From an uncultured Burkholderiales bacterium (lineage in GTDB: Bacteria; Pseudomonadota; Gammaproteobacteria; Burkholderiales; Burkholderiaceae_C), in contig CAIJIT010000154.1 in NCBI GenBank assembly GCA_903820745.1, positions 1-49,899 on the forward strand: a stretch of 49,899 nucleotides of DNA, written 5' to 3'. A program made the position numbers and the translations under genes. The notes below the pieces were generated by a model. It searched no databases and had not been told where the DNA came from. It saw only the letters and a program-made list of their open reading frames with translations. Shown one piece after another: positions 1 through 49,899 of the stretch; the stretch's first letter is position 1; every line of letters begins with the position of its first letter.

Positions 1-1
1 A

Positions 2-499
2 GAGCCCAGCGGTGAGATCCAGATCCAGGGGCCGACCGTGATGAGTGGCTACCTCGGTCTGCCCGAGGCCACCGCGGCCGCCTACACCGCCGATGGCTGG
101 CTGCGCACCGGGGACATCGGCGAGCGCCAGCCCGATGGCTACTACCGCATCACCGGCCGGCTCCGGGAGATGTTCAAGAGCGGTGGCTACAACATCTATC
201 CGCGCGAGATCGAGTTGGTGCTGGAGAAGCACCCCGGCGTCGAGATGGCCGCCGTGGTCAGCCTGCCGGACCCGGTCTATAACGAAATCGGCCATGCCTG
301 GGTGTTGGTGCGAGCGGGTGACCCCAGGGCGCCCAGCGCGGAGGAACTGCTTGTGCTGTGCCGCGAACACCTCGCCAACTACAAGGTCCCCAAGCTGATC
401 CATGTGCGCGAGAACCTGCCGATGCTGCCGATTCACAAGCTCGACAAGGTCGCCCTGCGCCAATGGTCTTTGGAGAACCTCGCTGACACAGCGCACTGA
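2..499 (+). CDS. Acyl-CoA synthetase (AMP-dependent), C-terminal part
   Basis: The reading frame is open from the window edge, so the start lies outside. The visible ~165 residues are the end of an ANL-superfamily adenylating enzyme, which makes acyl-AMP and then acyl-CoA. In order they show the TGDIG motif, the hinge GRLREMFKSGGYNIYP, and the C-terminal lid domain ending near PIHKLDK. The lid lysine that usually sits in a PxxxxGK motif is present, although the glycine before it is histidine here. The substrate cannot be read from this fragment. The gene is followed 27 bp later by a CocE-type hydrolase on the same strand, which suggests a catabolic operon for an ester or amide compound (inference). 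Confidence 0.9.
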   Translation, partial: EPSGEIQIQGPTVMSGYLGLPEATAAAYTADGWLRTGDIGERQPDGYYRITGRLREMFKSGGYNIYPREIELVLEKHPGVEMAAVVSLPDPVYNEIGHAWVLVRAGDPRAPSAEELLVLCREHLANYKVPKLIHVRENLPMLPIHKLDKVALRQWSLENLADTAH

Positions 500-526
500 A
501 CTCAAGCGCCGCCATCTGGAATACGC

Positions 527-2302
527 ATGACAACCCCTCCACAGCCCGCTGACCTGGTGCCCAAGCCCTGGAGCCTGCCACCGGTGCGGCGCAGCGATAT
601 GTCGTACTACATCGCGATGCGAGACGGCGTCGAGATCGCCTTGAATCTCTACTTCCCCGAGCATGTGCCGCCAGCAACACCGGTGCTGACTTTGCTGGCC
701 CAAACGCGCTACGGCCGCGCTGGCGCTGGTAGAGAGCCACGCTTGCTGGCGCTGCTCGCACGAGGTTATGTGGTGGCCAGCGTGGACACGCGGGGCTCGA
801 CCGCCAGCTTTGGGCTGCGCCGCACCGAGCTGTCGCCCGAGCAGCAGGCCGACACCGAGGAGATCGTTGCCCACCTGGCGACGCGACCTTGGTCGAATGG
901 CAAGGTGATCGCCATCGGCTCGAGCTATCTGGCCGACACCGCCGACATGGCCACCTCCCGGCCCGCGCCAGGTCTCGTCGGCGCGATTCCGATGCAAGCC
1001 GATTTCGACGTCTACCAACATCTGTTTTACCCGGGCGGCGTGACCAACACCGGCTTCATCATCGACTGGGGGCTGCGCACCCGGCAGATGGATCTGGCCC
1101 AGTCGATCGACGGCTTGGACCTCGATGGTCGGCTACGCCGTGAGGACCTGCCCGCGCTATTTCCGCAGATCCAGCCGGTCGACGCCGACCTCGACTGCAG
1201 CAAGCTGCACGCGGCTTTGCAGGACAAGCAGCGCTGGTGGCCGCAGGACTGGCTGGGCGTAAGTTTTCGCGACGATCTCGGGGCCAACGGCTACCGGCTG
1301 TTTGCCTCATCTCCGGCGAGTGCATTGGCCGGCATTCGGCGCGAGCGCAAGCCGGTGCAGTACTGGGGCAGCTGGATGGACGCCGGCACGGCGGACAGCG
1401 CCCTGGCGCGGTTCCTGTCCGCGCCTGAAGTACCGATGGAGGTGTGGATCACGCCCAACGATCACGGCAACATGACGGGTTGTGACCCCTTCATTACCGA
1501 CGACCGCACGCCGCGCCCGAGCACCGAGCGCTTGCTGGAGCTGATCGGCAGTTTCGTTGAACGGGTTGATCGAGGGGAATCGGTCGCCCGTGTCGTGAAT
1601 TACTGGGTCCTGGGCGGGAATGAGTTTCGCAAGTCACCAACCTGGCCGCCCCCAGGGATGACACAGCGGATTTTCAGCTTCGCTGCCGGGGGCAAGCTTG
1701 CTGACGAGCCCGGCCCCGCCGGGGTGGACCGCAAAGACATCGACCTGACCACCAGCAGTGGCCCGAGTTCTCGCTGGGCTGGACAGAAGTGGGGGCTGCC
1801 TGCCGACTACGGTGACCGGGCCGAGCCAGATGCCCGCTTGATGACTTATGACAGCGAGCCGATGAGTGCCGACATGGAACTTGCGGGTATGCCGGTGCTC
1901 GCGCTGGAAGCTGCAGCGCAGTCCAGTGATCCGGCCTTTTTCGTCTATCTGGAAGTCGTGGCACCTGACGGCTGCGTGACCTTCCTGACCGAAGGGCAGT
2001 TCAGGGCGATCCATCGCAAGCTCGCCGACCCTGCCGGTCTGCCCTATGACCAAGGCCCGGCGCCGCACAGCTATGCCCGAGCTGATGCTTTGGAGATCTC
2101 ACCCGGCCAACGAATTCGAGTTGAGTTTGCGCTGAGCTCTATTGCCGCACGCATCAAGTCCGGCCATCGTCTTCGAATCGCCATCGGGGGCGCCGACACG
2201 CACATGTTTGAGACTTACTCCAACGGCGGCCCCGAACGATTCAATGTATTTTGCGGCGCCGGCGGCAGCACACTCAGCTTGCCACTGCGTCCCTGGCTCT
2301 GA
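527..2302 (+). CDS. CocE/NonD-family serine hydrolase
   Basis: This is a 591-residue member of the X-Pro dipeptidyl-peptidase/cocaine-esterase family, which hydrolyses esters or acyl amides. The nucleophile elbow GSSY places the serine at about residue 133. The family acid/base pair is visible as GSWMD (Asp ~285) and NDHG (His ~313). Residues ~440-591 form the jelly-roll C-terminal domain typical of the family. No signal peptide is seen, so it is probably cytoplasmic. It lies between the acyl-CoA ligase end and a duplicated hydrolase/oxidase segment. The true substrate is unknown; the family name does not imply cocaine or peptides as substrate. Confidence 0.85.
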   Translation: MTTPPQPADLVPKPWSLPPVRRSDMSYYIAMRDGVEIALNLYFPEHVPPATPVLTLLAQTRYGRAGAGREPRLLALLARGYVVASVDTRGSTASFGLRRTELSPEQQADTEEIVAHLATRPWSNGKVIAIGSSYLADTADMATSRPAPGLVGAIPMQADFDVYQHLFYPGGVTNTGFIIDWGLRTRQMDLAQSIDGLDLDGRLRREDLPALFPQIQPVDADLDCSKLHAALQDKQRWWPQDWLGVSFRDDLGANGYRLFASSPASALAGIRRERKPVQYWGSWMDAGTADSALARFLSAPEVPMEVWITPNDHGNMTGCDPFITDDRTPRPSTERLLELIGSFVERVDRGESVARVVNYWVLGGNEFRKSPTWPPPGMTQRIFSFAAGGKLADEPGPAGVDRKDIDLTTSSGPSSRWAGQKWGLPADYGDRAEPDARLMTYDSEPMSADMELAGMPVLALEAAAQSSDPAFFVYLEVVAPDGCVTFLTEGQFRAIHRKLADPAGLPYDQGPAPHSYARADALEISPGQRIRVEFALSSIAARIKSGHRLRIAIGGADTHMFETYSNGGPERFNVFCGAGGSTLSLPLRPWL

Positions 2303-2305
2303 TGA

Positions 2306-2390
2306 GCTGCCGGCATGGCCGGCGCCTCCATGGCTGCCGAGGTGGTGCCGTATTGCCGTGCTGCTGGTGATCGAGTACCAAGCCGCCAAG
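2306..2390 (+). pseudogene. Relic of the N-terminal part of an FAD oxidase (duplicate of 3010-3098)
   Basis: Immediately after the hydrolase stop, about 85 bases align base for base with the start of the oxidase gene at 2980. Both contain GCCTCCATGGCTGCCGAG and, further on, an ACCAAGCCG block. Scattered substitutions and small indels break the frame. The relic begins inside the dinucleotide-binding GxGxxG region and stops after about 28 codons. It indicates that this hydrolase was once followed by its own oxidase gene. The remainder up to ~2480 shows no recognisable coding content. Confidence 0.8.
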
Positions 2391-2476
2391 CCCCCCTGAG
2401 TCGAGGCAACCGTAGCTGGCGCGTTAGTGGTTCCAGTTTTTGATCAGCTCGCCGCCGCGCAACCCTGCCTTTCGTA

Positions 2477-2983
2477 CCGGCCCTGGCTTCTGCCCTTGAA
2501 GCGTCCGTTTTGCTGGATCTGCGGGAGCGCGAGCGTGACTTCGAGACGCTGGTCTATGACAGTGGTGCGCTGACCGAGCCGCTGACCCTGTTTGGTGAAG
2601 GCGAGGTCGAGATATTTGTCGCGGTCGACGCGCCGGACGCCGACATCATGCTTTGGCTGGCCGAGCGCCGCGCCGATGGCAAGACCGTCAAGCTGGCCTC
2701 AAGTCAACTGCGCCTGCGCTATCACGGCGGTTTTGACGCCGAGCGCCTGCTGACGCCGGGCGAGGTGGTCAAGGCGACGATTCCGCTGACCTATGTGGGC
2801 CATCGCATCCCGGCTGGCAGTCATCTGCGCCTGTTGGTCAGCGGATCCAATTTCCCTTGGGCCGACCCCAATCCCCATACCGGCGAGCCTGTCGCGACCG
2901 CGGTCGAGATGCGCAGCGCCGTGCAAACGATCTTCCATGACTCCGCTAGACTCTCGCGCTTGATCCTGCCGGTATTGCCATGA
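2477..2983 (+). pseudogene. Truncated second CocE-type hydrolase (C-terminal domain only)
   Basis: An open frame with a possible TTG start at 2510 encodes only the beta-rich C-terminal domain of the CocE/X-Pro dipeptidyl-peptidase family. It runs from DFETLVYDSGAL through GEVEIFVAVDAPDADIMLWL to the typical LRLLVSGSNFPWADPNPHTG end. The catalytic alpha/beta-hydrolase domain of about 400 residues is missing. The sequence is clearly different from the C-terminus of the intact hydrolase upstream, so it is a separate paralogue. Its stop overlaps the ATG of the oxidase (ATGA), so translational coupling may persist. It could still be expressed as a lone domain, but a deletion relic is more likely. 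Confidence 0.75.
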
Positions 2984-4155
2984 CGAGTGCGTTTGATGTG
3001 ATTGTTCTGGGTGCCGGTATGGCCGGAGCCTCCATGGCTGCCGAGCTGGCGCCGCAGCGCCGTGTGCTGCTGCTGGAGATCGAAGACCAAGCCGGCCGAC
3101 ATGCCACCGGGCGCTCCGCTGCCATGTTCTTCGAGGGTTATGGCAATCAGACCGTGCGGGCGCTGACGCGGGCGAGCCGGGCTTTTCTCGAACGACCACC
3201 GCAGGGCTTTTCTGAGATACCGCTGATGACACCGCGAGCGGCCATGCTGGTGGCCGACGCCGAAGGCGCTCCGCGCCTCGATGCCCAGCTTGGCTACTCG
3301 GCCTCGGCTTCCGCCTGGCGGCGGATTACGGTCGAGCAAGCCCTGGCTTTGGTGCCCATCTTGCGGCCGGAGTGGCTGGCGGCGGCGGCCTTGGACGAAT
3401 CGGGTTGCGATATGGAGGTTGCGGCCATCCATCAAGGCTTTTTGCGCCTGGCCCGCCAGGCCGGTGCTCAACTGGTGCTGGGTGCCGGTGAGCTGAACAT
3501 CAGCCGCATCGATGGGCAGTGGCAGGTCCAGTCCCGGGCCGGTGCGTTCAGCGCGCCAGTGCTGGTCAATGCCACCGGGGCTTGGGCTGATCAGGTCGCG
3601 CGGCAGGCAGGGGTGCAACCGGTGGGGCTGCAGCCGATGCGGCGCACGGTCGTCACCCTGCCGGTGCCGGAGGGCATGGACAGCCGCCAATGGCCGATGG
3701 TGGTGGATGTGGATGAGACCGTGTACTTCAAGCCCGATGCCGGTCAGTTGCTGCTATCGCCGGCCAATGAGGACCCGATGGACCCCTGCGATGTCGCGCC
3801 TGAAGAACTGGATGTGGCGATCGCGGTGGACCGCTTTGAAACCCTCACCACGGTGCCGGTGCGGCGCCTGAATCACCGCTGGGCCGGATTGCGCAGCTTT
3901 GTTGCCGATCGCTCACCGGTGGCCGGTTTCGACCCCGATATACCGGGCTTTTTCTGGCTGGCCGGGCAGGGCGGTTACGGCATCCAGATGGCCCCCGCAC
4001 TGGCGCGGGCCGCTGCTGCGCTCTTGCTTGGTCAGGATCTTCCGGCGGACATCGCCGCGCAGGGAGTGAGAGCTGAAGATATTGCCCCGGGCCGCCTGGT
4101 CTTGCGAAACTGCGGATTCAGCGCACCCCGCCAAGCACCGCCTGACCGATCTTGA
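2980..4155 (+). CDS. FAD-dependent oxidoreductase (DAO family)
   Basis: This 391-residue protein belongs to the glycine oxidase/D-amino-acid oxidase family. It opens with the Rossmann motif VIVLGAGMAGASMAAEL and the adenine-binding acid LLLEIED, followed by GRSAAMFFEGYG. A late GLRSFVADRSPVAGFDP and GQGGYGIQMAPALARAAA match the C-terminal FAD contacts. Such enzymes oxidise an amine or amino acid to the imine with release of hydrogen peroxide. The substrate is unknown. Its start overlaps the truncated hydrolase before it. Its last 38 bp overlap the 3' end of the alkaline phosphatase on the opposite strand. Confidence 0.88.
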   Translation: MTSAFDVIVLGAGMAGASMAAELAPQRRVLLLEIEDQAGRHATGRSAAMFFEGYGNQTVRALTRASRAFLERPPQGFSEIPLMTPRAAMLVADAEGAPRLDAQLGYSASASAWRRITVEQALALVPILRPEWLAAAALDESGCDMEVAAIHQGFLRLARQAGAQLVLGAGELNISRIDGQWQVQSRAGAFSAPVLVNATGAWADQVARQAGVQPVGLQPMRRTVVTLPVPEGMDSRQWPMVVDVDETVYFKPDAGQLLLSPANEDPMDPCDVAPEELDVAIAVDRFETLTTVPVRRLNHRWAGLRSFVADRSPVAGFDPDIPGFFWLAGQGGYGIQMAPALARAAAALLLGQDLPADIAAQGVRAEDIAPGRLVLRNCGFSAPRQAPPDRS

Positions 4156-6127
4156 AGAAGACGTCGGTGTTGTCCATCACGCCGGTGAAGAATTTCGCGC
4201 CGAGGCCGAAGGCTGACAAGGGAATATCGGTTGCCGTGTGCACTGCGCTGTCGCCCGGTACCTGGCCGGTCACCATGAAGCCGGTGTTCGCGTTGCGCGA
4301 GTTCGGGCCCGCCGGGTAACTGCTCTGCGGTGCGGTGTCGAAGAACGGTTGCTGGCTGTCGCGGGTTGGCGTGGCATGGGACAGCCAGTTCTCGTAGCGG
4401 TCGGCATTGGCACCGTAGCCGATCAGCATCTTGTAATCGACGTCGGTGCTTTGCGGATAGCCATCGGCGGCGATGTCGTACTTGGGAAAGCGTGCGCCCT
4501 GGTAAGTGCCGACCAGCTTGTCACGCAGGTTATCGAGCGTCGGCGTGGCCGTTGCGGCTTGAATCGCGGCCAGCGGTTTGGTCGAGGCGCCGATGATCGC
4601 GGCCCCTGCGCATTCATGGTCGGCCGTGACGATCACCAACGTGTCGGGGTGGGTCGCGGCGAAGTCCTTGGCCACCTGGACGGCGCGGTCGAATTCAATC
4701 ACTTCGAGCAACCAGCGGTCGGTGTCCATCAAGTGGGCTTGCTTGTCGATCGACGCGCCTTCGATCATCGCGACAAAACCCTTTTTGTTGCGCGACAGAA
4801 GTTTCAATGCTGCAGCGGCCATTTCGTCGAGCATCGGCTGGTCAGGGAAGCCGTAGTCGTCGACGATGGTCGATACACCTCGGCGCTTGTTGATCTTGTC
4901 GAAGGCGACATTCATGTTGGAGTAGGAAAACAGACCAAGCAGCTTGTCGGTCTTGCCGCTGGCCATCGCTTCCGTCAACCCGGCGCGGTCGGGTGCATAG
5001 GCGAATCCGGCCGACTTGAAATCAGCAATCAGGTCGCGCTGCGGATCCTTGGCGCCAACTGCCGCACCCCAGCCAATGGCGAGGTCGCTTGGCAATTGGT
5101 AGTCTGACTTGATGTCGCGCTGCGAGCCGTTGAGGGTCTGAGCGCTGCGTGAACCATCGGCCTTTAGCGCGCCGGTATTGGGCAAGAACCATTTGCGCCC
5201 GCCACCCATCAGCACTGACAGACCGGTCAATGAGCGGTCATCGAGGAACTGGTCGACGATGCCGGTGCCGTTGCCGCGGTTGGAGGTGTGCACGGCCATG
5301 GCGGCCGGCGTCGCGTCGAACACGTCGGACGTCGTGACGATACCCAGCGACTTGCCTTGCGTGCGGTGCAGGTATTCGGCCAGGTATTCGACCCGCGGGT
5401 TGTCGAAGGCATCGAGCGTGTCGTCAGGGAACACGCCTTCCTGGTTGTTGTTGGCCTTGTTGCCGGTCACATAGTTGGACATGCCCGGTGCGGAATCGGT
5501 GACCAGGCCGTCCAGCGACGAAGTCATCACCATGCCGGTGAAGGGCGCGCTGTCCATCGCCAGCAGCTGCTTGGGCTTGCCCTGGGCATAGCCGCGGCCG
5601 ATGATGCGGGCAGCCGTGCGGTGCGTCGCACCCATGCCGTCCCCGAGCAGGATGATGACGTTCTTGACCTGGCGGCCACCGCGTTCGAGTGCTGCGATTT
5701 CAAAATTTCCAAGCGCTTCGACAGTCTGTCCATCGCTCTGTTTGGCCCGGATGCTGAGCTTGTGCAGGCCCGGCTTCAGGTTGGAGTAGGCGCGCTGCGT
5801 GACCACTGTGGCATTGACACCGGCCGGCAGGCTCAAGCCGCTGCTGACGCTGCTGCTGGTGCCCGGTTTTGATTCGACCGGCTTGCCGTCGACCAAGAAC
5901 TCGAACGAACTCAAGCTGCTGCCGGCGTCGAGGCGAACCGTGGCTTGCAGGTCAAAGCGCTGACCCGGCAAGAAGCGCGCAATGATCGGCGGGTTCGGGT
6001 TGCCCGAAGCAAACAGCTCGCTCGGCGGCGTCAGGCGCGAAATCAGCGGTGCTGCACAAGCGCCTGAGGCAAGGCTGGCGAGCAGCAGAGTGGCGGCAAT
6101 TTGCTTGAATGGATGGCGCTTGTTCAT
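4118..6127 (-). CDS. Secreted alkaline phosphatase (PhoA superfamily) with N-terminal beta domain
   Basis: This 669-residue protein has a Sec signal peptide (residues 1-25, ending near GACAA). A beta-rich, Ig-like extension follows at ~30-150, then the alkaline phosphatase core. Metal and active-site motifs are visible: LLGDGMG (Asp ~163), the nucleophile DSAPG (Ser ~212), MIEGASIDKQAH, and VTADHE. It would release phosphate from monoesters in the periplasm or outside. It is longer than E. coli PhoA (471 residues) because of the extra domain and a C-terminal insert. It is translationally coupled (ATGA) to the small secreted gene upstream. A Pho-box-like site precedes the pair, which fits phosphate-starvation control. 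Confidence 0.92.
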   Translation of the reverse strand: MNKRHPFKQIAATLLLASLASGACAAPLISRLTPPSELFASGNPNPPIIARFLPGQRFDLQATVRLDAGSSLSSFEFLVDGKPVESKPGTSSSVSSGLSLPAGVNATVVTQRAYSNLKPGLHKLSIRAKQSDGQTVEALGNFEIAALERGGRQVKNVIILLGDGMGATHRTAARIIGRGYAQGKPKQLLAMDSAPFTGMVMTSSLDGLVTDSAPGMSNYVTGNKANNNQEGVFPDDTLDAFDNPRVEYLAEYLHRTQGKSLGIVTTSDVFDATPAAMAVHTSNRGNGTGIVDQFLDDRSLTGLSVLMGGGRKWFLPNTGALKADGSRSAQTLNGSQRDIKSDYQLPSDLAIGWGAAVGAKDPQRDLIADFKSAGFAYAPDRAGLTEAMASGKTDKLLGLFSYSNMNVAFDKINKRRGVSTIVDDYGFPDQPMLDEMAAAALKLLSRNKKGFVAMIEGASIDKQAHLMDTDRWLLEVIEFDRAVQVAKDFAATHPDTLVIVTADHECAGAAIIGASTKPLAAIQAATATPTLDNLRDKLVGTYQGARFPKYDIAADGYPQSTDVDYKMLIGYGANADRYENWLSHATPTRDSQQPFFDTAPQSSYPAGPNSRNANTGFMVTGQVPGDSAVHTATDIPLSAFGLGAKFFTGVMDNTDVFFKIGQAVLGGVR

Positions 6128-6615
6128 TGGATGGAATGAGTTTGTTGTCCAGGATTGGGTGCGAGGGCTTCCAGCTTGCTCATGCGCAAGCGCAGGGCTG
6201 ATTGGCGGCCGTCTTCTTCGGCTTGAGCGCCGATTTCGAGCCAGCCGGTCACGGCAATCAGGCCGCGCTGGTAAGGCGGCACCGGTCCAGCCGGATCGAA
6301 GTGGATGTAAATCGTTGTGGCGGGCAGATCGTCGGCAAAGCGCTCGTCTTCATCGCCGAGGGTGATGGGCAAAGGTGTCAACAGAAACAGGCCGGCGGAC
6401 GCATCGGCCTCGTCCTGCTTGACCCGATAGCCCAGCAGCCGGACTTGTTGGCCCTGCAATTGCAGCAATCTGGCCGTCGGTTCCAGCCCGAGCGGGCCGA
6501 TCGGCAACTTGAAAAAGTCACGGAACTTCAACTCGGCCGGCGCCTCCTGGGCCAGACCGGCGGCGCTGGCCAGCACCAGCAGCGCGGCCAGGATTCTTCT
6601 CTTTGTGGACGGCAT
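6124..6615 (-). CDS. Small secreted protein of unknown function, partner of the alkaline phosphatase
   Basis: This 163-residue protein has a clear signal peptide (KRRILAALLVLASAAGLAQ). The mature part contains FKLPIGPLGLEPTARLLQLQGQ followed by VRLLGY and a short beta-rich stretch, and resembles a conserved family of periplasmic proteins with a compact OB-like fold. I do not recognise a catalytic motif. Its stop overlaps the start of the alkaline phosphatase by four bases, so the two are co-translated. A role in folding, metal loading or surface retention of the phosphatase is possible, but this is only inferred from position. Confidence 0.75.
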   Translation of the reverse strand: MPSTKRRILAALLVLASAAGLAQEAPAELKFRDFFKLPIGPLGLEPTARLLQLQGQQVRLLGYRVKQDEADASAGLFLLTPLPITLGDEDERFADDLPATTIYIHFDPAGPVPPYQRGLIAVTGWLEIGAQAEEDGRQSALRLRMSKLEALAPNPGQQTHSIQ

Positions 6616-6674
6616 GTCGATCGAAAACCTCAGCGCAAGTCGATGCGGAAAAGATATGAGAATGCGCGCCTAAT

Positions 6675-6692
6675 GTGTCAAGGCTGTGACGA
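6675..6692 (-). promoter_or_regulatory. Candidate Pho box upstream of the alkaline phosphatase pair
   Basis: Read on the minus strand the site is TCGTCAC-AGCC-TTGACAC, two 7-bp units on an 11-bp period. It matches the CTGTCAT/C consensus at 10 of 14 positions. It lies 59 bp before the start at 6615. AT-rich stretches (TCATAT) follow about 15 bp later and could serve as a -10. The match is moderate. Confidence 0.5.
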
Positions 6693-6762
6693 CCCGACCG
6701 CGCTGAAGCGGGACATTTGTCGCCGGGAATCAGTCAATGCAGCGGGCCGGTGGCCGCTTAGA

Positions 6763-7764
6763 TCAATCCCGTTTGCGGAATGCCAGCCAACCAGCCAGCA
6801 TTGTGAAGGTCGCGATGATTGCCACGATGACATAGAAGCCATGCGGGTTGTCGGCCAGCGGGATGCCGCCCACGTTCATGCCCAACAGGCCGGCCACGAT
6901 ATTGATCGGTAATGCCAGCACGGTCACGATCGTCAATGTAAACAGGCTGCGATTGGTCTGCTCGCCGATCTGGGCGGCGATTTCTTCTTGCAACAGCTTG
7001 ATTCGCTCCTGCAGTTCCGACAGATCGCGGATCACCAAGGTGAACTCTTCTGTGGCCTGCCTGAGGTCATCCAGGCCTGAGACCTGCACCCAGGGTGGGG
7101 GCAGGCGCAGCAAACGAAACAAGGCGCCTGGTTCTGGCGCCAGCAAGCGTTGCAAGCGCACCAGCACCCGGCGCAATTTGCCAAGGTCAGACCGCTTGTG
7201 GCTGATTCGTCCGGCCAGCAGGCCATCCTCGATGGCGTCGACACGCAGGGTGGCCTCGCGCACGATTCGCACCAATACATCGCCTTGGTCATGCAGCAGG
7301 TGGTTCAGGAATTCGACTGACGAGTTGAAGCAGCAGCCATCTTTGACCGCCTGGCGCAAACGGTCGATCGAGCGCAGCGGCCGGATTCTTGCGCTGATCG
7401 CCATGCGTGGCCCAACATTGACCCAGAGGCTTTCGATTTCTGAAGGATCGAAGGCGAACTCGAAGGCCACATCGTTGACCACCGCCACCAAGGTGTCATT
7501 GGCGTCTTCGATGCGGGTCGAACGGGAGCCTGCGTGCAGGGCCTCGAAGAATTCGGGCACAACCGGCAGGTTCTGCTTGATCCAGTCTTCGGCAGCCGCC
7601 GTTGCCAGGTTGAAGTGCAACCAGACAAAGCCATCGCCGGCCGCAGCGTCAGAACGCAGCCATGCCAAGGCAGCGTCCAGATCAACCGGCACGCCGGCGG
7701 CGCTGCCCTTGAACAGGTAACCGCAAATCAGGCCGTTCTTGTCTGAGCCGTATTGGGCAATCAT
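6763..7764 (-). CDS. zntB: ZntB-type CorA-family divalent cation transporter
   Basis: This 333-residue protein has the CorA layout: a long soluble N-terminal funnel domain, a helical stalk (LSELQERIKLLQEEIAAQ), and two C-terminal transmembrane helices. The signature GMN is present at the end of the first helix (GLLGMNVGGIPLADNPHG). The length, and the GMNVGGIP context rather than the YGMNF seen in magnesium CorA, favour ZntB, which moves Zn2+ across the inner membrane. It starts at the ATG closest to the conserved IAQYGSDKNGL region. It is separated from the phosphatase pair downstream by 147 bp and appears to be its own unit. Confidence 0.9.
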   Translation of the reverse strand: MIAQYGSDKNGLICGYLFKGSAAGVPVDLDAALAWLRSDAAAGDGFVWLHFNLATAAAEDWIKQNLPVVPEFFEALHAGSRSTRIEDANDTLVAVVNDVAFEFAFDPSEIESLWVNVGPRMAISARIRPLRSIDRLRQAVKDGCCFNSSVEFLNHLLHDQGDVLVRIVREATLRVDAIEDGLLAGRISHKRSDLGKLRRVLVRLQRLLAPEPGALFRLLRLPPPWVQVSGLDDLRQATEEFTLVIRDLSELQERIKLLQEEIAAQIGEQTNRSLFTLTIVTVLALPINIVAGLLGMNVGGIPLADNPHGFYVIVAIIATFTMLAGWLAFRKRD

Positions 7765-7971
7765 TGCTTTGGCCTGGGTTGTGTGGTGTGAGTGATTCCG
7801 GCTCTGTAGGGTAGCCCGGGTTGCCTGGTGTCTGCGGGCTGGTCATTGGACGACAGCAAGCATTTTTTGACGTCCGGGTAGCGAGTTTAGCCCTCGTGGT
7901 CGAGGGCCCGATAACCCGCTGGCGCAGCGGCCCTTGCGGCGCCGCCAGGAACTGGGTGCCGAGAATCCCTC

Positions 7972-7989
7972 ATGTCAGCGGCGTGACAT
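7972..7989. promoter_or_regulatory. Perfect inverted repeat ATGTCA-N6-TGACAT
   Basis: Six-base arms are separated by GCGGCG, with the dyad centre about 150 bp before the TonB receptor start. It looks like a dimer-binding operator. The regulator is unknown, and a 6-bp dyad can occur by chance. Confidence 0.3.
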
Positions 7990-8036
7990 CTTCACGAATT
8001 TTTGATGACGTTGTGCCAAAGCCCGGACGAGTCGAT

Positions 8037-8055
8037 CTGTGACGCTTTGTCACAG
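8037..8055. promoter_or_regulatory. Perfect inverted repeat CTGTGAC-N5-GTCACAG
   Basis: Seven-base arms flank GCTTT, 75-94 bp before the TonB receptor start. The half-site GTCAC is the same core as in the Pho units, but here the arms are inverted and not direct. It may bind a symmetric dimeric regulator acting together with the downstream Pho-like site. Confidence 0.45.
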
Positions 8056-8088
8056 TTTTGTTGCCTTGATTTGTGAAACTTTGCTGGT

Positions 8089-8106
8089 CAGTCATATCAC
8101 TGCAAA
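8089..8106 (+). promoter_or_regulatory. Candidate Pho box before the TonB receptor
   Basis: CAGTCAT-ATCA-CTGCAAA has one good unit (6/7) and one weak unit (4/7) on the 11-bp period. The site ends 24 bp before the start codon, the same distance as for the plcP-like gene. A TTCAAT at 8111 could be the -10. Confidence 0.4.
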
Positions 8107-8130
8107 TCACTTCAATTCAAAGGCCTAGCA

Positions 8131-10392
8131 ATGTCACGCCACTTCAAGTATTCCGTTCTTGCGACTGCAGTCGCAGCCTCTCTCGCAGGCCTTGTTTCTG
8201 TGCCTGCCTTTGCCCAATCCGCTGATGCCGAAACGACATCGCTCGAGCGGGTCTCGATCACCATCGGCCGCGGTCAACTGCGCTCGGTCCAAGGCGTCAA
8301 TGCCGCCGACTTCGAAGCCGCGACTCCGGGCACCAGCCCGCTCGTGACGGTCGCGCGTCTGCCTGGCGTCAACTTCCAATCGGCCGATCCGCTGGGTAAC
8401 TATGAATGGTCGACGCGCTTTACCGTCCGTGCCTTTTCGCAGAACCAGCTCGGTTTCACACTTGACGACGTGCCGCTTGGCGACATGTCCTATGGCAACT
8501 CGAACGGCCTGCATATCAGCCGTGCGATTTCTTCCGAAAATGTCGGTCGCGCAGCACTTTCGCAAGGCAGCGGCTCATTAGAGACCGCTTCGAGCAGCAA
8601 TCTGGGCGGGACCTTGCAGTTTTACTCTTCCGACCCCTTGAAGAAATTCGGCCTGCAAGCCGCGCAGACGATCGGCAGCAATTCAGATCGCCGCACATTT
8701 ATGCGCATTGACAGTGGGTCGACTGGCTTGGGCGAGTTCTTCCTCAGCTACACGAACCAGAACGCCGAAAAGTGGAAGGGCCAGGGCGAGCAGCGTTCCG
8801 AGCAGGTGAACTTCAAGTTCGTCAAGCAGTTCGGTGACAACCGCCTGTCAGCCTTCGTCAACACATCCAAGCGCCAGGAAATTGATTACCAGGACATGTC
8901 GCTGGAGATGATCAAGCGCCTGGGCAATCAGTGGGATAACACCTATCCGGACTTCGGCGCGGCGCTGAAATACGCCAACACCGTCTGTGGCAATGTGATC
9001 AACAAGGTACAAACGCCTTACAACGCGACTTGCGACGACGCCTATTACGCCGGCTCGGGTTTGCGCAATGACACCTTGTCAGGTGTGACCCTGGACGCCA
9101 AGCTGGCCGAGAATTTGCGCCTCAAGACGACGGTCTACCACCACAGCAATGAGGGCCGCGGTCTCTGGTACACGCCTTACACCGCCTCGCCTGATGGCAC
9201 CCCGATTTCACTGCGCACGACGGAATATGCGATTGCGCGCACTGGCGTTGTTGCCAATATGGAATATGAAATCGGCAGCCATGTGGTGAAGGCCGGCCTC
9301 TGGCACGAGGACAACAACTTTGACCAGGCCCGTCGTTTTTACGCGACCAGCCCGACCAATGTGCCAAGTCCCTATGTGTTCCCGAGCAACCCGTTCTTCA
9401 CCCAGTGGCAATACGCGTTCAACACCAAGACCGACCAGTTTTCCTTGGCTGACACGTACACGGTCTCCAAGGACCTGAGCGTTGGCTTCGGCTTCAAGTC
9501 ACTGCGCGCCACGATCAATGGCAAGCTGCTGGTGGGTGCCGACAAGCCGAACGACAGCATCACCGCCAGCAATGGTTTCTTGCCGCAAATCGGTGCCAAC
9601 TACCAGTTGTCCAAGACCGACGAGTTGTTCGCTGCGGCTTCGCGCAATATGCGTGCTTTCCAGGGCGCCTCGACTGGCGCAACGCCATTTGCCACCACGG
9701 CGGCCGGCTTTGCCGCGATCAAGAACACGCTCAAGCCTGAAACGGCTGACACGATCGAAGGCGGCTGGCGCACCCAGACAAGCCAGTACCAAGGCTCGCT
9801 GACAGCCTATCTTGTCAACTTCAAGAACCGCCAGCTTGGCACCCAGTCCGGCGCCGGCATCCAGGGCAATCCGACGATTTTGTCCAATGTGGGTGGCGTT
9901 CGCTCGACGGGTCTGGAAGCTGCGCTGTCGTTGCGACTGGCCAATGCGTTCACCTGGTACAACAGTCTGAGCCTGAGCAATTCGACCTACAGTGACAACG
10001 TCGTCAGCAACGGCGTGGCCGTGGCCACTTCGGGCAAGACGGTGACGGATGCGCCGGATCAAATGTTCAAGTCAAGCCTGGGTTATGACAACGGCACGCT
10101 GTTCGGTAATCTGGGCCTGGACTACATGGCCAAGCGTTATTACACCTACCTCAATGACGGATCGGTGCCTGAGCGCACCTTGTTCAATGTGAGCGGTGGT
10201 ATGCGTACCAAGGCAGTTGGCGGTTTGTCCGAGGCAACTGTGCAATTCGGCATTTCCAACCTGTTCGACAAGAAGTACATCTCGACGATTGGCTCGAATG
10301 GCTTCCAGAACAGCGACCCGACCGGCACTGCGCAGACCTTGCTGGTGGGCGCACCGCGTCAATTGTTCGTGACGGTCAGCGGCAAGCTGTAA
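8131..10392 (+). CDS. TonB-dependent outer-membrane receptor
   Basis: This 753-residue protein has a Sec signal peptide ending near VPAFAQ. A plug domain covers ~residues 40-160 (FTVRAFSQNQLGFTLDDVP, ISSENVGRAALSQGSGSLET) and a long beta-barrel has alternating aromatic strands to the C-terminus. It would import a ligand across the outer membrane using TonB energy. The ligand is not readable from sequence. The next genes encode a phosphatase and an ABC importer for a phosphorus compound, which suggests an organophosphate or phosphate-containing substrate rather than iron (inference from context). A strong terminator ends the gene, so it is its own transcript. Confidence 0.88.
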   Translation: MSRHFKYSVLATAVAASLAGLVSVPAFAQSADAETTSLERVSITIGRGQLRSVQGVNAADFEAATPGTSPLVTVARLPGVNFQSADPLGNYEWSTRFTVRAFSQNQLGFTLDDVPLGDMSYGNSNGLHISRAISSENVGRAALSQGSGSLETASSSNLGGTLQFYSSDPLKKFGLQAAQTIGSNSDRRTFMRIDSGSTGLGEFFLSYTNQNAEKWKGQGEQRSEQVNFKFVKQFGDNRLSAFVNTSKRQEIDYQDMSLEMIKRLGNQWDNTYPDFGAALKYANTVCGNVINKVQTPYNATCDDAYYAGSGLRNDTLSGVTLDAKLAENLRLKTTVYHHSNEGRGLWYTPYTASPDGTPISLRTTEYAIARTGVVANMEYEIGSHVVKAGLWHEDNNFDQARRFYATSPTNVPSPYVFPSNPFFTQWQYAFNTKTDQFSLADTYTVSKDLSVGFGFKSLRATINGKLLVGADKPNDSITASNGFLPQIGANYQLSKTDELFAAASRNMRAFQGASTGATPFATTAAGFAAIKNTLKPETADTIEGGWRTQTSQYQGSLTAYLVNFKNRQLGTQSGAGIQGNPTILSNVGGVRSTGLEAALSLRLANAFTWYNSLSLSNSTYSDNVVSNGVAVATSGKTVTDAPDQMFKSSLGYDNGTLFGNLGLDYMAKRYYTYLNDGSVPERTLFNVSGGMRTKAVGGLSEATVQFGISNLFDKKYISTIGSNGFQNSDPTGTAQTLLVGAPRQLFVTVSGKL

Positions 10393-10400
10393 TCGCGAAC

Positions 10401-10436
10401 GCCGGCACCGGGAAACTGGTGCCGGCTTGTTTTGTT
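10401..10436 (+). terminator. Rho-independent terminator of the TonB receptor gene
   Basis: A perfect 9-bp GC stem, GCCGGCACC / GGTGCCGGC, with an 8-nt loop is followed by TTGTTTTGTT. It begins 8 bp after the stop codon. The downstream phosphatase starts only 18 bp after the T-tract, so that operon must use read-through or a promoter inside or before this region. Confidence 0.9.
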
Positions 10437-10453
10437 CATTCTTGAAAATTTCC

Positions 10454-11602
10454 ATGCCCAATCTTTCGCAGCAAGGCAGCCTTCGCCGCAGCCTATTGCT
10501 GGCGGGTTCGATGACGCCTTTGCTGATCCATACGCCAGCGTCTGCCCTTGCGCAGTCGCGTCAGCCCGGGGTCAAGACTGAGCTCAATGCCAGTTCCCTG
10601 CGCATTGCCTTCGGTTCCTGTGCGCAACAGCGCAAGCCCCAGCCGATCTGGGACACGATCGCGGCCGCCCGGCCCGATCTGTTCTTGTTTCTTGGTGACA
10701 ACCTCTACGTCGACGCCCGCGACGAGGTGACATTTCGTCAACGCTATGCCGAATTTCAAAGCGTTCAGTCGCTGCAGGAATTTCGTGAAAAGACGCCGCA
10801 TCTGGCAATCTGGGATGACCATGATTTCGGGGATGACGATGTCGGCGGCGACTATGAGCTGAAAGCCTTGTCGCAGCAAATGTTCTGTGATGAATGGGCC
10901 GAACCGGTTGACTCGCCGCGGCGCACGCGCAGCGGCGTCTACGAAGCCTACCGGATCGATTCAGTCGGCCGCAGCGTGCAGATTCTGATGCTCGACCTGC
11001 GCTTCAACCGCACGCCCTTGCGCGCTGACCCGGCGCAGAAAAAAGGCTATGGCGCCATGGTCATGCAGGCCAAACTCAGCGGCAAGCCGATGACGGGTTG
11101 GTATCTGCCGAATCTGGACCCCCAGGCAACGCTGCTCGGCGAGGAGCAATGGGCCTGGCTGGCTGAGCGTCTGGCTGAACCGGCCGATCTGCGCATCATT
11201 GGCTCCAGCGTTCAATTTGCCGCAGACGGTACCGGCTGGGAAGGCTGGGCCAATTTTCCCTTGGAACGCGAACGACTGACCCGACTGATCAGCGGCCAAC
11301 GCGCCAACGGTGTCGTCTTCATCAGCGGCGATATGCATTACGGTGAGCTTTCTAGCTGGCCCGTTGAAGGCGGCTACCCGCTGTGGGACCTCACTTCCAG
11401 CGGCTTGACCGAAGTCTGGAATATTCCGACACCGAACCGCCAACGCCAATCGGTGGTCGTCGCCGAAATCAATTTCGGCCTGCTCGAGATCAATTGGGCC
11501 GATGCTGGCGGCAGCCTCACGATGTCGATCGTCAACAAGACCGGCAAGACAAAGCTGAGCAAGTTGCTGAACATCGATCAATTGCAGTTTACCAAGGTCT
11601 GA
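10454..11602 (+). CDS. PhoD-like metallophosphatase, exported
   Basis: This 382-residue protein of the PhoD/metallophosphoesterase type begins with a twin-arginine export signal (SLRRSLLLAG, cleavage near ALAQ). Metal-binding motifs follow the family order: RIAFGSC, FLFLGDNLYVDARD, AIWDDHDFGDDD, and ISGDMHYGELS near the end. It would hydrolyse phosphomono- or diesters in the periplasm. The ATG at 10454 is chosen because the earlier in-frame TTG lies within the preceding terminator's T-tract. The ABC solute-binding protein starts 4 bp after its stop. The operon therefore couples external hydrolysis with uptake. Confidence 0.88.
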   Translation: MPNLSQQGSLRRSLLLAGSMTPLLIHTPASALAQSRQPGVKTELNASSLRIAFGSCAQQRKPQPIWDTIAAARPDLFLFLGDNLYVDARDEVTFRQRYAEFQSVQSLQEFREKTPHLAIWDDHDFGDDDVGGDYELKALSQQMFCDEWAEPVDSPRRTRSGVYEAYRIDSVGRSVQILMLDLRFNRTPLRADPAQKKGYGAMVMQAKLSGKPMTGWYLPNLDPQATLLGEEQWAWLAERLAEPADLRIIGSSVQFAADGTGWEGWANFPLERERLTRLISGQRANGVVFISGDMHYGELSSWPVEGGYPLWDLTSSGLTEVWNIPTPNRQRQSVVVAEINFGLLEINWADAGGSLTMSIVNKTGKTKLSKLLNIDQLQFTKV

Positions 11603-11606
11603 ATCA

Positions 11607-12668
11607 ATGAAACGTTACCTCTTGTGCGGCCTGGCCGCATGCGCCGGCTTTGCCGCAATTGCACAGCCGATGAGCCTGAAAGCGCTGGAAACTGCTGCGC
11701 GCGCTGAAGGCAAGGTTGTCAGTGTCGGCATGCCCGATGGCTGGGCCAACTGGCGCGCCACCTGGGCTGATATGCAGCGAATCCATGGCATCAACCATGT
11801 CGACAGTGATATGAGCAGCGCTGAGGAAATTGCCAAGATGGAAGCCGAACGTAGCAATGCCAGCGTCGACATCGGCGATGTCGGTTTTGAGTTTGGCGCC
11901 ATTGCCAAAGCGCGTGGAGTCACGCAGGCCTACAAGCCATCCAACTGGGCGCAAATCCCCGCCTGGGCCAAAGACGCCGACGGTCATTGGGTGGTGGCCT
12001 ATACCGGCACGATCGCATTTGCAGTCAACAGCAAGCGCTTGCCGAACCCTCCGCGCAGCTGGAAAGCGCTGTTCGAAGGCCAGGCACAGGGCGCGTACCG
12101 GGTCATGATTGGCGAGGTTGGCCGTGCCGCGCAGGCTAATGCAGCGGTGCTGGCCGCAGCGATTGCGCTGGGCGGCAGCGAGACTCAGCTGAAGCCGGCC
12201 TTGAGTCAGTTTGCGCAAATTGCCAAGCAGCAGCGCTTGATCATGACCAACCCTTCGCCGGCCCTGATGGAACGCGGCGAGGCCGATGTGTTCGTGCTGT
12301 ATGACTTCAACGCACTGTCCTTCCGCGAGAAGATTCCGAACGGCGCCGACTACCAAATCCTGATTCCGTCAGACGGCTCGGTGACCAGCGGCTATACGAC
12401 GATCATCAACAAATTCGCGCCGCATCCGGCCGCTGCAATGCTGACGCGCGAATACATCTTCAGCGACGCCGGTCAGATCAATCTGGCTCGCGGCAATGCG
12501 CGACCGGTGCGTATCGATTCGATCAAACTTCCGGCTGATGTGGCGGCCAAGCTGATCGACAGCGCCCAGTACAAGAACACGCGGGCGGTCAACCCGACGC
12601 TGTGGGCCGATGAGGTCAAGAAGCTGCCGCGTGCTTGGCAAAAAGATGTCATCGGAGCCGCCTCGTGA
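11607..12668 (+). CDS. ABC importer periplasmic solute-binding protein (PotD/AfuA/PhnS-like)
   Basis: This 353-residue protein has a signal peptide (MKRYLLCGLAACAGFAAIAQ). The mature protein has the two-lobed binding-protein pattern of the spermidine/iron/2-aminoethylphosphonate group: EGKVVSVGMPDGWANW, IGDVGFEFGAIAKARGV, and the hinge-region VAYTGTIAFAVNSKRL. It delivers the substrate to the two permeases downstream. Paralogues bind very different ligands, so the substrate must be inferred from neighbours, namely two phosphatases and a cytosolic alkaline-phosphatase-superfamily enzyme. A phosphonate or small phosphodiester is the best guess. It overlaps the next gene by four bases. Confidence 0.85.
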   Translation: MKRYLLCGLAACAGFAAIAQPMSLKALETAARAEGKVVSVGMPDGWANWRATWADMQRIHGINHVDSDMSSAEEIAKMEAERSNASVDIGDVGFEFGAIAKARGVTQAYKPSNWAQIPAWAKDADGHWVVAYTGTIAFAVNSKRLPNPPRSWKALFEGQAQGAYRVMIGEVGRAAQANAAVLAAAIALGGSETQLKPALSQFAQIAKQQRLIMTNPSPALMERGEADVFVLYDFNALSFREKIPNGADYQILIPSDGSVTSGYTTIINKFAPHPAAAMLTREYIFSDAGQINLARGNARPVRIDSIKLPADVAAKLIDSAQYKNTRAVNPTLWADEVKKLPRAWQKDVIGAAS

Positions 12669-13456
12669 ACAAGCTGACTTCAGGCAAGAAGCTGGTGTTG
12701 ATTCTGGCTGACGGCTTGCGCGCTGAAATTGCCCGCAACTACATGGGCTATCTGCAGGCCATCAATGAAGCCGGGCGGGCGCAGTGGCGCAGCCTGAACT
12801 GCGAGTTGCCAAGCTTGTCACGCCCGCTGTACGCCACCCTGATCAATGGCCAGACACCACTCGATCACGGCATCGTCAGCAACGCACAGGCCGGTCAGCG
12901 CTGCGGCAGTACGGTATTCGACGATCTGGCCGCAGCCGGTGGAAGTTCGGCAGTCGCTGCCTATCACTGGTTTTTCGAACTGTTGTCGGGGCAGCGCTTC
13001 GAGCCCGCCCGCCATCGCCACGAAGCCTTGCCGGCAGCGGGCGTGCAGGCAGCCAGTTGGTACTTCGAGGACGAATACCCTGACTCACATCTGCTGGCTG
13101 ATGCCGAGCATTTGCGCCGCAGCGTCAACCCCGATCTGCTCTTCATCCATCCGATGGGCCCCGACCATGCCGGGCACCAGTTCGGCGGTGAATCCACGGC
13201 CTACAGCATGTGCGCACGTAAACTCGACATGATGCTGGCCTTGCTGCTGCCGACTTGGCATGCCGCCGGCTACGACGTGTTGCTGACCAGTGACCATGGC
13301 ATGCATGCCGACCGGATGCACGGCGGCCCGCTGGCCATCGAGCGCGAAGTGCCGTTGGTCTGGCTGCCATGCACCGGCAACGCGATGGATTGCGTCCTGC
13401 CCGACAGTCAACTGGGGCTGCGCAGCTTTGTCGTGCACCACCTGATAGCCCATTGA
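12665..13456 (+). CDS. Cytosolic alkaline-phosphatase-superfamily hydrolase (phosphodiesterase/NPP type)
   Basis: This 263-residue protein starts at the GTG that overlaps the previous stop (GTGA). No signal peptide is seen, so it should act in the cytoplasm. It has the metal-site pattern of nucleotide pyrophosphatase/phosphodiesterases: LILADGLRAE (Asp ~16), a threonine nucleophile in YATLINGQTP (Thr ~58), HPMGPDHAGHQFGG, and TSDHGMHADRMHGG. Phosphonoacetate hydrolase belongs to the same superfamily, so C-P bond cleavage is a second possibility. Its position inside an ABC-importer operon suggests it breaks down the imported compound. It is shorter than typical NPP enzymes (about 400 residues). 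Confidence 0.8.
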   Translation: MNKLTSGKKLVLILADGLRAEIARNYMGYLQAINEAGRAQWRSLNCELPSLSRPLYATLINGQTPLDHGIVSNAQAGQRCGSTVFDDLAAAGGSSAVAAYHWFFELLSGQRFEPARHRHEALPAAGVQAASWYFEDEYPDSHLLADAEHLRRSVNPDLLFIHPMGPDHAGHQFGGESTAYSMCARKLDMMLALLLPTWHAAGYDVLLTSDHGMHADRMHGGPLAIEREVPLVWLPCTGNAMDCVLPDSQLGLRSFVVHHLIAH

Positions 13457-14274
13457 TGCAGCCATCAAGGCGCGCCTGGCTGCTCGCCACGCCTTTGCTG
13501 GTGCTGGTGGCGTTGACCGTGTTGATGCCCTTCATCTGGCGCAATGGCGGCTTGCTCTGGCAATGCGCCAGCGGCCAGGACTGTGCCGCACAGGACCTGT
13601 TCAGCGACAGCTATTACCTGTTGGCCATGTGGAACACGGTCTGGCTGTCCGCTGCATCCAGCTTGCTCGCGCTGGGCGTCGGCCTGGGCGCGGCGATTGC
13701 TGTGGCACAGCGTCCGCAGACCGAAGGTCTGGTGTCGCTGCTGGCCGGCCTGGGCGCAAATTTTTCCGGCGTGCCGCTGGCCGTGGCGCTGACGCTGCTG
13801 CTCGGCGCGCAAGGGCTGTTGACTGCCGGTCTGGCCACGATGGGCTTGTCGTTGAACCTGAATCAGAGCGCGGGGTTGCTGCTGGCCTATGTCTGCTTTC
13901 AATTGCCCTTGGCGACGCTGCTGTTGCTGGCGCCGGTGCGGCTGCTTGATGGCGGTTTGCTCGACGCCGCAGCGACGCTGGGTGCCACGCCGGCTTTGTT
14001 CTGGCGCAGGGTCGGCTTGCCAATGCTGCTGCCGAGCTTGGTCGAGGTCGGCAGCCTGTTGTTTGCCAATGCCGCAGCGGCTTATGCCACGCCATTTGCG
14101 CTGTCGGGCACGGCGGCCAATGTGCTGGCGGTGCGCATCGCCAGCCTGGTCAGCGGCGACATTTTTTCACAGCCTGAGCTGTCGGCTTTGCTGGCCTTGC
14201 TGATGTTCGTGATGCTGGTGCTGGTGATCGGTGGTGGGCGCATGCTGGCCGCGCGGCTGAGGCTTGCTTTGTGA
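13456..14274 (+). CDS. ABC importer permease 1
   Basis: This 272-residue, strongly hydrophobic protein has about six transmembrane helices. It contains the BPD permease coupling loop (LLDAAATLGATPALFWRRVGLP) that contacts the ATPase. The start ATG overlaps the previous stop (TGATG). Together with the next gene it forms a heterodimeric channel of the type used for polyamines, iron and phosphonates (PotBC/PhnUV-like). It lies within an operon of overlapping genes. Confidence 0.88.
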   Translation: MQPSRRAWLLATPLLVLVALTVLMPFIWRNGGLLWQCASGQDCAAQDLFSDSYYLLAMWNTVWLSAASSLLALGVGLGAAIAVAQRPQTEGLVSLLAGLGANFSGVPLAVALTLLLGAQGLLTAGLATMGLSLNLNQSAGLLLAYVCFQLPLATLLLLAPVRLLDGGLLDAAATLGATPALFWRRVGLPMLLPSLVEVGSLLFANAAAAYATPFALSGTAANVLAVRIASLVSGDIFSQPELSALLALLMFVMLVLVIGGGRMLAARLRLAL

Positions 14275-15053
14275 GACTGCCACGTCCTTCGACATTGGCG
14301 CTTGGCACGATGCTGCTGCTGGCTTGCCTGCCGCCGGCAGTGGTCTTGGTCTATGCGCTGACCGAACGCTGGGACGGTCTCCTGCCGCAAGGGCCGACCT
14401 GGCAATGGCTGGCCGAGATCGCGCAGGATCCGCGCAGCCGCAGCGCGGTGGTCAAAACGCTGTGGCTGTCGCTGCAAAGTGCGCTGCTGGCGCTGCTGCT
14501 CGGCGGCACGGCCAGCGTGCTGGCTTATCTGAGCTCGCCGCGGCTGAGCCGATGGCTCGATCTGCTGGCCTTGCTGCCCTATGCGATTCCGCCGGTGGTG
14601 CTGGCCATCAATGCGCTGGAGCTGTTCGTTGGCCGATGGGGCGCCTGGCTCGATCTGCAAACGGTCTATGTGCTGCTGGTCACGCCGCTGCTGTTTCCGC
14701 TGGTGCACAAGACCCTGGTGGCCGCCTTGCAACAGCTCGACGCTGCGCAATTGCTGGAAGCCGGCCGCACGCTCGGCGCCAGCGACGGCTATCTGCTGCG
14801 CCGCGTGCTTGTGCCCTTGCTGGCGCCAGCGCTGCTGGCCGCCTTGCTGCTCAGCTGGATGGGCGCCGCGATGGAATTCGCGATCGCCAACTTGCTGCTT
14901 GGCGGGACGGTGGAGTTGCTGCAGCCGCTGCTCAACAGCATGCGCGGCATCAACGGGCATCAGTCTGCGGCGCTGATTGTCTTGAGTTTTGCCTTGCTGA
15001 CATTGTTGGGTCTGACGGTACGAGGTTTGTCATGGAAATCGAAGCAGAGTTGA
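14271..15053 (+). CDS. ABC importer permease 2
   Basis: This 260-residue partner of the preceding permease starts at a GTG overlapping its stop (GTGA). It has about six transmembrane segments and the coupling loop QLLEAGRTLGASDGYLLRRV. Its final 22 bp overlap the start of the ATPase gene, so translation of all three is linked. No substrate information can be read from it. Confidence 0.88.
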   Translation: MRLPRPSTLALGTMLLLACLPPAVVLVYALTERWDGLLPQGPTWQWLAEIAQDPRSRSAVVKTLWLSLQSALLALLLGGTASVLAYLSSPRLSRWLDLLALLPYAIPPVVLAINALELFVGRWGAWLDLQTVYVLLVTPLLFPLVHKTLVAALQQLDAAQLLEAGRTLGASDGYLLRRVLVPLLAPALLAALLLSWMGAAMEFAIANLLLGGTVELLQPLLNSMRGINGHQSAALIVLSFALLTLLGLTVRGLSWKSKQS

Positions 15054-16048
15054 TCGTCCGTCAGGCCAGCGCAATGCTCGGCGGACGCCAGGTATTGCGG
15101 GCCGTTGATCTGCGTATTGCCAAGGGCCAGATGCTGGCGCTGCTCGGCGCATCGGGCTGTGGCAAGACGACCTTGCTGCGCGCCATTGCCGGCCTGACGG
15201 CTCTGGGCAGTGGGCAGGTGCTGATCGGCGGACGCGATGTCACCGGCCTGGCCGCCCGCGAGCGCGGCATCGGCGTGGTGTTCCAGCATTACGCGCTGTT
15301 CCCGAATTTGTCGGTGCTCGAAAACGTGAAATTCGGCCTGCTGGCCAGCGGGCAGACCGACGCAATGGCAGGCGCCAGGGCGCGCGAGTTGCTGGAACTG
15401 GTCGAACTGGAAACCCATGCGGCCAAACTACCGACCCAACTCTCGGGCGGCCAGCGTCAACGCGTTGCCTTGGCGCGCGCGCTGGCCCGCAAACCGTCCT
15501 TGTTGTTGCTTGACGAGCCTTTCTCTGCGCTTGACGAATCGTTCCGTGTGCCGCTGCGGCGCTCGTTCCGGCGCCTGCAGCGCGAACTCGGCCAGACCTG
15601 TTTGATCGTTACCCATGACCGCGACGAGGCCTATGAATTGGCCGATCAGGTCGCCGTGATGTTCGACGGCCAGGTCGATCAATGCAGTCCACCACGCCAG
15701 CTTTGGCAGGCCCCGGAAACCCAGCGAGTGGCCGATTTCCTGGGCGCCTTCAACCGCTTTGATGCGCGGCGCCTGCCAGGCGCGATGCAGCGCGAATCAG
15801 GCAGTTGGATCGCCCCGATCGAAGCCTTGCAGATCGCCGGCAGCGACGAAGACTGCCACGACTGCTGGACGCTCAGCGCCGAACTGCAGGCCTGCCACCC
15901 CGGCCAACAGCGTCAGGCAGTGGACTTGCTGACCGCTCAGGGCGAATCCCTGGTGTTGTGGGCGCCGCAGGCCACCGAGCTGCCGCCGGCCGGGTCGCAG
16001 TTGAGCTTGCGCATCCCGATCCATGCCATGCAGTTTTTGCCGGGTTGA
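15032..16048 (+). CDS. ABC importer ATP-binding protein
   Basis: This 338-residue ATPase shows Walker A (GASGCGKTTLL), Q-loop (VVFQHYALFPNLSV), signature (LSGGQRQRVALARALA), Walker B (LLLLDEPFSALD) and the H-loop (VTHDRDEA). Residues ~250-338 form a C-terminal regulatory domain of the TOBE kind common in the PotA/FbpC/PhnT group. The frame is open further upstream, but the ATG at 15032 (MEIEAELIVRQ) gives the normal ATPase N-terminus and was chosen. It is the last gene of the operon beginning at 10454. Confidence 0.9.
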   Translation: MEIEAELIVRQASAMLGGRQVLRAVDLRIAKGQMLALLGASGCGKTTLLRAIAGLTALGSGQVLIGGRDVTGLAARERGIGVVFQHYALFPNLSVLENVKFGLLASGQTDAMAGARARELLELVELETHAAKLPTQLSGGQRQRVALARALARKPSLLLLDEPFSALDESFRVPLRRSFRRLQRELGQTCLIVTHDRDEAYELADQVAVMFDGQVDQCSPPRQLWQAPETQRVADFLGAFNRFDARRLPGAMQRESGSWIAPIEALQIAGSDEDCHDCWTLSAELQACHPGQQRQAVDLLTAQGESLVLWAPQATELPPAGSQLSLRIPIHAMQFLPG

Positions 16049-16067
16049 CGAGGCGGCTTCATGCCCT

Positions 16068-16085
16068 TGTCATATGGATCATCGA
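16068..16085 (+). promoter_or_regulatory. Weak candidate Pho box before the second PhoD
   Basis: TTGTCAT-ATGG-ATCATCG has a good first unit (6/7) and a poor second one. A CTTAAT at 16098-16103 sits 12 bp downstream, the right distance for a -10. On its own this is weak. It gains some support from the company of stronger boxes nearby. Confidence 0.35.
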
Positions 16086-16117
16086 TGCTGGTTTTCCCTT
16101 AATCACGAAGCATCAGC

Positions 16118-17857
16118 ATGGCATCAAATCGTCGCGAATTCATCGGCAAGGTAGCAGCCACCGCTTCAGTGCTTGCCATCGGCAGCACCTTGACCGCCTG
16201 CGGCGGCAGCAACAGCAGTGCCATTCCGGCCCAGTTCAGATACGGTGTCGCCAGTGGCGACCCATTGACTGACCGGGTGATCCTCTGGACCCATGCCAAG
16301 ATTCTCGATGCGCTGACTGCGGTCGCCTTGACCTGGCAGATCGCCACCGACAGCAATTTCAGCACGGTGGTCAATTCAGGCCGCATCGGTGCTTTCGAAG
16401 CCACCGGATTCACGGTCAAGGTTGATGCCCTCGGCTTGAGCGCCGGGACGACCTATTACTACCGTTTTCTTGATGATGCCGGAACGGTCTCACCGGTCGG
16501 CACCACGCGCACCTTGCCGGCCGCCAGCGTGGCTTCGGTCAAGTTCGCGGTATTTTCCTGTGCGCTCTACTCAGAAGGCTTCTTCAACACCTATGACGCC
16601 GCGGCCAAATCGGACGCGCAATATGCGATCCACTTGGGTGACTACATCTACGAATATGGCTCGGATCCGAAAAAATTCGGCAATACCGACGCCGTGACGC
16701 TCGGACGGGTGACCAGTCCGGCCAACGACATCGTCAGCTTGAGCGACTACCGCACCCGTTATGCCACTTATCGTCTGGATGCGAACCTGCAGGCCTTGCA
16801 TGCCAAGATGCCCTGGATCACGATCTGGGACGACCACGAATTCGCCAACAACGCCTACGTCACTGGGGCTGAAAACCACAACAGCACGACCCAGGGCCTG
16901 TGGCTGACCCGCAAAGCGATCGCGGCGCAGGTTTATCACGAGTGGATGCCGATCCGTACCCCCGATGCAGCCAATCTGCTGAAGATCTACCGCAGCTTCG
17001 ACTTCGGCAGCCTGTTCAGTCTGCATATGCTCGACACCCGCATCGAAGGTCGAGATCAGCAATATGACAATTTTGGCGATGCCGACGGCGGCATCGGTCG
17101 CTATGTCACCGGCCTGACCAGCGGCAGCGATGCGAGCCGGCGCATGATCAGCACGACGCAGCAGAGCTGGCTGACCAGCGGCCTGACCGCCTCCAAGGCG
17201 ACCTGGCAGTTGCTTGGCAATCAGGACATCATGGCGCGGATGTGGTTCCCAGCCTCGGTGCTGCAACTGGCGGCCACCGGCGCCGATCCGACCAAGGCCA
17301 TTGGCGATTACCTGACTGCCAAGGCCACCAAGGCGGCAGCGGGTCCGGCCGCTTTGACGTCGACCCAGACCGCGCTCTTGAACCCCGCTGTGAATCCCCG
17401 CCTGCCTTACAACCTTGACTCATGGGATGGCTATCCGAGCAATCGCGAGGCAGTGCTGCAAACGGTCAAGGCGCAAGGCAAGAAGCTGGTCGTGCTGTCT
17501 GGCGATTCACACAACGCCTGGTTTTCCAATCTGACGACATTGGCGGGTGAAAAAATCGGTGTGGAGTTCGCCGGTTCTTCCGTCACCGCACCGGGCTTCG
17601 AGAGTGCCGGTCTGGGCGGCCTGGCCAGTTCGATGGACGGCAGCGCTGTGGCCAAGGCTTCAGGCTCGGGCCTTGGCCTGGTTGATGATTTGAATTACAG
17701 CGACAGCACCCGGCGTGGTTATCTGCTGATGACGGTCAGCGCTGATGCGGTCAAGGGTGAATTTGTCTTCGTCAGCACGGTCAAATCGGCGACCTATAGC
17801 GCGGCGGTAGGCAAGACCATCACGGTCAGTGTTGCCGGCGTCACCACTTACGCTTGA
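16118..17857 (+). CDS. phoD: PhoD-family alkaline phosphatase/phosphodiesterase, Tat-exported, possible lipoprotein
   Basis: This 579-residue protein begins with a Tat signal (NRREFIGKVAATASVLAIGS) that ends in a lipobox-like LTAC, so it may be a lipid-anchored Tat substrate. An N-terminal Fn3-like PhoD domain (RYGVASGDPLTDRVILWTH, AGTTYYYRFLDDAG) precedes the catalytic domain. The catalytic domain has FAVFSCALYSEGFF, IHLGDYIYEYG, ITIWDDHEFANNAY, LLGNQDIMARMWFP and VLSGDSHNAWFSNL. PhoD enzymes use Ca2+/Fe3+ and cleave phosphomono- and diesters, and are classic Pho-regulon members. This is the third secreted phosphatase in 14 kb. Confidence 0.92.
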   Translation: MASNRREFIGKVAATASVLAIGSTLTACGGSNSSAIPAQFRYGVASGDPLTDRVILWTHAKILDALTAVALTWQIATDSNFSTVVNSGRIGAFEATGFTVKVDALGLSAGTTYYYRFLDDAGTVSPVGTTRTLPAASVASVKFAVFSCALYSEGFFNTYDAAAKSDAQYAIHLGDYIYEYGSDPKKFGNTDAVTLGRVTSPANDIVSLSDYRTRYATYRLDANLQALHAKMPWITIWDDHEFANNAYVTGAENHNSTTQGLWLTRKAIAAQVYHEWMPIRTPDAANLLKIYRSFDFGSLFSLHMLDTRIEGRDQQYDNFGDADGGIGRYVTGLTSGSDASRRMISTTQQSWLTSGLTASKATWQLLGNQDIMARMWFPASVLQLAATGADPTKAIGDYLTAKATKAAAGPAALTSTQTALLNPAVNPRLPYNLDSWDGYPSNREAVLQTVKAQGKKLVVLSGDSHNAWFSNLTTLAGEKIGVEFAGSSVTAPGFESAGLGGLASSMDGSAVAKASGSGLGLVDDLNYSDSTRRGYLLMTVSADAVKGEFVFVSTVKSATYSAAVGKTITVSVAGVTTYA

Positions 17858-17880
17858 CGATTTTTATCGGGATGGACAGG

Positions 17881-17898
17881 GCGTCATATTCAGGTCAC
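17881..17898 (+). promoter_or_regulatory. Pho box before the plcP-like gene
   Basis: GCGTCAT-ATTC-AGGTCAC has two GTCA cores exactly 11 bp apart (10/14 to consensus). A possible -10, CAGACT, starts 11 bp after the box. The start codon is only 24 bp downstream, so the transcript would have almost no 5' leader, and no ribosome-binding site is visible. Confidence 0.65.
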
Positions 17899-17922
17899 AG
17901 GGTGCTGCCAGACTAGCGACTC

Positions 17923-18789
17923 ATGAAACCTGCAGATGCCTTCTTGCATGCTTTGCATGAACCAATTCTCGATGCCGACGAGCATGATCCGGACGGTCTG
18001 CGTTTTCGCACCGTCTGGATTTCTGACATCCATCTAGGTACGCCCGGCTGTCAGGCTGAAGCCTTGCTGGATTTTCTGCGCTGCGTCGAATGCGAGCACC
18101 TCTATCTGGTCGGCGACATCATCGACGGCTGGCAGCTCAAGCGCAGTTGGTATTGGCCGCAAGCCCACAACGACGTGATTCAAAAGCTCTTGCGCAAGGC
18201 GCGCAAGGGCACCAAAGTGGTGTTTATTCCGGGCAATCACGATGAATTCGCACGCAAGTACCTGACCCACAATTTCGGCGGTGTCGAGGTCGTCAAGGAC
18301 TGTATCCACGTGACGGCCGACGGCAAGAAGCTGTGGATCACGCATGGCGACTTGTTTGACGGGGTCATCCAGATCGCCAAATGGCTGGCCTATCTGGGCG
18401 ACACGGCCTATGAGTTCACGCTGAAGCTGAACCGCTATTTGAATTCCTTGCGCGCACGTCTGGGCTTGCCTTACTGGAGCTTGTCCAAGTATTTGAAGTT
18501 GAAGGTCAAACGTGCCGTCAGCTATGTCAGCGACTTCGAAGGCGCAGTGGCGCGCGAGGCCAGGCACCGCGGTGCTGATGGGGTCGTCTGCGGCCACATT
18601 CACCATGCCGAGTTGCGCGACATCGACGGCATCCTCTACGCCAACGACGGTGACTGGGTCGAGAGTCTGACCGCGCTGGTCGAGCATGCCGACGGTCGGC
18701 TCGAAATTCTCGACTGGACCGAGCATGCAGCGCGCACGGCGCAGGCTCAGAAAGCCTTGACGAATTCGTTGGTGACGGTTGCCGGTTGA
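17923..18789 (+). CDS. plcP: PlcP-type phospholipase C (calcineurin-like metallophosphoesterase)
   Basis: This 288-residue cytosolic metallophosphoesterase is of the group often labelled UDP-2,3-diacylglucosamine pyrophosphatase. Its long, specific motifs (GDIIDGWQLKRSWYWPQAHN, VIQKLLRKARKGTK, GLPYWSLSKYLKLKVK, CGHIHHAELRDIDG) resemble PlcP of Sinorhizobium more than LpxH. PlcP removes the phosphorylated headgroup from membrane phospholipids under phosphate starvation, giving diacylglycerol for phosphorus-free lipids. Metal ligands are at Asp35, His37, Asp65, Asn105, His106, His141, His225 and His227. The Pho box in front and the glycosyltransferase and OlsB further on support this assignment. 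Confidence 0.85.
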   Translation: MKPADAFLHALHEPILDADEHDPDGLRFRTVWISDIHLGTPGCQAEALLDFLRCVECEHLYLVGDIIDGWQLKRSWYWPQAHNDVIQKLLRKARKGTKVVFIPGNHDEFARKYLTHNFGGVEVVKDCIHVTADGKKLWITHGDLFDGVIQIAKWLAYLGDTAYEFTLKLNRYLNSLRARLGLPYWSLSKYLKLKVKRAVSYVSDFEGAVAREARHRGADGVVCGHIHHAELRDIDGILYANDGDWVESLTALVEHADGRLEILDWTEHAARTAQAQKALTNSLVTVAG

Positions 18790-18836
18790 TCTGACCTCAG
18801 CATGGCCTGAGGCCACACATCCGCATCAGGCCGACC

Positions 18837-19064
18837 CTAGTCGGGCGCAATGACGACTGTGGCGGTCAACCCGGCGGACTTTTGTCTGTGGTCCAGCAAC
18901 TCTTGCCAGCCTGCTTTCAGGGTCTCAGCAGACTGGGTCAAGATGATGCCAAAAGTCAGTTGCCGGGTTTGGGCCTGCGCGTGAGAGCTGGCAATCATTG
19001 CAGAAGCAGTGCCGAACACGGCGGCGCAGACGGACCACTTGACAACAAAGAGCCGAATTTTCAT
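18837..19064 (-). pseudogene. phnD relic: N-terminus of a phosphonate-binding protein
   Basis: A 75-codon frame with a good AGGAG site encodes a signal peptide (MKIRLFVVKWSVCAAVFGTA) and then LTFGIILTQSAETLKAGWQ and VVIAPD. This matches the first part of PhnD, whose family reads LNFGIISTES...W and ..FFAPDYAG. A TAG replaces the tyrosine position after APD, and no PhnD-like sequence continues downstream. About three quarters of the gene is gone. Its ATG still overlaps the stop of the phnC relic. Confidence 0.75.
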
Positions 19065-19378
19065 GGGCAGCTCCTGAAATGCTGACGCAGAGGCTGCGAC
19101 TCCTTGCTGGGACTGTGTCGAATGATCGGGGTCTGGTGGCTTGGCCCCGGTGCATGACGTCCCGCCAAATGAAGGCTTGAAACGCCATGCAGGTCGACGC
19201 AATGCACACCGGTCAGCATTCGCAGCAAGGTCGATTTCCCCGACCCTGAGCTGCAAATCAGCGCCGCTAATTCGCGAAATTTGACCTGCGGCGGGAGGTC
19301 GCAAAGCGCCAACTGCATCCTGAAGCAACTGCGCAAGTTGCGCCCATCAAGTGCAAGTTCAACTGCAGATTCGCTCAT
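19061..19378 (-). pseudogene. phnC relic: N-terminus of a phosphonate ABC-transporter ATPase
   Basis: The frame starts at 19378 after an AAGGAG site. It encodes SESAVELALDGRNLRSCF, a decayed lead-in, and a recognisable Walker A (SSGSGKSTLLRMLTGVH). After about 60 residues the similarity ends and the frame continues as unrelated sequence to a stop at 19061. Q-loop, signature and Walker B are absent, so it cannot be a working ATPase. The phnC-phnD order is that of phosphonate transport operons. Pho-type repeats remain upstream. Confidence 0.75.
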
Positions 19379-19419
19379 CGGTGGACTCCTTTCACCGAGG
19401 ACGATCATCTACAGTTGAT

Positions 19420-19448
19420 GTGACAGCATGTTGATGTTTACGTGACAG
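19420..19448 (-). promoter_or_regulatory. Pho-type repeats before the phn relics
   Basis: On the minus strand two perfect CTGTCAC units (19442-19448 and 19420-19426) are spaced 22 bp apart, exactly two 11-bp turns. The unit between them is degenerate (ACATCAA). They lie 42 bp before the phnC relic start and are probably the surviving promoter of the lost phosphonate operon. Confidence 0.65.
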
Positions 19449-19471
19449 CTGACCCGCGGCTGCGGGTCAGC
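19448..19471 (-). terminator. Hairpin after the histone-like gene
   Basis: A perfect 10-bp stem (GCTGACCCGC / GCGGGTCAGC) with a 4-nt loop begins 6 bp after the stop codon at 19478. There is no T-run, so it may be a weak or factor-assisted terminator. It directly abuts the Pho-type repeats. Confidence 0.6.
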
Positions 19472-19477
19472 AACTCG

Positions 19478-20248
19478 TCATTTCCCTTTTGGGCGGCCGG
19501 TTTTCAGTGGCGAGACATTCTTCAATGCTTTCAGCATGGTGGTGTCGCTCAGCGAGGCCAGCAATTGCAGGCCGGCCCGCAGCAACTCGCTCTTTTTTGC
19601 TGGGTGTGCAGCTTTCAGCGCGCGCTGCTTTAGCGCATCGATCAAGGCATAGTCGGCGATGGGCATGGTGAAACTGTCGCGCACCAGCTTTTCCTTCGCC
19701 GGCTTGACCGGCTTGGTGGCTTCAACTGCAACTGCGGCTTTGACCAAGCCCGCAGCCTTGAGCTTGGGATGTGCCACTTTGCCTGCCAATGGTGCAGTTT
19801 TGGGTTTGGCCAGAACAGGTTTGAGCTTCACCGGCTTGGACGCTTGACTGTCCTTGCTTGCAGGTTTCTTGATCGCAGCAGTGGGTGCTGGCGGCTTGAC
19901 TGCAACGGCGACCTTGCGGGCCGGCTTGGCTGCGCGAGCCACAGTAGGTGCTGCTTTGACTGGCTTGGTTGGCGCTTTCGGCGGCAGCTTGGCAGCCGAT
20001 TTTGCAACGGACTTCGCGACTGTTTTGGGTTTGCTCGTGGCGACCGGCGCAGTTGGCGTGGCAGCGATTGGCAATGCGGTTGGTGCTTTGGTAGGCGTTG
20101 AAGCTGCGGCTTTGCTTGGACGGTGCGGTGCCGCGCGCTTGGGGCGGGCTGCACTTGTTGGCGTGGCGACTTTCACAAGCGGTGCAGCGACCAGAGCCGA
20201 AGCTTCAACGGTCTCGATTTTGGATGGAACGGGTTGTGTGCTGTTCAT
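19478..20248 (-). CDS. Histone-H1-like Ala/Lys/Pro-rich protein
   Basis: This 256-residue protein has two parts. Residues ~15-185 are a low-complexity tail of Ala, Lys, Pro, Thr and Val, with repeated AAP/KPA/AKP blocks typical of bacterial H1-like nucleoid proteins. Residues ~187-256 form a folded domain (LVRDSFTMPIADYALIDALK, KKSELLRAGLQLL, PLKTGRPKGK) found in many betaproteobacterial homologues and likely to bind DNA or oligomerise. A good AGGAG site, a TTGACA...TATACT promoter and a palindromic operator precede it. It is probably a chromatin or stress protein; the specific role is unknown. Confidence 0.75.
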   Translation of the reverse strand: MNSTQPVPSKIETVEASALVAAPLVKVATPTSAARPKRAAPHRPSKAAASTPTKAPTALPIAATPTAPVATSKPKTVAKSVAKSAAKLPPKAPTKPVKAAPTVARAAKPARKVAVAVKPPAPTAAIKKPASKDSQASKPVKLKPVLAKPKTAPLAGKVAHPKLKAAGLVKAAVAVEATKPVKPAKEKLVRDSFTMPIADYALIDALKQRALKAAHPAKKSELLRAGLQLLASLSDTTMLKALKNVSPLKTGRPKGK

Positions 20249-20272
20249 CTCGATCTCCTGTTGTGGAAAAAC

Positions 20273-20303
20273 AGTATAAATCGTTTATACGGTATCTTGT
20301 CAA
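20273..20303 (-). promoter_or_regulatory. Promoter with palindromic operator for the histone-like gene
   Basis: Minus-strand -35 TTGACA (20298-20303) and -10 TATACT (20273-20278) are separated by 19 bp. Inside them lies the perfect palindrome GTATAAA-TCG-TTTATAC (20274-20290), which covers the -10. A dimeric repressor bound here would block transcription. Autoregulation by the protein's folded domain is possible but unproven. Confidence 0.6.
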
Positions 20304-20345
20304 CTGCTGAGCGACAGATTGGGCAGACCGAAAGTAGGGGGGTGG

Positions 20346-20367
20346 AGCTTAGGGTTTATGCTAAGCT
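20346..20367 (+). promoter_or_regulatory. Inverted repeat AGCTTAG-N8-CTAAGCT in the leader of the 74-residue gene
   Basis: Seven-base perfect arms lie 35-56 bp before the start at 20402. It could form a leader hairpin or be an operator. Nothing further can be said from sequence. Confidence 0.35.
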
Positions 20368-20401
20368 GGCGGTTATTGGTTCAGCTCAATTGGAGACTTA
20401 G

Positions 20402-20626
20402 ATGGCCACGATCGCTCAATCCGTTTATCTTGATTCGCTGCCAGGCCTTGTGTGCAAATTGAATGGCCCCGGGACGGCGTTGGATAACCCCTTTGTCTAT
20501 GACGATGCGGCCAAGGAGCTCAAGTTGATGGCCGTCAGCGGCCTGGTCGAAATCATCAGCGAGCGGTCCATGCAATACGCGGGCGATCAATTGATCGGCG
20601 AGATCACGTTCAAGCGCCTGAGCTGA
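20402..20626 (+). CDS. Small hypothetical protein (74 residues)
   Basis: The frame begins at an ATG preceded by TTGGAG and encodes ATIAQSVYLDSLPGLVCKL with a later LKLMAVSGLVEIISERSMQY. No signal peptide, membrane segment or known motif is visible. Composition is that of an ordinary soluble protein. It stands divergent to the histone-like gene and convergent to the TRAP transporter. I do not recognise its family. Confidence 0.6.
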   Translation: MATIAQSVYLDSLPGLVCKLNGPGTALDNPFVYDDAAKELKLMAVSGLVEIISERSMQYAGDQLIGEITFKRLS

Positions 20627-20643
20627 GCTCCCGGAGTTGCCCT

Positions 20644-22467
20644 TTACCTGCTGGCGATAAGACCCGGCAGGCCGGTTGCCAGCAAGGGCAGCCATGAAAT
20701 CACCAAGGTGCAGAGGAAGATCGCCAGCAGCGCAGGCAGCACCGAAACTGCCACATAGCGCAGCGGTTTGCCGAACATGGCCGAAGCAAAATAGATGTTC
20801 ATGCCGGCCGGTGGGCATAGAAATCCCATCTCCATATTGGCCAGGAAGATGATGCCGAAATGCACCGGGTCGATGCCGTAGCTGACAGCCACCGGCAGCA
20901 GCAAGGGCACCAGCACGACGATGGCGGCATAAATTTCCATCAGGGCACCCGCGGCGAACAAAAACAGGTTCAACGCCAGCAGGAAGACGAATTTGTTCGG
21001 GATCACGCTTTGGGCCCAGACGCTGGCCGCATCCGGAATGCCGGCGTCGATGAGGAAGTTGGTCAGCGCCAGGGCCATGCCGAGGATCAACATCACGCCG
21101 CCGATGATCTGCGCGCAATCGGTCAGGGCGTGGCCCAGCAAGCGCCAGCTCAATTCCCGATGTGCCAGCGCTTGGGTCAATACTGCATAGGCAGCGGTCA
21201 GCGCGGCGCTTTCGGTCGGCGTGGTGAACCCGCCAACCAGTGAGCCGATCGCCACCAGCGGTGCCAGCAACTCCCATTTGGCTTGCCAGAGGGTTTGCCC
21301 AAGGCTGCCAAGCTGGATCGCGCCGGAAGGTGCCGGCGCTGACAAGCCCTTGCGCTGCAGGAAACCACCGAAAACCAGCAGGAAGACCACCATCACGCAG
21401 GCGGGCAACAGGCCGGCCAGGAACATCGTGTTGATTGGAACCCGCGCGATGATGGCGTACATGATCAAGGGCACTGAGGGTGCCAGCAAGACCCCCAAGG
21501 CACTGGCGCTGGTCAATAAGCTGATGCCGCGCTGCTCGGGGTAACCGGCATTGCGCAACATCGGCAGTAGCAAGCCGCCCAGCGCGAGGATGGTCACGCC
21601 GCTGCCGCCAGTGAAGGCGGTGAAGAGAGAGCACAGCACCGCCGACGCAATCACGGTGCCATGCACACCGCTGCCGAACATTGCCAGGAAGACTGCGCTG
21701 AGCCGCTGCGCCGCGCCGGTGCGGGCAAAGATCAATCCGGCCAGGGTGAAGAGCGGCAGGGCTGGCAGCGAAGGATTGACGGTGATCTGGTAGTGGGACA
21801 AGGCCACCGAGGCCAAGGGCAGGCCATCCTGCCAGAACAGCGCCAAAGCCAGGCCGCCGAGCACGGCAAAGATCGGCGCGCCCGCCAAAAGCAAGGCCAG
21901 GATGAACAGCCCCGCCGGCAAGATCGGCAAGTCCTGGTCAGCTATTGCCACGCCAATTGCAAAGCTGCCCAGCGGCAGCAGAACGCCGAGTGTTTTCCAA
22001 ATCTCCGACTCGACACAGCGCGCTGCCAGCTTGGCGCCGAGCAGCAAGAAGCCCAGCGGCATCACCGCCTGTACCGCCCAAACTGGCAGGCCATAAGCCA
22101 GGACGTGACTCGCCTGCATTTCACTGGCGACAAAGCGCCAGCTCGCCAGCGCCAGCAGACCGCAGATCACGCTGGCACCCGCATCGGCAAAAGACTTCAA
22201 TGCTGATTTGAAGCGCCCACCGGCCATGTCTCCAAGCCCGCTGCCCAGCGAAGTCAGGTGCCCATGGCGCTCCGCCGCGACCGCGCCAAACATCGCCAGC
22301 AGCAGTCCCAGGTGCTGCACCAGCACGGGTGCATTCGCGATGCCCTGGCCCAGCAGCGGCCTTGCAGCGATTTCCACCAAGGGAATCAGCAGCATCAGCC
22401 CCAGCGCAATGATGGCCATCAATTCATCGGAACGCGCCAGCCAGCGCATGGGTTTGATCGAGTTCAT
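20644..22467 (-). CDS. TRAP transporter fused membrane subunits (DctQM)
   Basis: This 607-residue integral membrane protein has the small four-helix DctQ subunit (about 1-165; ARPLLGQGIANAPVLVQHLG) fused to the large DctM channel. Typical DctM motifs include SHYQITVNPSLPALPLFTLAG, PEQRGISLLTSASALGVL, and LANMEMGFLCPPAGMNIYFA near the end. TRAP systems import carboxylates or related organic acids using the sodium or proton gradient. Its start overlaps the end of the binding-protein gene by four bases. The substrate is not known. Confidence 0.92.
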   Translation of the reverse strand: MNSIKPMRWLARSDELMAIIALGLMLLIPLVEIAARPLLGQGIANAPVLVQHLGLLLAMFGAVAAERHGHLTSLGSGLGDMAGGRFKSALKSFADAGASVICGLLALASWRFVASEMQASHVLAYGLPVWAVQAVMPLGFLLLGAKLAARCVESEIWKTLGVLLPLGSFAIGVAIADQDLPILPAGLFILALLLAGAPIFAVLGGLALALFWQDGLPLASVALSHYQITVNPSLPALPLFTLAGLIFARTGAAQRLSAVFLAMFGSGVHGTVIASAVLCSLFTAFTGGSGVTILALGGLLLPMLRNAGYPEQRGISLLTSASALGVLLAPSVPLIMYAIIARVPINTMFLAGLLPACVMVVFLLVFGGFLQRKGLSAPAPSGAIQLGSLGQTLWQAKWELLAPLVAIGSLVGGFTTPTESAALTAAYAVLTQALAHRELSWRLLGHALTDCAQIIGGVMLILGMALALTNFLIDAGIPDAASVWAQSVIPNKFVFLLALNLFLFAAGALMEIYAAIVVLVPLLLPVAVSYGIDPVHFGIIFLANMEMGFLCPPAGMNIYFASAMFGKPLRYVAVSVLPALLAIFLCTLVISWLPLLATGLPGLIASR

Positions 22468-23468
22468 TTGCCAGCGCGAAAGGCCTTCAGATGGGCGAAA
22501 ACCTCGTCAAAGGTATCGGCTGGAACCATCACGCCGCGGATGCGCGGGTAGAGCTTTTGCGCCAACTGATCCCATTCATGCATCTGCTCTGGCGTTGGGC
22601 GGTTGATCTTCAAGCCGCGCTTGGCCATCGCGTCAACGGCTTCGTTGACTTCCTGCCTGGCCTTGCTGCGCATTTGCACGCCAGCTTTGTCGCTGGCGCT
22701 GCGCAGCGCCGCTTGCACCTCGGGCGACATCTCGCCCCAGGCTTTGCTCGTGACGACCAAAGCGCCGACGATCGGCGCCCAGTTGATTTCGAGCATGTTC
22801 GGCGCGGTCATGTAGATCTGGCTGGCCAGCGCGAAGTAGGGCGTCGACGGCACGACGTTGATCATGCCGGTCTGGATGGCGGGCAGGATGTCGGAGGTTT
22901 CCAGCGGCACCGGTGTGTAGCCCAGGCTTTTCATGATTTCCTGCTGCTCGGCTTCAGAGCCCCAGGCAAAGAATTTCATCTTCTTGAAGTCGTCCGGTCG
23001 GGTGGCCGGATCTTTGGAGAAAAAGCGTACCCAGCCGGCGTCACCCCAGGCGAGCACGACGAAGCCTTTGTCGAGGAATTTCTTTTCCATCGCCGGGCGC
23101 ATTTTTTCGCGCACATAGTCGACTTCGTCCCAGCTCTTGAACAGCAGCGGCAGGCTTTGCAAGGCGCTGATCGAGGGATCGATTTCACGCAAGCCGACCA
23201 CCGACAGCAGCGCGCCCTGCAACTGCCCGATGCGCATGCGCCGCGCCAGCTCGGCCTCACCGCCCTGGCTGCCATCGGCATAGACCAGGTATTTGGCATT
23301 GCCGCCCTGGGCATTGCGCCAGACTTCACCCAGCTCCATCAGCTGGCGGTGGTAAAGCGAATTTTTCGGTGCGACGGTACCGATCCGCAATTGCTTGTCT
23401 GCGGCCCAGGCGCTGCCGGTCAGCATGGCGGCCAGCAGGAGCAGGGCAAGGGTCAGTTTTTTCTTCAT
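22464..23468 (-). CDS. TRAP transporter solute-binding protein (DctP type)
   Basis: This 334-residue periplasmic protein has a signal peptide (KKLTLALLLLAAMLTGSAWA). It has the DctP fold markers LRIGTVAPKNSLYHRQLMEL, KKMKFFAWGSEAEQQEIMKS, PLETSDILPAIQTGMINVVP and INWAPIVGALVVTSKAW. It captures the substrate for the DctQM channel. It belongs to the subgroup that accompanies a TAtT protein, whose gene lies 12 bp upstream, and the three form one operon. Confidence 0.92.
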   Translation of the reverse strand: MKKKLTLALLLLAAMLTGSAWAADKQLRIGTVAPKNSLYHRQLMELGEVWRNAQGGNAKYLVYADGSQGGEAELARRMRIGQLQGALLSVVGLREIDPSISALQSLPLLFKSWDEVDYVREKMRPAMEKKFLDKGFVVLAWGDAGWVRFFSKDPATRPDDFKKMKFFAWGSEAEQQEIMKSLGYTPVPLETSDILPAIQTGMINVVPSTPYFALASQIYMTAPNMLEINWAPIVGALVVTSKAWGEMSPEVQAALRSASDKAGVQMRSKARQEVNEAVDAMAKRGLKINRPTPEQMHEWDQLAQKLYPRIRGVMVPADTFDEVFAHLKAFRAGK

Positions 23469-23480
23469 TGGAGACCTGAT

Positions 23481-24437
23481 TCAAAAGAGATCGTCGGCTT
23501 GGTCGAGCAGCCACTGCGCGCGCTCGCCCATCACTTCGTTTGACAAATTCGGGTGCAGAAGACTCACCGCATGAGCTTGGCGCAGCAGGGCTTCAAAGCC
23601 AGCGCGGTCGCCTCCCGGCAAGGCAATGGCTTCGGCCTTGGCGACATAGGCGCCGGCATTTTCCCCTCGGCTGAAAGTGATGGCCTGATCGAAATAGGCC
23701 AGCGCCTGTGTCTGTGAACCACCAGCGCGCACTGACTCGAAAGTCCCCATCAAGCTGGCCAACCCGCCCTCACCATGGCCGGGGTCGCGCTGCCAGGCCA
23801 GCGTGGCCAGGCGGATCGCCAAAGGCAGGTCGGCGACGATTTCGGGGTCGTCCTTCGAGTTGCTGATGCGGCCGCCCCAAGAGGCGGCGGCCCAGTAGGC
23901 CAGACCGATCTGGCGCTGACTCAGCTGCGGCCAGCGGGCTGGGTCGGGGCTCGCCAGCGCGGCCCGAAAGCCAGGCTGCTGGCGCTCGAGCGCGGCCATC
24001 GCATGTTGATGGGCGCGCCAGTACAGGCGGGCCGCGCGGACGCGCAGTTTTTGGGCGGCCCGCGAGTCCTTGGACTCGATGCGGTCGGCCTCGGCCGAGA
24101 CAAAGGCAAAGGCATATTGCGTGAAACCTCCCGCCACCGCTTCAGCCAAGGCGAAGCTGTCAGGCGTCTGGCTCAAAACCGACTCGGACAGCTTCAGGTA
24201 AAACGCCGCGGCCTCCCTGGCCAACTGGGTGTCGGTTTCAGCGCCCTGGTTCTGCTGCGCAAGTTCGTTGGCCGCGCTTTGCACGAGCAGCAAGCGCGGC
24301 GAGCAGGCGCACAGCAGGGCGAGCAGCATCATTACCAGCCCTTGCCTGGCGCCGCCGCTCAGGCTGCCCAAAGGCGGGGGCTCAAAGGTTGGCACGGGGT
24401 GGGTGGTCGGGGTAGGCATCAGGCGGGAATTTTTCAC
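23481..24437 (-). CDS. TRAP-associated TAtT-family protein (putative lipoprotein)
   Basis: This 318-residue protein resembles TAtT components, helical TPR-like periplasmic proteins that form a trimer and work with DctP. A hydrophobic segment with a lipobox-like end (LVMMLLALLCACS) lies at residues ~34-46. A later in-frame start just before this segment would give a shorter signal peptide. Family-like stretches include LSESVLSQTPDSFALAEAVA, QRQIGLAYWAAASWGGRI, and AYFDQAITFSRGENAGAYV. It is the first gene of the TRAP operon. Its presence often marks transport of hydrophobic or unusual acids. Confidence 0.8.
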   Translation of the reverse strand: MKNSRLMPTPTTHPVPTFEPPPLGSLSGGARQGLVMMLLALLCACSPRLLLVQSAANELAQQNQGAETDTQLAREAAAFYLKLSESVLSQTPDSFALAEAVAGGFTQYAFAFVSAEADRIESKDSRAAQKLRVRAARLYWRAHQHAMAALERQQPGFRAALASPDPARWPQLSQRQIGLAYWAAASWGGRISNSKDDPEIVADLPLAIRLATLAWQRDPGHGEGGLASLMGTFESVRAGGSQTQALAYFDQAITFSRGENAGAYVAKAEAIALPGGDRAGFEALLRQAHAVSLLHPNLSNEVMGERAQWLLDQADDLF

Positions 24438-24525
24438 TCGCCGACGATAGCTGCGGAATATGAAAAATTGGTGTCCACTTTTGCTCCGCCGAGCGGCGCG
24501 CTGTGGTTTGCATCAAACAACTGAA

Positions 24526-24543
24526 CCGTCACGCGGTTTTCAT
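24526..24543 (+). promoter_or_regulatory. Candidate Pho box before lplT
   Basis: CCGTCAC-GCGG-TTTTCAT has two units on the 11-bp period (11/14). It is nearly identical in form to the box at 27152. It lies 11 bp before the ATG at 24555 and 41 bp before the alternative ATG at 24585. If this box is used, the later start is likelier. Confidence 0.5.
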
Positions 24544-24554
24544 CTTTGCCTGTC

Positions 24555-25841
24555 ATGCTGGCGTCTTTCGCAAAGTCAGCCGCCATGCCACCTGGTTTTC
24601 AGCGCTTGATTGCGGCGCAATTCTTTTCAGCCTTGGCCGACAACGCGCTGTTGATCGTCACCATCGCTCTATTGCAGGAGCAGGGCTTGCCGGGTTGGTG
24701 GGCGCCGCTGCTGAAGTTCTCATTCACCCTGTCCTATGTCTTGCTGGCGCCTTTCGTTGGTCCGCTGGCCGATGCTTTCCCCAAGGCAAAGCTGATGGCG
24801 TGGATGAATGCAGTCAAGGTGCTGGGCCTGCTGGCCTTGCTGCTCGGGGCCCATCCGATGTTGGCTTTCGGCGTGATCGGATTTGGCGCCGCAGCCTATG
24901 CGCCGGCCAAATACGGCTTGATCACCGAGTTGGTGGGTCCGCAGCGCCTGGTGCTGGCCAATGGCTGGCTGGAGGTGTCGGTGGTCGGCGCAGTCTTGCT
25001 TGGCACGATGCTGGGTGGCTTGCTCGTCAGCCCATGGCTGTTCGACGCAGCGCTGGTCTCTGCAGGCCAGGCTTGGCTCAGCGGCTGGGGCTTGCTCGAT
25101 GGCTCCAGGCTGGCTCCGGCGATGTTGTCTTTGCTGTTGGTCTATGCGGCGGCGTCCTGGCTGAATACCGGCGTGCCCGACAGCGGCGCCCGCTACCCGG
25201 CTTGCCGGCCGCACCCGCTGGCTTTGCTGCGGGATTTCTGGCGTGCCAATTTACTCCTCTGGCGCGACAGAGATGGCGGTTTGTCGCTCGCCGTCACGAC
25301 GCTGTTCTGGGGTCTGGGCGCAACGCTGCAATTTGCCTTGCTACGCTGGTCTGCCGAAGTGCTGGATTTGCCTCTGCATCAGGCCAGCTACCTGCAGGCT
25401 GCTGTAGCTGTCGGGGTGATTGGTGGGGCCGCCTTGGCAGCCTGGTGGGTGCCGTTGAGCCGGGCCAAGACTATGCTCGGCTACGGTGTTGTGCTGGGGC
25501 TGCTGGTTCCGGCCCTTGCCAGCACGACTGAACTCCGGTTTGCCTTGCCGCTCTTGATGCTGACTGGTGCAGTCGGTGGTTTGCTGGTGGTGCCGCTGAA
25601 TGCCTTGCTGCAATATCGTGGCTACCAACTGTTGAGCGCCGGTCGCTCGATTGCCGTTCAGGGCTTCAATGAAAACGCCAGCGTGCTGGGCATGCTCTGC
25701 GCCTACGCGATGCTGTCAAGCCTGGGGCTGCCGACTGTCAAGGTGATGTGGGGCTTCGGCCTTTGTATCGCCCTTGCGATGGCTGGGCTGATCTGGCGCG
25801 AGCGCAGCAATGCAGCAGGCTTGGCTGCCCGGTCGACCTGA
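24555..25841 (+). CDS. lplT: Lysophospholipid transporter LplT (MFS)
   Basis: This 428-residue major-facilitator protein has about 12 membrane segments and LplT-specific motifs: AAQFFSALADNALLIVTIAL, LAPFVGPLADAFPKAKLMAW, FGAAAYAPAKYGLITELVG, VLANGWLEVSV and NAllQYRG-like sequence late. LplT flips lysophospholipids to the inner leaflet, where Aas re-acylates them. The aas gene is not adjacent here. The ATG at 24555 gives the N-terminal length of E. coli LplT, and 24585 is an alternative. Pho-type control would link it to membrane turnover during phosphate starvation (inference). Confidence 0.88.
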   Translation: MLASFAKSAAMPPGFQRLIAAQFFSALADNALLIVTIALLQEQGLPGWWAPLLKFSFTLSYVLLAPFVGPLADAFPKAKLMAWMNAVKVLGLLALLLGAHPMLAFGVIGFGAAAYAPAKYGLITELVGPQRLVLANGWLEVSVVGAVLLGTMLGGLLVSPWLFDAALVSAGQAWLSGWGLLDGSRLAPAMLSLLLVYAAASWLNTGVPDSGARYPACRPHPLALLRDFWRANLLLWRDRDGGLSLAVTTLFWGLGATLQFALLRWSAEVLDLPLHQASYLQAAVAVGVIGGAALAAWWVPLSRAKTMLGYGVVLGLLVPALASTTELRFALPLLMLTGAVGGLLVVPLNALLQYRGYQLLSAGRSIAVQGFNENASVLGMLCAYAMLSSLGLPTVKVMWGFGLCIALAMAGLIWRERSNAAGLAARST

Positions 25842-25844
25842 CTT

Positions 25845-27086
25845 TCAGACTGCGGGCAGGGATCCTGTCGTCACAAAAGATCGATTCGGCAATGCCGCAC
25901 GCTGGATCACCTGATCGAGCACGCCTTCAAAGCGAGCGGTAACGCTGGACCAGTCCAGCGCAGACGCTGTCAAGCAAGCGGCAGTCCCCATCTGCCGCCG
26001 TCCTGCAGCATCGGCAGCCATGGCCACGGCAGCGCTGACGAAGGCGGCGCTATCGCCCATCGCCACCAGCCTGCCGTTCTCACCTGAGCGGATCAACTGG
26101 GCAGCAGCTGCGTAATCGAAGGCCAACAAGGCCAGACCACTGGCCATCGCTTCGGTCGTGACGTTCCCGAAGGTTTCGGTCAGGCTGGGGAAGAGGAAAA
26201 GATCGGCCGAGGCATAGTGGGCGCCCAACTCGTCGCCACTGCGCTGGCCGGCAAATATCACCGTCGGGTACCTGGCCTGCATTGCGGCCTGCTCGGGGCC
26301 CGAGCCGACCATGACCAGTTTTGCGCGTGGCTGCGTTTTCGAAATCGCGTCAAAGGCGGCCATCAGCACCGCCAGATTTTTCTCGGGTGCGATTCTTCCC
26401 ACGTGAATGATGCACAAGTCGTCAGCCGCCAGGCCCCATTGGTCACGCAAGACCTGGCTGCGCTGCAGCGGCGTGAATTGCTGGACATCGACGCCGCGCG
26501 ACACCACGTTGAGCTGTTTGAAGCCGCTGGCCTCAAGCTCACGTTGCAAGGCGGCAGTCGGCACCATCGTGCTGTGCGTGCGGTTATGGAACTTGCGCAG
26601 GTAAGCCATGATTGGCTTGTAGAGCCAGCCGATGCCGTAATGACGGCTGTAGGCATGAAAGTTGGTGCGAAAGTCGGAACTGACAGGCAGTTTCAAATGG
26701 ATTGCCGCCTGCAGCGCCGACCAGCCGAGTGCGCCTTCGGTTGCGATATGCACGATGTCCGGGCGACGCAATGACCAGAGCTGGACCAAGGCACGTTTGG
26801 ACGGCACACCCATGCGAAGGTTAGGGTAGCGCGGAATCGGCAAGCCACGCATCAGCACTTCATGAAAGCGCACGGTCTGGCCTGCAGCATCGCTTGCCGC
26901 CTGTCTGGGTCGGATCAATTGCACGTCGTGGTTGCGTCGATGCAGGCCCTCGACGATCCGCGCCACCGTCATTGCCACCCCGTTGACTTCGGGCGGATAA
27001 GTCTCGGTGACAAAGGCGATCCGCAAGGAGCGCTGCGCGGCCACAAAGTTATTGACAACGATGTCATCTGGCAGGCTTGTATTCAT
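25845..27086 (-). CDS. GT4 glycosyltransferase, probable diacylglycerol glycosyltransferase
   Basis: This 413-residue GT-B enzyme has an N-terminal acceptor half with RIAFVTETYPPEVNGVAMTV and FRTNFHAYSRHYGIGW. Its C-terminal nucleotide-sugar half has HVGRIAPEKNLAVLMAAF, MVGSGPEQAAMQ and SLTETFGNVTTEAMASG. It resembles the SqdX/Agt/mannosyltransferase branch of family GT4. Such enzymes glycosylate diacylglycerol to form phosphorus-free glycolipids when PlcP has removed phosphate headgroups. The ATG at 27086 is chosen over upstream starts because an excellent Pho box lies 22 bp before it. The sugar donor cannot be read from sequence. Confidence 0.85.
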   Translation of the reverse strand: MNTSLPDDIVVNNFVAAQRSLRIAFVTETYPPEVNGVAMTVARIVEGLHRRNHDVQLIRPRQAASDAAGQTVRFHEVLMRGLPIPRYPNLRMGVPSKRALVQLWSLRRPDIVHIATEGALGWSALQAAIHLKLPVSSDFRTNFHAYSRHYGIGWLYKPIMAYLRKFHNRTHSTMVPTAALQRELEASGFKQLNVVSRGVDVQQFTPLQRSQVLRDQWGLAADDLCIIHVGRIAPEKNLAVLMAAFDAISKTQPRAKLVMVGSGPEQAAMQARYPTVIFAGQRSGDELGAHYASADLFLFPSLTETFGNVTTEAMASGLALLAFDYAAAAQLIRSGENGRLVAMGDSAAFVSAAVAMAADAAGRRQMGTAACLTASALDWSSVTARFEGVLDQVIQRAALPNRSFVTTGSLPAV

Positions 27087-27108
27087 GGGGCGATCCTGCC
27101 AGCCGGAT

Positions 27109-27126
27109 ATAACAGTTCGATGACAG
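27109..27126 (-). promoter_or_regulatory. Strong Pho box before the glycosyltransferase
   Basis: Minus strand CTGTCAT-CGAA-CTGTTAT matches the E. coli Pho box units at 13 of 14 positions. A CAGGAT beginning 11 bp later could be the -10. The ATG follows the box by 22 bp. Confidence 0.8.
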
Positions 27127-27151
27127 CCGCAAAAAATCCAATTGCGCGTAA

Positions 27152-27169
27152 CCGTCACGCAATTTTCAC
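27152..27169 (+). promoter_or_regulatory. Candidate Pho box (first of two) before the Mpo1-like gene
   Basis: CCGTCAC-GCAA-TTTTCAC has two units on the 11-bp period (11/14). It is a near twin of the box before lplT. Confidence 0.55.
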
Positions 27170-27175
27170 GCAAGC

Positions 27176-27193
27176 CAGTCACCATCACGTCAC
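27176..27193 (+). promoter_or_regulatory. Candidate Pho box (second of two) before the Mpo1-like gene
   Basis: CAGTCAC-CATC-ACGTCAC has two GTCAC cores exactly 11 bp apart (11/14). It lies 24 bp beyond the first box and 50 bp before the GTG start. The divergent glycosyltransferase has its own box on the other strand. Confidence 0.6.
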
Positions 27194-27243
27194 GCAAGCC
27201 CCGACCGGCCTGCGGCCCACCACTTCTTGGAAGCGACACAGCC

Positions 27244-27864
27244 GTGAAAAATCTCCTGCAAACCTTGGCTATCCAGCGTTGGGACGACCACCGCTACTAT
27301 CACCACAGCCGCATCAACCAGAGCCTGCATTTGCTCAGTGCAATTGCTTTTTTGGTGTCCTACGGCCTTTTGTTCGTCGACCCGGCGCAGGCCGCTTTGC
27401 TGGCCTGGTGCGTCTCGATGACGAGCCGCCAGGCCGGGCATTTCTTCTTCGAGCCGCGCGGCTATGACCATGTCAACCAGGCCACCGACGAGCACAAGGA
27501 AGACATCAAGATCGGCTACAACATCCAGCGCAAGATCGTGCTGCTCGCCATCTGGGTGTTGATCCCGTTGCTGCTGTGGCTGCAACCGTCGGTGTTCGGA
27601 CTGATCAAGCCGGCGACTGACTTGCATGGGCTGATCCATGACGTCGGCATCGCCTGGCTGTCACTGGGAGTCGGCGGCCTGCTGTTTCGTGTGACTCAGC
27701 TGTGGATCCAGCAGGATTTGATGACGGGGGCGGCTTGGATGTTCAAAATCCTGACCGACCCCTTCCACGACATCATGCTGTATTACAAGTCGCCGCTGTA
27801 TCTGCTGCGCGGTGAACTGATCGACCCGATGACGCATGTCGCCACGCACCCGTCACAGGTCTGA
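27244..27864 (+). CDS. Membrane protein resembling Mpo1/DUF962
   Basis: This 206-residue protein starts at a GTG (MKNLLQTLAIQRWDDHRYYH). It has three clear hydrophobic segments (~30-58, 98-122, 134-155). Conserved-looking histidines stand at membrane edges: HHSRINQSLH (His20, 21, 29), GHFFFEPRGYDH (His66, 76), His133 and His175. The spacing HxxxNxxxH...GHxxxE recalls the Mpo1/DUF962 family, in which yeast Mpo1 is an iron-dependent dioxygenase of 2-hydroxy fatty acids. The match is by pattern only. Two Pho boxes precede it and lipid genes surround it, so a lipid-modifying role is likely. It ends 7 bp from the convergent aminotransferase. Confidence 0.55.
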   Translation: MKNLLQTLAIQRWDDHRYYHHSRINQSLHLLSAIAFLVSYGLLFVDPAQAALLAWCVSMTSRQAGHFFFEPRGYDHVNQATDEHKEDIKIGYNIQRKIVLLAIWVLIPLLLWLQPSVFGLIKPATDLHGLIHDVGIAWLSLGVGGLLFRVTQLWIQQDLMTGAAWMFKILTDPFHDIMLYYKSPLYLLRGELIDPMTHVATHPSQV

Positions 27865-27871
27865 TCAGCAT

Positions 27872-29527
27872 TCAGGCCGGGAACTTCTGGCGCAGCATCT
27901 CGAGCAGGATGCTGCGCTTGATGGCCTTGTTGCTCAGAGCGGCATCGCTTGTCCACCAGCCCTCGGCCTGCATGACTTGGGCGGCCTGAACAAAGCGCTC
28001 CAGCACCGCGTTGAAGTCGGCATCACTGTAGTTCAGGCTGAAGATCAATCGGCCGGTGCCGATCCAGCTCAGCGCCAGACCCTGTTCGCGCAGATAGAAC
28101 TGCAGCATCCAGTTGTAGCGCGAAGGGGTGGTGTAAAAAACGCTCCAGATCGATTGCATATTGGCCACTTGAATCGGCAAGCCGGCGGCTTGCATCGTCT
28201 GGTTGAAGCGCGCGGCACGGGCGTTCCAGCGCTCATCGACGCCTTCATAGATTGCCTTGACTTCAGCGCTTTCGAGACGATCAAGAAAGGCCTTCATCGC
28301 CCCCATCACATAGGGATGCGCATTGAATGTGCCGCGGGCAAAGCAGATGTCGGCAGGGCTTTCGTCGCGAAAACGTTTCATCAACTCGCGCCGGCCGCAG
28401 ACCACACCGACGGGCAACCCGCCACCCAGGGTCTTGCCGTAAGTGACCATGTCAGCTCGGACGCCGAAATACTCCTGTGCGCCGCCAGCGGCCAGCCTGA
28501 AACCGAGAAACACCTCATCAAAAATCAACACGATGCCGCGTTCAGTGCAGACCGCGCGCAGCTTTTTCAACCAGGCGGTGTAAGCGACGCGGTCAAAAGC
28601 GGCCCTGCGGCTGCTGTCGAGCAAGGCCGTGTCGCCCGGCGCACCTGCATTCGGATGCATCGCTTGCAGCGGGTTGATCAGCACGCAGGCAATGTCCTTG
28701 CGGGTGCGCAGCAAATGCAGGCTGCGATCGTCCATGTCCTTCAAGGTATGGGTTTCACGCGGTGGCAAGGGGTTGCCGATGCCGGGCTGCACGTCTTCCC
28801 ACCAGCCGTGATAAGCGCCGCAAAAGCGCACCAGATGGCTGCGCCGGGTGTGATAGCGCGCCAGCCGCACTGCCTGCATCACCGCTTCGGTGCCCGACAT
28901 ATGGAACGACACCTCATCAAGCCCCGAAATCGCCTGCAAGCGTTCGACGTTCTCGACCACACAGGGATGATAGGCACCGAGGACCGGGCCGAGTTGGTGG
29001 GTCAGGGCAATGCCTTCGTCGACGCATTCGCGGTAGAAGTCGTAACCGAACACATTGACGCCGTAGGAGCCGGTCAGGTCGTAGAAGACATTGCCATCCA
29101 GATCCTCGAAGGTGACGCCCGACGAGGCTTGCAGGAAGGCGCCGACTTTCAGGTGCTCGCGCAGGTAAGGGCTGTACTGGAAGGGCACGCGGTAGCTGCC
29201 GGTGAACTGCAGATCGGAGATGGCCACCCTTGCGCGTGCCGTCATCGCGATGCTCTTGGCGAAGCGTTCGGCAAACAGCGCAGTCAGGCGCTCGAAGCCG
29301 GCACGTCGCTGCGCCACGGCCTCGGCCGGCGCGCCATCCGAGTTGAAGAATTTCGCCTCGTCGTAGGCATAGCCGGGAATCAGTCGCGCCAGCCGTTTGG
29401 CCATGCGCGAATGTCCGGCCAGCGAGCGGTGCTTGGCGCGCGACAGATCAAGCCGCTGTTTGGCTCGAGGCAGGATCAAGGCCAGGGCGGCGATCGCCAC
29501 GGCAGTAAGTGCAAATGTCTGTTCCAT
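27872..29527 (-). CDS. Membrane-anchored class III PLP aminotransferase (glutamate-1-semialdehyde aminomutase-like)
   Basis: This 551-residue protein has an N-terminal transmembrane helix (FALTAVAIAALALILPRA, residues ~5-22) and about 120 extra residues before the class III fold. The PLP core shows MSGTEAVMQAVRLARYHT, GAYHGWWEDVQP, IFDEVFLGFRLA and the Schiff-base lysine in VTYGKTLGGGLPVG (~364). Aminotransferases and GSA-aminomutases in this class act on soluble substrates and do not normally carry a membrane anchor, so a lipid-linked substrate is suggested. A Pho box precedes it, and phosphatidylserine decarboxylase is divergent with OlsB nearby. The substrate is unknown. It is not a typical hemL, which lacks the extension and anchor. 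Confidence 0.85.
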   Translation of the reverse strand: MEQTFALTAVAIAALALILPRAKQRLDLSRAKHRSLAGHSRMAKRLARLIPGYAYDEAKFFNSDGAPAEAVAQRRAGFERLTALFAERFAKSIAMTARARVAISDLQFTGSYRVPFQYSPYLREHLKVGAFLQASSGVTFEDLDGNVFYDLTGSYGVNVFGYDFYRECVDEGIALTHQLGPVLGAYHPCVVENVERLQAISGLDEVSFHMSGTEAVMQAVRLARYHTRRSHLVRFCGAYHGWWEDVQPGIGNPLPPRETHTLKDMDDRSLHLLRTRKDIACVLINPLQAMHPNAGAPGDTALLDSSRRAAFDRVAYTAWLKKLRAVCTERGIVLIFDEVFLGFRLAAGGAQEYFGVRADMVTYGKTLGGGLPVGVVCGRRELMKRFRDESPADICFARGTFNAHPYVMGAMKAFLDRLESAEVKAIYEGVDERWNARAARFNQTMQAAGLPIQVANMQSIWSVFYTTPSRYNWMLQFYLREQGLALSWIGTGRLIFSLNYSDADFNAVLERFVQAAQVMQAEGWWTSDAALSNKAIKRSILLEMLRQKFPA

Positions 29528-29580
29528 GAGTGGGCCTATCAGGCTGTTTTTTCCCAGATCTCAATATTTAACAGGGCTGC

Positions 29581-29598
29581 TTGACAGCTTCGTGAAAA
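29581..29598 (-). promoter_or_regulatory. Candidate Pho box before the aminotransferase
   Basis: Minus strand TTTTCAC-GAAG-CTGTCAA has two units on the 11-bp period (11/14). A TTAAAT nine bases downstream is a fair -10, and the ATG lies 53 bp away. The box overlaps the first codons of the divergent psd gene. Confidence 0.6.
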
Positions 29599-30455
29599 TG
29601 CAAATATTTCGTCGATTTCTTCAGCAAGAGGATTTGAACTTCCTGCTCACCAACCGCATCCCGCGAGCGGCGTTGACGCGCTTCGTCGGTTGGTTCAGCC
29701 AGATCCGCCATCCGCTGCTGTGCCGCATCTCGATTGCCGCCTGGCAGTTGTTCACCGATCTTGATTTGTCAGACGCACGCAAGCAAAAGTTCGATTCGCT
29801 GCACGATTGCTTCACCCGCGAATTGAAACCCGGCGCGCGCCTGGTCGACCCGGATCCGGGCCTGCTGACCAGTCCCAGCGATGCCATCGTCGGAGCCTGC
29901 GGGCGGGTCGAAGGTCGGCAGGTTTTCCAGGCCAAAGGCTTTCCGTATTCAATCCAGGATCTATTCGGAGCGACGCAAGATACCAGTGCCTTTCAGGACG
30001 GCGTGTTCGTGACTTTGCGCCTGACCTCGGCGATGTACCACCGCTTCCATGCACCGCATGACTGTGTGGTCGAGCATGTGACCCATATCAGCGGGGACTG
30101 CTGGAACGTCAACCCGATCGCCTTGGCAAGGGTCGAGCGCTTGTTTTGCCGCAATGAACGCGCGGTGCTGCGCACGCGGCTGGACAGCGGTCAGCAGATT
30201 GCGCTGGTGCCGGTCGCAGCCATTCTGGTAGCCAGCTTGCGCCTGCATTTCCTTGACCTGTTGCTGCACCGGCGTTACCGCGGTGCCAATGAAATTCCCT
30301 GCCAGGCCAAGTGCACCAAGGGCGAAGAGATGGGCTGGTTCCAGCATGGTTCGACCATCCTGGTGTTTGCGCCGAAAGGGTTTGAGCTGTGTGCCGGTAT
30401 CAGCGAAGGCACCCGCATCAAGATGGGGCAGGCTTTGCTGGCCTTGCCCCGCTGA
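29598..30455 (+). CDS. psd: Phosphatidylserine (archaetidylserine) decarboxylase
   Basis: This 285-residue pro-enzyme self-cleaves at its HGST motif (Ser ~252) to make the pyruvoyl cofactor that decarboxylates phosphatidylserine to phosphatidylethanolamine. The catalytic Asp (TSPSD, ~95) and His (YHRFHAPHD, ~151) are in place, as is the N-terminal LTRFVGWFSQIRHPLL membrane-contact region. The ATG at 29598 is used; a GTG two codons earlier is possible. The gene is divergent from the aminotransferase and convergent with olsB. It could be the only psd of the organism or a second copy devoted to a different aminolipid; this cannot be decided from the window. Confidence 0.9.
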   Translation: MQIFRRFLQQEDLNFLLTNRIPRAALTRFVGWFSQIRHPLLCRISIAAWQLFTDLDLSDARKQKFDSLHDCFTRELKPGARLVDPDPGLLTSPSDAIVGACGRVEGRQVFQAKGFPYSIQDLFGATQDTSAFQDGVFVTLRLTSAMYHRFHAPHDCVVEHVTHISGDCWNVNPIALARVERLFCRNERAVLRTRLDSGQQIALVPVAAILVASLRLHFLDLLLHRRYRGANEIPCQAKCTKGEEMGWFQHGSTILVFAPKGFELCAGISEGTRIKMGQALLALPR

Positions 30456-30459
30456 ACGC

Positions 30460-31305
30460 TCAGGCGCTGAATTGGCGGCGGTAGCGCGCCGGCAAGTCGG
30501 CGATCCGCATGATCATTGGCAGGTCTGCGGTGTTGAAGTCAGGATCCCAGGCCGGCGCGCCGAGCACGCGGGCGCCGCAGCGCAGATAGCCGCGGATCAG
30601 CGGCGGCGGCTCGACGTCGAGGTCATGGCGCAACTCGTTCACCGGCAAGGGCAGGCGCGGGCGTACTTGCCACTCGGCGCTGGCCAGATGCGTCTGCTCG
30701 AGCTTTTTCCACAAGCTGGCCGCGTAATGCCCGCCGTCGCGCATGCTGACGCTGGCGCAGCCGATCATCGTGTCGAGGCGGTTGCGCACCATGAACTCGG
30801 CCAAGGCCGCCCAGAGCGTGAGGATGGCGCCGCCCGAACGGTAGTCCGGGTGCACGCAGGACCGGCCCAACTCGACCATGCTGGCGCGCAGTCCGAGCAG
30901 GTTGCCGAGGTCAAACTCGGTCTCGCTGTAAAGCCCGCCGGCGCGAGCGGCAGCCTCTGGCGTCAGCACCCGATAAGTGCCGATGACCTTGCCGAGCCGT
31001 CCATCGGCTTTCACCTTGCGCACCAGCAGATGCTCGCAGTAGTCATCGAAGACATCGATGTCATGGCCTTTCGGTGAGCCCGGAGGGACGCTCAAGCATG
31101 CACCCATCTCTTCGGCAAACACCAGATAGCGCAGTTTTTGGGCCGCACGAACTTCGTCGATAGTGCTGGCCCAACTGACGTCAAGGCGAGGCCTTGCTTC
31201 GGAGTCAACCTCAAAGCCTGATCGTCGTGAAGGCGCTTTGCCGGCCTGGGTCGGCCGCAGATCAGCGAAGGGCAGCGTGGGTATTGGCAAGTCGCGCATG
31301 GCCAT
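30460..31305 (-). CDS. olsB: OlsB-type N-acyltransferase (ornithine lipid synthesis)
   Basis: This 281-residue GNAT-fold protein is of the hemolysin-like acyltransferase family. Key segments are EVRAAQKLRYLVFAEEMGAC, DVFDDYCEHLLVRK, VIGTYRVLTPEAAARAG, FDLGNLLGLRASMVELGRSC, and VHPDYRSGGAILTLWAAL. OlsB links a 3-hydroxy fatty acid to ornithine, giving lyso-ornithine lipid; OlsA then adds a second acyl chain and is not in this window. Ornithine lipids replace phospholipids during phosphate limitation. Four consecutive Pho half-sites precede the gene. An alternative start is the ATG two codons in (MRDLPIP). Confidence 0.87.
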   Translation of the reverse strand: MAMRDLPIPTLPFADLRPTQAGKAPSRRSGFEVDSEARPRLDVSWASTIDEVRAAQKLRYLVFAEEMGACLSVPPGSPKGHDIDVFDDYCEHLLVRKVKADGRLGKVIGTYRVLTPEAAARAGGLYSETEFDLGNLLGLRASMVELGRSCVHPDYRSGGAILTLWAALAEFMVRNRLDTMIGCASVSMRDGGHYAASLWKKLEQTHLASAEWQVRPRLPLPVNELRHDLDVEPPPLIRGYLRCGARVLGAPAWDPDFNTADLPMIMRIADLPARYRRQFSA

Positions 31306-31344
31306 CCAGGTCGTAGTTGAGTACCGTCATGCTCGGTGCTGATG

Positions 31345-31384
31345 ATGACGCTGCCGTGACGCTAGAGTGACGAAACCATGACAT
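31345..31384 (-). promoter_or_regulatory. Double Pho box (four half-sites) before olsB
   Basis: On the minus strand ATGTCAT, TCGTCAC, GCGTCAC and GCGTCAT follow each other with exact 4-bp spacers, so GTCA recurs four times on an 11-bp period. The array ends 39 bp before the ATG. This is the clearest multi-unit regulatory site in the window. Confidence 0.85.
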
Positions 31385-31568
31385 TGCAGGAGATTCGCTG
31401 CGTTCGCGCTGTGGTGGTCGAGTCATCCTGATCAAGCCACCATCAGTCCGATGTAAATAAATGACTCAGGGCTGCAGAATTTGTCACAGGCTTGAAATGC
31501 GCTGCGCTCAACATTCGCTGTGGCTCGCGCGATCGGGGCCCTTCATGCAAACCCTTCAGGAGCCTTCG

Positions 31569-31823
31569 ATGACGACCGACCATTACCAGGAAGTTCACTA
31601 CACCGCCGCCACCCTGCACCGCGAGGCCGCACATCATTTCGAGGAGGCTGCCAAACATCACATCGAAGCTGCCAGCGCCGACGACGGCGATGATGTGACG
31701 ATGACTTCGGTCCATGCCTACCTGGCCTACGGTCACCAATTGCAAGCGGTTCATTGCGCCGAACTGGCCGCTCAAGCCGATGGCTCGATGGACGAAGAAT
31801 TGCCTGAGCCGATCGAGGGCTGA
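31569..31823 (+). CDS. Small His-rich helical protein (84 residues)
   Basis: The start at 31569 has an AGGAG site six bases upstream; earlier in-frame ATGs lack one. The product is rich in His, Ala and Glu, with a helical pattern (ATLHREAAHHFEEAAKHHIE, YGHQLQAVHCAELAAQAD). Similar small proteins are widespread in Proteobacteria but have no assigned role that I know. Metal binding by the His pairs is possible. A weak Pho-like site, TTGTCAC-AGGC-TTGAAAT at 31481, lies upstream and is not strong enough to call. Confidence 0.7.
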   Translation: MTTDHYQEVHYTAATLHREAAHHFEEAAKHHIEAASADDGDDVTMTSVHAYLAYGHQLQAVHCAELAAQADGSMDEELPEPIEG

Positions 31824-31890
31824 TTCAGCCAATGACCAGCTGGGCGCCGGGTCTGCCGGCTTTTACCGAGTTTGCTTGTCTAGCCTCTTG

Positions 31891-32538
31891 TCAGTCCGGG
31901 AGCAGGTTGGCCGCCAGATGCAGTCCGCTGCCGAGCATCACCAGCAGATGCCAGGCCAGATGCGCGAAACGCAGCTTCGAGCTGAGTAGAAAGATCAATG
32001 CGCCCAGGGTGTAAGCGGCACCGCCAGCCAGCAGCAGGTTCAGCGCTGCGGTGGAAATCTGCGCGATCCAGGGCGTTGCCGAAAGCAGCACCAGCCAGCC
32101 GATGACGACATAAAGACCGGTGGACAACAGCGGCTGCTTGACCCAGCCCATGCAGGTGATCAGCACTCCGAGGCAAGCCAGCGCCCAGACCAAGCCCAGC
32201 ATGATCAAGGCCTGCGAACCCTGCAGCGCTGGGGCTGCGAAAGCCGAGTAGCTGCCGGCAATGAACAGGTAAATGGCGGCACGATCTAGGCGCTCGAAGA
32301 GATCCTTGGCACTGCCCTCAGGCAACCCGTGAAACAAGGCCGACGAGGCGAACATCAACATCATCGTCAAGGCGAATGCGCTCAGCGCCGCTTGCTGCCA
32401 AAGATCAGCGCCAGGCTTGAGTTGCAGCAAGGCCGGCAAGGCTGCCAAGGCCACCAGGAAGCCTGCGCCGTGGCTGATGCTGTTTGCGATTTCCTCCGTG
32501 GCAGTTTGCTGACGCGGGGGCGAAACTGGAATTTGCAT
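31891..32538 (-). CDS. Hemolysin-III/PAQR-family membrane protein
   Basis: This 215-residue protein has seven predicted transmembrane helices and the family motif set: NSISHGAGFLVAL, SSALFHGLPEG followed by ERLDRAAIYLFIAGSYS, and the C-terminal HLAWHLLVMLGSGLHLAAN. These Ser, His and Asp residues form a metal site like that of PAQR/adiponectin-receptor ceramidases and the alkaline ceramidase superfamily. Bacterial members (YqfA/TrhA) affect membrane fluidity. A Pho-box-like repeat sits 22 bp before the ATG, so this copy may act in membrane remodelling during phosphate starvation (inference). Confidence 0.88.
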   Translation of the reverse strand: MQIPVSPPRQQTATEEIANSISHGAGFLVALAALPALLQLKPGADLWQQAALSAFALTMMLMFASSALFHGLPEGSAKDLFERLDRAAIYLFIAGSYSAFAAPALQGSQALIMLGLVWALACLGVLITCMGWVKQPLLSTGLYVVIGWLVLLSATPWIAQISTAALNLLLAGGAAYTLGALIFLLSSKLRFAHLAWHLLVMLGSGLHLAANLLPD

Positions 32539-32560
32539 TGCGTCATCTTCGGCTGCTTAT

Positions 32561-32578
32561 TTGACGCTGGCGTGACAT
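32561..32578 (-). promoter_or_regulatory. Pho box before the hemolysin-III/PAQR gene
   Basis: Minus strand ATGTCAC-GCCA-GCGTCAA has two GTCA cores 11 bp apart (10/14). GAAGAT starts 11 bp after the box as a possible -10, and the ATG is 22 bp downstream, as at the glycosyltransferase. Confidence 0.6.
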
Positions 32579-32736
32579 GAGCGGGTCAGCCAGGTATTGG
32601 TTGCCCCGGATAAGTACGACAGGAAAAATAGCCAATCAGCAAGCCATGCAACCCCCGCCTTGAGTGGGTAGTCAAGCGCCAGGTTTACCGCGATAGTCCA
32701 ACCCAGGGATAGTCAAGCCGGAATCAGGGACAGATC

Positions 32737-32985
32737 ATGCATTTCGAACAAGTCGATGTCGGGGAATACAGGATTTATGCCGGGGCGATCGAGCGGCCGC
32801 GCCAGTTTGGCTACGTGGCTGCGGTGGTGGTGATGCGCGAGCGCGGCATGTCGCCTCAGGTTGAGGCTTTTCGCGACGAGAACCTGGCTTCAGGTTATGC
32901 CTGGACCTCGCCGGCCGAAGCCTTGCGCTTTGCCGTCAATGCCGGCCGCGATGCGGTCTTGTACCGGGCCGGCGCGGCTGTTTGA
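32737..32985 (+). CDS. Small conserved hypothetical protein (82 residues)
   Basis: The frame opens at an ATG preceded by CAGGGACAGATC and encodes MHFEQVDVGEYRIYAGAIER, then YVAAVVVMRERGM and EAFRDENLASGYAWTSPAEA. It looks like a soluble alpha/beta protein with a predicted short beta-hairpin. No signal peptide or known catalytic motif is seen. A bidirectional terminator follows. I do not recognise its function. Confidence 0.65.
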   Translation: MHFEQVDVGEYRIYAGAIERPRQFGYVAAVVVMRERGMSPQVEAFRDENLASGYAWTSPAEALRFAVNAGRDAVLYRAGAAV

Positions 32986-33045
32986 TGCGACGCTGGTAAA
33001 GCCTGCCGCCATTCGAGGCATGATCTTCGAATCAAGGCAGCAAGA

Positions 33046-33070
33046 AAAAGCGCGCTCGAGGCGCGCTTTT
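33046..33070. terminator. Bidirectional rho-independent terminator
   Basis: AAAAGCGCGC and GCGCGCTTTT form a perfect 10-bp stem with the loop TCGAG. The A-rich side and T-rich side give a terminator on both strands. It serves the small gene ending at 32985 and the aminopeptidase ending at 33072 from the other side. Confidence 0.92.
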
Positions 33071-33071
33071 A

Positions 33072-34901
33072 TCAGGCCGTTAGCGCCTCGGTGCGCAGCA
33101 GCAGCCAATCCAGCGCCGCGCCGCTGACCAGCGGGCTCAGCCGGCTGCGGACTTCCTGGTGGTAACGGTTCAACCAGGCCAACTCGTCGCTGCGCAGCAA
33201 GCTGCGGTCGATACAACGGGTGTCGATCGGGCAAAGTGTCAGGGTTTCGAACGCCAGCATTTCGCCGAACTGGCCTTGCTCGGCGATCGCTTCGGGCGTC
33301 ATCATCGCGACGTTGAGCACCAGGTTCTCGATCCGCACGCCCCATTGGCCCGGCCGGTACAAGCCCGGCTCGACCGAGGTGATCATCCCCGGCTCCATCG
33401 CCATATTGGCATCAGGAATGGTCTTGGAAATGCTTTGCGGGCCTTCGTGCACGTTCATGAAGTAGCCCACGCCATGGCCGGTGCCATGCCCATAGTCGAT
33501 GCCATGGGCCCAGAGCGGCGCGCGCGCCAGCGCATCGAGCATCGGACTCAAGGTGCCGCGCGGGAAGCAGGCGCTAGAGAGCGCCAGCGTGCCTTTGAGC
33601 ACCAGCGTGTAATCGCGTTTTTGCGCGGCACTGACCTGTCCAATTGGCCAGACCCGGGTGATGTCGGTGGTGCCGCCGAGGTATTGGCCGCCGGAGTCGA
33701 TCAGCAACATGCCGTTGCCGCTGATTTCAGCATGCGATTCGGCCGTGGCGCGGTAATGCGGCATGGCGCCATTGGCATTGAAGCCGGCGATGGTCGGAAA
33801 GCTCAGGCCGACAAAACCCGGGCGCCTGGCACGCGCGGCACTCAGTTGCTCGTCGACGCTGAGCTCGGTGAGCCGCTCGCCACGCGCCTGAGCCGCTTCA
33901 AACCAGGCATAGAACTCGCACATCGCCGCACCGTCCTGCGCCATCGCCTCGCGGACGAAAGCGGCTTCTGCAGCGGTCTTACGGCTCTTGGCCAAGGTGC
34001 TGGGGTTGATCGCCTCGATCACCCGTACGCCGGCGGCAACTGCCTCGCGCAGGCCCAGCGTGACGCGTTTCGGGTCGAGCAGCAAGCTGGCATTGGCGGG
34101 CATGGTGAGCAAGGCCTGTGGCGCTTGCGCATAGTCGGCCAGTTGCACGCCATCAGCGGCCAGTCGCGCTTGCAGCGCAGCAGGTACCTTACCGGCGCCG
34201 ACGAACAGCGTGGCATGTTCGGAATCAAGCAGCAGATGGGCCAGAAAAACCGGGTTGTACTCGACATCGGCACCGCGCAGATTGAGCAGCCAGGCGACAT
34301 CGTCGACGGTGGAGATGAAATGGTGGCTGGCTCCGGCCAGTTTGAACTGCGTGCGCACCAGGGCCAGCTTGTCGGCGCGCGAAACGGCGGCCTGAGGCGG
34401 CAGATGCTCGTAGACGGCTGCGCTTGGCAAACCGGGACGATCGGCCCAGGCGGCTTGCACCAGATCGACGTCGCTGCGCAAATTGATGCCGGCGCGCTGC
34501 ATGGCTGCACCGAGCATCTGCGCCAAGGCCAGGCTCAGCACCTGGCCGTCCACCGCCAGCGATTCACCCGACTGTAATTGCCCGGCGATCCATTCGATGA
34601 AATGGGTGGCGGCGCCGGTCGGGATTTTGACCAGCGCGATGCCGGTGCCGTCCAGCTCTTTTTCGGCCTGTGACCAGTAGCGGCTGTCGGCAAAGATGGC
34701 GGCTTGCTTGCGGGTGACGACCAGCGTGCCCATCGAACCGCTGAAGCCCGATAGCCATTGCCTGCCTTGCCAGCGCTCGGGCAGGTATTCGGACAGATGC
34801 GGATCGCTCGATGGCACCAGGCAGGCGTGCAAGCCCTGGTCGATCATGGCAGCGCGCAGCTTGTCGATGCGCTGGGCGATGGTGGCTTGGCGAGTTTGCA
34901 T
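33072..34901 (-). CDS. Aminopeptidase P family protein (M24B, Xaa-Pro aminopeptidase)
   Basis: This 609-residue protein has the three-domain layout of the long aminopeptidase P form: two creatinase-like N-domains (~5-310), the M24 pita-bread catalytic domain (~320-540) and a C-terminal extension. Metal ligands are visible in LLIDSGGQYLGGTTDITRVW (two Asp), HGTGHGVGYFMNVHEGP (His), MITSVEPGLY (Glu) and RIENLVLNV (Glu). It removes N-terminal residues preceding proline in the cytosol. It appears to be transcribed alone. Confidence 0.92.
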   Translation of the reverse strand: MQTRQATIAQRIDKLRAAMIDQGLHACLVPSSDPHLSEYLPERWQGRQWLSGFSGSMGTLVVTRKQAAIFADSRYWSQAEKELDGTGIALVKIPTGAATHFIEWIAGQLQSGESLAVDGQVLSLALAQMLGAAMQRAGINLRSDVDLVQAAWADRPGLPSAAVYEHLPPQAAVSRADKLALVRTQFKLAGASHHFISTVDDVAWLLNLRGADVEYNPVFLAHLLLDSEHATLFVGAGKVPAALQARLAADGVQLADYAQAPQALLTMPANASLLLDPKRVTLGLREAVAAGVRVIEAINPSTLAKSRKTAAEAAFVREAMAQDGAAMCEFYAWFEAAQARGERLTELSVDEQLSAARARRPGFVGLSFPTIAGFNANGAMPHYRATAESHAEISGNGMLLIDSGGQYLGGTTDITRVWPIGQVSAAQKRDYTLVLKGTLALSSACFPRGTLSPMLDALARAPLWAHGIDYGHGTGHGVGYFMNVHEGPQSISKTIPDANMAMEPGMITSVEPGLYRPGQWGVRIENLVLNVAMMTPEAIAEQGQFGEMLAFETLTLCPIDTRCIDRSLLRSDELAWLNRYHQEVRSRLSPLVSGAALDWLLLRTEALTA

Positions 34902-35010
34902 AGATAGGCTCCGGCAGTTGCCGGTACGCCGGGCTGGCGCAGCGGACCGCGATGTTTGGTTTGTACGACTTGGACGCGGATTGTAGGCGGCGATGGCAGT
35001 TTGGGCGGCG

Positions 35011-35724
35011 CTAGCCGAGCCAGTCGAGGCTTGCCTGAGCCGGCTGCCGACTGGCCAGCAACAGCTTGGTCTGCTCAGCCGGTGCGGGATCGAACTCCTC
35101 TGCTTCGGGCAGGCGCACCAGGTTCAGCGCTTGCTCGATCGTCCCATTCAACCAGCAATCCCAATCCTCGATCCGCAGCCGGATTACTGCGCGTTTGTCC
35201 TGCTGGTCAGGCGGTAGCGCTGGATCCGGTTTGTGCAGGCGACTCAGCAGCGGGTGGCCATCGCAGTTCATCGTCAGCATGGAATAGTTGGGCAAGATTT
35301 CGCCGGTCTCGGGTTTGCGCCATTCGGACCAGATGCCAGCCAGGGCCCAGGGCAGGTCGTCGATGCGGCGCATCTGCCACCAGACATTGCGGCCGGTTTC
35401 CCAATTTGGTTCCTGATAAGACTGCGCCGTGATGATGCAGCGCCGGCCGCTGCGCCAAGCGTCGCGGTAGGTCGGCCGTTCGGCCACCGACTCGATTCTT
35501 GCGTTGTTGGTGAGGATGGCGCGCGAGGCCGGTTTGGCCTGGCTGGCCCGCGGCGCGATCATGCCCCATTGCCCGGGCAATGCCTGGCGCTGCCCACCTT
35601 GCTGGCGGATGAAAACCCCTTGGCCGAAGGGCCCGACAGCCCCTTGCGGCAACTCGTCATGGACCTGGGCCTTGAAGTAGTTGCTGATCTCGGCCTTGGG
35701 CGATAAATGGTAGAGGTTGCACAT
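35011..35724 (-). CDS. SRAP-domain protein (YedK/HMCES family)
   Basis: This 237-residue protein starts MCNLYHLS, so the catalytic Cys is residue 2 after removal of Met. Other SRAP active-site residues align: Asn74 (LTNNARIE), Glu105 (AQSYQEPNW) and His164 (SRLHKPDP). SRAP proteins form a thiazolidine crosslink with abasic sites in single-stranded DNA and protect them at forks. Upstream open frame is ignored because the Cys2 rule fixes the start at 35724. It is divergent from a WYL regulator. The C-terminus is a little longer than E. coli YedK. Confidence 0.9.
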   Translation of the reverse strand: MCNLYHLSPKAEISNYFKAQVHDELPQGAVGPFGQGVFIRQQGGQRQALPGQWGMIAPRASQAKPASRAILTNNARIESVAERPTYRDAWRSGRRCIITAQSYQEPNWETGRNVWWQMRRIDDLPWALAGIWSEWRKPETGEILPNYSMLTMNCDGHPLLSRLHKPDPALPPDQQDKRAVIRLRIEDWDCWLNGTIEQALNLVRLPEAEEFDPAPAEQTKLLLASRQPAQASLDWLG

Positions 35725-35796
35725 GGCCTGCGATGTTAATGCCCGGCTGGCGCCACGCAAAGCGCCGGCTGCGCTACATTCAGCACAGCTCAGACT

Positions 35797-36810
35797 GTGA
35801 GCGCCATGTGGCGACTGAAGATGGCCAAGACTGCGCGTGTCTACAAGATCGAAATGCTCATCCGCAACCGCGGCCATGTGAGTTTCCAGGCGCTGCTGGA
35901 CGAGTTGGAGGTGTCGCCGGCAACGTTGAAGCGCGACCTTGACTATCTGCGCGACCAACTCGGCGCGCCGATCGAATACGACCGTTTCCTCAATGGCTAC
36001 AGCTTTGGCGCCGACTATCGCGGCGAGAAGCATGAATTGCCGGGACTGTGGTTCAGCGAGCCCGAACTTTATTCGCTGCTGATGGCGCATCAGTTGCTCA
36101 GTGAAGTCGATGCCGAAGGCGTGATCAGCCGGCACCTGCAGCCGCTGCTCGAGCGCATCCACCAGATGCTGGGCAATAGCGAGGTCGATGCCAAGGAATT
36201 GCTGAAGCGGGTAAAAATCATCAGCCCGGCCAAACGACCGGTACCGACGCAGTATTTCGAGTTGGTCGCCGAGGCCTTGCTCAAGCGCAGCAAGCTGCAC
36301 ATCCGTTACCACACGCGGGGCCGCGGCAAAGTCAGCGAACGCGAGTTGTCGCCACAGCGTCTCGTGCATTACCGCAATACCTGGTATCTGGACGCCTGGT
36401 GCCACATGCGCGAGAAGCTACTGCGTTTTGCGCTGGATGCGATAGAAGCAGCGACAACGCTTGATGGACGGGCCAAGCAGTTGTCATTGCAACAGCTTGA
36501 AGCCGAAATGGACGGTGGCTATGGCATCTATGCGGGGGCAAAGAAGCAGTCGGCCACGCTCTTGTTCGAGGCCCAGGCCGCGCAATGGGTCAGCCGCGAA
36601 CAATGGCATGCCGATCAGGTCGGACGCTGGCTTGACGATGGCCGCTTCGAGCTGAAATTGCCCTATGCGAGCGATACCGAAATCATCATGGACATCCTGC
36701 GCCATGGTGACGATGTGCAGGTGCTGCATCCAGCAGCTTTGCGCGCAGCGGTGCTTGAGCGCTTGCAATCGGCGGTAAAGAAATACAAGGTCAAGGCCGC
36801 TGCTGATTGA
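35797..36810 (+). CDS. WYL-domain transcriptional regulator
   Basis: The protein has up to 337 residues. A DeoR-like winged helix lies near the start (YKIEMLIRNRGHVSFQALLD, VSPATLKRDLDYLRDQLG), followed by a WYL ligand-sensing domain (LVHYRNTWYLDAWCHMREKL) and a C-terminal WCX extension (VSREQWHADQVGRWLDDG). WYL regulators commonly sense nucleic acid or nucleotide signals and often stand near defence or DNA-repair genes. Here the divergent SRAP gene fits that picture. The GTG at 35797 is given; the ATG at 35821 (MAKTARVYK) is an equally good start. Confidence 0.85.
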   Translation: MSAMWRLKMAKTARVYKIEMLIRNRGHVSFQALLDELEVSPATLKRDLDYLRDQLGAPIEYDRFLNGYSFGADYRGEKHELPGLWFSEPELYSLLMAHQLLSEVDAEGVISRHLQPLLERIHQMLGNSEVDAKELLKRVKIISPAKRPVPTQYFELVAEALLKRSKLHIRYHTRGRGKVSERELSPQRLVHYRNTWYLDAWCHMREKLLRFALDAIEAATTLDGRAKQLSLQQLEAEMDGGYGIYAGAKKQSATLLFEAQAAQWVSREQWHADQVGRWLDDGRFELKLPYASDTEIIMDILRHGDDVQVLHPAALRAAVLERLQSAVKKYKVKAAAD

Positions 36811-36823
36811 ATGCCAAGCCGGG

Positions 36824-37813
36824 TCAATCCCGGCCGGCACCGAGGTGGGATAGGAAGCGGGTCAGTTGGCTGTCGACGGCCGGAGTCAAGGTTTGTCGGG
36901 CCAGGTTGGTCAGGCGTTTGATGGTCTCGGGGGTGGCCACATCAAGCCCCAGGCCGCCGTCGACCGGCCAGTCAGCGTCGAGCTGCAGATAACGCTCGCC
37001 CAACCGGTCTTGCATCATCGCCTTGACATGCTGCTGTTGCGCTGAAATCAAGGTCATGATCAGGCGTCCGTCAGACAACCATCCGACCGCTCCGGCATCT
37101 TCGGCAATGTCTGCCTCAGGGCGGTAGCGCCTGGCCGCCGTTCCGACGGCCAGCATCGCCATGCGGGCTGGGTCAATGCCGACGTAGTGCTCGAGCTCAT
37201 GCATTGCTACCTGATCTGGCGCTACCGCGAACAGGCCGCCATCGGCATAGAGCGTGCGAGCGATTCGCACGGCTGGAAAATACGCTGGCGCGGCGCAGGC
37301 CGCCATTGCAACGTCGACAGCGCGTAGATTGCTGTCGCCCAGCGATGCATGGCCATGCGGTGTCTTGAAAATTTTCGTGCTGCAGTTGCCGACATCGACC
37401 GCCGTCACCACCAAGGGGTGGATCGCTTCGCCCAGGCGGCGGTCACCGAATTCTGTTTGCAATGCCTCTCGAAGCGCCTGGCCGGTGTACTTCGGCCCGA
37501 GCACCGAGCGGCTCAGGTCCAGCAACTTGGTGACTGCGTTGGCGGGCAGGGCACGCTTGGAAAAAACCTCGGGCCCACGCTGAATGAAAAGCTGCGAAAT
37601 GCGCGCCATCGGCAACTCGAAAGCCAGCCCGAGCGCGAGCAGCCCGCCAATTGAGGATCCAGCCAGCAGATCGAAATGTCTTGCCAACGGAATGCCAGCT
37701 CTGGCCTCCAGCATTTCCAGCACCTTGACCGTATAGAGGCCGAGAAAGCCACCACCTGCCAGTGACAGCAGATGGTAGGTTTCACGGTCAGCGGGGATTT
37801 CTGCAACGGACAT
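36824..37813 (-). CDS. Patatin-like phospholipase
   Basis: This 329-residue protein has a complete catalytic dyad layout: oxyanion loop AGGGFLGLY (residues ~20-27), nucleophile GSSIGG (Ser54) and the late DGG (LYADGGLF). It hydrolyses acyl chains from phospholipids or related lipids. The sequence around LSLAGGGFLGLYTVKVLEML is similar to the phospholipase effectors of CBASS (CapV), but no cyclic-nucleotide synthase is nearby. It may simply be a lipid-turnover enzyme. It is convergent with the WYL regulator (13 bp between stops). Confidence 0.85.
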   Translation of the reverse strand: MSVAEIPADRETYHLLSLAGGGFLGLYTVKVLEMLEARAGIPLARHFDLLAGSSIGGLLALGLAFELPMARISQLFIQRGPEVFSKRALPANAVTKLLDLSRSVLGPKYTGQALREALQTEFGDRRLGEAIHPLVVTAVDVGNCSTKIFKTPHGHASLGDSNLRAVDVAMAACAAPAYFPAVRIARTLYADGGLFAVAPDQVAMHELEHYVGIDPARMAMLAVGTAARRYRPEADIAEDAGAVGWLSDGRLIMTLISAQQQHVKAMMQDRLGERYLQLDADWPVDGGLGLDVATPETIKRLTNLARQTLTPAVDSQLTRFLSHLGAGRD

Positions 37814-37979
37814 GGGTGGATTTCTCGGCAGGGTGCGGGTCAGGTTCGAGGCTAGCGGTGATCCTTGGCGCGGCAGTTGACGGCAGTCAGTAGCGTTTCA
37901 GGCAGGGCCGATTTCGGCCGCATTTGATGATTCGCAAGCGCAGCTTGCCGATGCGGCCGACTATGTTGTTGGCATCGTT

Positions 37980-38005
37980 GGGCGGCAATCAAGGGCTTGC
38001 CGCCC
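37980..38005 (+). promoter_or_regulatory. Leader hairpin before the host-attachment-like gene
   Basis: A perfect 9-bp stem, GGGCGGCAA / TTGCCGCCC, with an 8-nt loop lies 29 bp before the start codon. No T-run follows. It could be a leader structure, a terminator remnant for upstream transcription, or an operator. Confidence 0.4.
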
Positions 38006-38033
38006 CGGATTTCTTGAACTGCAAGGAGACCTT

Positions 38034-38501
38034 ATGGCTTCGACTGAAATGATCTGGTTGTTGATCGCCAATGCATCGCGTGCAAGAATTTTTGAATGGT
38101 TGAAAGGACAGGGTGGTCACTTGCGCGAGGTGGCTGATTTCGTTCATCCGCAAAGCCGCATGAAGGGCAGCGAGCTCAGCAGTGATCGGGCCGGTCATAC
38201 CCAGCGCACACAGGGGGATAGCGATGTAGGCGGCGCTTCGCTCGACCATCGCAGTGAAGCAAGGCGCAAGGAGCATGTGCTGTTCGCGCGCGAGCTGGGT
38301 GAACATACCGACAAGGCCTTGCAGGCACATCGATTCAGCGCCTGGGTGCTGGTGGCGTCGAATCCGTTTCTGGGCGAGTTGAACACGCAGTTGAGTCCGG
38401 CTTGCAGCAAGGCGCTAACGGCCAAATTGGCGAGCGATTGGACTGATCTTGACCTGCCCCAGATTGAGCAGCGCTTGACCGCGCTGGAGCTCTTGCGTTG
38501 A
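38034..38501 (+). CDS. Host-attachment (baeRF-like) family protein
   Basis: This 155-residue protein matches the host-attachment family by its opening MIWLLIANASRARIFEW, the central variable linker with FVHPQSRMKGSEL, and the ending HRFSAWVLVASNPFLGELN. The family adopts a fold like archaeal release-factor domain 1 (baeRF) and has no firm role in free-living bacteria. An AAGGAG site is six bases before the ATG. It ends one base before the convergent glucan synthase. Confidence 0.85.
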   Translation: MASTEMIWLLIANASRARIFEWLKGQGGHLREVADFVHPQSRMKGSELSSDRAGHTQRTQGDSDVGGASLDHRSEARRKEHVLFARELGEHTDKALQAHRFSAWVLVASNPFLGELNTQLSPACSKALTAKLASDWTDLDLPQIEQRLTALELLR

Positions 38502-38502
38502 T

Positions 38503-41500
38503 CTATTGGTCGGCTGAAAGTTCGAGCAGCAGGGTCGAGCGCTCTGGAAGGCGATCGAATTCAACCCATTGCCCGATGGCAATGCTCAGCGTCCCCGGCG
38601 GCAGCGAGGCACCGGTTGGTAGTCCGGTGCGACGGAGCAGCAGGGTGATTTGCTTGCCGCGCAAACGCAAGTGCAGCTGCGCTTGCGGCCAAGTTGGCGG
38701 CAGACAGGGGCGCAGGCAGAATTCTCGGGCCTGAATCTGCAGTCCGAGCAAGGACTCGATGGCAGCCCGGTACAGCCATGCCGCCGAGCCGGTGTACCAA
38801 CTCCAGCCGCCGCGCCCCTGGTAGGGCGGGGCCGAGTAGATGTCACCAGGCATCACATAGGGCTCGATCGCATACACCTGCCTTCGGCCTGCCTCTGCGC
38901 TGCGATGCGCGGGGCTGAGCATGCAGAAATATTCCCAGGCCAGTGAGGCGTTGCCGAGTTGTGCCTGTGCCATCACGGCCCAGACCCCGGCATGTGAGTA
39001 TTGACCGCCGTTCTCGCGCACACCGGCTGGGTAAGCCTGGATATAGCCGGCGTTGTCGGCGGCATGCTGCAACGGCGGGTCGAGCAGGCGTATCAGCCCG
39101 GTTTTCCGGTCGACCAGCAGCGCATCGGCACTTTGCATCGCTTGCGCGGCCCTGGCATCACCCGGCGGCGAGGCGAAGACACTCCAGACCTGGGCGATCA
39201 GGTCGATCCGGCATTCATCGTTGGATTGCGAACCGAGTGGATGGCCATTGTCGAAATAGGCGCGCCGGTACCAGGCGCCATCCCAGCCATGCAGATCGAC
39301 TGCCTTGCCCAGGGACTGCCTGGCGACTTCCCAGCGCAAGGCGCGACTGTCTTCGCCGCGTTCACGTGCCATCGGCAGCCAGTCGCGTAGGATCACCAAC
39401 AGGAACCAGGCGAGCCAGACCGACTCGCCGCGCCCTTCATGGCCAACGCGGTTCATGCCGTCGTTCCAGTCGCCGCATCCCATCAAGGGTAGGCCATGGT
39501 CGCCAAAACGCAAGCTGCGGTCGATGGCTCGCGCACCATGTTCGTACATGCTGGCATGGCTGCTGTCGATGGCGGGAATGCAGTAGATGTCCTCCGCCCC
39601 GGCGGGTATCGTCGGCCCCTCGAGGAATGTGACCGATTGTTCGAGCAAGGCCCTGTCGCCGCTGACTTGCAGATACTGCTGGATGGCATAGGGTAGCCAC
39701 AGCAGGTCATCGCTGAAACGGGTGCGTACCCCGGCACCGCTGGGCATATGCCACCAATGCTGGACATCGCCGGCGGCAAATTGCCGCGATGCATGCAGCA
39801 GCAGTTGTTTGCGCAACAGGTCGGGTCTGGCATATGCCAAGGCCATAGCGTCCTGCAACTGGTCGCGAAAGCCGCTCGCCCCGCTGGCCTGATAGAAGCC
39901 TGCCTTGGCCCAGATCCGGCATGACAAGGTCTGGTAGATCAGCCAATGGTTGACCAGGGCATCGAACAGCGGATCAGGTGTCGTGACGCGGATCGCGGAT
40001 AGCAATTGCTCCCATTCCGAATTCACTTGGCTTGCCTGCTCTTTGAGGAAGCCCGGCGCACTCACCCGACGCGCCTGCGCCAGTGCTTGCATTTGATCTG
40101 GTGCGTAGCCAATCACCCATGAAAATGAATACGACTCGCCCGGCAGCAGGTCCAGATCGGTGGCAATTGCACCGCAAGGGTCAAGGCCGAAGCCCTGAGC
40201 GCTGCCGAGTCGGTCGGGCAATTGCAGCGTACCTTCTTGATCAAAAAACTCCTTGCGCGCACAACTCCATTGAGTCACCGATTGCCCGACCAGCATCAGA
40301 TAGGCCGTGCCATTGCCGAAGCCGCCGCTGTGTTCGATCTGCCGCGCCATCACGGCCTGAGCGGCTGGCTCGAAGCTGGTCTGCAGCGTCATCCGGTCGC
40401 GCCGCTGGGCACCCAATTGCCATTCGACCATGCCGACAAGTCGTAACCGATGAGGTTTGGATCCGGTGCAGTTGATGCGAAGTCGCAGCCATTTCACTGC
40501 TTCCTGCGGATGCACCATGACCGTGGTTTCAATCGCAAGCCCGTCCCGGTCCTGCGAAAAGCTGCTGCTGCCGGGCCGATGAACAACCTGGTAGCCGGCT
40601 TCACCATTGCGATCCAATTCCGGCAGCAGACCGAATACGGCACCGTTCGAGCGGTCCTGCACGAGGAAATGCTCACCCGCAGGATCAAGTAAAGGATCGT
40701 TGCTCCAGGGTGTCAGTTGGTTCAAACGGCTGTTATTGGCCCAGGTGTAGCCACCTCCCGATTCGGTGACGATGCAGCCGAAATGCGAGTTGGCCATCAC
40801 GTTGGCCCAGGGCCTTGGCGGCAATTGCATGGCATTGATGTCGATTTCGAAGCTGCCACCGGCCTGGCTGAATCGGCCCGGCGCTGAATCCGCCGGCCAA
40901 GCGGCGCCGGCAGCGCTGCGATGTGAGGGCGCATGCGTGGTGCTGCTTCTGCCCGCTTCAACTGCATCAGTGACTGTGCCGCTGCGCAAGGCCTTGAGCA
41001 GCAGTTGATTCAAGGGGCTGCCGTCCAGCACCAAGTCGATGCGCGCGTTAGCGCAAAGGGCGGCCAGTTCCTGCGGGCTGACATCGCTCAACTGCAACAG
41101 CCGTACGCTGCCGCGATCTGACTGCGGCTGGTCACTGCCAACACTGTTGCGCAAGGCCAGGATATGTTGTTGCAGTGGCATCAGATAAGAGTGGGGCTCG
41201 CCGTTCACGACCATCAGGTCGCAACGCAGGCCCACCAGATCCCACATCCGGTGGGCCGTCAGCAGTGTGCGTAGAGCGCGCAGACCCAGGGAACTGCTGA
41301 TTCGCACCAGCAATATCGGTCGCTCGCCCGAGATCGCAAAGCGCCAGAGCGTGCGCCGGTCCAGCATCGTTTCAGGCGTTTCCTGCTGGCGCGTACAACT
41401 GACTGTCATCGGTGTTGCCAGGTCTTGCATATATTGCAGATCGAGTCCGCTCAGACGAAGTTCGCGTTGGCGAATCCGCGCCAGAGTGAGGGACATCAGC

Positions 41501-44500
41501 TTTGACCGGGTCAGGTGGACTTCCTGACGATAGGCATCGACGATGGCCAGCAAAGTTTCCTTGTCAGAGGCGGCGGCGCAGGCAAAAGTCATGGAACGCT
41601 TGGCCCTCGATGGCAGACATAGCCTCAGCTTCAGCGCGCCGACCGGGTCAAGCCCGGTATCGAGTTGTGCAGGGGCGGGATCGGCGTCAACCGCTTGCGT
41701 TGCGTGCAGAGGCAAGGCATGCAACTGGCTGTAGTCACCACGCCGCGGGAGTATTTGCGAACGATCAGATTCAACTTGCAACGATAGCAACTCGGCGCCA
41801 GGCAATACATCGCTGCAGGCCAGGAAATGGGCAACCCACAGGCTGTGTTCGCCGGCCAATCGCGCTTTGCGTTCCAGCAGAAGGCAGCCCGGCGAGGCCA
41901 TGTAAGCGCGTATGAACAGGTTCTGGAACACCGGATGCGATTCCTCGGCCGCCTGTGGTGCGAGTGCTGCCTCGAAATAGCTGATCAGCTCGAACTCGAC
42001 CGCTTCATCAGTCAGGTTGTGCAAGGTCAGGCGGCGTAATTCCACATCATCGTCGGGGCTGATCCAGACCTCGATCTGCGACTCCCAGGCCTTGTTGATG
42101 GCAAGGAACTCGGCATGGTCGGCTTGGAACCTCGTCAAATATTCGGTTTGCAGTGCCGGATTCGGTGCCTGGGTCAGCGAATGAAATTGCGCCTGATCTG
42201 CGCAGCGCAGGAACTGCCAGATGCCGTAGTCATCGCGCAGCAAGTCGTCGCGTGCCCGGTTGATCACCTGGCCATGCCAGCGGCTCTGGCCTGCGCCATT
42301 CGGCCGCAGGCAGGTGCTGTAGTCGCCATTGCCGAGCAGCAGCGTTGGCAGGCCCTCAATGGCCAGCTTTGCCGGATGCAGTAGACGGGCGCCGCTGTTG
42401 ACCGGGGTTTCATCGGGCCTGTGCGGAGGGCGCGGAATCGTCCGCGTCTGGAACACCACCACGCGCGGCATGCGTTCGTGCATCAGGATGCCGAAAGCCT
42501 GCGCGCGTGGCGAGCGTTCGAACCAGGTGCGTGGTGCGTCGCCACACAGGAGGTTGCAAAGGCTCAGCAAGCTCATGCCCTGGTGATGGGCCATATAGGT
42601 CGAGACCTTCTGCATCTTGACGCCTGCGCTGCAACGCGCCGGGCTGAAGTCAAATGCTTCGATGAATCCGTGGCGCCCACGCGCGCCGAGCTTTTCGAGT
42701 TGGTGCAAGTTGGCGACCGCCTCAGGCGCATCCACCAGCAGTGCGAGCACGGTTGCATAAGGCGCAATCACGAGATCATCTTGGGGTGTGCGGCGCATGG
42801 CCAGTTGCGGTACACCGAACGGTCCGTACTGGAAGGCCAATGATGAATCCTGTTCGAAATACGCGCATTCCGAGACGCCCCAAGGTAATTTATGCCTTGC
42901 GCCGAATAGTCGCTGTGCAAGCACTGCAGCCTTGGAGACCCGCTGCAGCAAGCCGCCGCTGGGCTCGCGCATCAGCAATGATGGCATCAGGTACTCAAAC
43001 ATCGAACCCGACCAGGAACGCAGCGTCGGCTCGCCCTCGACCGACAGAAATGGTCTTCCGAGCGCTTGCCAATGGTTGACCGGCACATCACCTTTGGCAA
43101 TCGCGATATAACTGCCCAGCCGCGATTCGGAGGCAAGCAGGTCGTAGTACGAGGGGTCCAGACTCGCATCGGCGGGCCTGAAGCCGATACGAAACAATCG
43201 CCGCCTGCGGTCGTAGAGGAAGCCGAAGTCCATCGATGCGGTGATCGCTTCCATGCGCACAGCCAATGCACGCAGGGTCAAAACGAGGGAGCTGTCATTC
43301 CCGGCATCCTGTTCGCGAAGACTTCCGTCGGCAATTTCCTGGCAGGCCTGCGCGCTCATCCATAGCAATGCGGCGAGGTTGCCGCTGTCGACCGTCGAAA
43401 CGTAGGACGGCGTCAAGGTGGCCAGAGTCGCGGTGTCGATCCAGTTGTAGAAATGCCCATGGATGCGCGGCAATTTTTCGAGCGTGTCGAGCGTTGCTTG
43501 AAGGCGCAATGCCAACTCGCCTGAAGTAATGAAACCAAGGCGCTGTGCACATAGGCAACTCGCCAGGTAGAGCCCGATATTGGTCGGCGATGTCCGGCGA
43601 GCCAGTATCGGTTCGGGCTCGATCTGCAAGTTGTCAGGCGGGAGGTGATGGTCGGCAGGCGTTACCGTCGCTTCAAACAGGCTCCAGGTGTCGAGCGCCA
43701 GTTGCCGCAGATAGTCCTGGTCTTGCCTGGATAACCCCTGCTGCCGACTGGCGCAGGGCTGACCGGCCAGCCAGAGCCAGACCGGTGTCAATGTCCAGAT
43801 GGCACCCAGGCCCAACAGCCAGAGTTTGTCAGCATCAGGTAGCAAGAACCCCGAGGCAAGCCACGCGACTGCCAGAAGGCTAATGCCGATATGTTTGCGC
43901 CAGATCCAGCCCCAGTCGCCGCGCGAGGTAGCTTGAGACTGTGCGGCGGTGGTCCATTGCAACAGATGCTGCTGGCTGACCAGCAAGCGCCAAATTGTTC
44001 GCGCAATTGCGTTGATTTGCGTGGTCGCTGCGAAGGGCAGGGTGATGATCTGCCATAGCATGCTCCCGGCTGCCAGCAACAAGTCTTTCCCACCCTCAGA
44101 GAAGAAATGGCGGCGAGCGAGGTCGCGACGTCCCGGTAATAGTGCAGCAAGGGATCCCATCACGGGCCCGAGTCCGAACGCCCCCGCCACCAGGGTCAAT
44201 GCGGTCAGCGGCTTGACTGCGTCGGCGGCAAAGCTGAGCCAAAGCAGGACCAGACTCGCCGGTGCGAGCAGTGACCGGCGCAGGTTGTCAACGATCTTCC
44301 ATAAGTTCAACGCACCGACATGGCCTTGCCAAGCCTTGGCGAGCATCGACAGGAGTTGCCAGTCACCGCGAGTCCAGCGATGGGTACGCGCTGCCGCGAC
44401 ATCCGGGTGCATCGGTGCGGTTTCAATCAGCGTGACGTCGCTCAAGTGCGCGGCTCTTGCCCAGAGTCCTTCATACAGGTCATGGCTGAGCAAGCGGTTT

Positions 44501-46749
44501 TCGGGGACGCGGCCTTGCAGCGCATCATGCATCGTCTGCACATGGATCAGTCCTTTGCCGCTGAAGCTGCCATGGCCGAAAACGTCCTGGTAGATCTCGG
44601 AACTGCCGGCGTTGTAAACATCCATGCCCCAGGGGCCGGAAAACAGACTACCGAAAATGGTCACGGTCTCGCGCGGCGGTATTGGTGCCACGATGCGTGG
44701 CTGCAGGATGCCGAAACCCGCGATGACGCGCCCACTTGCCTTGTCGATACTGGGTTGATTGAGCGGGTGAGCAGCAATCGATACCAGGGAGCGCAATGTC
44801 CCAGGCGGAAGTCCGGTGTCGCTGTCCAGGGTGATCAGGTAGCGCGTGTCCTGTTCGATCTGGCTCAAGGCGCCCAGGTCGATAAAAGGCGAGGCGGTCG
44901 CTGGTGGGCTGCTGCCGGACTCGCCCGTGATGGCAACCAGCGCACTGATGAGCTGCTCCAGCTTGCCGCGTTTGCGTTCCCAACCCATCCATTTTTGTTC
45001 GCTGGAATTCCAACTTCGTTCGCGGTGCAGCAAGGCGAAGCGCGCAGCAAGGCCCGGTGCCACCGGATGGCGTCGATTGAGGGCTTCAATCGCTTTGCAG
45101 GCGGCAGCGAGAATGGCTTCATCTCCGTCGACCCGGCAAGCCGGCGCGTCGGCCCAGTCGCTGAGCAGCGCAAAGCGCGCATGCGGCTCGATATTGGCCA
45201 GATAATGTTGCTCGAGTCGCTGCGCCAGTTCATGCGCGGCATCGGTCGAGGTCAGCATGCAAGGGATCACCAACAAGGTTCGATCCTGGCTGCGCAGACC
45301 TTCTTCCAGGGCCAGGCGCGGCAGTCGATGAACCCTGATCGATTCAGCCAGTGAGCGATTGACTATGGCCATCACGCACTCAAAGCTGACCAGTGCGAGC
45401 AGCGGCAGCGCCATGATGATTGACCACGAATCCAGCCGCTGTTGTCGAAGCAAGATGCTGAGCAGGAGCGTCGTGCCACCGGCCAATGCCCCGGCGTACA
45501 AGAAGCCGGAGGCGCGCAATGGCCATCGCAGAGCGGGATTTTCCAGCGTGGTCAAGATGCCGCCGAGCGCTTTCACCAGTTCGCCGCGACCGGGACCGAT
45601 CAAGAAATGTGCCGGGCCTGCACCGGCTTCTAGCGCCATCAGCTTGCGCGTCAGATCGATTTCGGGGCGCCGCAACACACGCGCCAGCCGCTCGATGGCA
45701 TGGGTGCAACTGTCGCGCGTCAGATCACTGTCGGCATTGAATTTATCGGATTGCTGCAATGCCTTCAGGACCGGGCTGAGCTCTGCGATCAAGTTGCGCC
45801 AGTCGAGGGCGTTGATCATGTGCAGAGCCGAAACGGCATTGCTGACGCTGACGTTGTCGGCCGCCTGCAGCTCATGTGCTGCAGCGAGCGCCGCATCCTG
45901 ATCGGGTGCGATTTCGTTCAACCACTCGAGCCACTGCGGGCTCGCGGCCGCTGCACGGCTTCGCGTGCGTAGCAAGATCTGCGCGATAAAGCTGGTTTGC
46001 AACGCGCGCTTCTCGACGCGAGCATGAACGTCGCGGAGTTGGTCAATGCGCAATGGGGGCTCATGATCGCAACACCAGTCTGCAGCCTCCTGCGCTGCCT
46101 TGTTGCCGGCGACAGCTTCAGCCAAACGGTCCATGTTTTCGAGCAAGACGACCCGCAAGGTAGTCGGAATTGCCCATAGTTCACCCAGGGTGAGCACATC
46201 GACCTGCTGGTAGGCATCCAGGAACTGGGCCAGCAATTTGGCGTCAAAATTCGAATCCGTATGTGCGACAAAGGCCCAGGCGATGCCGTAGACCCGAGGC
46301 AGGCCGTTCAACGGTTGCTGGCGCAGTTTCGGCAGGGCGCTGTAATAACTGCGCGGCAGACCGTTGCGAATCTCCGGAACCTGCGCTTCGATCAAGTGGA
46401 AGTTGTCGAGCAACCATTCAGCCGCCGGACTCAAGGCTTCGCCTTCGCGGTCGAGCATTTCGATGTAGCGGATCGAACGCCCCAGGCTCTGCAGGTTGGC
46501 GGCGATGCGTGGGAAAAAATGGGGTGCATTCGCTCGCCGGCGCCAACTCAGACGGCGCTCGATCTTTTGCGCTCTGGCCAGGCTGAAGCCATGCAGTCGG
46601 AACCGGTCGACCCCGAACAGCACGGCGCGTACCGGCGCCGGAACCGGCCCGAGGTGGTCATCAAATAACTTTGATGTTTTGGCGCGGATACCAAGCAAGA
46701 CTGAACGGGTGCCGATCGGCAATTCCTCGTGACTTGGCCCAAGTCGCAT
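38503..46749 (-). CDS. ndvB: Cyclic beta-1,2-glucan synthase (NdvB/ChvB type)
   Basis: A giant 2748-residue inner-membrane enzyme of normal length for the family. An N-terminal cytosolic part is followed by membrane helices (~415-480) and a GT84 domain with DSDTGLPPGTL (~640) and THRWTRGDWQLL (~793). A second membrane cluster (~810-1000) and a glycoamylase-like domain (WGVSECAYFEQDSSL, ~1293) come next. GH94 phosphorylase domains (YTWANNSRLNQLTPWS; catalytic Asp in CGDWNDGMNRVG, ~2428) set ring length. It makes cyclic osmoregulated periplasmic glucans from UDP-glucose. A 76-residue gene is 4 bp upstream and likely cotranscribed. No export ABC (NdvA) is seen nearby. Confidence 0.95.
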   Translation of the reverse strand: MRLGPSHEELPIGTRSVLLGIRAKTSKLFDDHLGPVPAPVRAVLFGVDRFRLHGFSLARAQKIERRLSWRRRANAPHFFPRIAANLQSLGRSIRYIEMLDREGEALSPAAEWLLDNFHLIEAQVPEIRNGLPRSYYSALPKLRQQPLNGLPRVYGIAWAFVAHTDSNFDAKLLAQFLDAYQQVDVLTLGELWAIPTTLRVVLLENMDRLAEAVAGNKAAQEAADWCCDHEPPLRIDQLRDVHARVEKRALQTSFIAQILLRTRSRAAAASPQWLEWLNEIAPDQDAALAAAHELQAADNVSVSNAVSALHMINALDWRNLIAELSPVLKALQQSDKFNADSDLTRDSCTHAIERLARVLRRPEIDLTRKLMALEAGAGPAHFLIGPGRGELVKALGGILTTLENPALRWPLRASGFLYAGALAGGTTLLLSILLRQQRLDSWSIIMALPLLALVSFECVMAIVNRSLAESIRVHRLPRLALEEGLRSQDRTLLVIPCMLTSTDAAHELAQRLEQHYLANIEPHARFALLSDWADAPACRVDGDEAILAAACKAIEALNRRHPVAPGLAARFALLHRERSWNSSEQKWMGWERKRGKLEQLISALVAITGESGSSPPATASPFIDLGALSQIEQDTRYLITLDSDTGLPPGTLRSLVSIAAHPLNQPSIDKASGRVIAGFGILQPRIVAPIPPRETVTIFGSLFSGPWGMDVYNAGSSEIYQDVFGHGSFSGKGLIHVQTMHDALQGRVPENRLLSHDLYEGLWARAAHLSDVTLIETAPMHPDVAAARTHRWTRGDWQLLSMLAKAWQGHVGALNLWKIVDNLRRSLLAPASLVLLWLSFAADAVKPLTALTLVAGAFGLGPVMGSLAALLPGRRDLARRHFFSEGGKDLLLAAGSMLWQIITLPFAATTQINAIARTIWRLLVSQQHLLQWTTAAQSQATSRGDWGWIWRKHIGISLLAVAWLASGFLLPDADKLWLLGLGAIWTLTPVWLWLAGQPCASRQQGLSRQDQDYLRQLALDTWSLFEATVTPADHHLPPDNLQIEPEPILARRTSPTNIGLYLASCLCAQRLGFITSGELALRLQATLDTLEKLPRIHGHFYNWIDTATLATLTPSYVSTVDSGNLAALLWMSAQACQEIADGSLREQDAGNDSSLVLTLRALAVRMEAITASMDFGFLYDRRRRLFRIGFRPADASLDPSYYDLLASESRLGSYIAIAKGDVPVNHWQALGRPFLSVEGEPTLRSWSGSMFEYLMPSLLMREPSGGLLQRVSKAAVLAQRLFGARHKLPWGVSECAYFEQDSSLAFQYGPFGVPQLAMRRTPQDDLVIAPYATVLALLVDAPEAVANLHQLEKLGARGRHGFIEAFDFSPARCSAGVKMQKVSTYMAHHQGMSLLSLCNLLCGDAPRTWFERSPRAQAFGILMHERMPRVVVFQTRTIPRPPHRPDETPVNSGARLLHPAKLAIEGLPTLLLGNGDYSTCLRPNGAGQSRWHGQVINRARDDLLRDDYGIWQFLRCADQAQFHSLTQAPNPALQTEYLTRFQADHAEFLAINKAWESQIEVWISPDDDVELRRLTLHNLTDEAVEFELISYFEAALAPQAAEESHPVFQNLFIRAYMASPGCLLLERKARLAGEHSLWVAHFLACSDVLPGAELLSLQVESDRSQILPRRGDYSQLHALPLHATQAVDADPAPAQLDTGLDPVGALKLRLCLPSRAKRSMTFACAAASDKETLLAIVDAYRQEVHLTRSKLMSLTLARIRQRELRLSGLDLQYMQDLATPMTVSCTRQQETPETMLDRRTLWRFAISGERPILLVRISSSLGLRALRTLLTAHRMWDLVGLRCDLMVVNGEPHSYLMPLQQHILALRNSVGSDQPQSDRGSVRLLQLSDVSPQELAALCANARIDLVLDGSPLNQLLLKALRSGTVTDAVEAGRSSTTHAPSHRSAAGAAWPADSAPGRFSQAGGSFEIDINAMQLPPRPWANVMANSHFGCIVTESGGGYTWANNSRLNQLTPWSNDPLLDPAGEHFLVQDRSNGAVFGLLPELDRNGEAGYQVVHRPGSSSFSQDRDGLAIETTVMVHPQEAVKWLRLRINCTGSKPHRLRLVGMVEWQLGAQRRDRMTLQTSFEPAAQAVMARQIEHSGGFGNGTAYLMLVGQSVTQWSCARKEFFDQEGTLQLPDRLGSAQGFGLDPCGAIATDLDLLPGESYSFSWVIGYAPDQMQALAQARRVSAPGFLKEQASQVNSEWEQLLSAIRVTTPDPLFDALVNHWLIYQTLSCRIWAKAGFYQASGASGFRDQLQDAMALAYARPDLLRKQLLLHASRQFAAGDVQHWWHMPSGAGVRTRFSDDLLWLPYAIQQYLQVSGDRALLEQSVTFLEGPTIPAGAEDIYCIPAIDSSHASMYEHGARAIDRSLRFGDHGLPLMGCGDWNDGMNRVGHEGRGESVWLAWFLLVILRDWLPMARERGEDSRALRWEVARQSLGKAVDLHGWDGAWYRRAYFDNGHPLGSQSNDECRIDLIAQVWSVFASPPGDARAAQAMQSADALLVDRKTGLIRLLDPPLQHAADNAGYIQAYPAGVRENGGQYSHAGVWAVMAQAQLGNASLAWEYFCMLSPAHRSAEAGRRQVYAIEPYVMPGDIYSAPPYQGRGGWSWYTGSAAWLYRAAIESLLGLQIQAREFCLRPCLPPTWPQAQLHLRLRGKQITLLLRRTGLPTGASLPPGTLSIAIGQWVEFDRLPERSTLLLELSADQ

Positions 46750-46753
46750 GCTG

Positions 46754-46984
46754 TTATCTCAACAGTGATTCGACCTCGAACGCTACTACGGCGATGACCA
46801 GCAAGGAAACGAGGCGCGGTATGGCGAACGCTCTAGCGAGTTCTGCCAAAGCTGCAAGGGCCGGCCAGCGGCCATTGTCAAGATGGCAAAGGCTCAATTG
46901 CAGTTCCAGTGCCAACTGATCGCGATCAACGTCGACAGCAACTTTCTGATCCAAAGACGCGGCGTTTTGCGTGTATTGCGGCAT
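46754..46984 (-). CDS. Small hypothetical protein upstream of the glucan synthase (76 residues)
   Basis: The frame has an excellent GCAGGAG site six bases before the ATG and ends 4 bp before the glucan synthase start, so the two are probably co-translated. The sequence (MPQYTQNAASLDQKVAVDVD, LQLSLCHLDNGRWPALAALA, AFAIPRLVSLLVIAVVAFEV) ends in a hydrophobic helix that could touch the membrane. No known family is recognised. It might be a small regulator or accessory of the synthase. Confidence 0.6.
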   Translation of the reverse strand: MPQYTQNAASLDQKVAVDVDRDQLALELQLSLCHLDNGRWPALAALAELARAFAIPRLVSLLVIAVVAFEVESLLR

Positions 46985-47026
46985 GTTGGCTCCTGCAAGC
47001 GATGTCGCCTTTTCAGGCGGAAATCG

Positions 47027-47068
47027 AAGGTAACCCGATACCTTTTACTTGCGTTGACTGCAGTCAAC
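47027..47068 (-). promoter_or_regulatory. Control region with two palindromes before the glucan-synthase operon
   Basis: GTTGACTGCAGTCAAC (47053-47068) is a perfect 16-bp palindrome and contains a -35-like TTGACT on the minus strand. Next to it AAGGTA / TACCTT (47027-47044) forms another dyad. Both lie within the 110 bp between the response regulator stop and the small gene, and a CGCCT-TTTC-AGGCG hairpin (47006-47019) follows. They are candidate operators for the operon, possibly for the adjacent response regulator. Confidence 0.5.
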
Positions 47069-47094
47069 TTTGGACGGCCGGACCGTTGGCTTCG

Positions 47095-47778
47095 CTATAA
47101 CATTTTGCCGACGGGCTCCAGCGGACCTTGGTCGAGTTGGTTGTGCAAGCCATAACGGACCAGCGCAGCCAGATTCGGCAACTGCAGCTTCTTCTGGATA
47201 TGGGTCTTGTGGGTGCTGACCGTTTTGATGGATAAGTGCAAGTCGGCAGCGATGTCGGTCAAGCGTTGTCCCGCGATAAGACGACGCAAGACATCAAGTT
47301 CGCGGTTCGACAACTGGCTGTGGCTCGGGACGGTCGTACCGCTATTGAGTTGCATCACGACCTGCTCAGCCAAGCTGGGCGTCACATATGCGCCCCCAGC
47401 AGCCACTTTGCTCACTGCGGTCACCAATTCCTTGGCTGCGTTGTCCTTGGTGATGTAACCGTTGGCGCCGGCCCTGAACGAGCGCATTGCGTATTGCTCT
47501 TCGGCATGCATGCTCAACACCAGCACACCGATCGATGGGTAATTGGCTTTGATGCGCAGAATCAGATCCAGGCCGTTCATCCCAGGCAATGAGAGATCAA
47601 CGATGACGAGGTCGATCGCTTGGAGCCGCAAGCAGTCGAGCGCCTGGAAGCCTGAGCGAGCTTCTGCAACCTGCCAATCAGAGCTGTGAGCCTCGAGAAC
47701 TCGTTTCAGTCCTTCGCGCACGATGTCATGGTCATCGACCAGCAGAAGACGCAGTGGGGACTTTTCCTCGGTGCTCAT
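47095..47778 (-). CDS. NarL/FixJ-type response regulator
   Basis: This 227-residue protein has a receiver domain with acidic pocket LLVDDHD, phosphoacceptor Asp61 (VIVDLSLPG) and Lys ~113 (GYITKD). A short linker leads to a LuxR-type helix-turn-helix (LSNRELDVLRRLIAGQRLTD, LHLSIKTVSTHKTHIQKKL). It binds DNA as a dimer upon phosphorylation. Its start overlaps the kinase stop (ATGA), so the two are a pair. Its target may be the glucan-synthase operon directly downstream on the same strand (inference). Confidence 0.92.
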   Translation of the reverse strand: MSTEEKSPLRLLLVDDHDIVREGLKRVLEAHSSDWQVAEARSGFQALDCLRLQAIDLVIVDLSLPGMNGLDLILRIKANYPSIGVLVLSMHAEEQYAMRSFRAGANGYITKDNAAKELVTAVSKVAAGGAYVTPSLAEQVVMQLNSGTTVPSHSQLSNRELDVLRRLIAGQRLTDIAADLHLSIKTVSTHKTHIQKKLQLPNLAALVRYGLHNQLDQGPLEPVGKML

Positions 47779-48518
47779 CTTGCCTGCTCCTGCGATTCTG
47801 GTTGGGGGCTGAGGGGCTCGAGAAGATTGCCTTGCAAGGGCAGGCGAACCGTAATCCGCCCACCGCCGGCGGGCGGATTGTCGACTCTGACTTGGCCGCC
47901 CAGAAGCAGCGCTCTCTCGCGCATGCCCAGCAGACCGCAGGAGTCCTTTTTGCGGGCGGCAATTGGCGGGAAGCCGATGCCGTTGTCCTGCACGGTCAAA
48001 GTCATCTCACCCTCCTGTGCATGCAAGTCGATCCGCACTGCGGTTGCCTGGGCATGCCGAGCCACATTGGTCAGCGCTTCCTGCACCATCCGGTAAAGAG
48101 CGGTCGATGCACGCGGATTGAGCAACGGCTGACCTTCAACGAGTTGCAGGTCGATCTTGATGCCCATGCGACGTCCTGACTCGCTGGCAAGCCACGCGAT
48201 GGCAGCTGCCAAACCCAAGTCATCGAGCATCAATGGACGCAGGTCCGAGGCAATTCGTCGCACCGAGGCCATGGTTTCGTCCAACATTTCCAGCATGGCA
48301 TTCAGTCGCAGTTGACTCGAGCGGCCATGCAACTCCTGCCCCAGACCGGTCAATTCGATTTTCAATGCAGAAAGTCGCTGTCCCAACTCGTCATGCAACT
48401 CACGGGCAATGCGCTGCCTTTCTTCTTCCCGGGCATCGACCATATTGCCGGAAAGGCGACGTAAGTCCTGGCGCGAACGGCGATCTCCTGCGCGTGGTTT
48501 GTGGTCAGTGATCGCCAT
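47775..48518 (-). CDS. Soluble NarX-type histidine kinase without sensor domain
   Basis: This 247-residue protein has a HisKA_3 dimerisation helix with REEERQRIARELHDELGQ (His42) and an ATPase domain (LYRMVQEALTNVARHAQATA, VQDNGIGFPP, ...). There is no transmembrane segment and no PAS or GAF domain before the kinase core, so the signal must come from another protein or from the cytoplasm. The length equals just the catalytic core. It could be a truncated sensor, but the start has no upstream kinase-like coding sequence. It is co-translated with the response regulator. Confidence 0.88.
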   Translation of the reverse strand: MAITDHKPRAGDRRSRQDLRRLSGNMVDAREEERQRIARELHDELGQRLSALKIELTGLGQELHGRSSQLRLNAMLEMLDETMASVRRIASDLRPLMLDDLGLAAAIAWLASESGRRMGIKIDLQLVEGQPLLNPRASTALYRMVQEALTNVARHAQATAVRIDLHAQEGEMTLTVQDNGIGFPPIAARKKDSCGLLGMRERALLLGGQVRVDNPPAGGGRITVRLPLQGNLLEPLSPQPESQEQAR

Positions 48519-48909
48519 AGGTTCGAGTCGTTTTCCAGAAAATGAGTTGATTGATCGCTGGCTCCGACTCCGCCCCGATTAGGTCAGGCCACTGAAGAGT
48601 TTTCCGTCCCCTTTCCACCCTCGAAACCAATCTCTGGGAGAGGGAAGCGCTGCGATAGATGGTAGGAGAACGCTGCAGCCAGGTCATGTCCTCAAGCAGG
48701 GGGTGCAGCGGTCCTTGAACTGGAATCTGCCAATGTGGACCTGACGCGCTGGCCTGGTCGTTCAGAAAATTCCTTTTCAACAGTCAGATTCAAGCATTCA
48801 TGTCGAGATTTTCCTGATGAGTGTTCGTCTTTGTCGCTGATTGCGAGGGTCGCCTGAATTGATCATGCTCATGCTACTGAGTAAACACCGTTAAAACAGG
48901 AGATCAGGC
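48519..48909. other. Divergent intergenic region between the kinase and the Fnr-like regulator
   Basis: 391 bp. An open frame on the minus strand (48505-48780) overlaps the kinase start and has no family-like content, so I do not accept it as a gene. The end near 48860 holds a promoter-like site (separate entry). Nothing else is recognisable. Confidence 0.65.
48859..48887 (+). promoter_or_regulatory. Promoter-like site with Fnr-like half-site
   Basis: TTGATC (48859) and TAAACA (48882) are 17 bp apart. The first element also begins TTGAT-CATG-CTCAT, which resembles the Fnr site TTGAT-N4-ATCAA at 8 of 10 bases. The Fnr-like product could thus regulate itself. An ACAGGAG site follows just before the start codon at 48910. 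Confidence 0.4.
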
Positions 48910-49725
48910 ATGAATCGACCAATTCCAAACTCCGAGCAAGCCGTGGCCGGAATGACAGCGCCATTGCGTCGAGTCGACGCCGGTGACAGAACGAGTATCT
49001 CGGATCTGTTGCGGCTGATGGGGGCCGAAGGCGATGCTGGGGCAGAGAGCGATCGCTACCCAGTCTCAAGCCGGCAGGTGCAGGCGGGCAGTGCGCTCTT
49101 TCACGAAGGTGGGGTGGCCGAGGCAATCTACTTTGTCAGCATGGGCTCGTTCAAGATTTACCGCACTGCCGAGGATGGGTATGAGCAGGTGCTGGGGTTT
49201 GTCGGGCGTGGCGAGGTGCTGGGTTTTGATGCTGTCTGGATGGGGCGGCATCCGATGGCAGCAGCGGCGCTCGAGCCTTCGCGCGTCTACGCCATGCCCT
49301 CCAAGAATATCTTTACGCTGGGCCAATATGTTCCCGCGCTCGACCGGGTCCTGCATCTGGCGGTGAGCCGTGAGCTGACCCGCCGCGGCGAAATTGCCGA
49401 CCTGATGGCGGCAGTTTCGGCTGAAGTCAGGTTGGCGCGATTTTTGGTTCATCTCTCCGAGCGGATGCAGGCCAGCGGTCAGTCGCCCAAGCATTTGCTG
49501 CTCTCGATGTGCCGGCGCGACATCGCCAGTCATTTGGGCGTGGCCCATGAGACGGTCAGCCGTTCTTTCAGCGCCTTGGCAGACTGGAACTGCTTGCGGG
49601 TCAGCAACCGCGAGGTCGAAATCCTGGACATGGCGCGTTTGAAGGCCCTGTCGCGCAGCACGCGTGGATCAACCGACGATATGGCGGGACGCCCCCAGGC
49701 AAATCATCGCAATGCCCGCGACTGA
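48910..49725 (+). CDS. Crp/Fnr-family regulator without Fe-S cysteines
   Basis: This 271-residue protein has a cyclic-nucleotide-binding-type beta-roll (SRQVQAGSALFHEGGVAEAI, LGFVGRGEVLGFDAVWMG), a dimer helix, and a winged helix with Fnr-type recognition residues (LGVAHETVSRSFSALAD; Glu, Ser, Arg). The only two cysteines (MCRRD and DWNCLR) are in the C-terminal part, so it cannot carry an Fnr-type Fe-S cluster at the N-terminus. It is therefore like FixK/Dnr. The effector, if any, is unknown. A ~40-residue polar C-terminal tail is unusual. Confidence 0.88.
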   Translation: MNRPIPNSEQAVAGMTAPLRRVDAGDRTSISDLLRLMGAEGDAGAESDRYPVSSRQVQAGSALFHEGGVAEAIYFVSMGSFKIYRTAEDGYEQVLGFVGRGEVLGFDAVWMGRHPMAAAALEPSRVYAMPSKNIFTLGQYVPALDRVLHLAVSRELTRRGEIADLMAAVSAEVRLARFLVHLSERMQASGQSPKHLLLSMCRRDIASHLGVAHETVSRSFSALADWNCLRVSNREVEILDMARLKALSRSTRGSTDDMAGRPQANHRNARD

Positions 49726-49769
49726 ACGGCGTCAGAACCGCCTGAGTAATTCCCGTCCATTGACATCCT

Positions 49770-49789
49770 CCCCGCCCTAAAGGGCGGGG
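49770..49789 (-). ncRNA. Right-end hairpin of an IS200/IS605-type element, probable omega-RNA scaffold part
   Basis: A perfect 8-bp stem CCCCGCCC / GGGCGGGG with a 4-nt loop overlaps the end of the TnpB gene. In TnpB elements the right end is transcribed as the omega RNA, and flanking host DNA just past it provides the guide. The exact element boundary cannot be set from this window; it lies near 49755-49768. Confidence 0.5.
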
Positions 49790-49899
49790 ATTCCCTCTAC
49801 AGGGGCTGCATGTCCGCAGCCGGCTCTGAACTTTGACAGGATATTGCGAGCAGCGTTCACATCACGATCATGCAAACTCTCACACCCCCAGCAGGTCCA
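49777..49899 (-). CDS. tnpB: TnpB (OrfB) C-terminal end, cut by the window edge
   Basis: The last 40 codons are visible on the minus strand: WTCWGCESLHDRDVNAARNI followed by LSKFRAGCGHAAPVEGIPAL. This is the second half of the zinc ribbon (CxxC) and the final RuvC motif with its catalytic Asp (RDVNAA) of the IS200/IS605 accessory RNA-guided nuclease TnpB. The N-terminal part lies beyond the window, so activity cannot be judged. The stop is inside the right-end hairpin, which is usual for these elements. Confidence 0.9.
   Translation of the reverse strand, partial: WTCWGCESLHDRDVNAARNILSKFRAGCGHAAPVEGIPAL

Follow-up and report, generated by a model that had tools for sequence, protein, structure and literature searches.

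A dense array of Pho boxes marks a probable phosphorus-scavenging and membrane-lipid-remodelling island in a Paucibacter-like betaproteobacterium

Lipid replacement under phosphate stress has been described in alpha- and gammaproteobacteria. The PhoB consensus of the E. coli-type Pho regulon consists of TGTCAY-type units at 11-bp spacing (PMC3465305), while in P. aeruginosa the PlcP-Agt genes carry Pho boxes (PMC8528852) and ornithine lipid, too, appears under phosphate stress (PlcP-Agt literature: PMC8528852 and, for Methylosinus, PMC9239053); in the Methylosinus paper neither "aminotransferase" nor "Burkholder" occurs. We analysed a window of 49,899 nt (the whole stretch of DNA, from contig CAIJIT010000154.1 of an uncultured Burkholderiales bacterium), which contains a 26-kb island of genes with Pho boxes. 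In the island, phosphatase and transport genes are preceded by pairs of units spaced 11 bp apart, as known from the Pho regulon of E. coli and of further proteobacteria; in contrast to that regulon, many targets are gathered within 26 kb, and one box covers the start codon of a phospholipid gene. It resembles the PlcP-Agt renovation of P. aeruginosa (PMC8528852) and Methylosinus (PMC9239053) in that Pho boxes precede the genes of a putatively PlcP-like phosphoesterase and of a glycosyltransferase of the GT4 family; the difference is that the GT4 gene stands apart from plcP and is fixed in a core with an Mpo1-like gene, a class III aminotransferase gene (AT3) and the phosphatidylserine decarboxylase gene psd.

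Two scores were used to locate Pho boxes: a PhoB matrix trained on the pstS promoters of 30 relatives, with the window's own genome excluded and a cut-off of at least 12 for a supported box, and a hand-made score for CTGTCAT/C pairs at 11-bp spacing with a cut-off of at least 18. The matrix found 11 sites in the 2,861 bp of island intergenic DNA and none in the coding part of the island (23,240 bp), compared to 4 sites in 60,382 bp of intergenic and 12 in 660,239 bp of coding background DNA of the same genome; outside the island the window yielded none in 2,357 bp of intergenic and one in 21,441 bp of coding DNA. The shortness of the TGTCAY unit and the frequency of single copies might suggest that the boxes are artefacts of chance or base composition, yet the probability of this is practically negligible: 7 of 16 island intergenic segments carry a matrix site against 4 of 386 background segments, and 1000 dinucleotide shuffles gave on average 0.22 and at most 3 sites against the 11 observed. 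With the hand-made score, the intergenic DNA of the island (2,860 bp) contains 9 sites and its coding DNA (23,240 bp) a single one, within tonB at 8834; the intergenic background (62,897 bp) has 10, four of them at pstS, and the intergenic DNA of the window outside the island (2,358 bp) has none. A chance origin of the repeats was rejected on the hand-made score, the matrix, the backgrounds and the shuffles taken together. The genome's own pstS, which is outside the training set, has sites scoring 22.5 and 23.1 (L025, 14434 and 14504). A perfect box elsewhere in the genome has a TonB receptor gene on one side and a phosphoesterase gene on the other, and among five other high-scoring places inspected the box lay directly upstream of a called gene in only two. 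The initial annotation had proposed a dense phosphate-starvation island, and this is upheld by the separately trained matrix, the same-genome background, the shuffled intergenic DNA and comparative genomics.

Nine transcription units carry a matrix box of at least 12: the phoA pair, the TonB receptor gene, phoD (16118), plcP, GT4, the Mpo1-like gene, AT3, olsB and an 84-aa gene. The nine units that the initial annotation considered clear overlap with these in part, as six reach 12, lplT (11.2) and the phosphodiesterase gene (11.6) are borderline, and a box before PAQR was rejected with a best matrix score of only 9.1, despite a hand-made score of 18.2 at 32572. The PhoA-type alkaline phosphatase gene (4118-6127, minus strand; PF00245, E 6.7e-72) follows the first gene of its pair, an ORF for a 163-aa protein with no Pfam match (6124-6615, minus strand), a homologue of which adjoins phoA in two further loci (L141 and L153); their box (6675-6692, minus strand, score 12.1) is centred 69 bp upstream of 6615. 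Between the divergent corA and TonB-dependent receptor genes (the latter at 8131-10392, plus strand; PF00593, PF07715) lies a near-palindromic box (7972-7989, minus strand), which scores higher in the corA direction and which we tentatively assign to tonB; described before as a weak repeat, it is strong, with a score of 15.2. The weaker repeat reported before phoD holds for the PhoD alkaline phosphatase gene at 16118-17857 (plus strand; PF09423, E 4.1e-97, with PF16655), whose box (16056-16073, plus strand) scores 12.6 and is centred 53 bp upstream, and not for the first PhoD-like phosphatase gene (10454-11602, plus strand; PF09423), which has no supported box of its own and a best upstream matrix score of -1.4.

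The genes between the two, all on the plus strand, encode a PhnS-like ABC solute-binding protein (11607-12668; PF13343, PhnS models matched below cut-off), a type I phosphodiesterase/pyrophosphatase (12665-13456; PF01663, E 8.2e-18), two ABC permeases (13495-15053, comprising 13495-14274 and 14310-15053), both open frames with weak matches to permease models and PF00528 in the second only, and a PhnT-like ABC ATPase (15032-16048; best NCBIfam match TIGR03265 PhnT2, 304.5 bits, cut-off 457.7). The borderline box of the phosphodiesterase gene (12635-12652, plus strand, score 11.6) lies within the preceding gene, that of the solute-binding protein, at its 3' end. Similar to the PhnSTUV-type 2-aminoethylphosphonate importer, the solute-binding protein and the ATPase match Phn models best, and the permeases match several transporter models, Phn among them; in contrast to it, every match is below the curated cut-offs and the operon contains a phosphodiesterase gene. 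These genes had been called phn relics, but the gene calls are open frames without a break; single genes of the operon may nevertheless have decayed, since no Pfam family matches the first permease and the match of the phosphodiesterase spans 222 of 342 profile positions. No supported matrix box was found for the TRAP operon.

No PhoB over the cut-off (296.2 bits) was found in the MAG, where the best candidates, C284:24730 and C318:69426, reach 204.6 and 199.9 bits and each adjoin an ORF read by eye as a histidine kinase. True absence from the organism is improbable, as PhoB exceeds the cut-off in 15 of 15 relatives searched, and we ascribe the gap to the end of contig C295, which falls within an ORF read as pstB. 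It is very improbable that the boxes are bound not by PhoB but by a different member of the OmpR family that recognises a similar repeat: in the MAG 12 Trans_reg_C matches exceed the cut-off and no PhoB match does, but the matrix derives from pstS promoters, the boxed genes mostly concern phosphorus or lipids, and the PhoB of the relatives speaks against it as well.

Regarding the lipid genes, the metallophosphoesterase encoded at 17923-18789 (plus strand; PF00149, PF12850, LpxH-like below cut-off) is presumably PlcP, to judge by its context; its box (17881-17898, plus strand) scores 15.6, or 16.6 in the near-identical MAG G014, and is centred 33 bp upstream. The lysophospholipid transporter gene lplT (24585-25841, plus strand; NF008397, 486.1 bits, over cut-off) is preceded by two borderline boxes (24526-24567, plus strand, scores 10.8 and 11.2). 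The GT4 glycosyltransferase (25845-27086, minus strand; PF13692, PF00534, PF13439) may have an Agt-like role; its two best NCBIfam matches are lipid glycosyltransferases, well below cut-off. The GT4 box (27109-27126, minus strand, score 14.3) stops 22 bp short of the called start, so that a -10 element would hardly fit. The Mpo1-like membrane protein (27244-27864, plus strand; boxes at 27152-27193, plus strand, scores 11.7 and 13.7) matches PF06127 weakly, at 17.1 bits against a curated cut-off of 24, as do all 18 of 18 orthologues at E ≤ 0.1, the best with 3.6e-5. AT3 (27872-29527, minus strand; PF00202) has a predicted N-terminal helix of about 29 residues and a box (29581-29598, minus strand, score 12.6) overlapping the start codon of psd (29598-30455, plus strand; PF02666, E 2e-54; TIGR00163 PS_decarb over cut-off). 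No second Psd was found in the genome, where psd is the single PF02666 match; the start candidates of psd are GTG at 29592 or ATG at 29598, while the gene caller picked TTG at 29634. Four units in tandem (31345-31384, minus strand, scores 13.5, 13.1 and 19.9) precede the gene of an OlsB-like ornithine N-acyltransferase (30460-31305, minus strand; PF13444), which reaches 163.8 and 160.7 bits with the equivalogs NF052555 and NF052554 (cut-offs 320 and 350). An 84-aa acidic protein with no Pfam match and no assigned family (31569-31823, plus strand) has homologues in 4 of 80 named loci, the near-identical L140 among them; its box (31481-31498, plus strand, score 13.3) was missing from the initial list.

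The core has the order lplT> <GT4 / mpo1> <AT3 / psd>, and GT4, mpo1, AT3 and psd are grouped in 20 of 20 relatives examined, while the full surroundings are common to only one of the 20, G014. Of these 20 relatives, 18 have a box of at least 11 at GT4 or mpo1 (the exceptions are G046 and G028) and only 6 have one at AT3/psd, with most genomes of the genus to which the window belongs below that score. Across 80 named loci, 43 of 54 GT4/mpo1 and 31 of 51 AT3/psd regions have a box of at least 11, compared to 48 of 299 upstream regions of other genes. Among the genera with loci of the core are Limnohabitans, Polynucleobacter, Curvibacter and Variovorax. New here are the conserved core of lplT, GT4/mpo1 and AT3/psd and the box across the psd start; no description of the core was recognised in the titles and abstract starts of the open-licence PMC matches listed. 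The initial annotation was silent on psd, the core and this box.

In 50 of 64 loci a candidate psd start lies at the same offset from the best AT3-directed box, beyond which a -10-like TAnA is conserved at 10 bp. With the best candidate psd start chosen per locus, 40 of 70 psd loci have a box of at least 11 in this fixed geometry, whereas the like-for-like control gave 20 of 939 other genes; if only called psd starts are used, 24 of 74 have a box of at least 8 and 18 of 74 one of at least 11, against 11 and 5 of 939 controls. The count for the QEDLNF psd subtype was 0 of 14 in-frame-readable loci, of 20 from genomes without AT3. Whether the box serves AT3 alone, with an overlap that simply follows from the shortness of the intergenic region and without repression of psd, is as easily believed as doubted: the start codon itself supplies part of one half-site (ATGA gives TCAT), the divergent gap has a median of 90 bp including 30 bp of padding, and the loci share ancestry, but besides the constant offset TGACA is conserved at -10 to -6, where a Shine-Dalgarno would be expected, with variable bases between, although some of the conservation in the TGACA and ATGA columns comes from the selection itself. 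An operator acting on both genes is the reading that we follow below.

Class III aminotransferases act on many small substrates, and AT3 could accordingly aminate a small ketone or aldehyde (e.g. dihydroxyacetone phosphate or a semialdehyde) to give a head group, instead of a fatty acyl chain. Glutamate-1-semialdehyde enzymes are indeed its next closest solved matches and its best NCBIfam matches, but by sequence (220.9 vs 159.4 bits) and by the fold of its model the closest solved relative is the AMT domain of the mycosubtilin synthase MycA (PDB 6kfm), and the N-terminal helix may point to a membrane location; we regard a small carbonyl substrate as a genuine possibility, if somewhat the less probable one. 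The MycA domain (PMC3870968) aminates beta-ketoacyl-ACP; with this domain as its closest solved relative, AT3 may supply the amino group of an acyl chain in a phosphorus-free lipid. Both share the class III (Aminotran_3) fold with 28% identity in the fold alignment, but AT3 is a stand-alone protein of 551 aa with an N-terminal helix, outside any PKS/NRPS.

From the sequence we infer phosphate regulation of the island genes, and the island is very probably a PhoB-controlled phosphorus-scavenging and membrane-lipid-remodelling region of a Paucibacter-like betaproteobacterium, assembled around the conserved core, in which one operator activates AT3 and probably blocks psd. When phosphate is exhausted, phospho-PhoB would occupy the 11-bp-spaced TGTCAY pairs and switch on alkaline phosphatase, PhoD, the phosphodiesterase and the ABC importer behind the TonB receptor, together with PlcP-like phospholipid breakdown, GT4, LplT, OlsB and AT3. 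The AT3/psd operator faces AT3 with promoter-like spacing and would thereby activate it; as it covers the psd start codon, the same binding event would probably block phosphatidylethanolamine synthesis. More speculative, and in our estimate unlikely as a whole, is a core acting as a PhoB-driven switch from phosphatidylethanolamine to an undescribed phosphorus-free aminolipid, widespread in Betaproteobacteria, in which AT3 would aminate a beta-ketoacyl chain like MycA, the only decarboxylase forming phosphatidylethanolamine would be shut off, and GT4, the Mpo1-like enzyme and OlsB would complete the replacement membrane. The core is a conserved and testable candidate module for Betaproteobacteria with two uncharacterised enzymes, and if one PhoB site indeed starts a new lipid route and stops phosphatidylethanolamine synthesis, it would constitute a direct genetic switch of membrane chemistry.

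The dense clustering of Pho boxes (PhoB-type sites) that the initial annotation saw between positions 6675 and 32578 of the window (the island) was confirmed by a pstS-trained matrix, a same-genome background and dinucleotide shuffles. A hand-made score found 9 sites scoring at least 18 within the island's 2,860 bp of intergenic DNA; the 62,897 bp of background intergenic DNA held 10, of which pstS accounts for 4. Because this score was derived from the annotation's own CTGTCAT/C motif, a second matrix was trained on the 30 best-scoring relatives, using the -300 to -100 interval relative to the first residue that matched the PstS model and leaving out the window's genome (76 sites, consensus ATGTCATATTACTGTCAT, 16.3 bits). 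At a score of at least 12 the matrix yielded 11 sites in 2,861 bp of intergenic and none in 23,240 bp of coding island DNA, compared with 4 in 60,382 bp (37 stretches) and 12 in 660,239 bp of intergenic and coding background, respectively; elsewhere in the window there was a single site in 21,441 bp of coding DNA and none in 2,357 bp of intergenic DNA. Sites are present in 7 of 16 island segments versus 4 of 386 background segments, and 1000 shuffles of the island segments gave 0.22 sites on average and never more than 3. Two sites in the pstS promoter of this genome reach 22.5 and 23.1. A strict pattern (≤1 mismatch) gave 32 matches genome-wide, of which the island and pstS hold 3 each, versus 10 with the reversed control.

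Boxes reaching 12 were found at the phoA pair, plcP, the glycosyltransferase gene GT4, the Mpo1-like gene, the class III aminotransferase gene AT3 and olsB, as first annotated, and also at the gene for an 84-aa acidic protein without Pfam family (31569-31823, plus strand). TonB and phoD, originally credited with weaker repeats, reach the same threshold, while lplT, listed among the clear cases, is borderline, as is the phosphodiesterase gene. The proposed PAQR box (TrhA in NCBIfam) is not supported by the matrix despite 18.2 on the hand-made score, nor is any box at the first phoD-like gene or the TRAP operon. The near-palindromic TonB box sits between corA and tonB, and as the genes from TonB through the ATPase (8131-16048) lie on a single strand with gaps of ≤61 bp, it may drive a long uptake operon. 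Where phn relics were supposed, the frames are open and encode a PhnS-like binding protein, a phosphodiesterase, two permeases and an ATPase, with weak or partial family matches that make decay of single genes possible. The TRAP transporter (DctP, fused DctQM and a TAtT component; 20644-24419, minus strand) lies inside the island, and the same genes occur near the AT3 core in loci L190, L191 and L203. Homologues of the 84-aa protein lie near the core in Polynucleobacter (L186, L193) and a MAG locus (L192), with upstream boxes of 18.9-20.8. The minus strand also carries a repetitive ORF rich in Lys, Pro and Ala without Pfam match (19478-20248) and a 2748-aa protein with GH94 catalytic, supersandwich and glucoamylase-like domains (38503-46749), which we take to resemble cyclic beta-glucan synthases.

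The assembly comprises 5.12 Mb in 357 contigs and is 99.17% complete. A profile search of this MAG gave no PhoB-model match over the cut-off; its pst contig C295 ends within an ORF read as pstB. PhoB exceeded the cut-off in 15 of 15 relatives searched and lies about 4.5 kb after pstS in the two whose coordinates were compared (G003, G014). Five sites outside the island were inspected, four from the strict-pattern and one from the matrix matches. At L241 3379-3757 a perfect box (18.8) and two more (13.7, 13.1) are flanked by a TonB receptor and a calcineurin-like metallophosphoesterase, probably another Pho unit; one box directly precedes a 442-aa gene, and three of the five have no called gene directly downstream.

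AT3 has a strong match in 26 relatives (two partial). GT4, mpo1, AT3 and psd (phosphatidylserine decarboxylase) occur together in all 20 of these that were examined for synteny, in G024 with two intervening extra ORFs. All but G046 and G028 of the 20 carry a box scoring at least 11 at GT4 or mpo1 (18 relatives), and 6 carry one at AT3. The surrounding plcP, TRAP, olsB, 84-aa and PAQR genes are shared only with G014, whose AT3 is near-identical (99%); two Paucibacter records (L142, L143) each match AT3 at 82%. Titles of loci with AT3 relatives are mostly betaproteobacterial, with a few MAG titles of other groups. Among the 80 best of 579 such loci, chosen by AT3 and with counts limited by contig ends, we called AT3 in 75, psd in 73, GT4 in 68, mpo1 in 67, lplT in 38, plcP in 24 and olsB in 6. 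Excluding convergent, very short and >500-bp regions, boxes of at least 11 were found in 43 of 54 GT4/mpo1 regions, 31 of 51 AT3/psd regions and 48 of 299 other upstream regions. The Mpo1-like protein falls below the Pfam cut-off, and its orthologues match the family weakly in 18 of 18 cases. In other loci phoA, plcP, olsB, the 84-aa gene or TRAP genes adjoin the same core in differing orders, which suggests that genes were gathered around it repeatedly.

The best solved relative of the AT3 profile is the mycosubtilin synthase aminotransferase domain (6kfm, 220.9 bits; best glutamate-1-semialdehyde aminomutase, 159.4 bits). A single-sequence search (E 1.1e-48) and the AlphaFold model (mean pLDDT 72.7; first structural match, E 2.7e-27, TM 0.79 by target) also point to 6kfm. 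As this domain is described, in a passage of PMC3870968, as aminating an ACP-bound beta-ketothioester, a fair guess is that AT3 yields a beta-amino or otherwise aminated acyl chain. Passages of PMC8528852 and PMC9239053 place the PhoB regulon, PlcP-Agt remodelling and ornithine lipids among known kinds; among the papers listed by our literature searches, none was recognised as describing the GT4-mpo1-AT3-psd core or a Pho box across the start of psd.

At 29581-29598 the window has a box that is oriented towards AT3 and overlaps the psd start codon (GTG 29592 or ATG 29598); no second Psd was found in the genome. In 51 of 64 analysable named loci (16 of the 80 were dropped) a candidate psd start is overlapped by the best AT3-directed box, 50 of them having an identical offset. 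When the geometry is fixed and the best candidate start is used, scores of at least 8 and at least 11 are reached by 52 and 40 of 70 psd loci, versus 36 and 20 of 939 other genes treated like for like, a large contrast; with called starts only, the counts are 24 and 18 of 74 versus 11 and 5 of 939. Two sets of columns are conserved across 54 distinct sequences. TGACA, spanning -10 to -6 relative to the psd start, and ATGA(A/C) were partly selected for by the scoring method. T/A at -23/-22 and T at -25 were not; on the AT3 strand they spell TAnA, located 10 bp past the box. A psd of QEDLNF subtype (29598-30455, plus strand, and relatives) accompanies AT3; in genomes without AT3 this subtype was absent from the 14 readable psd loci (of 20), which carry other subtypes. 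The box occupies the psd Shine-Dalgarno position. We infer a single operator that would activate AT3 and probably occlude psd.
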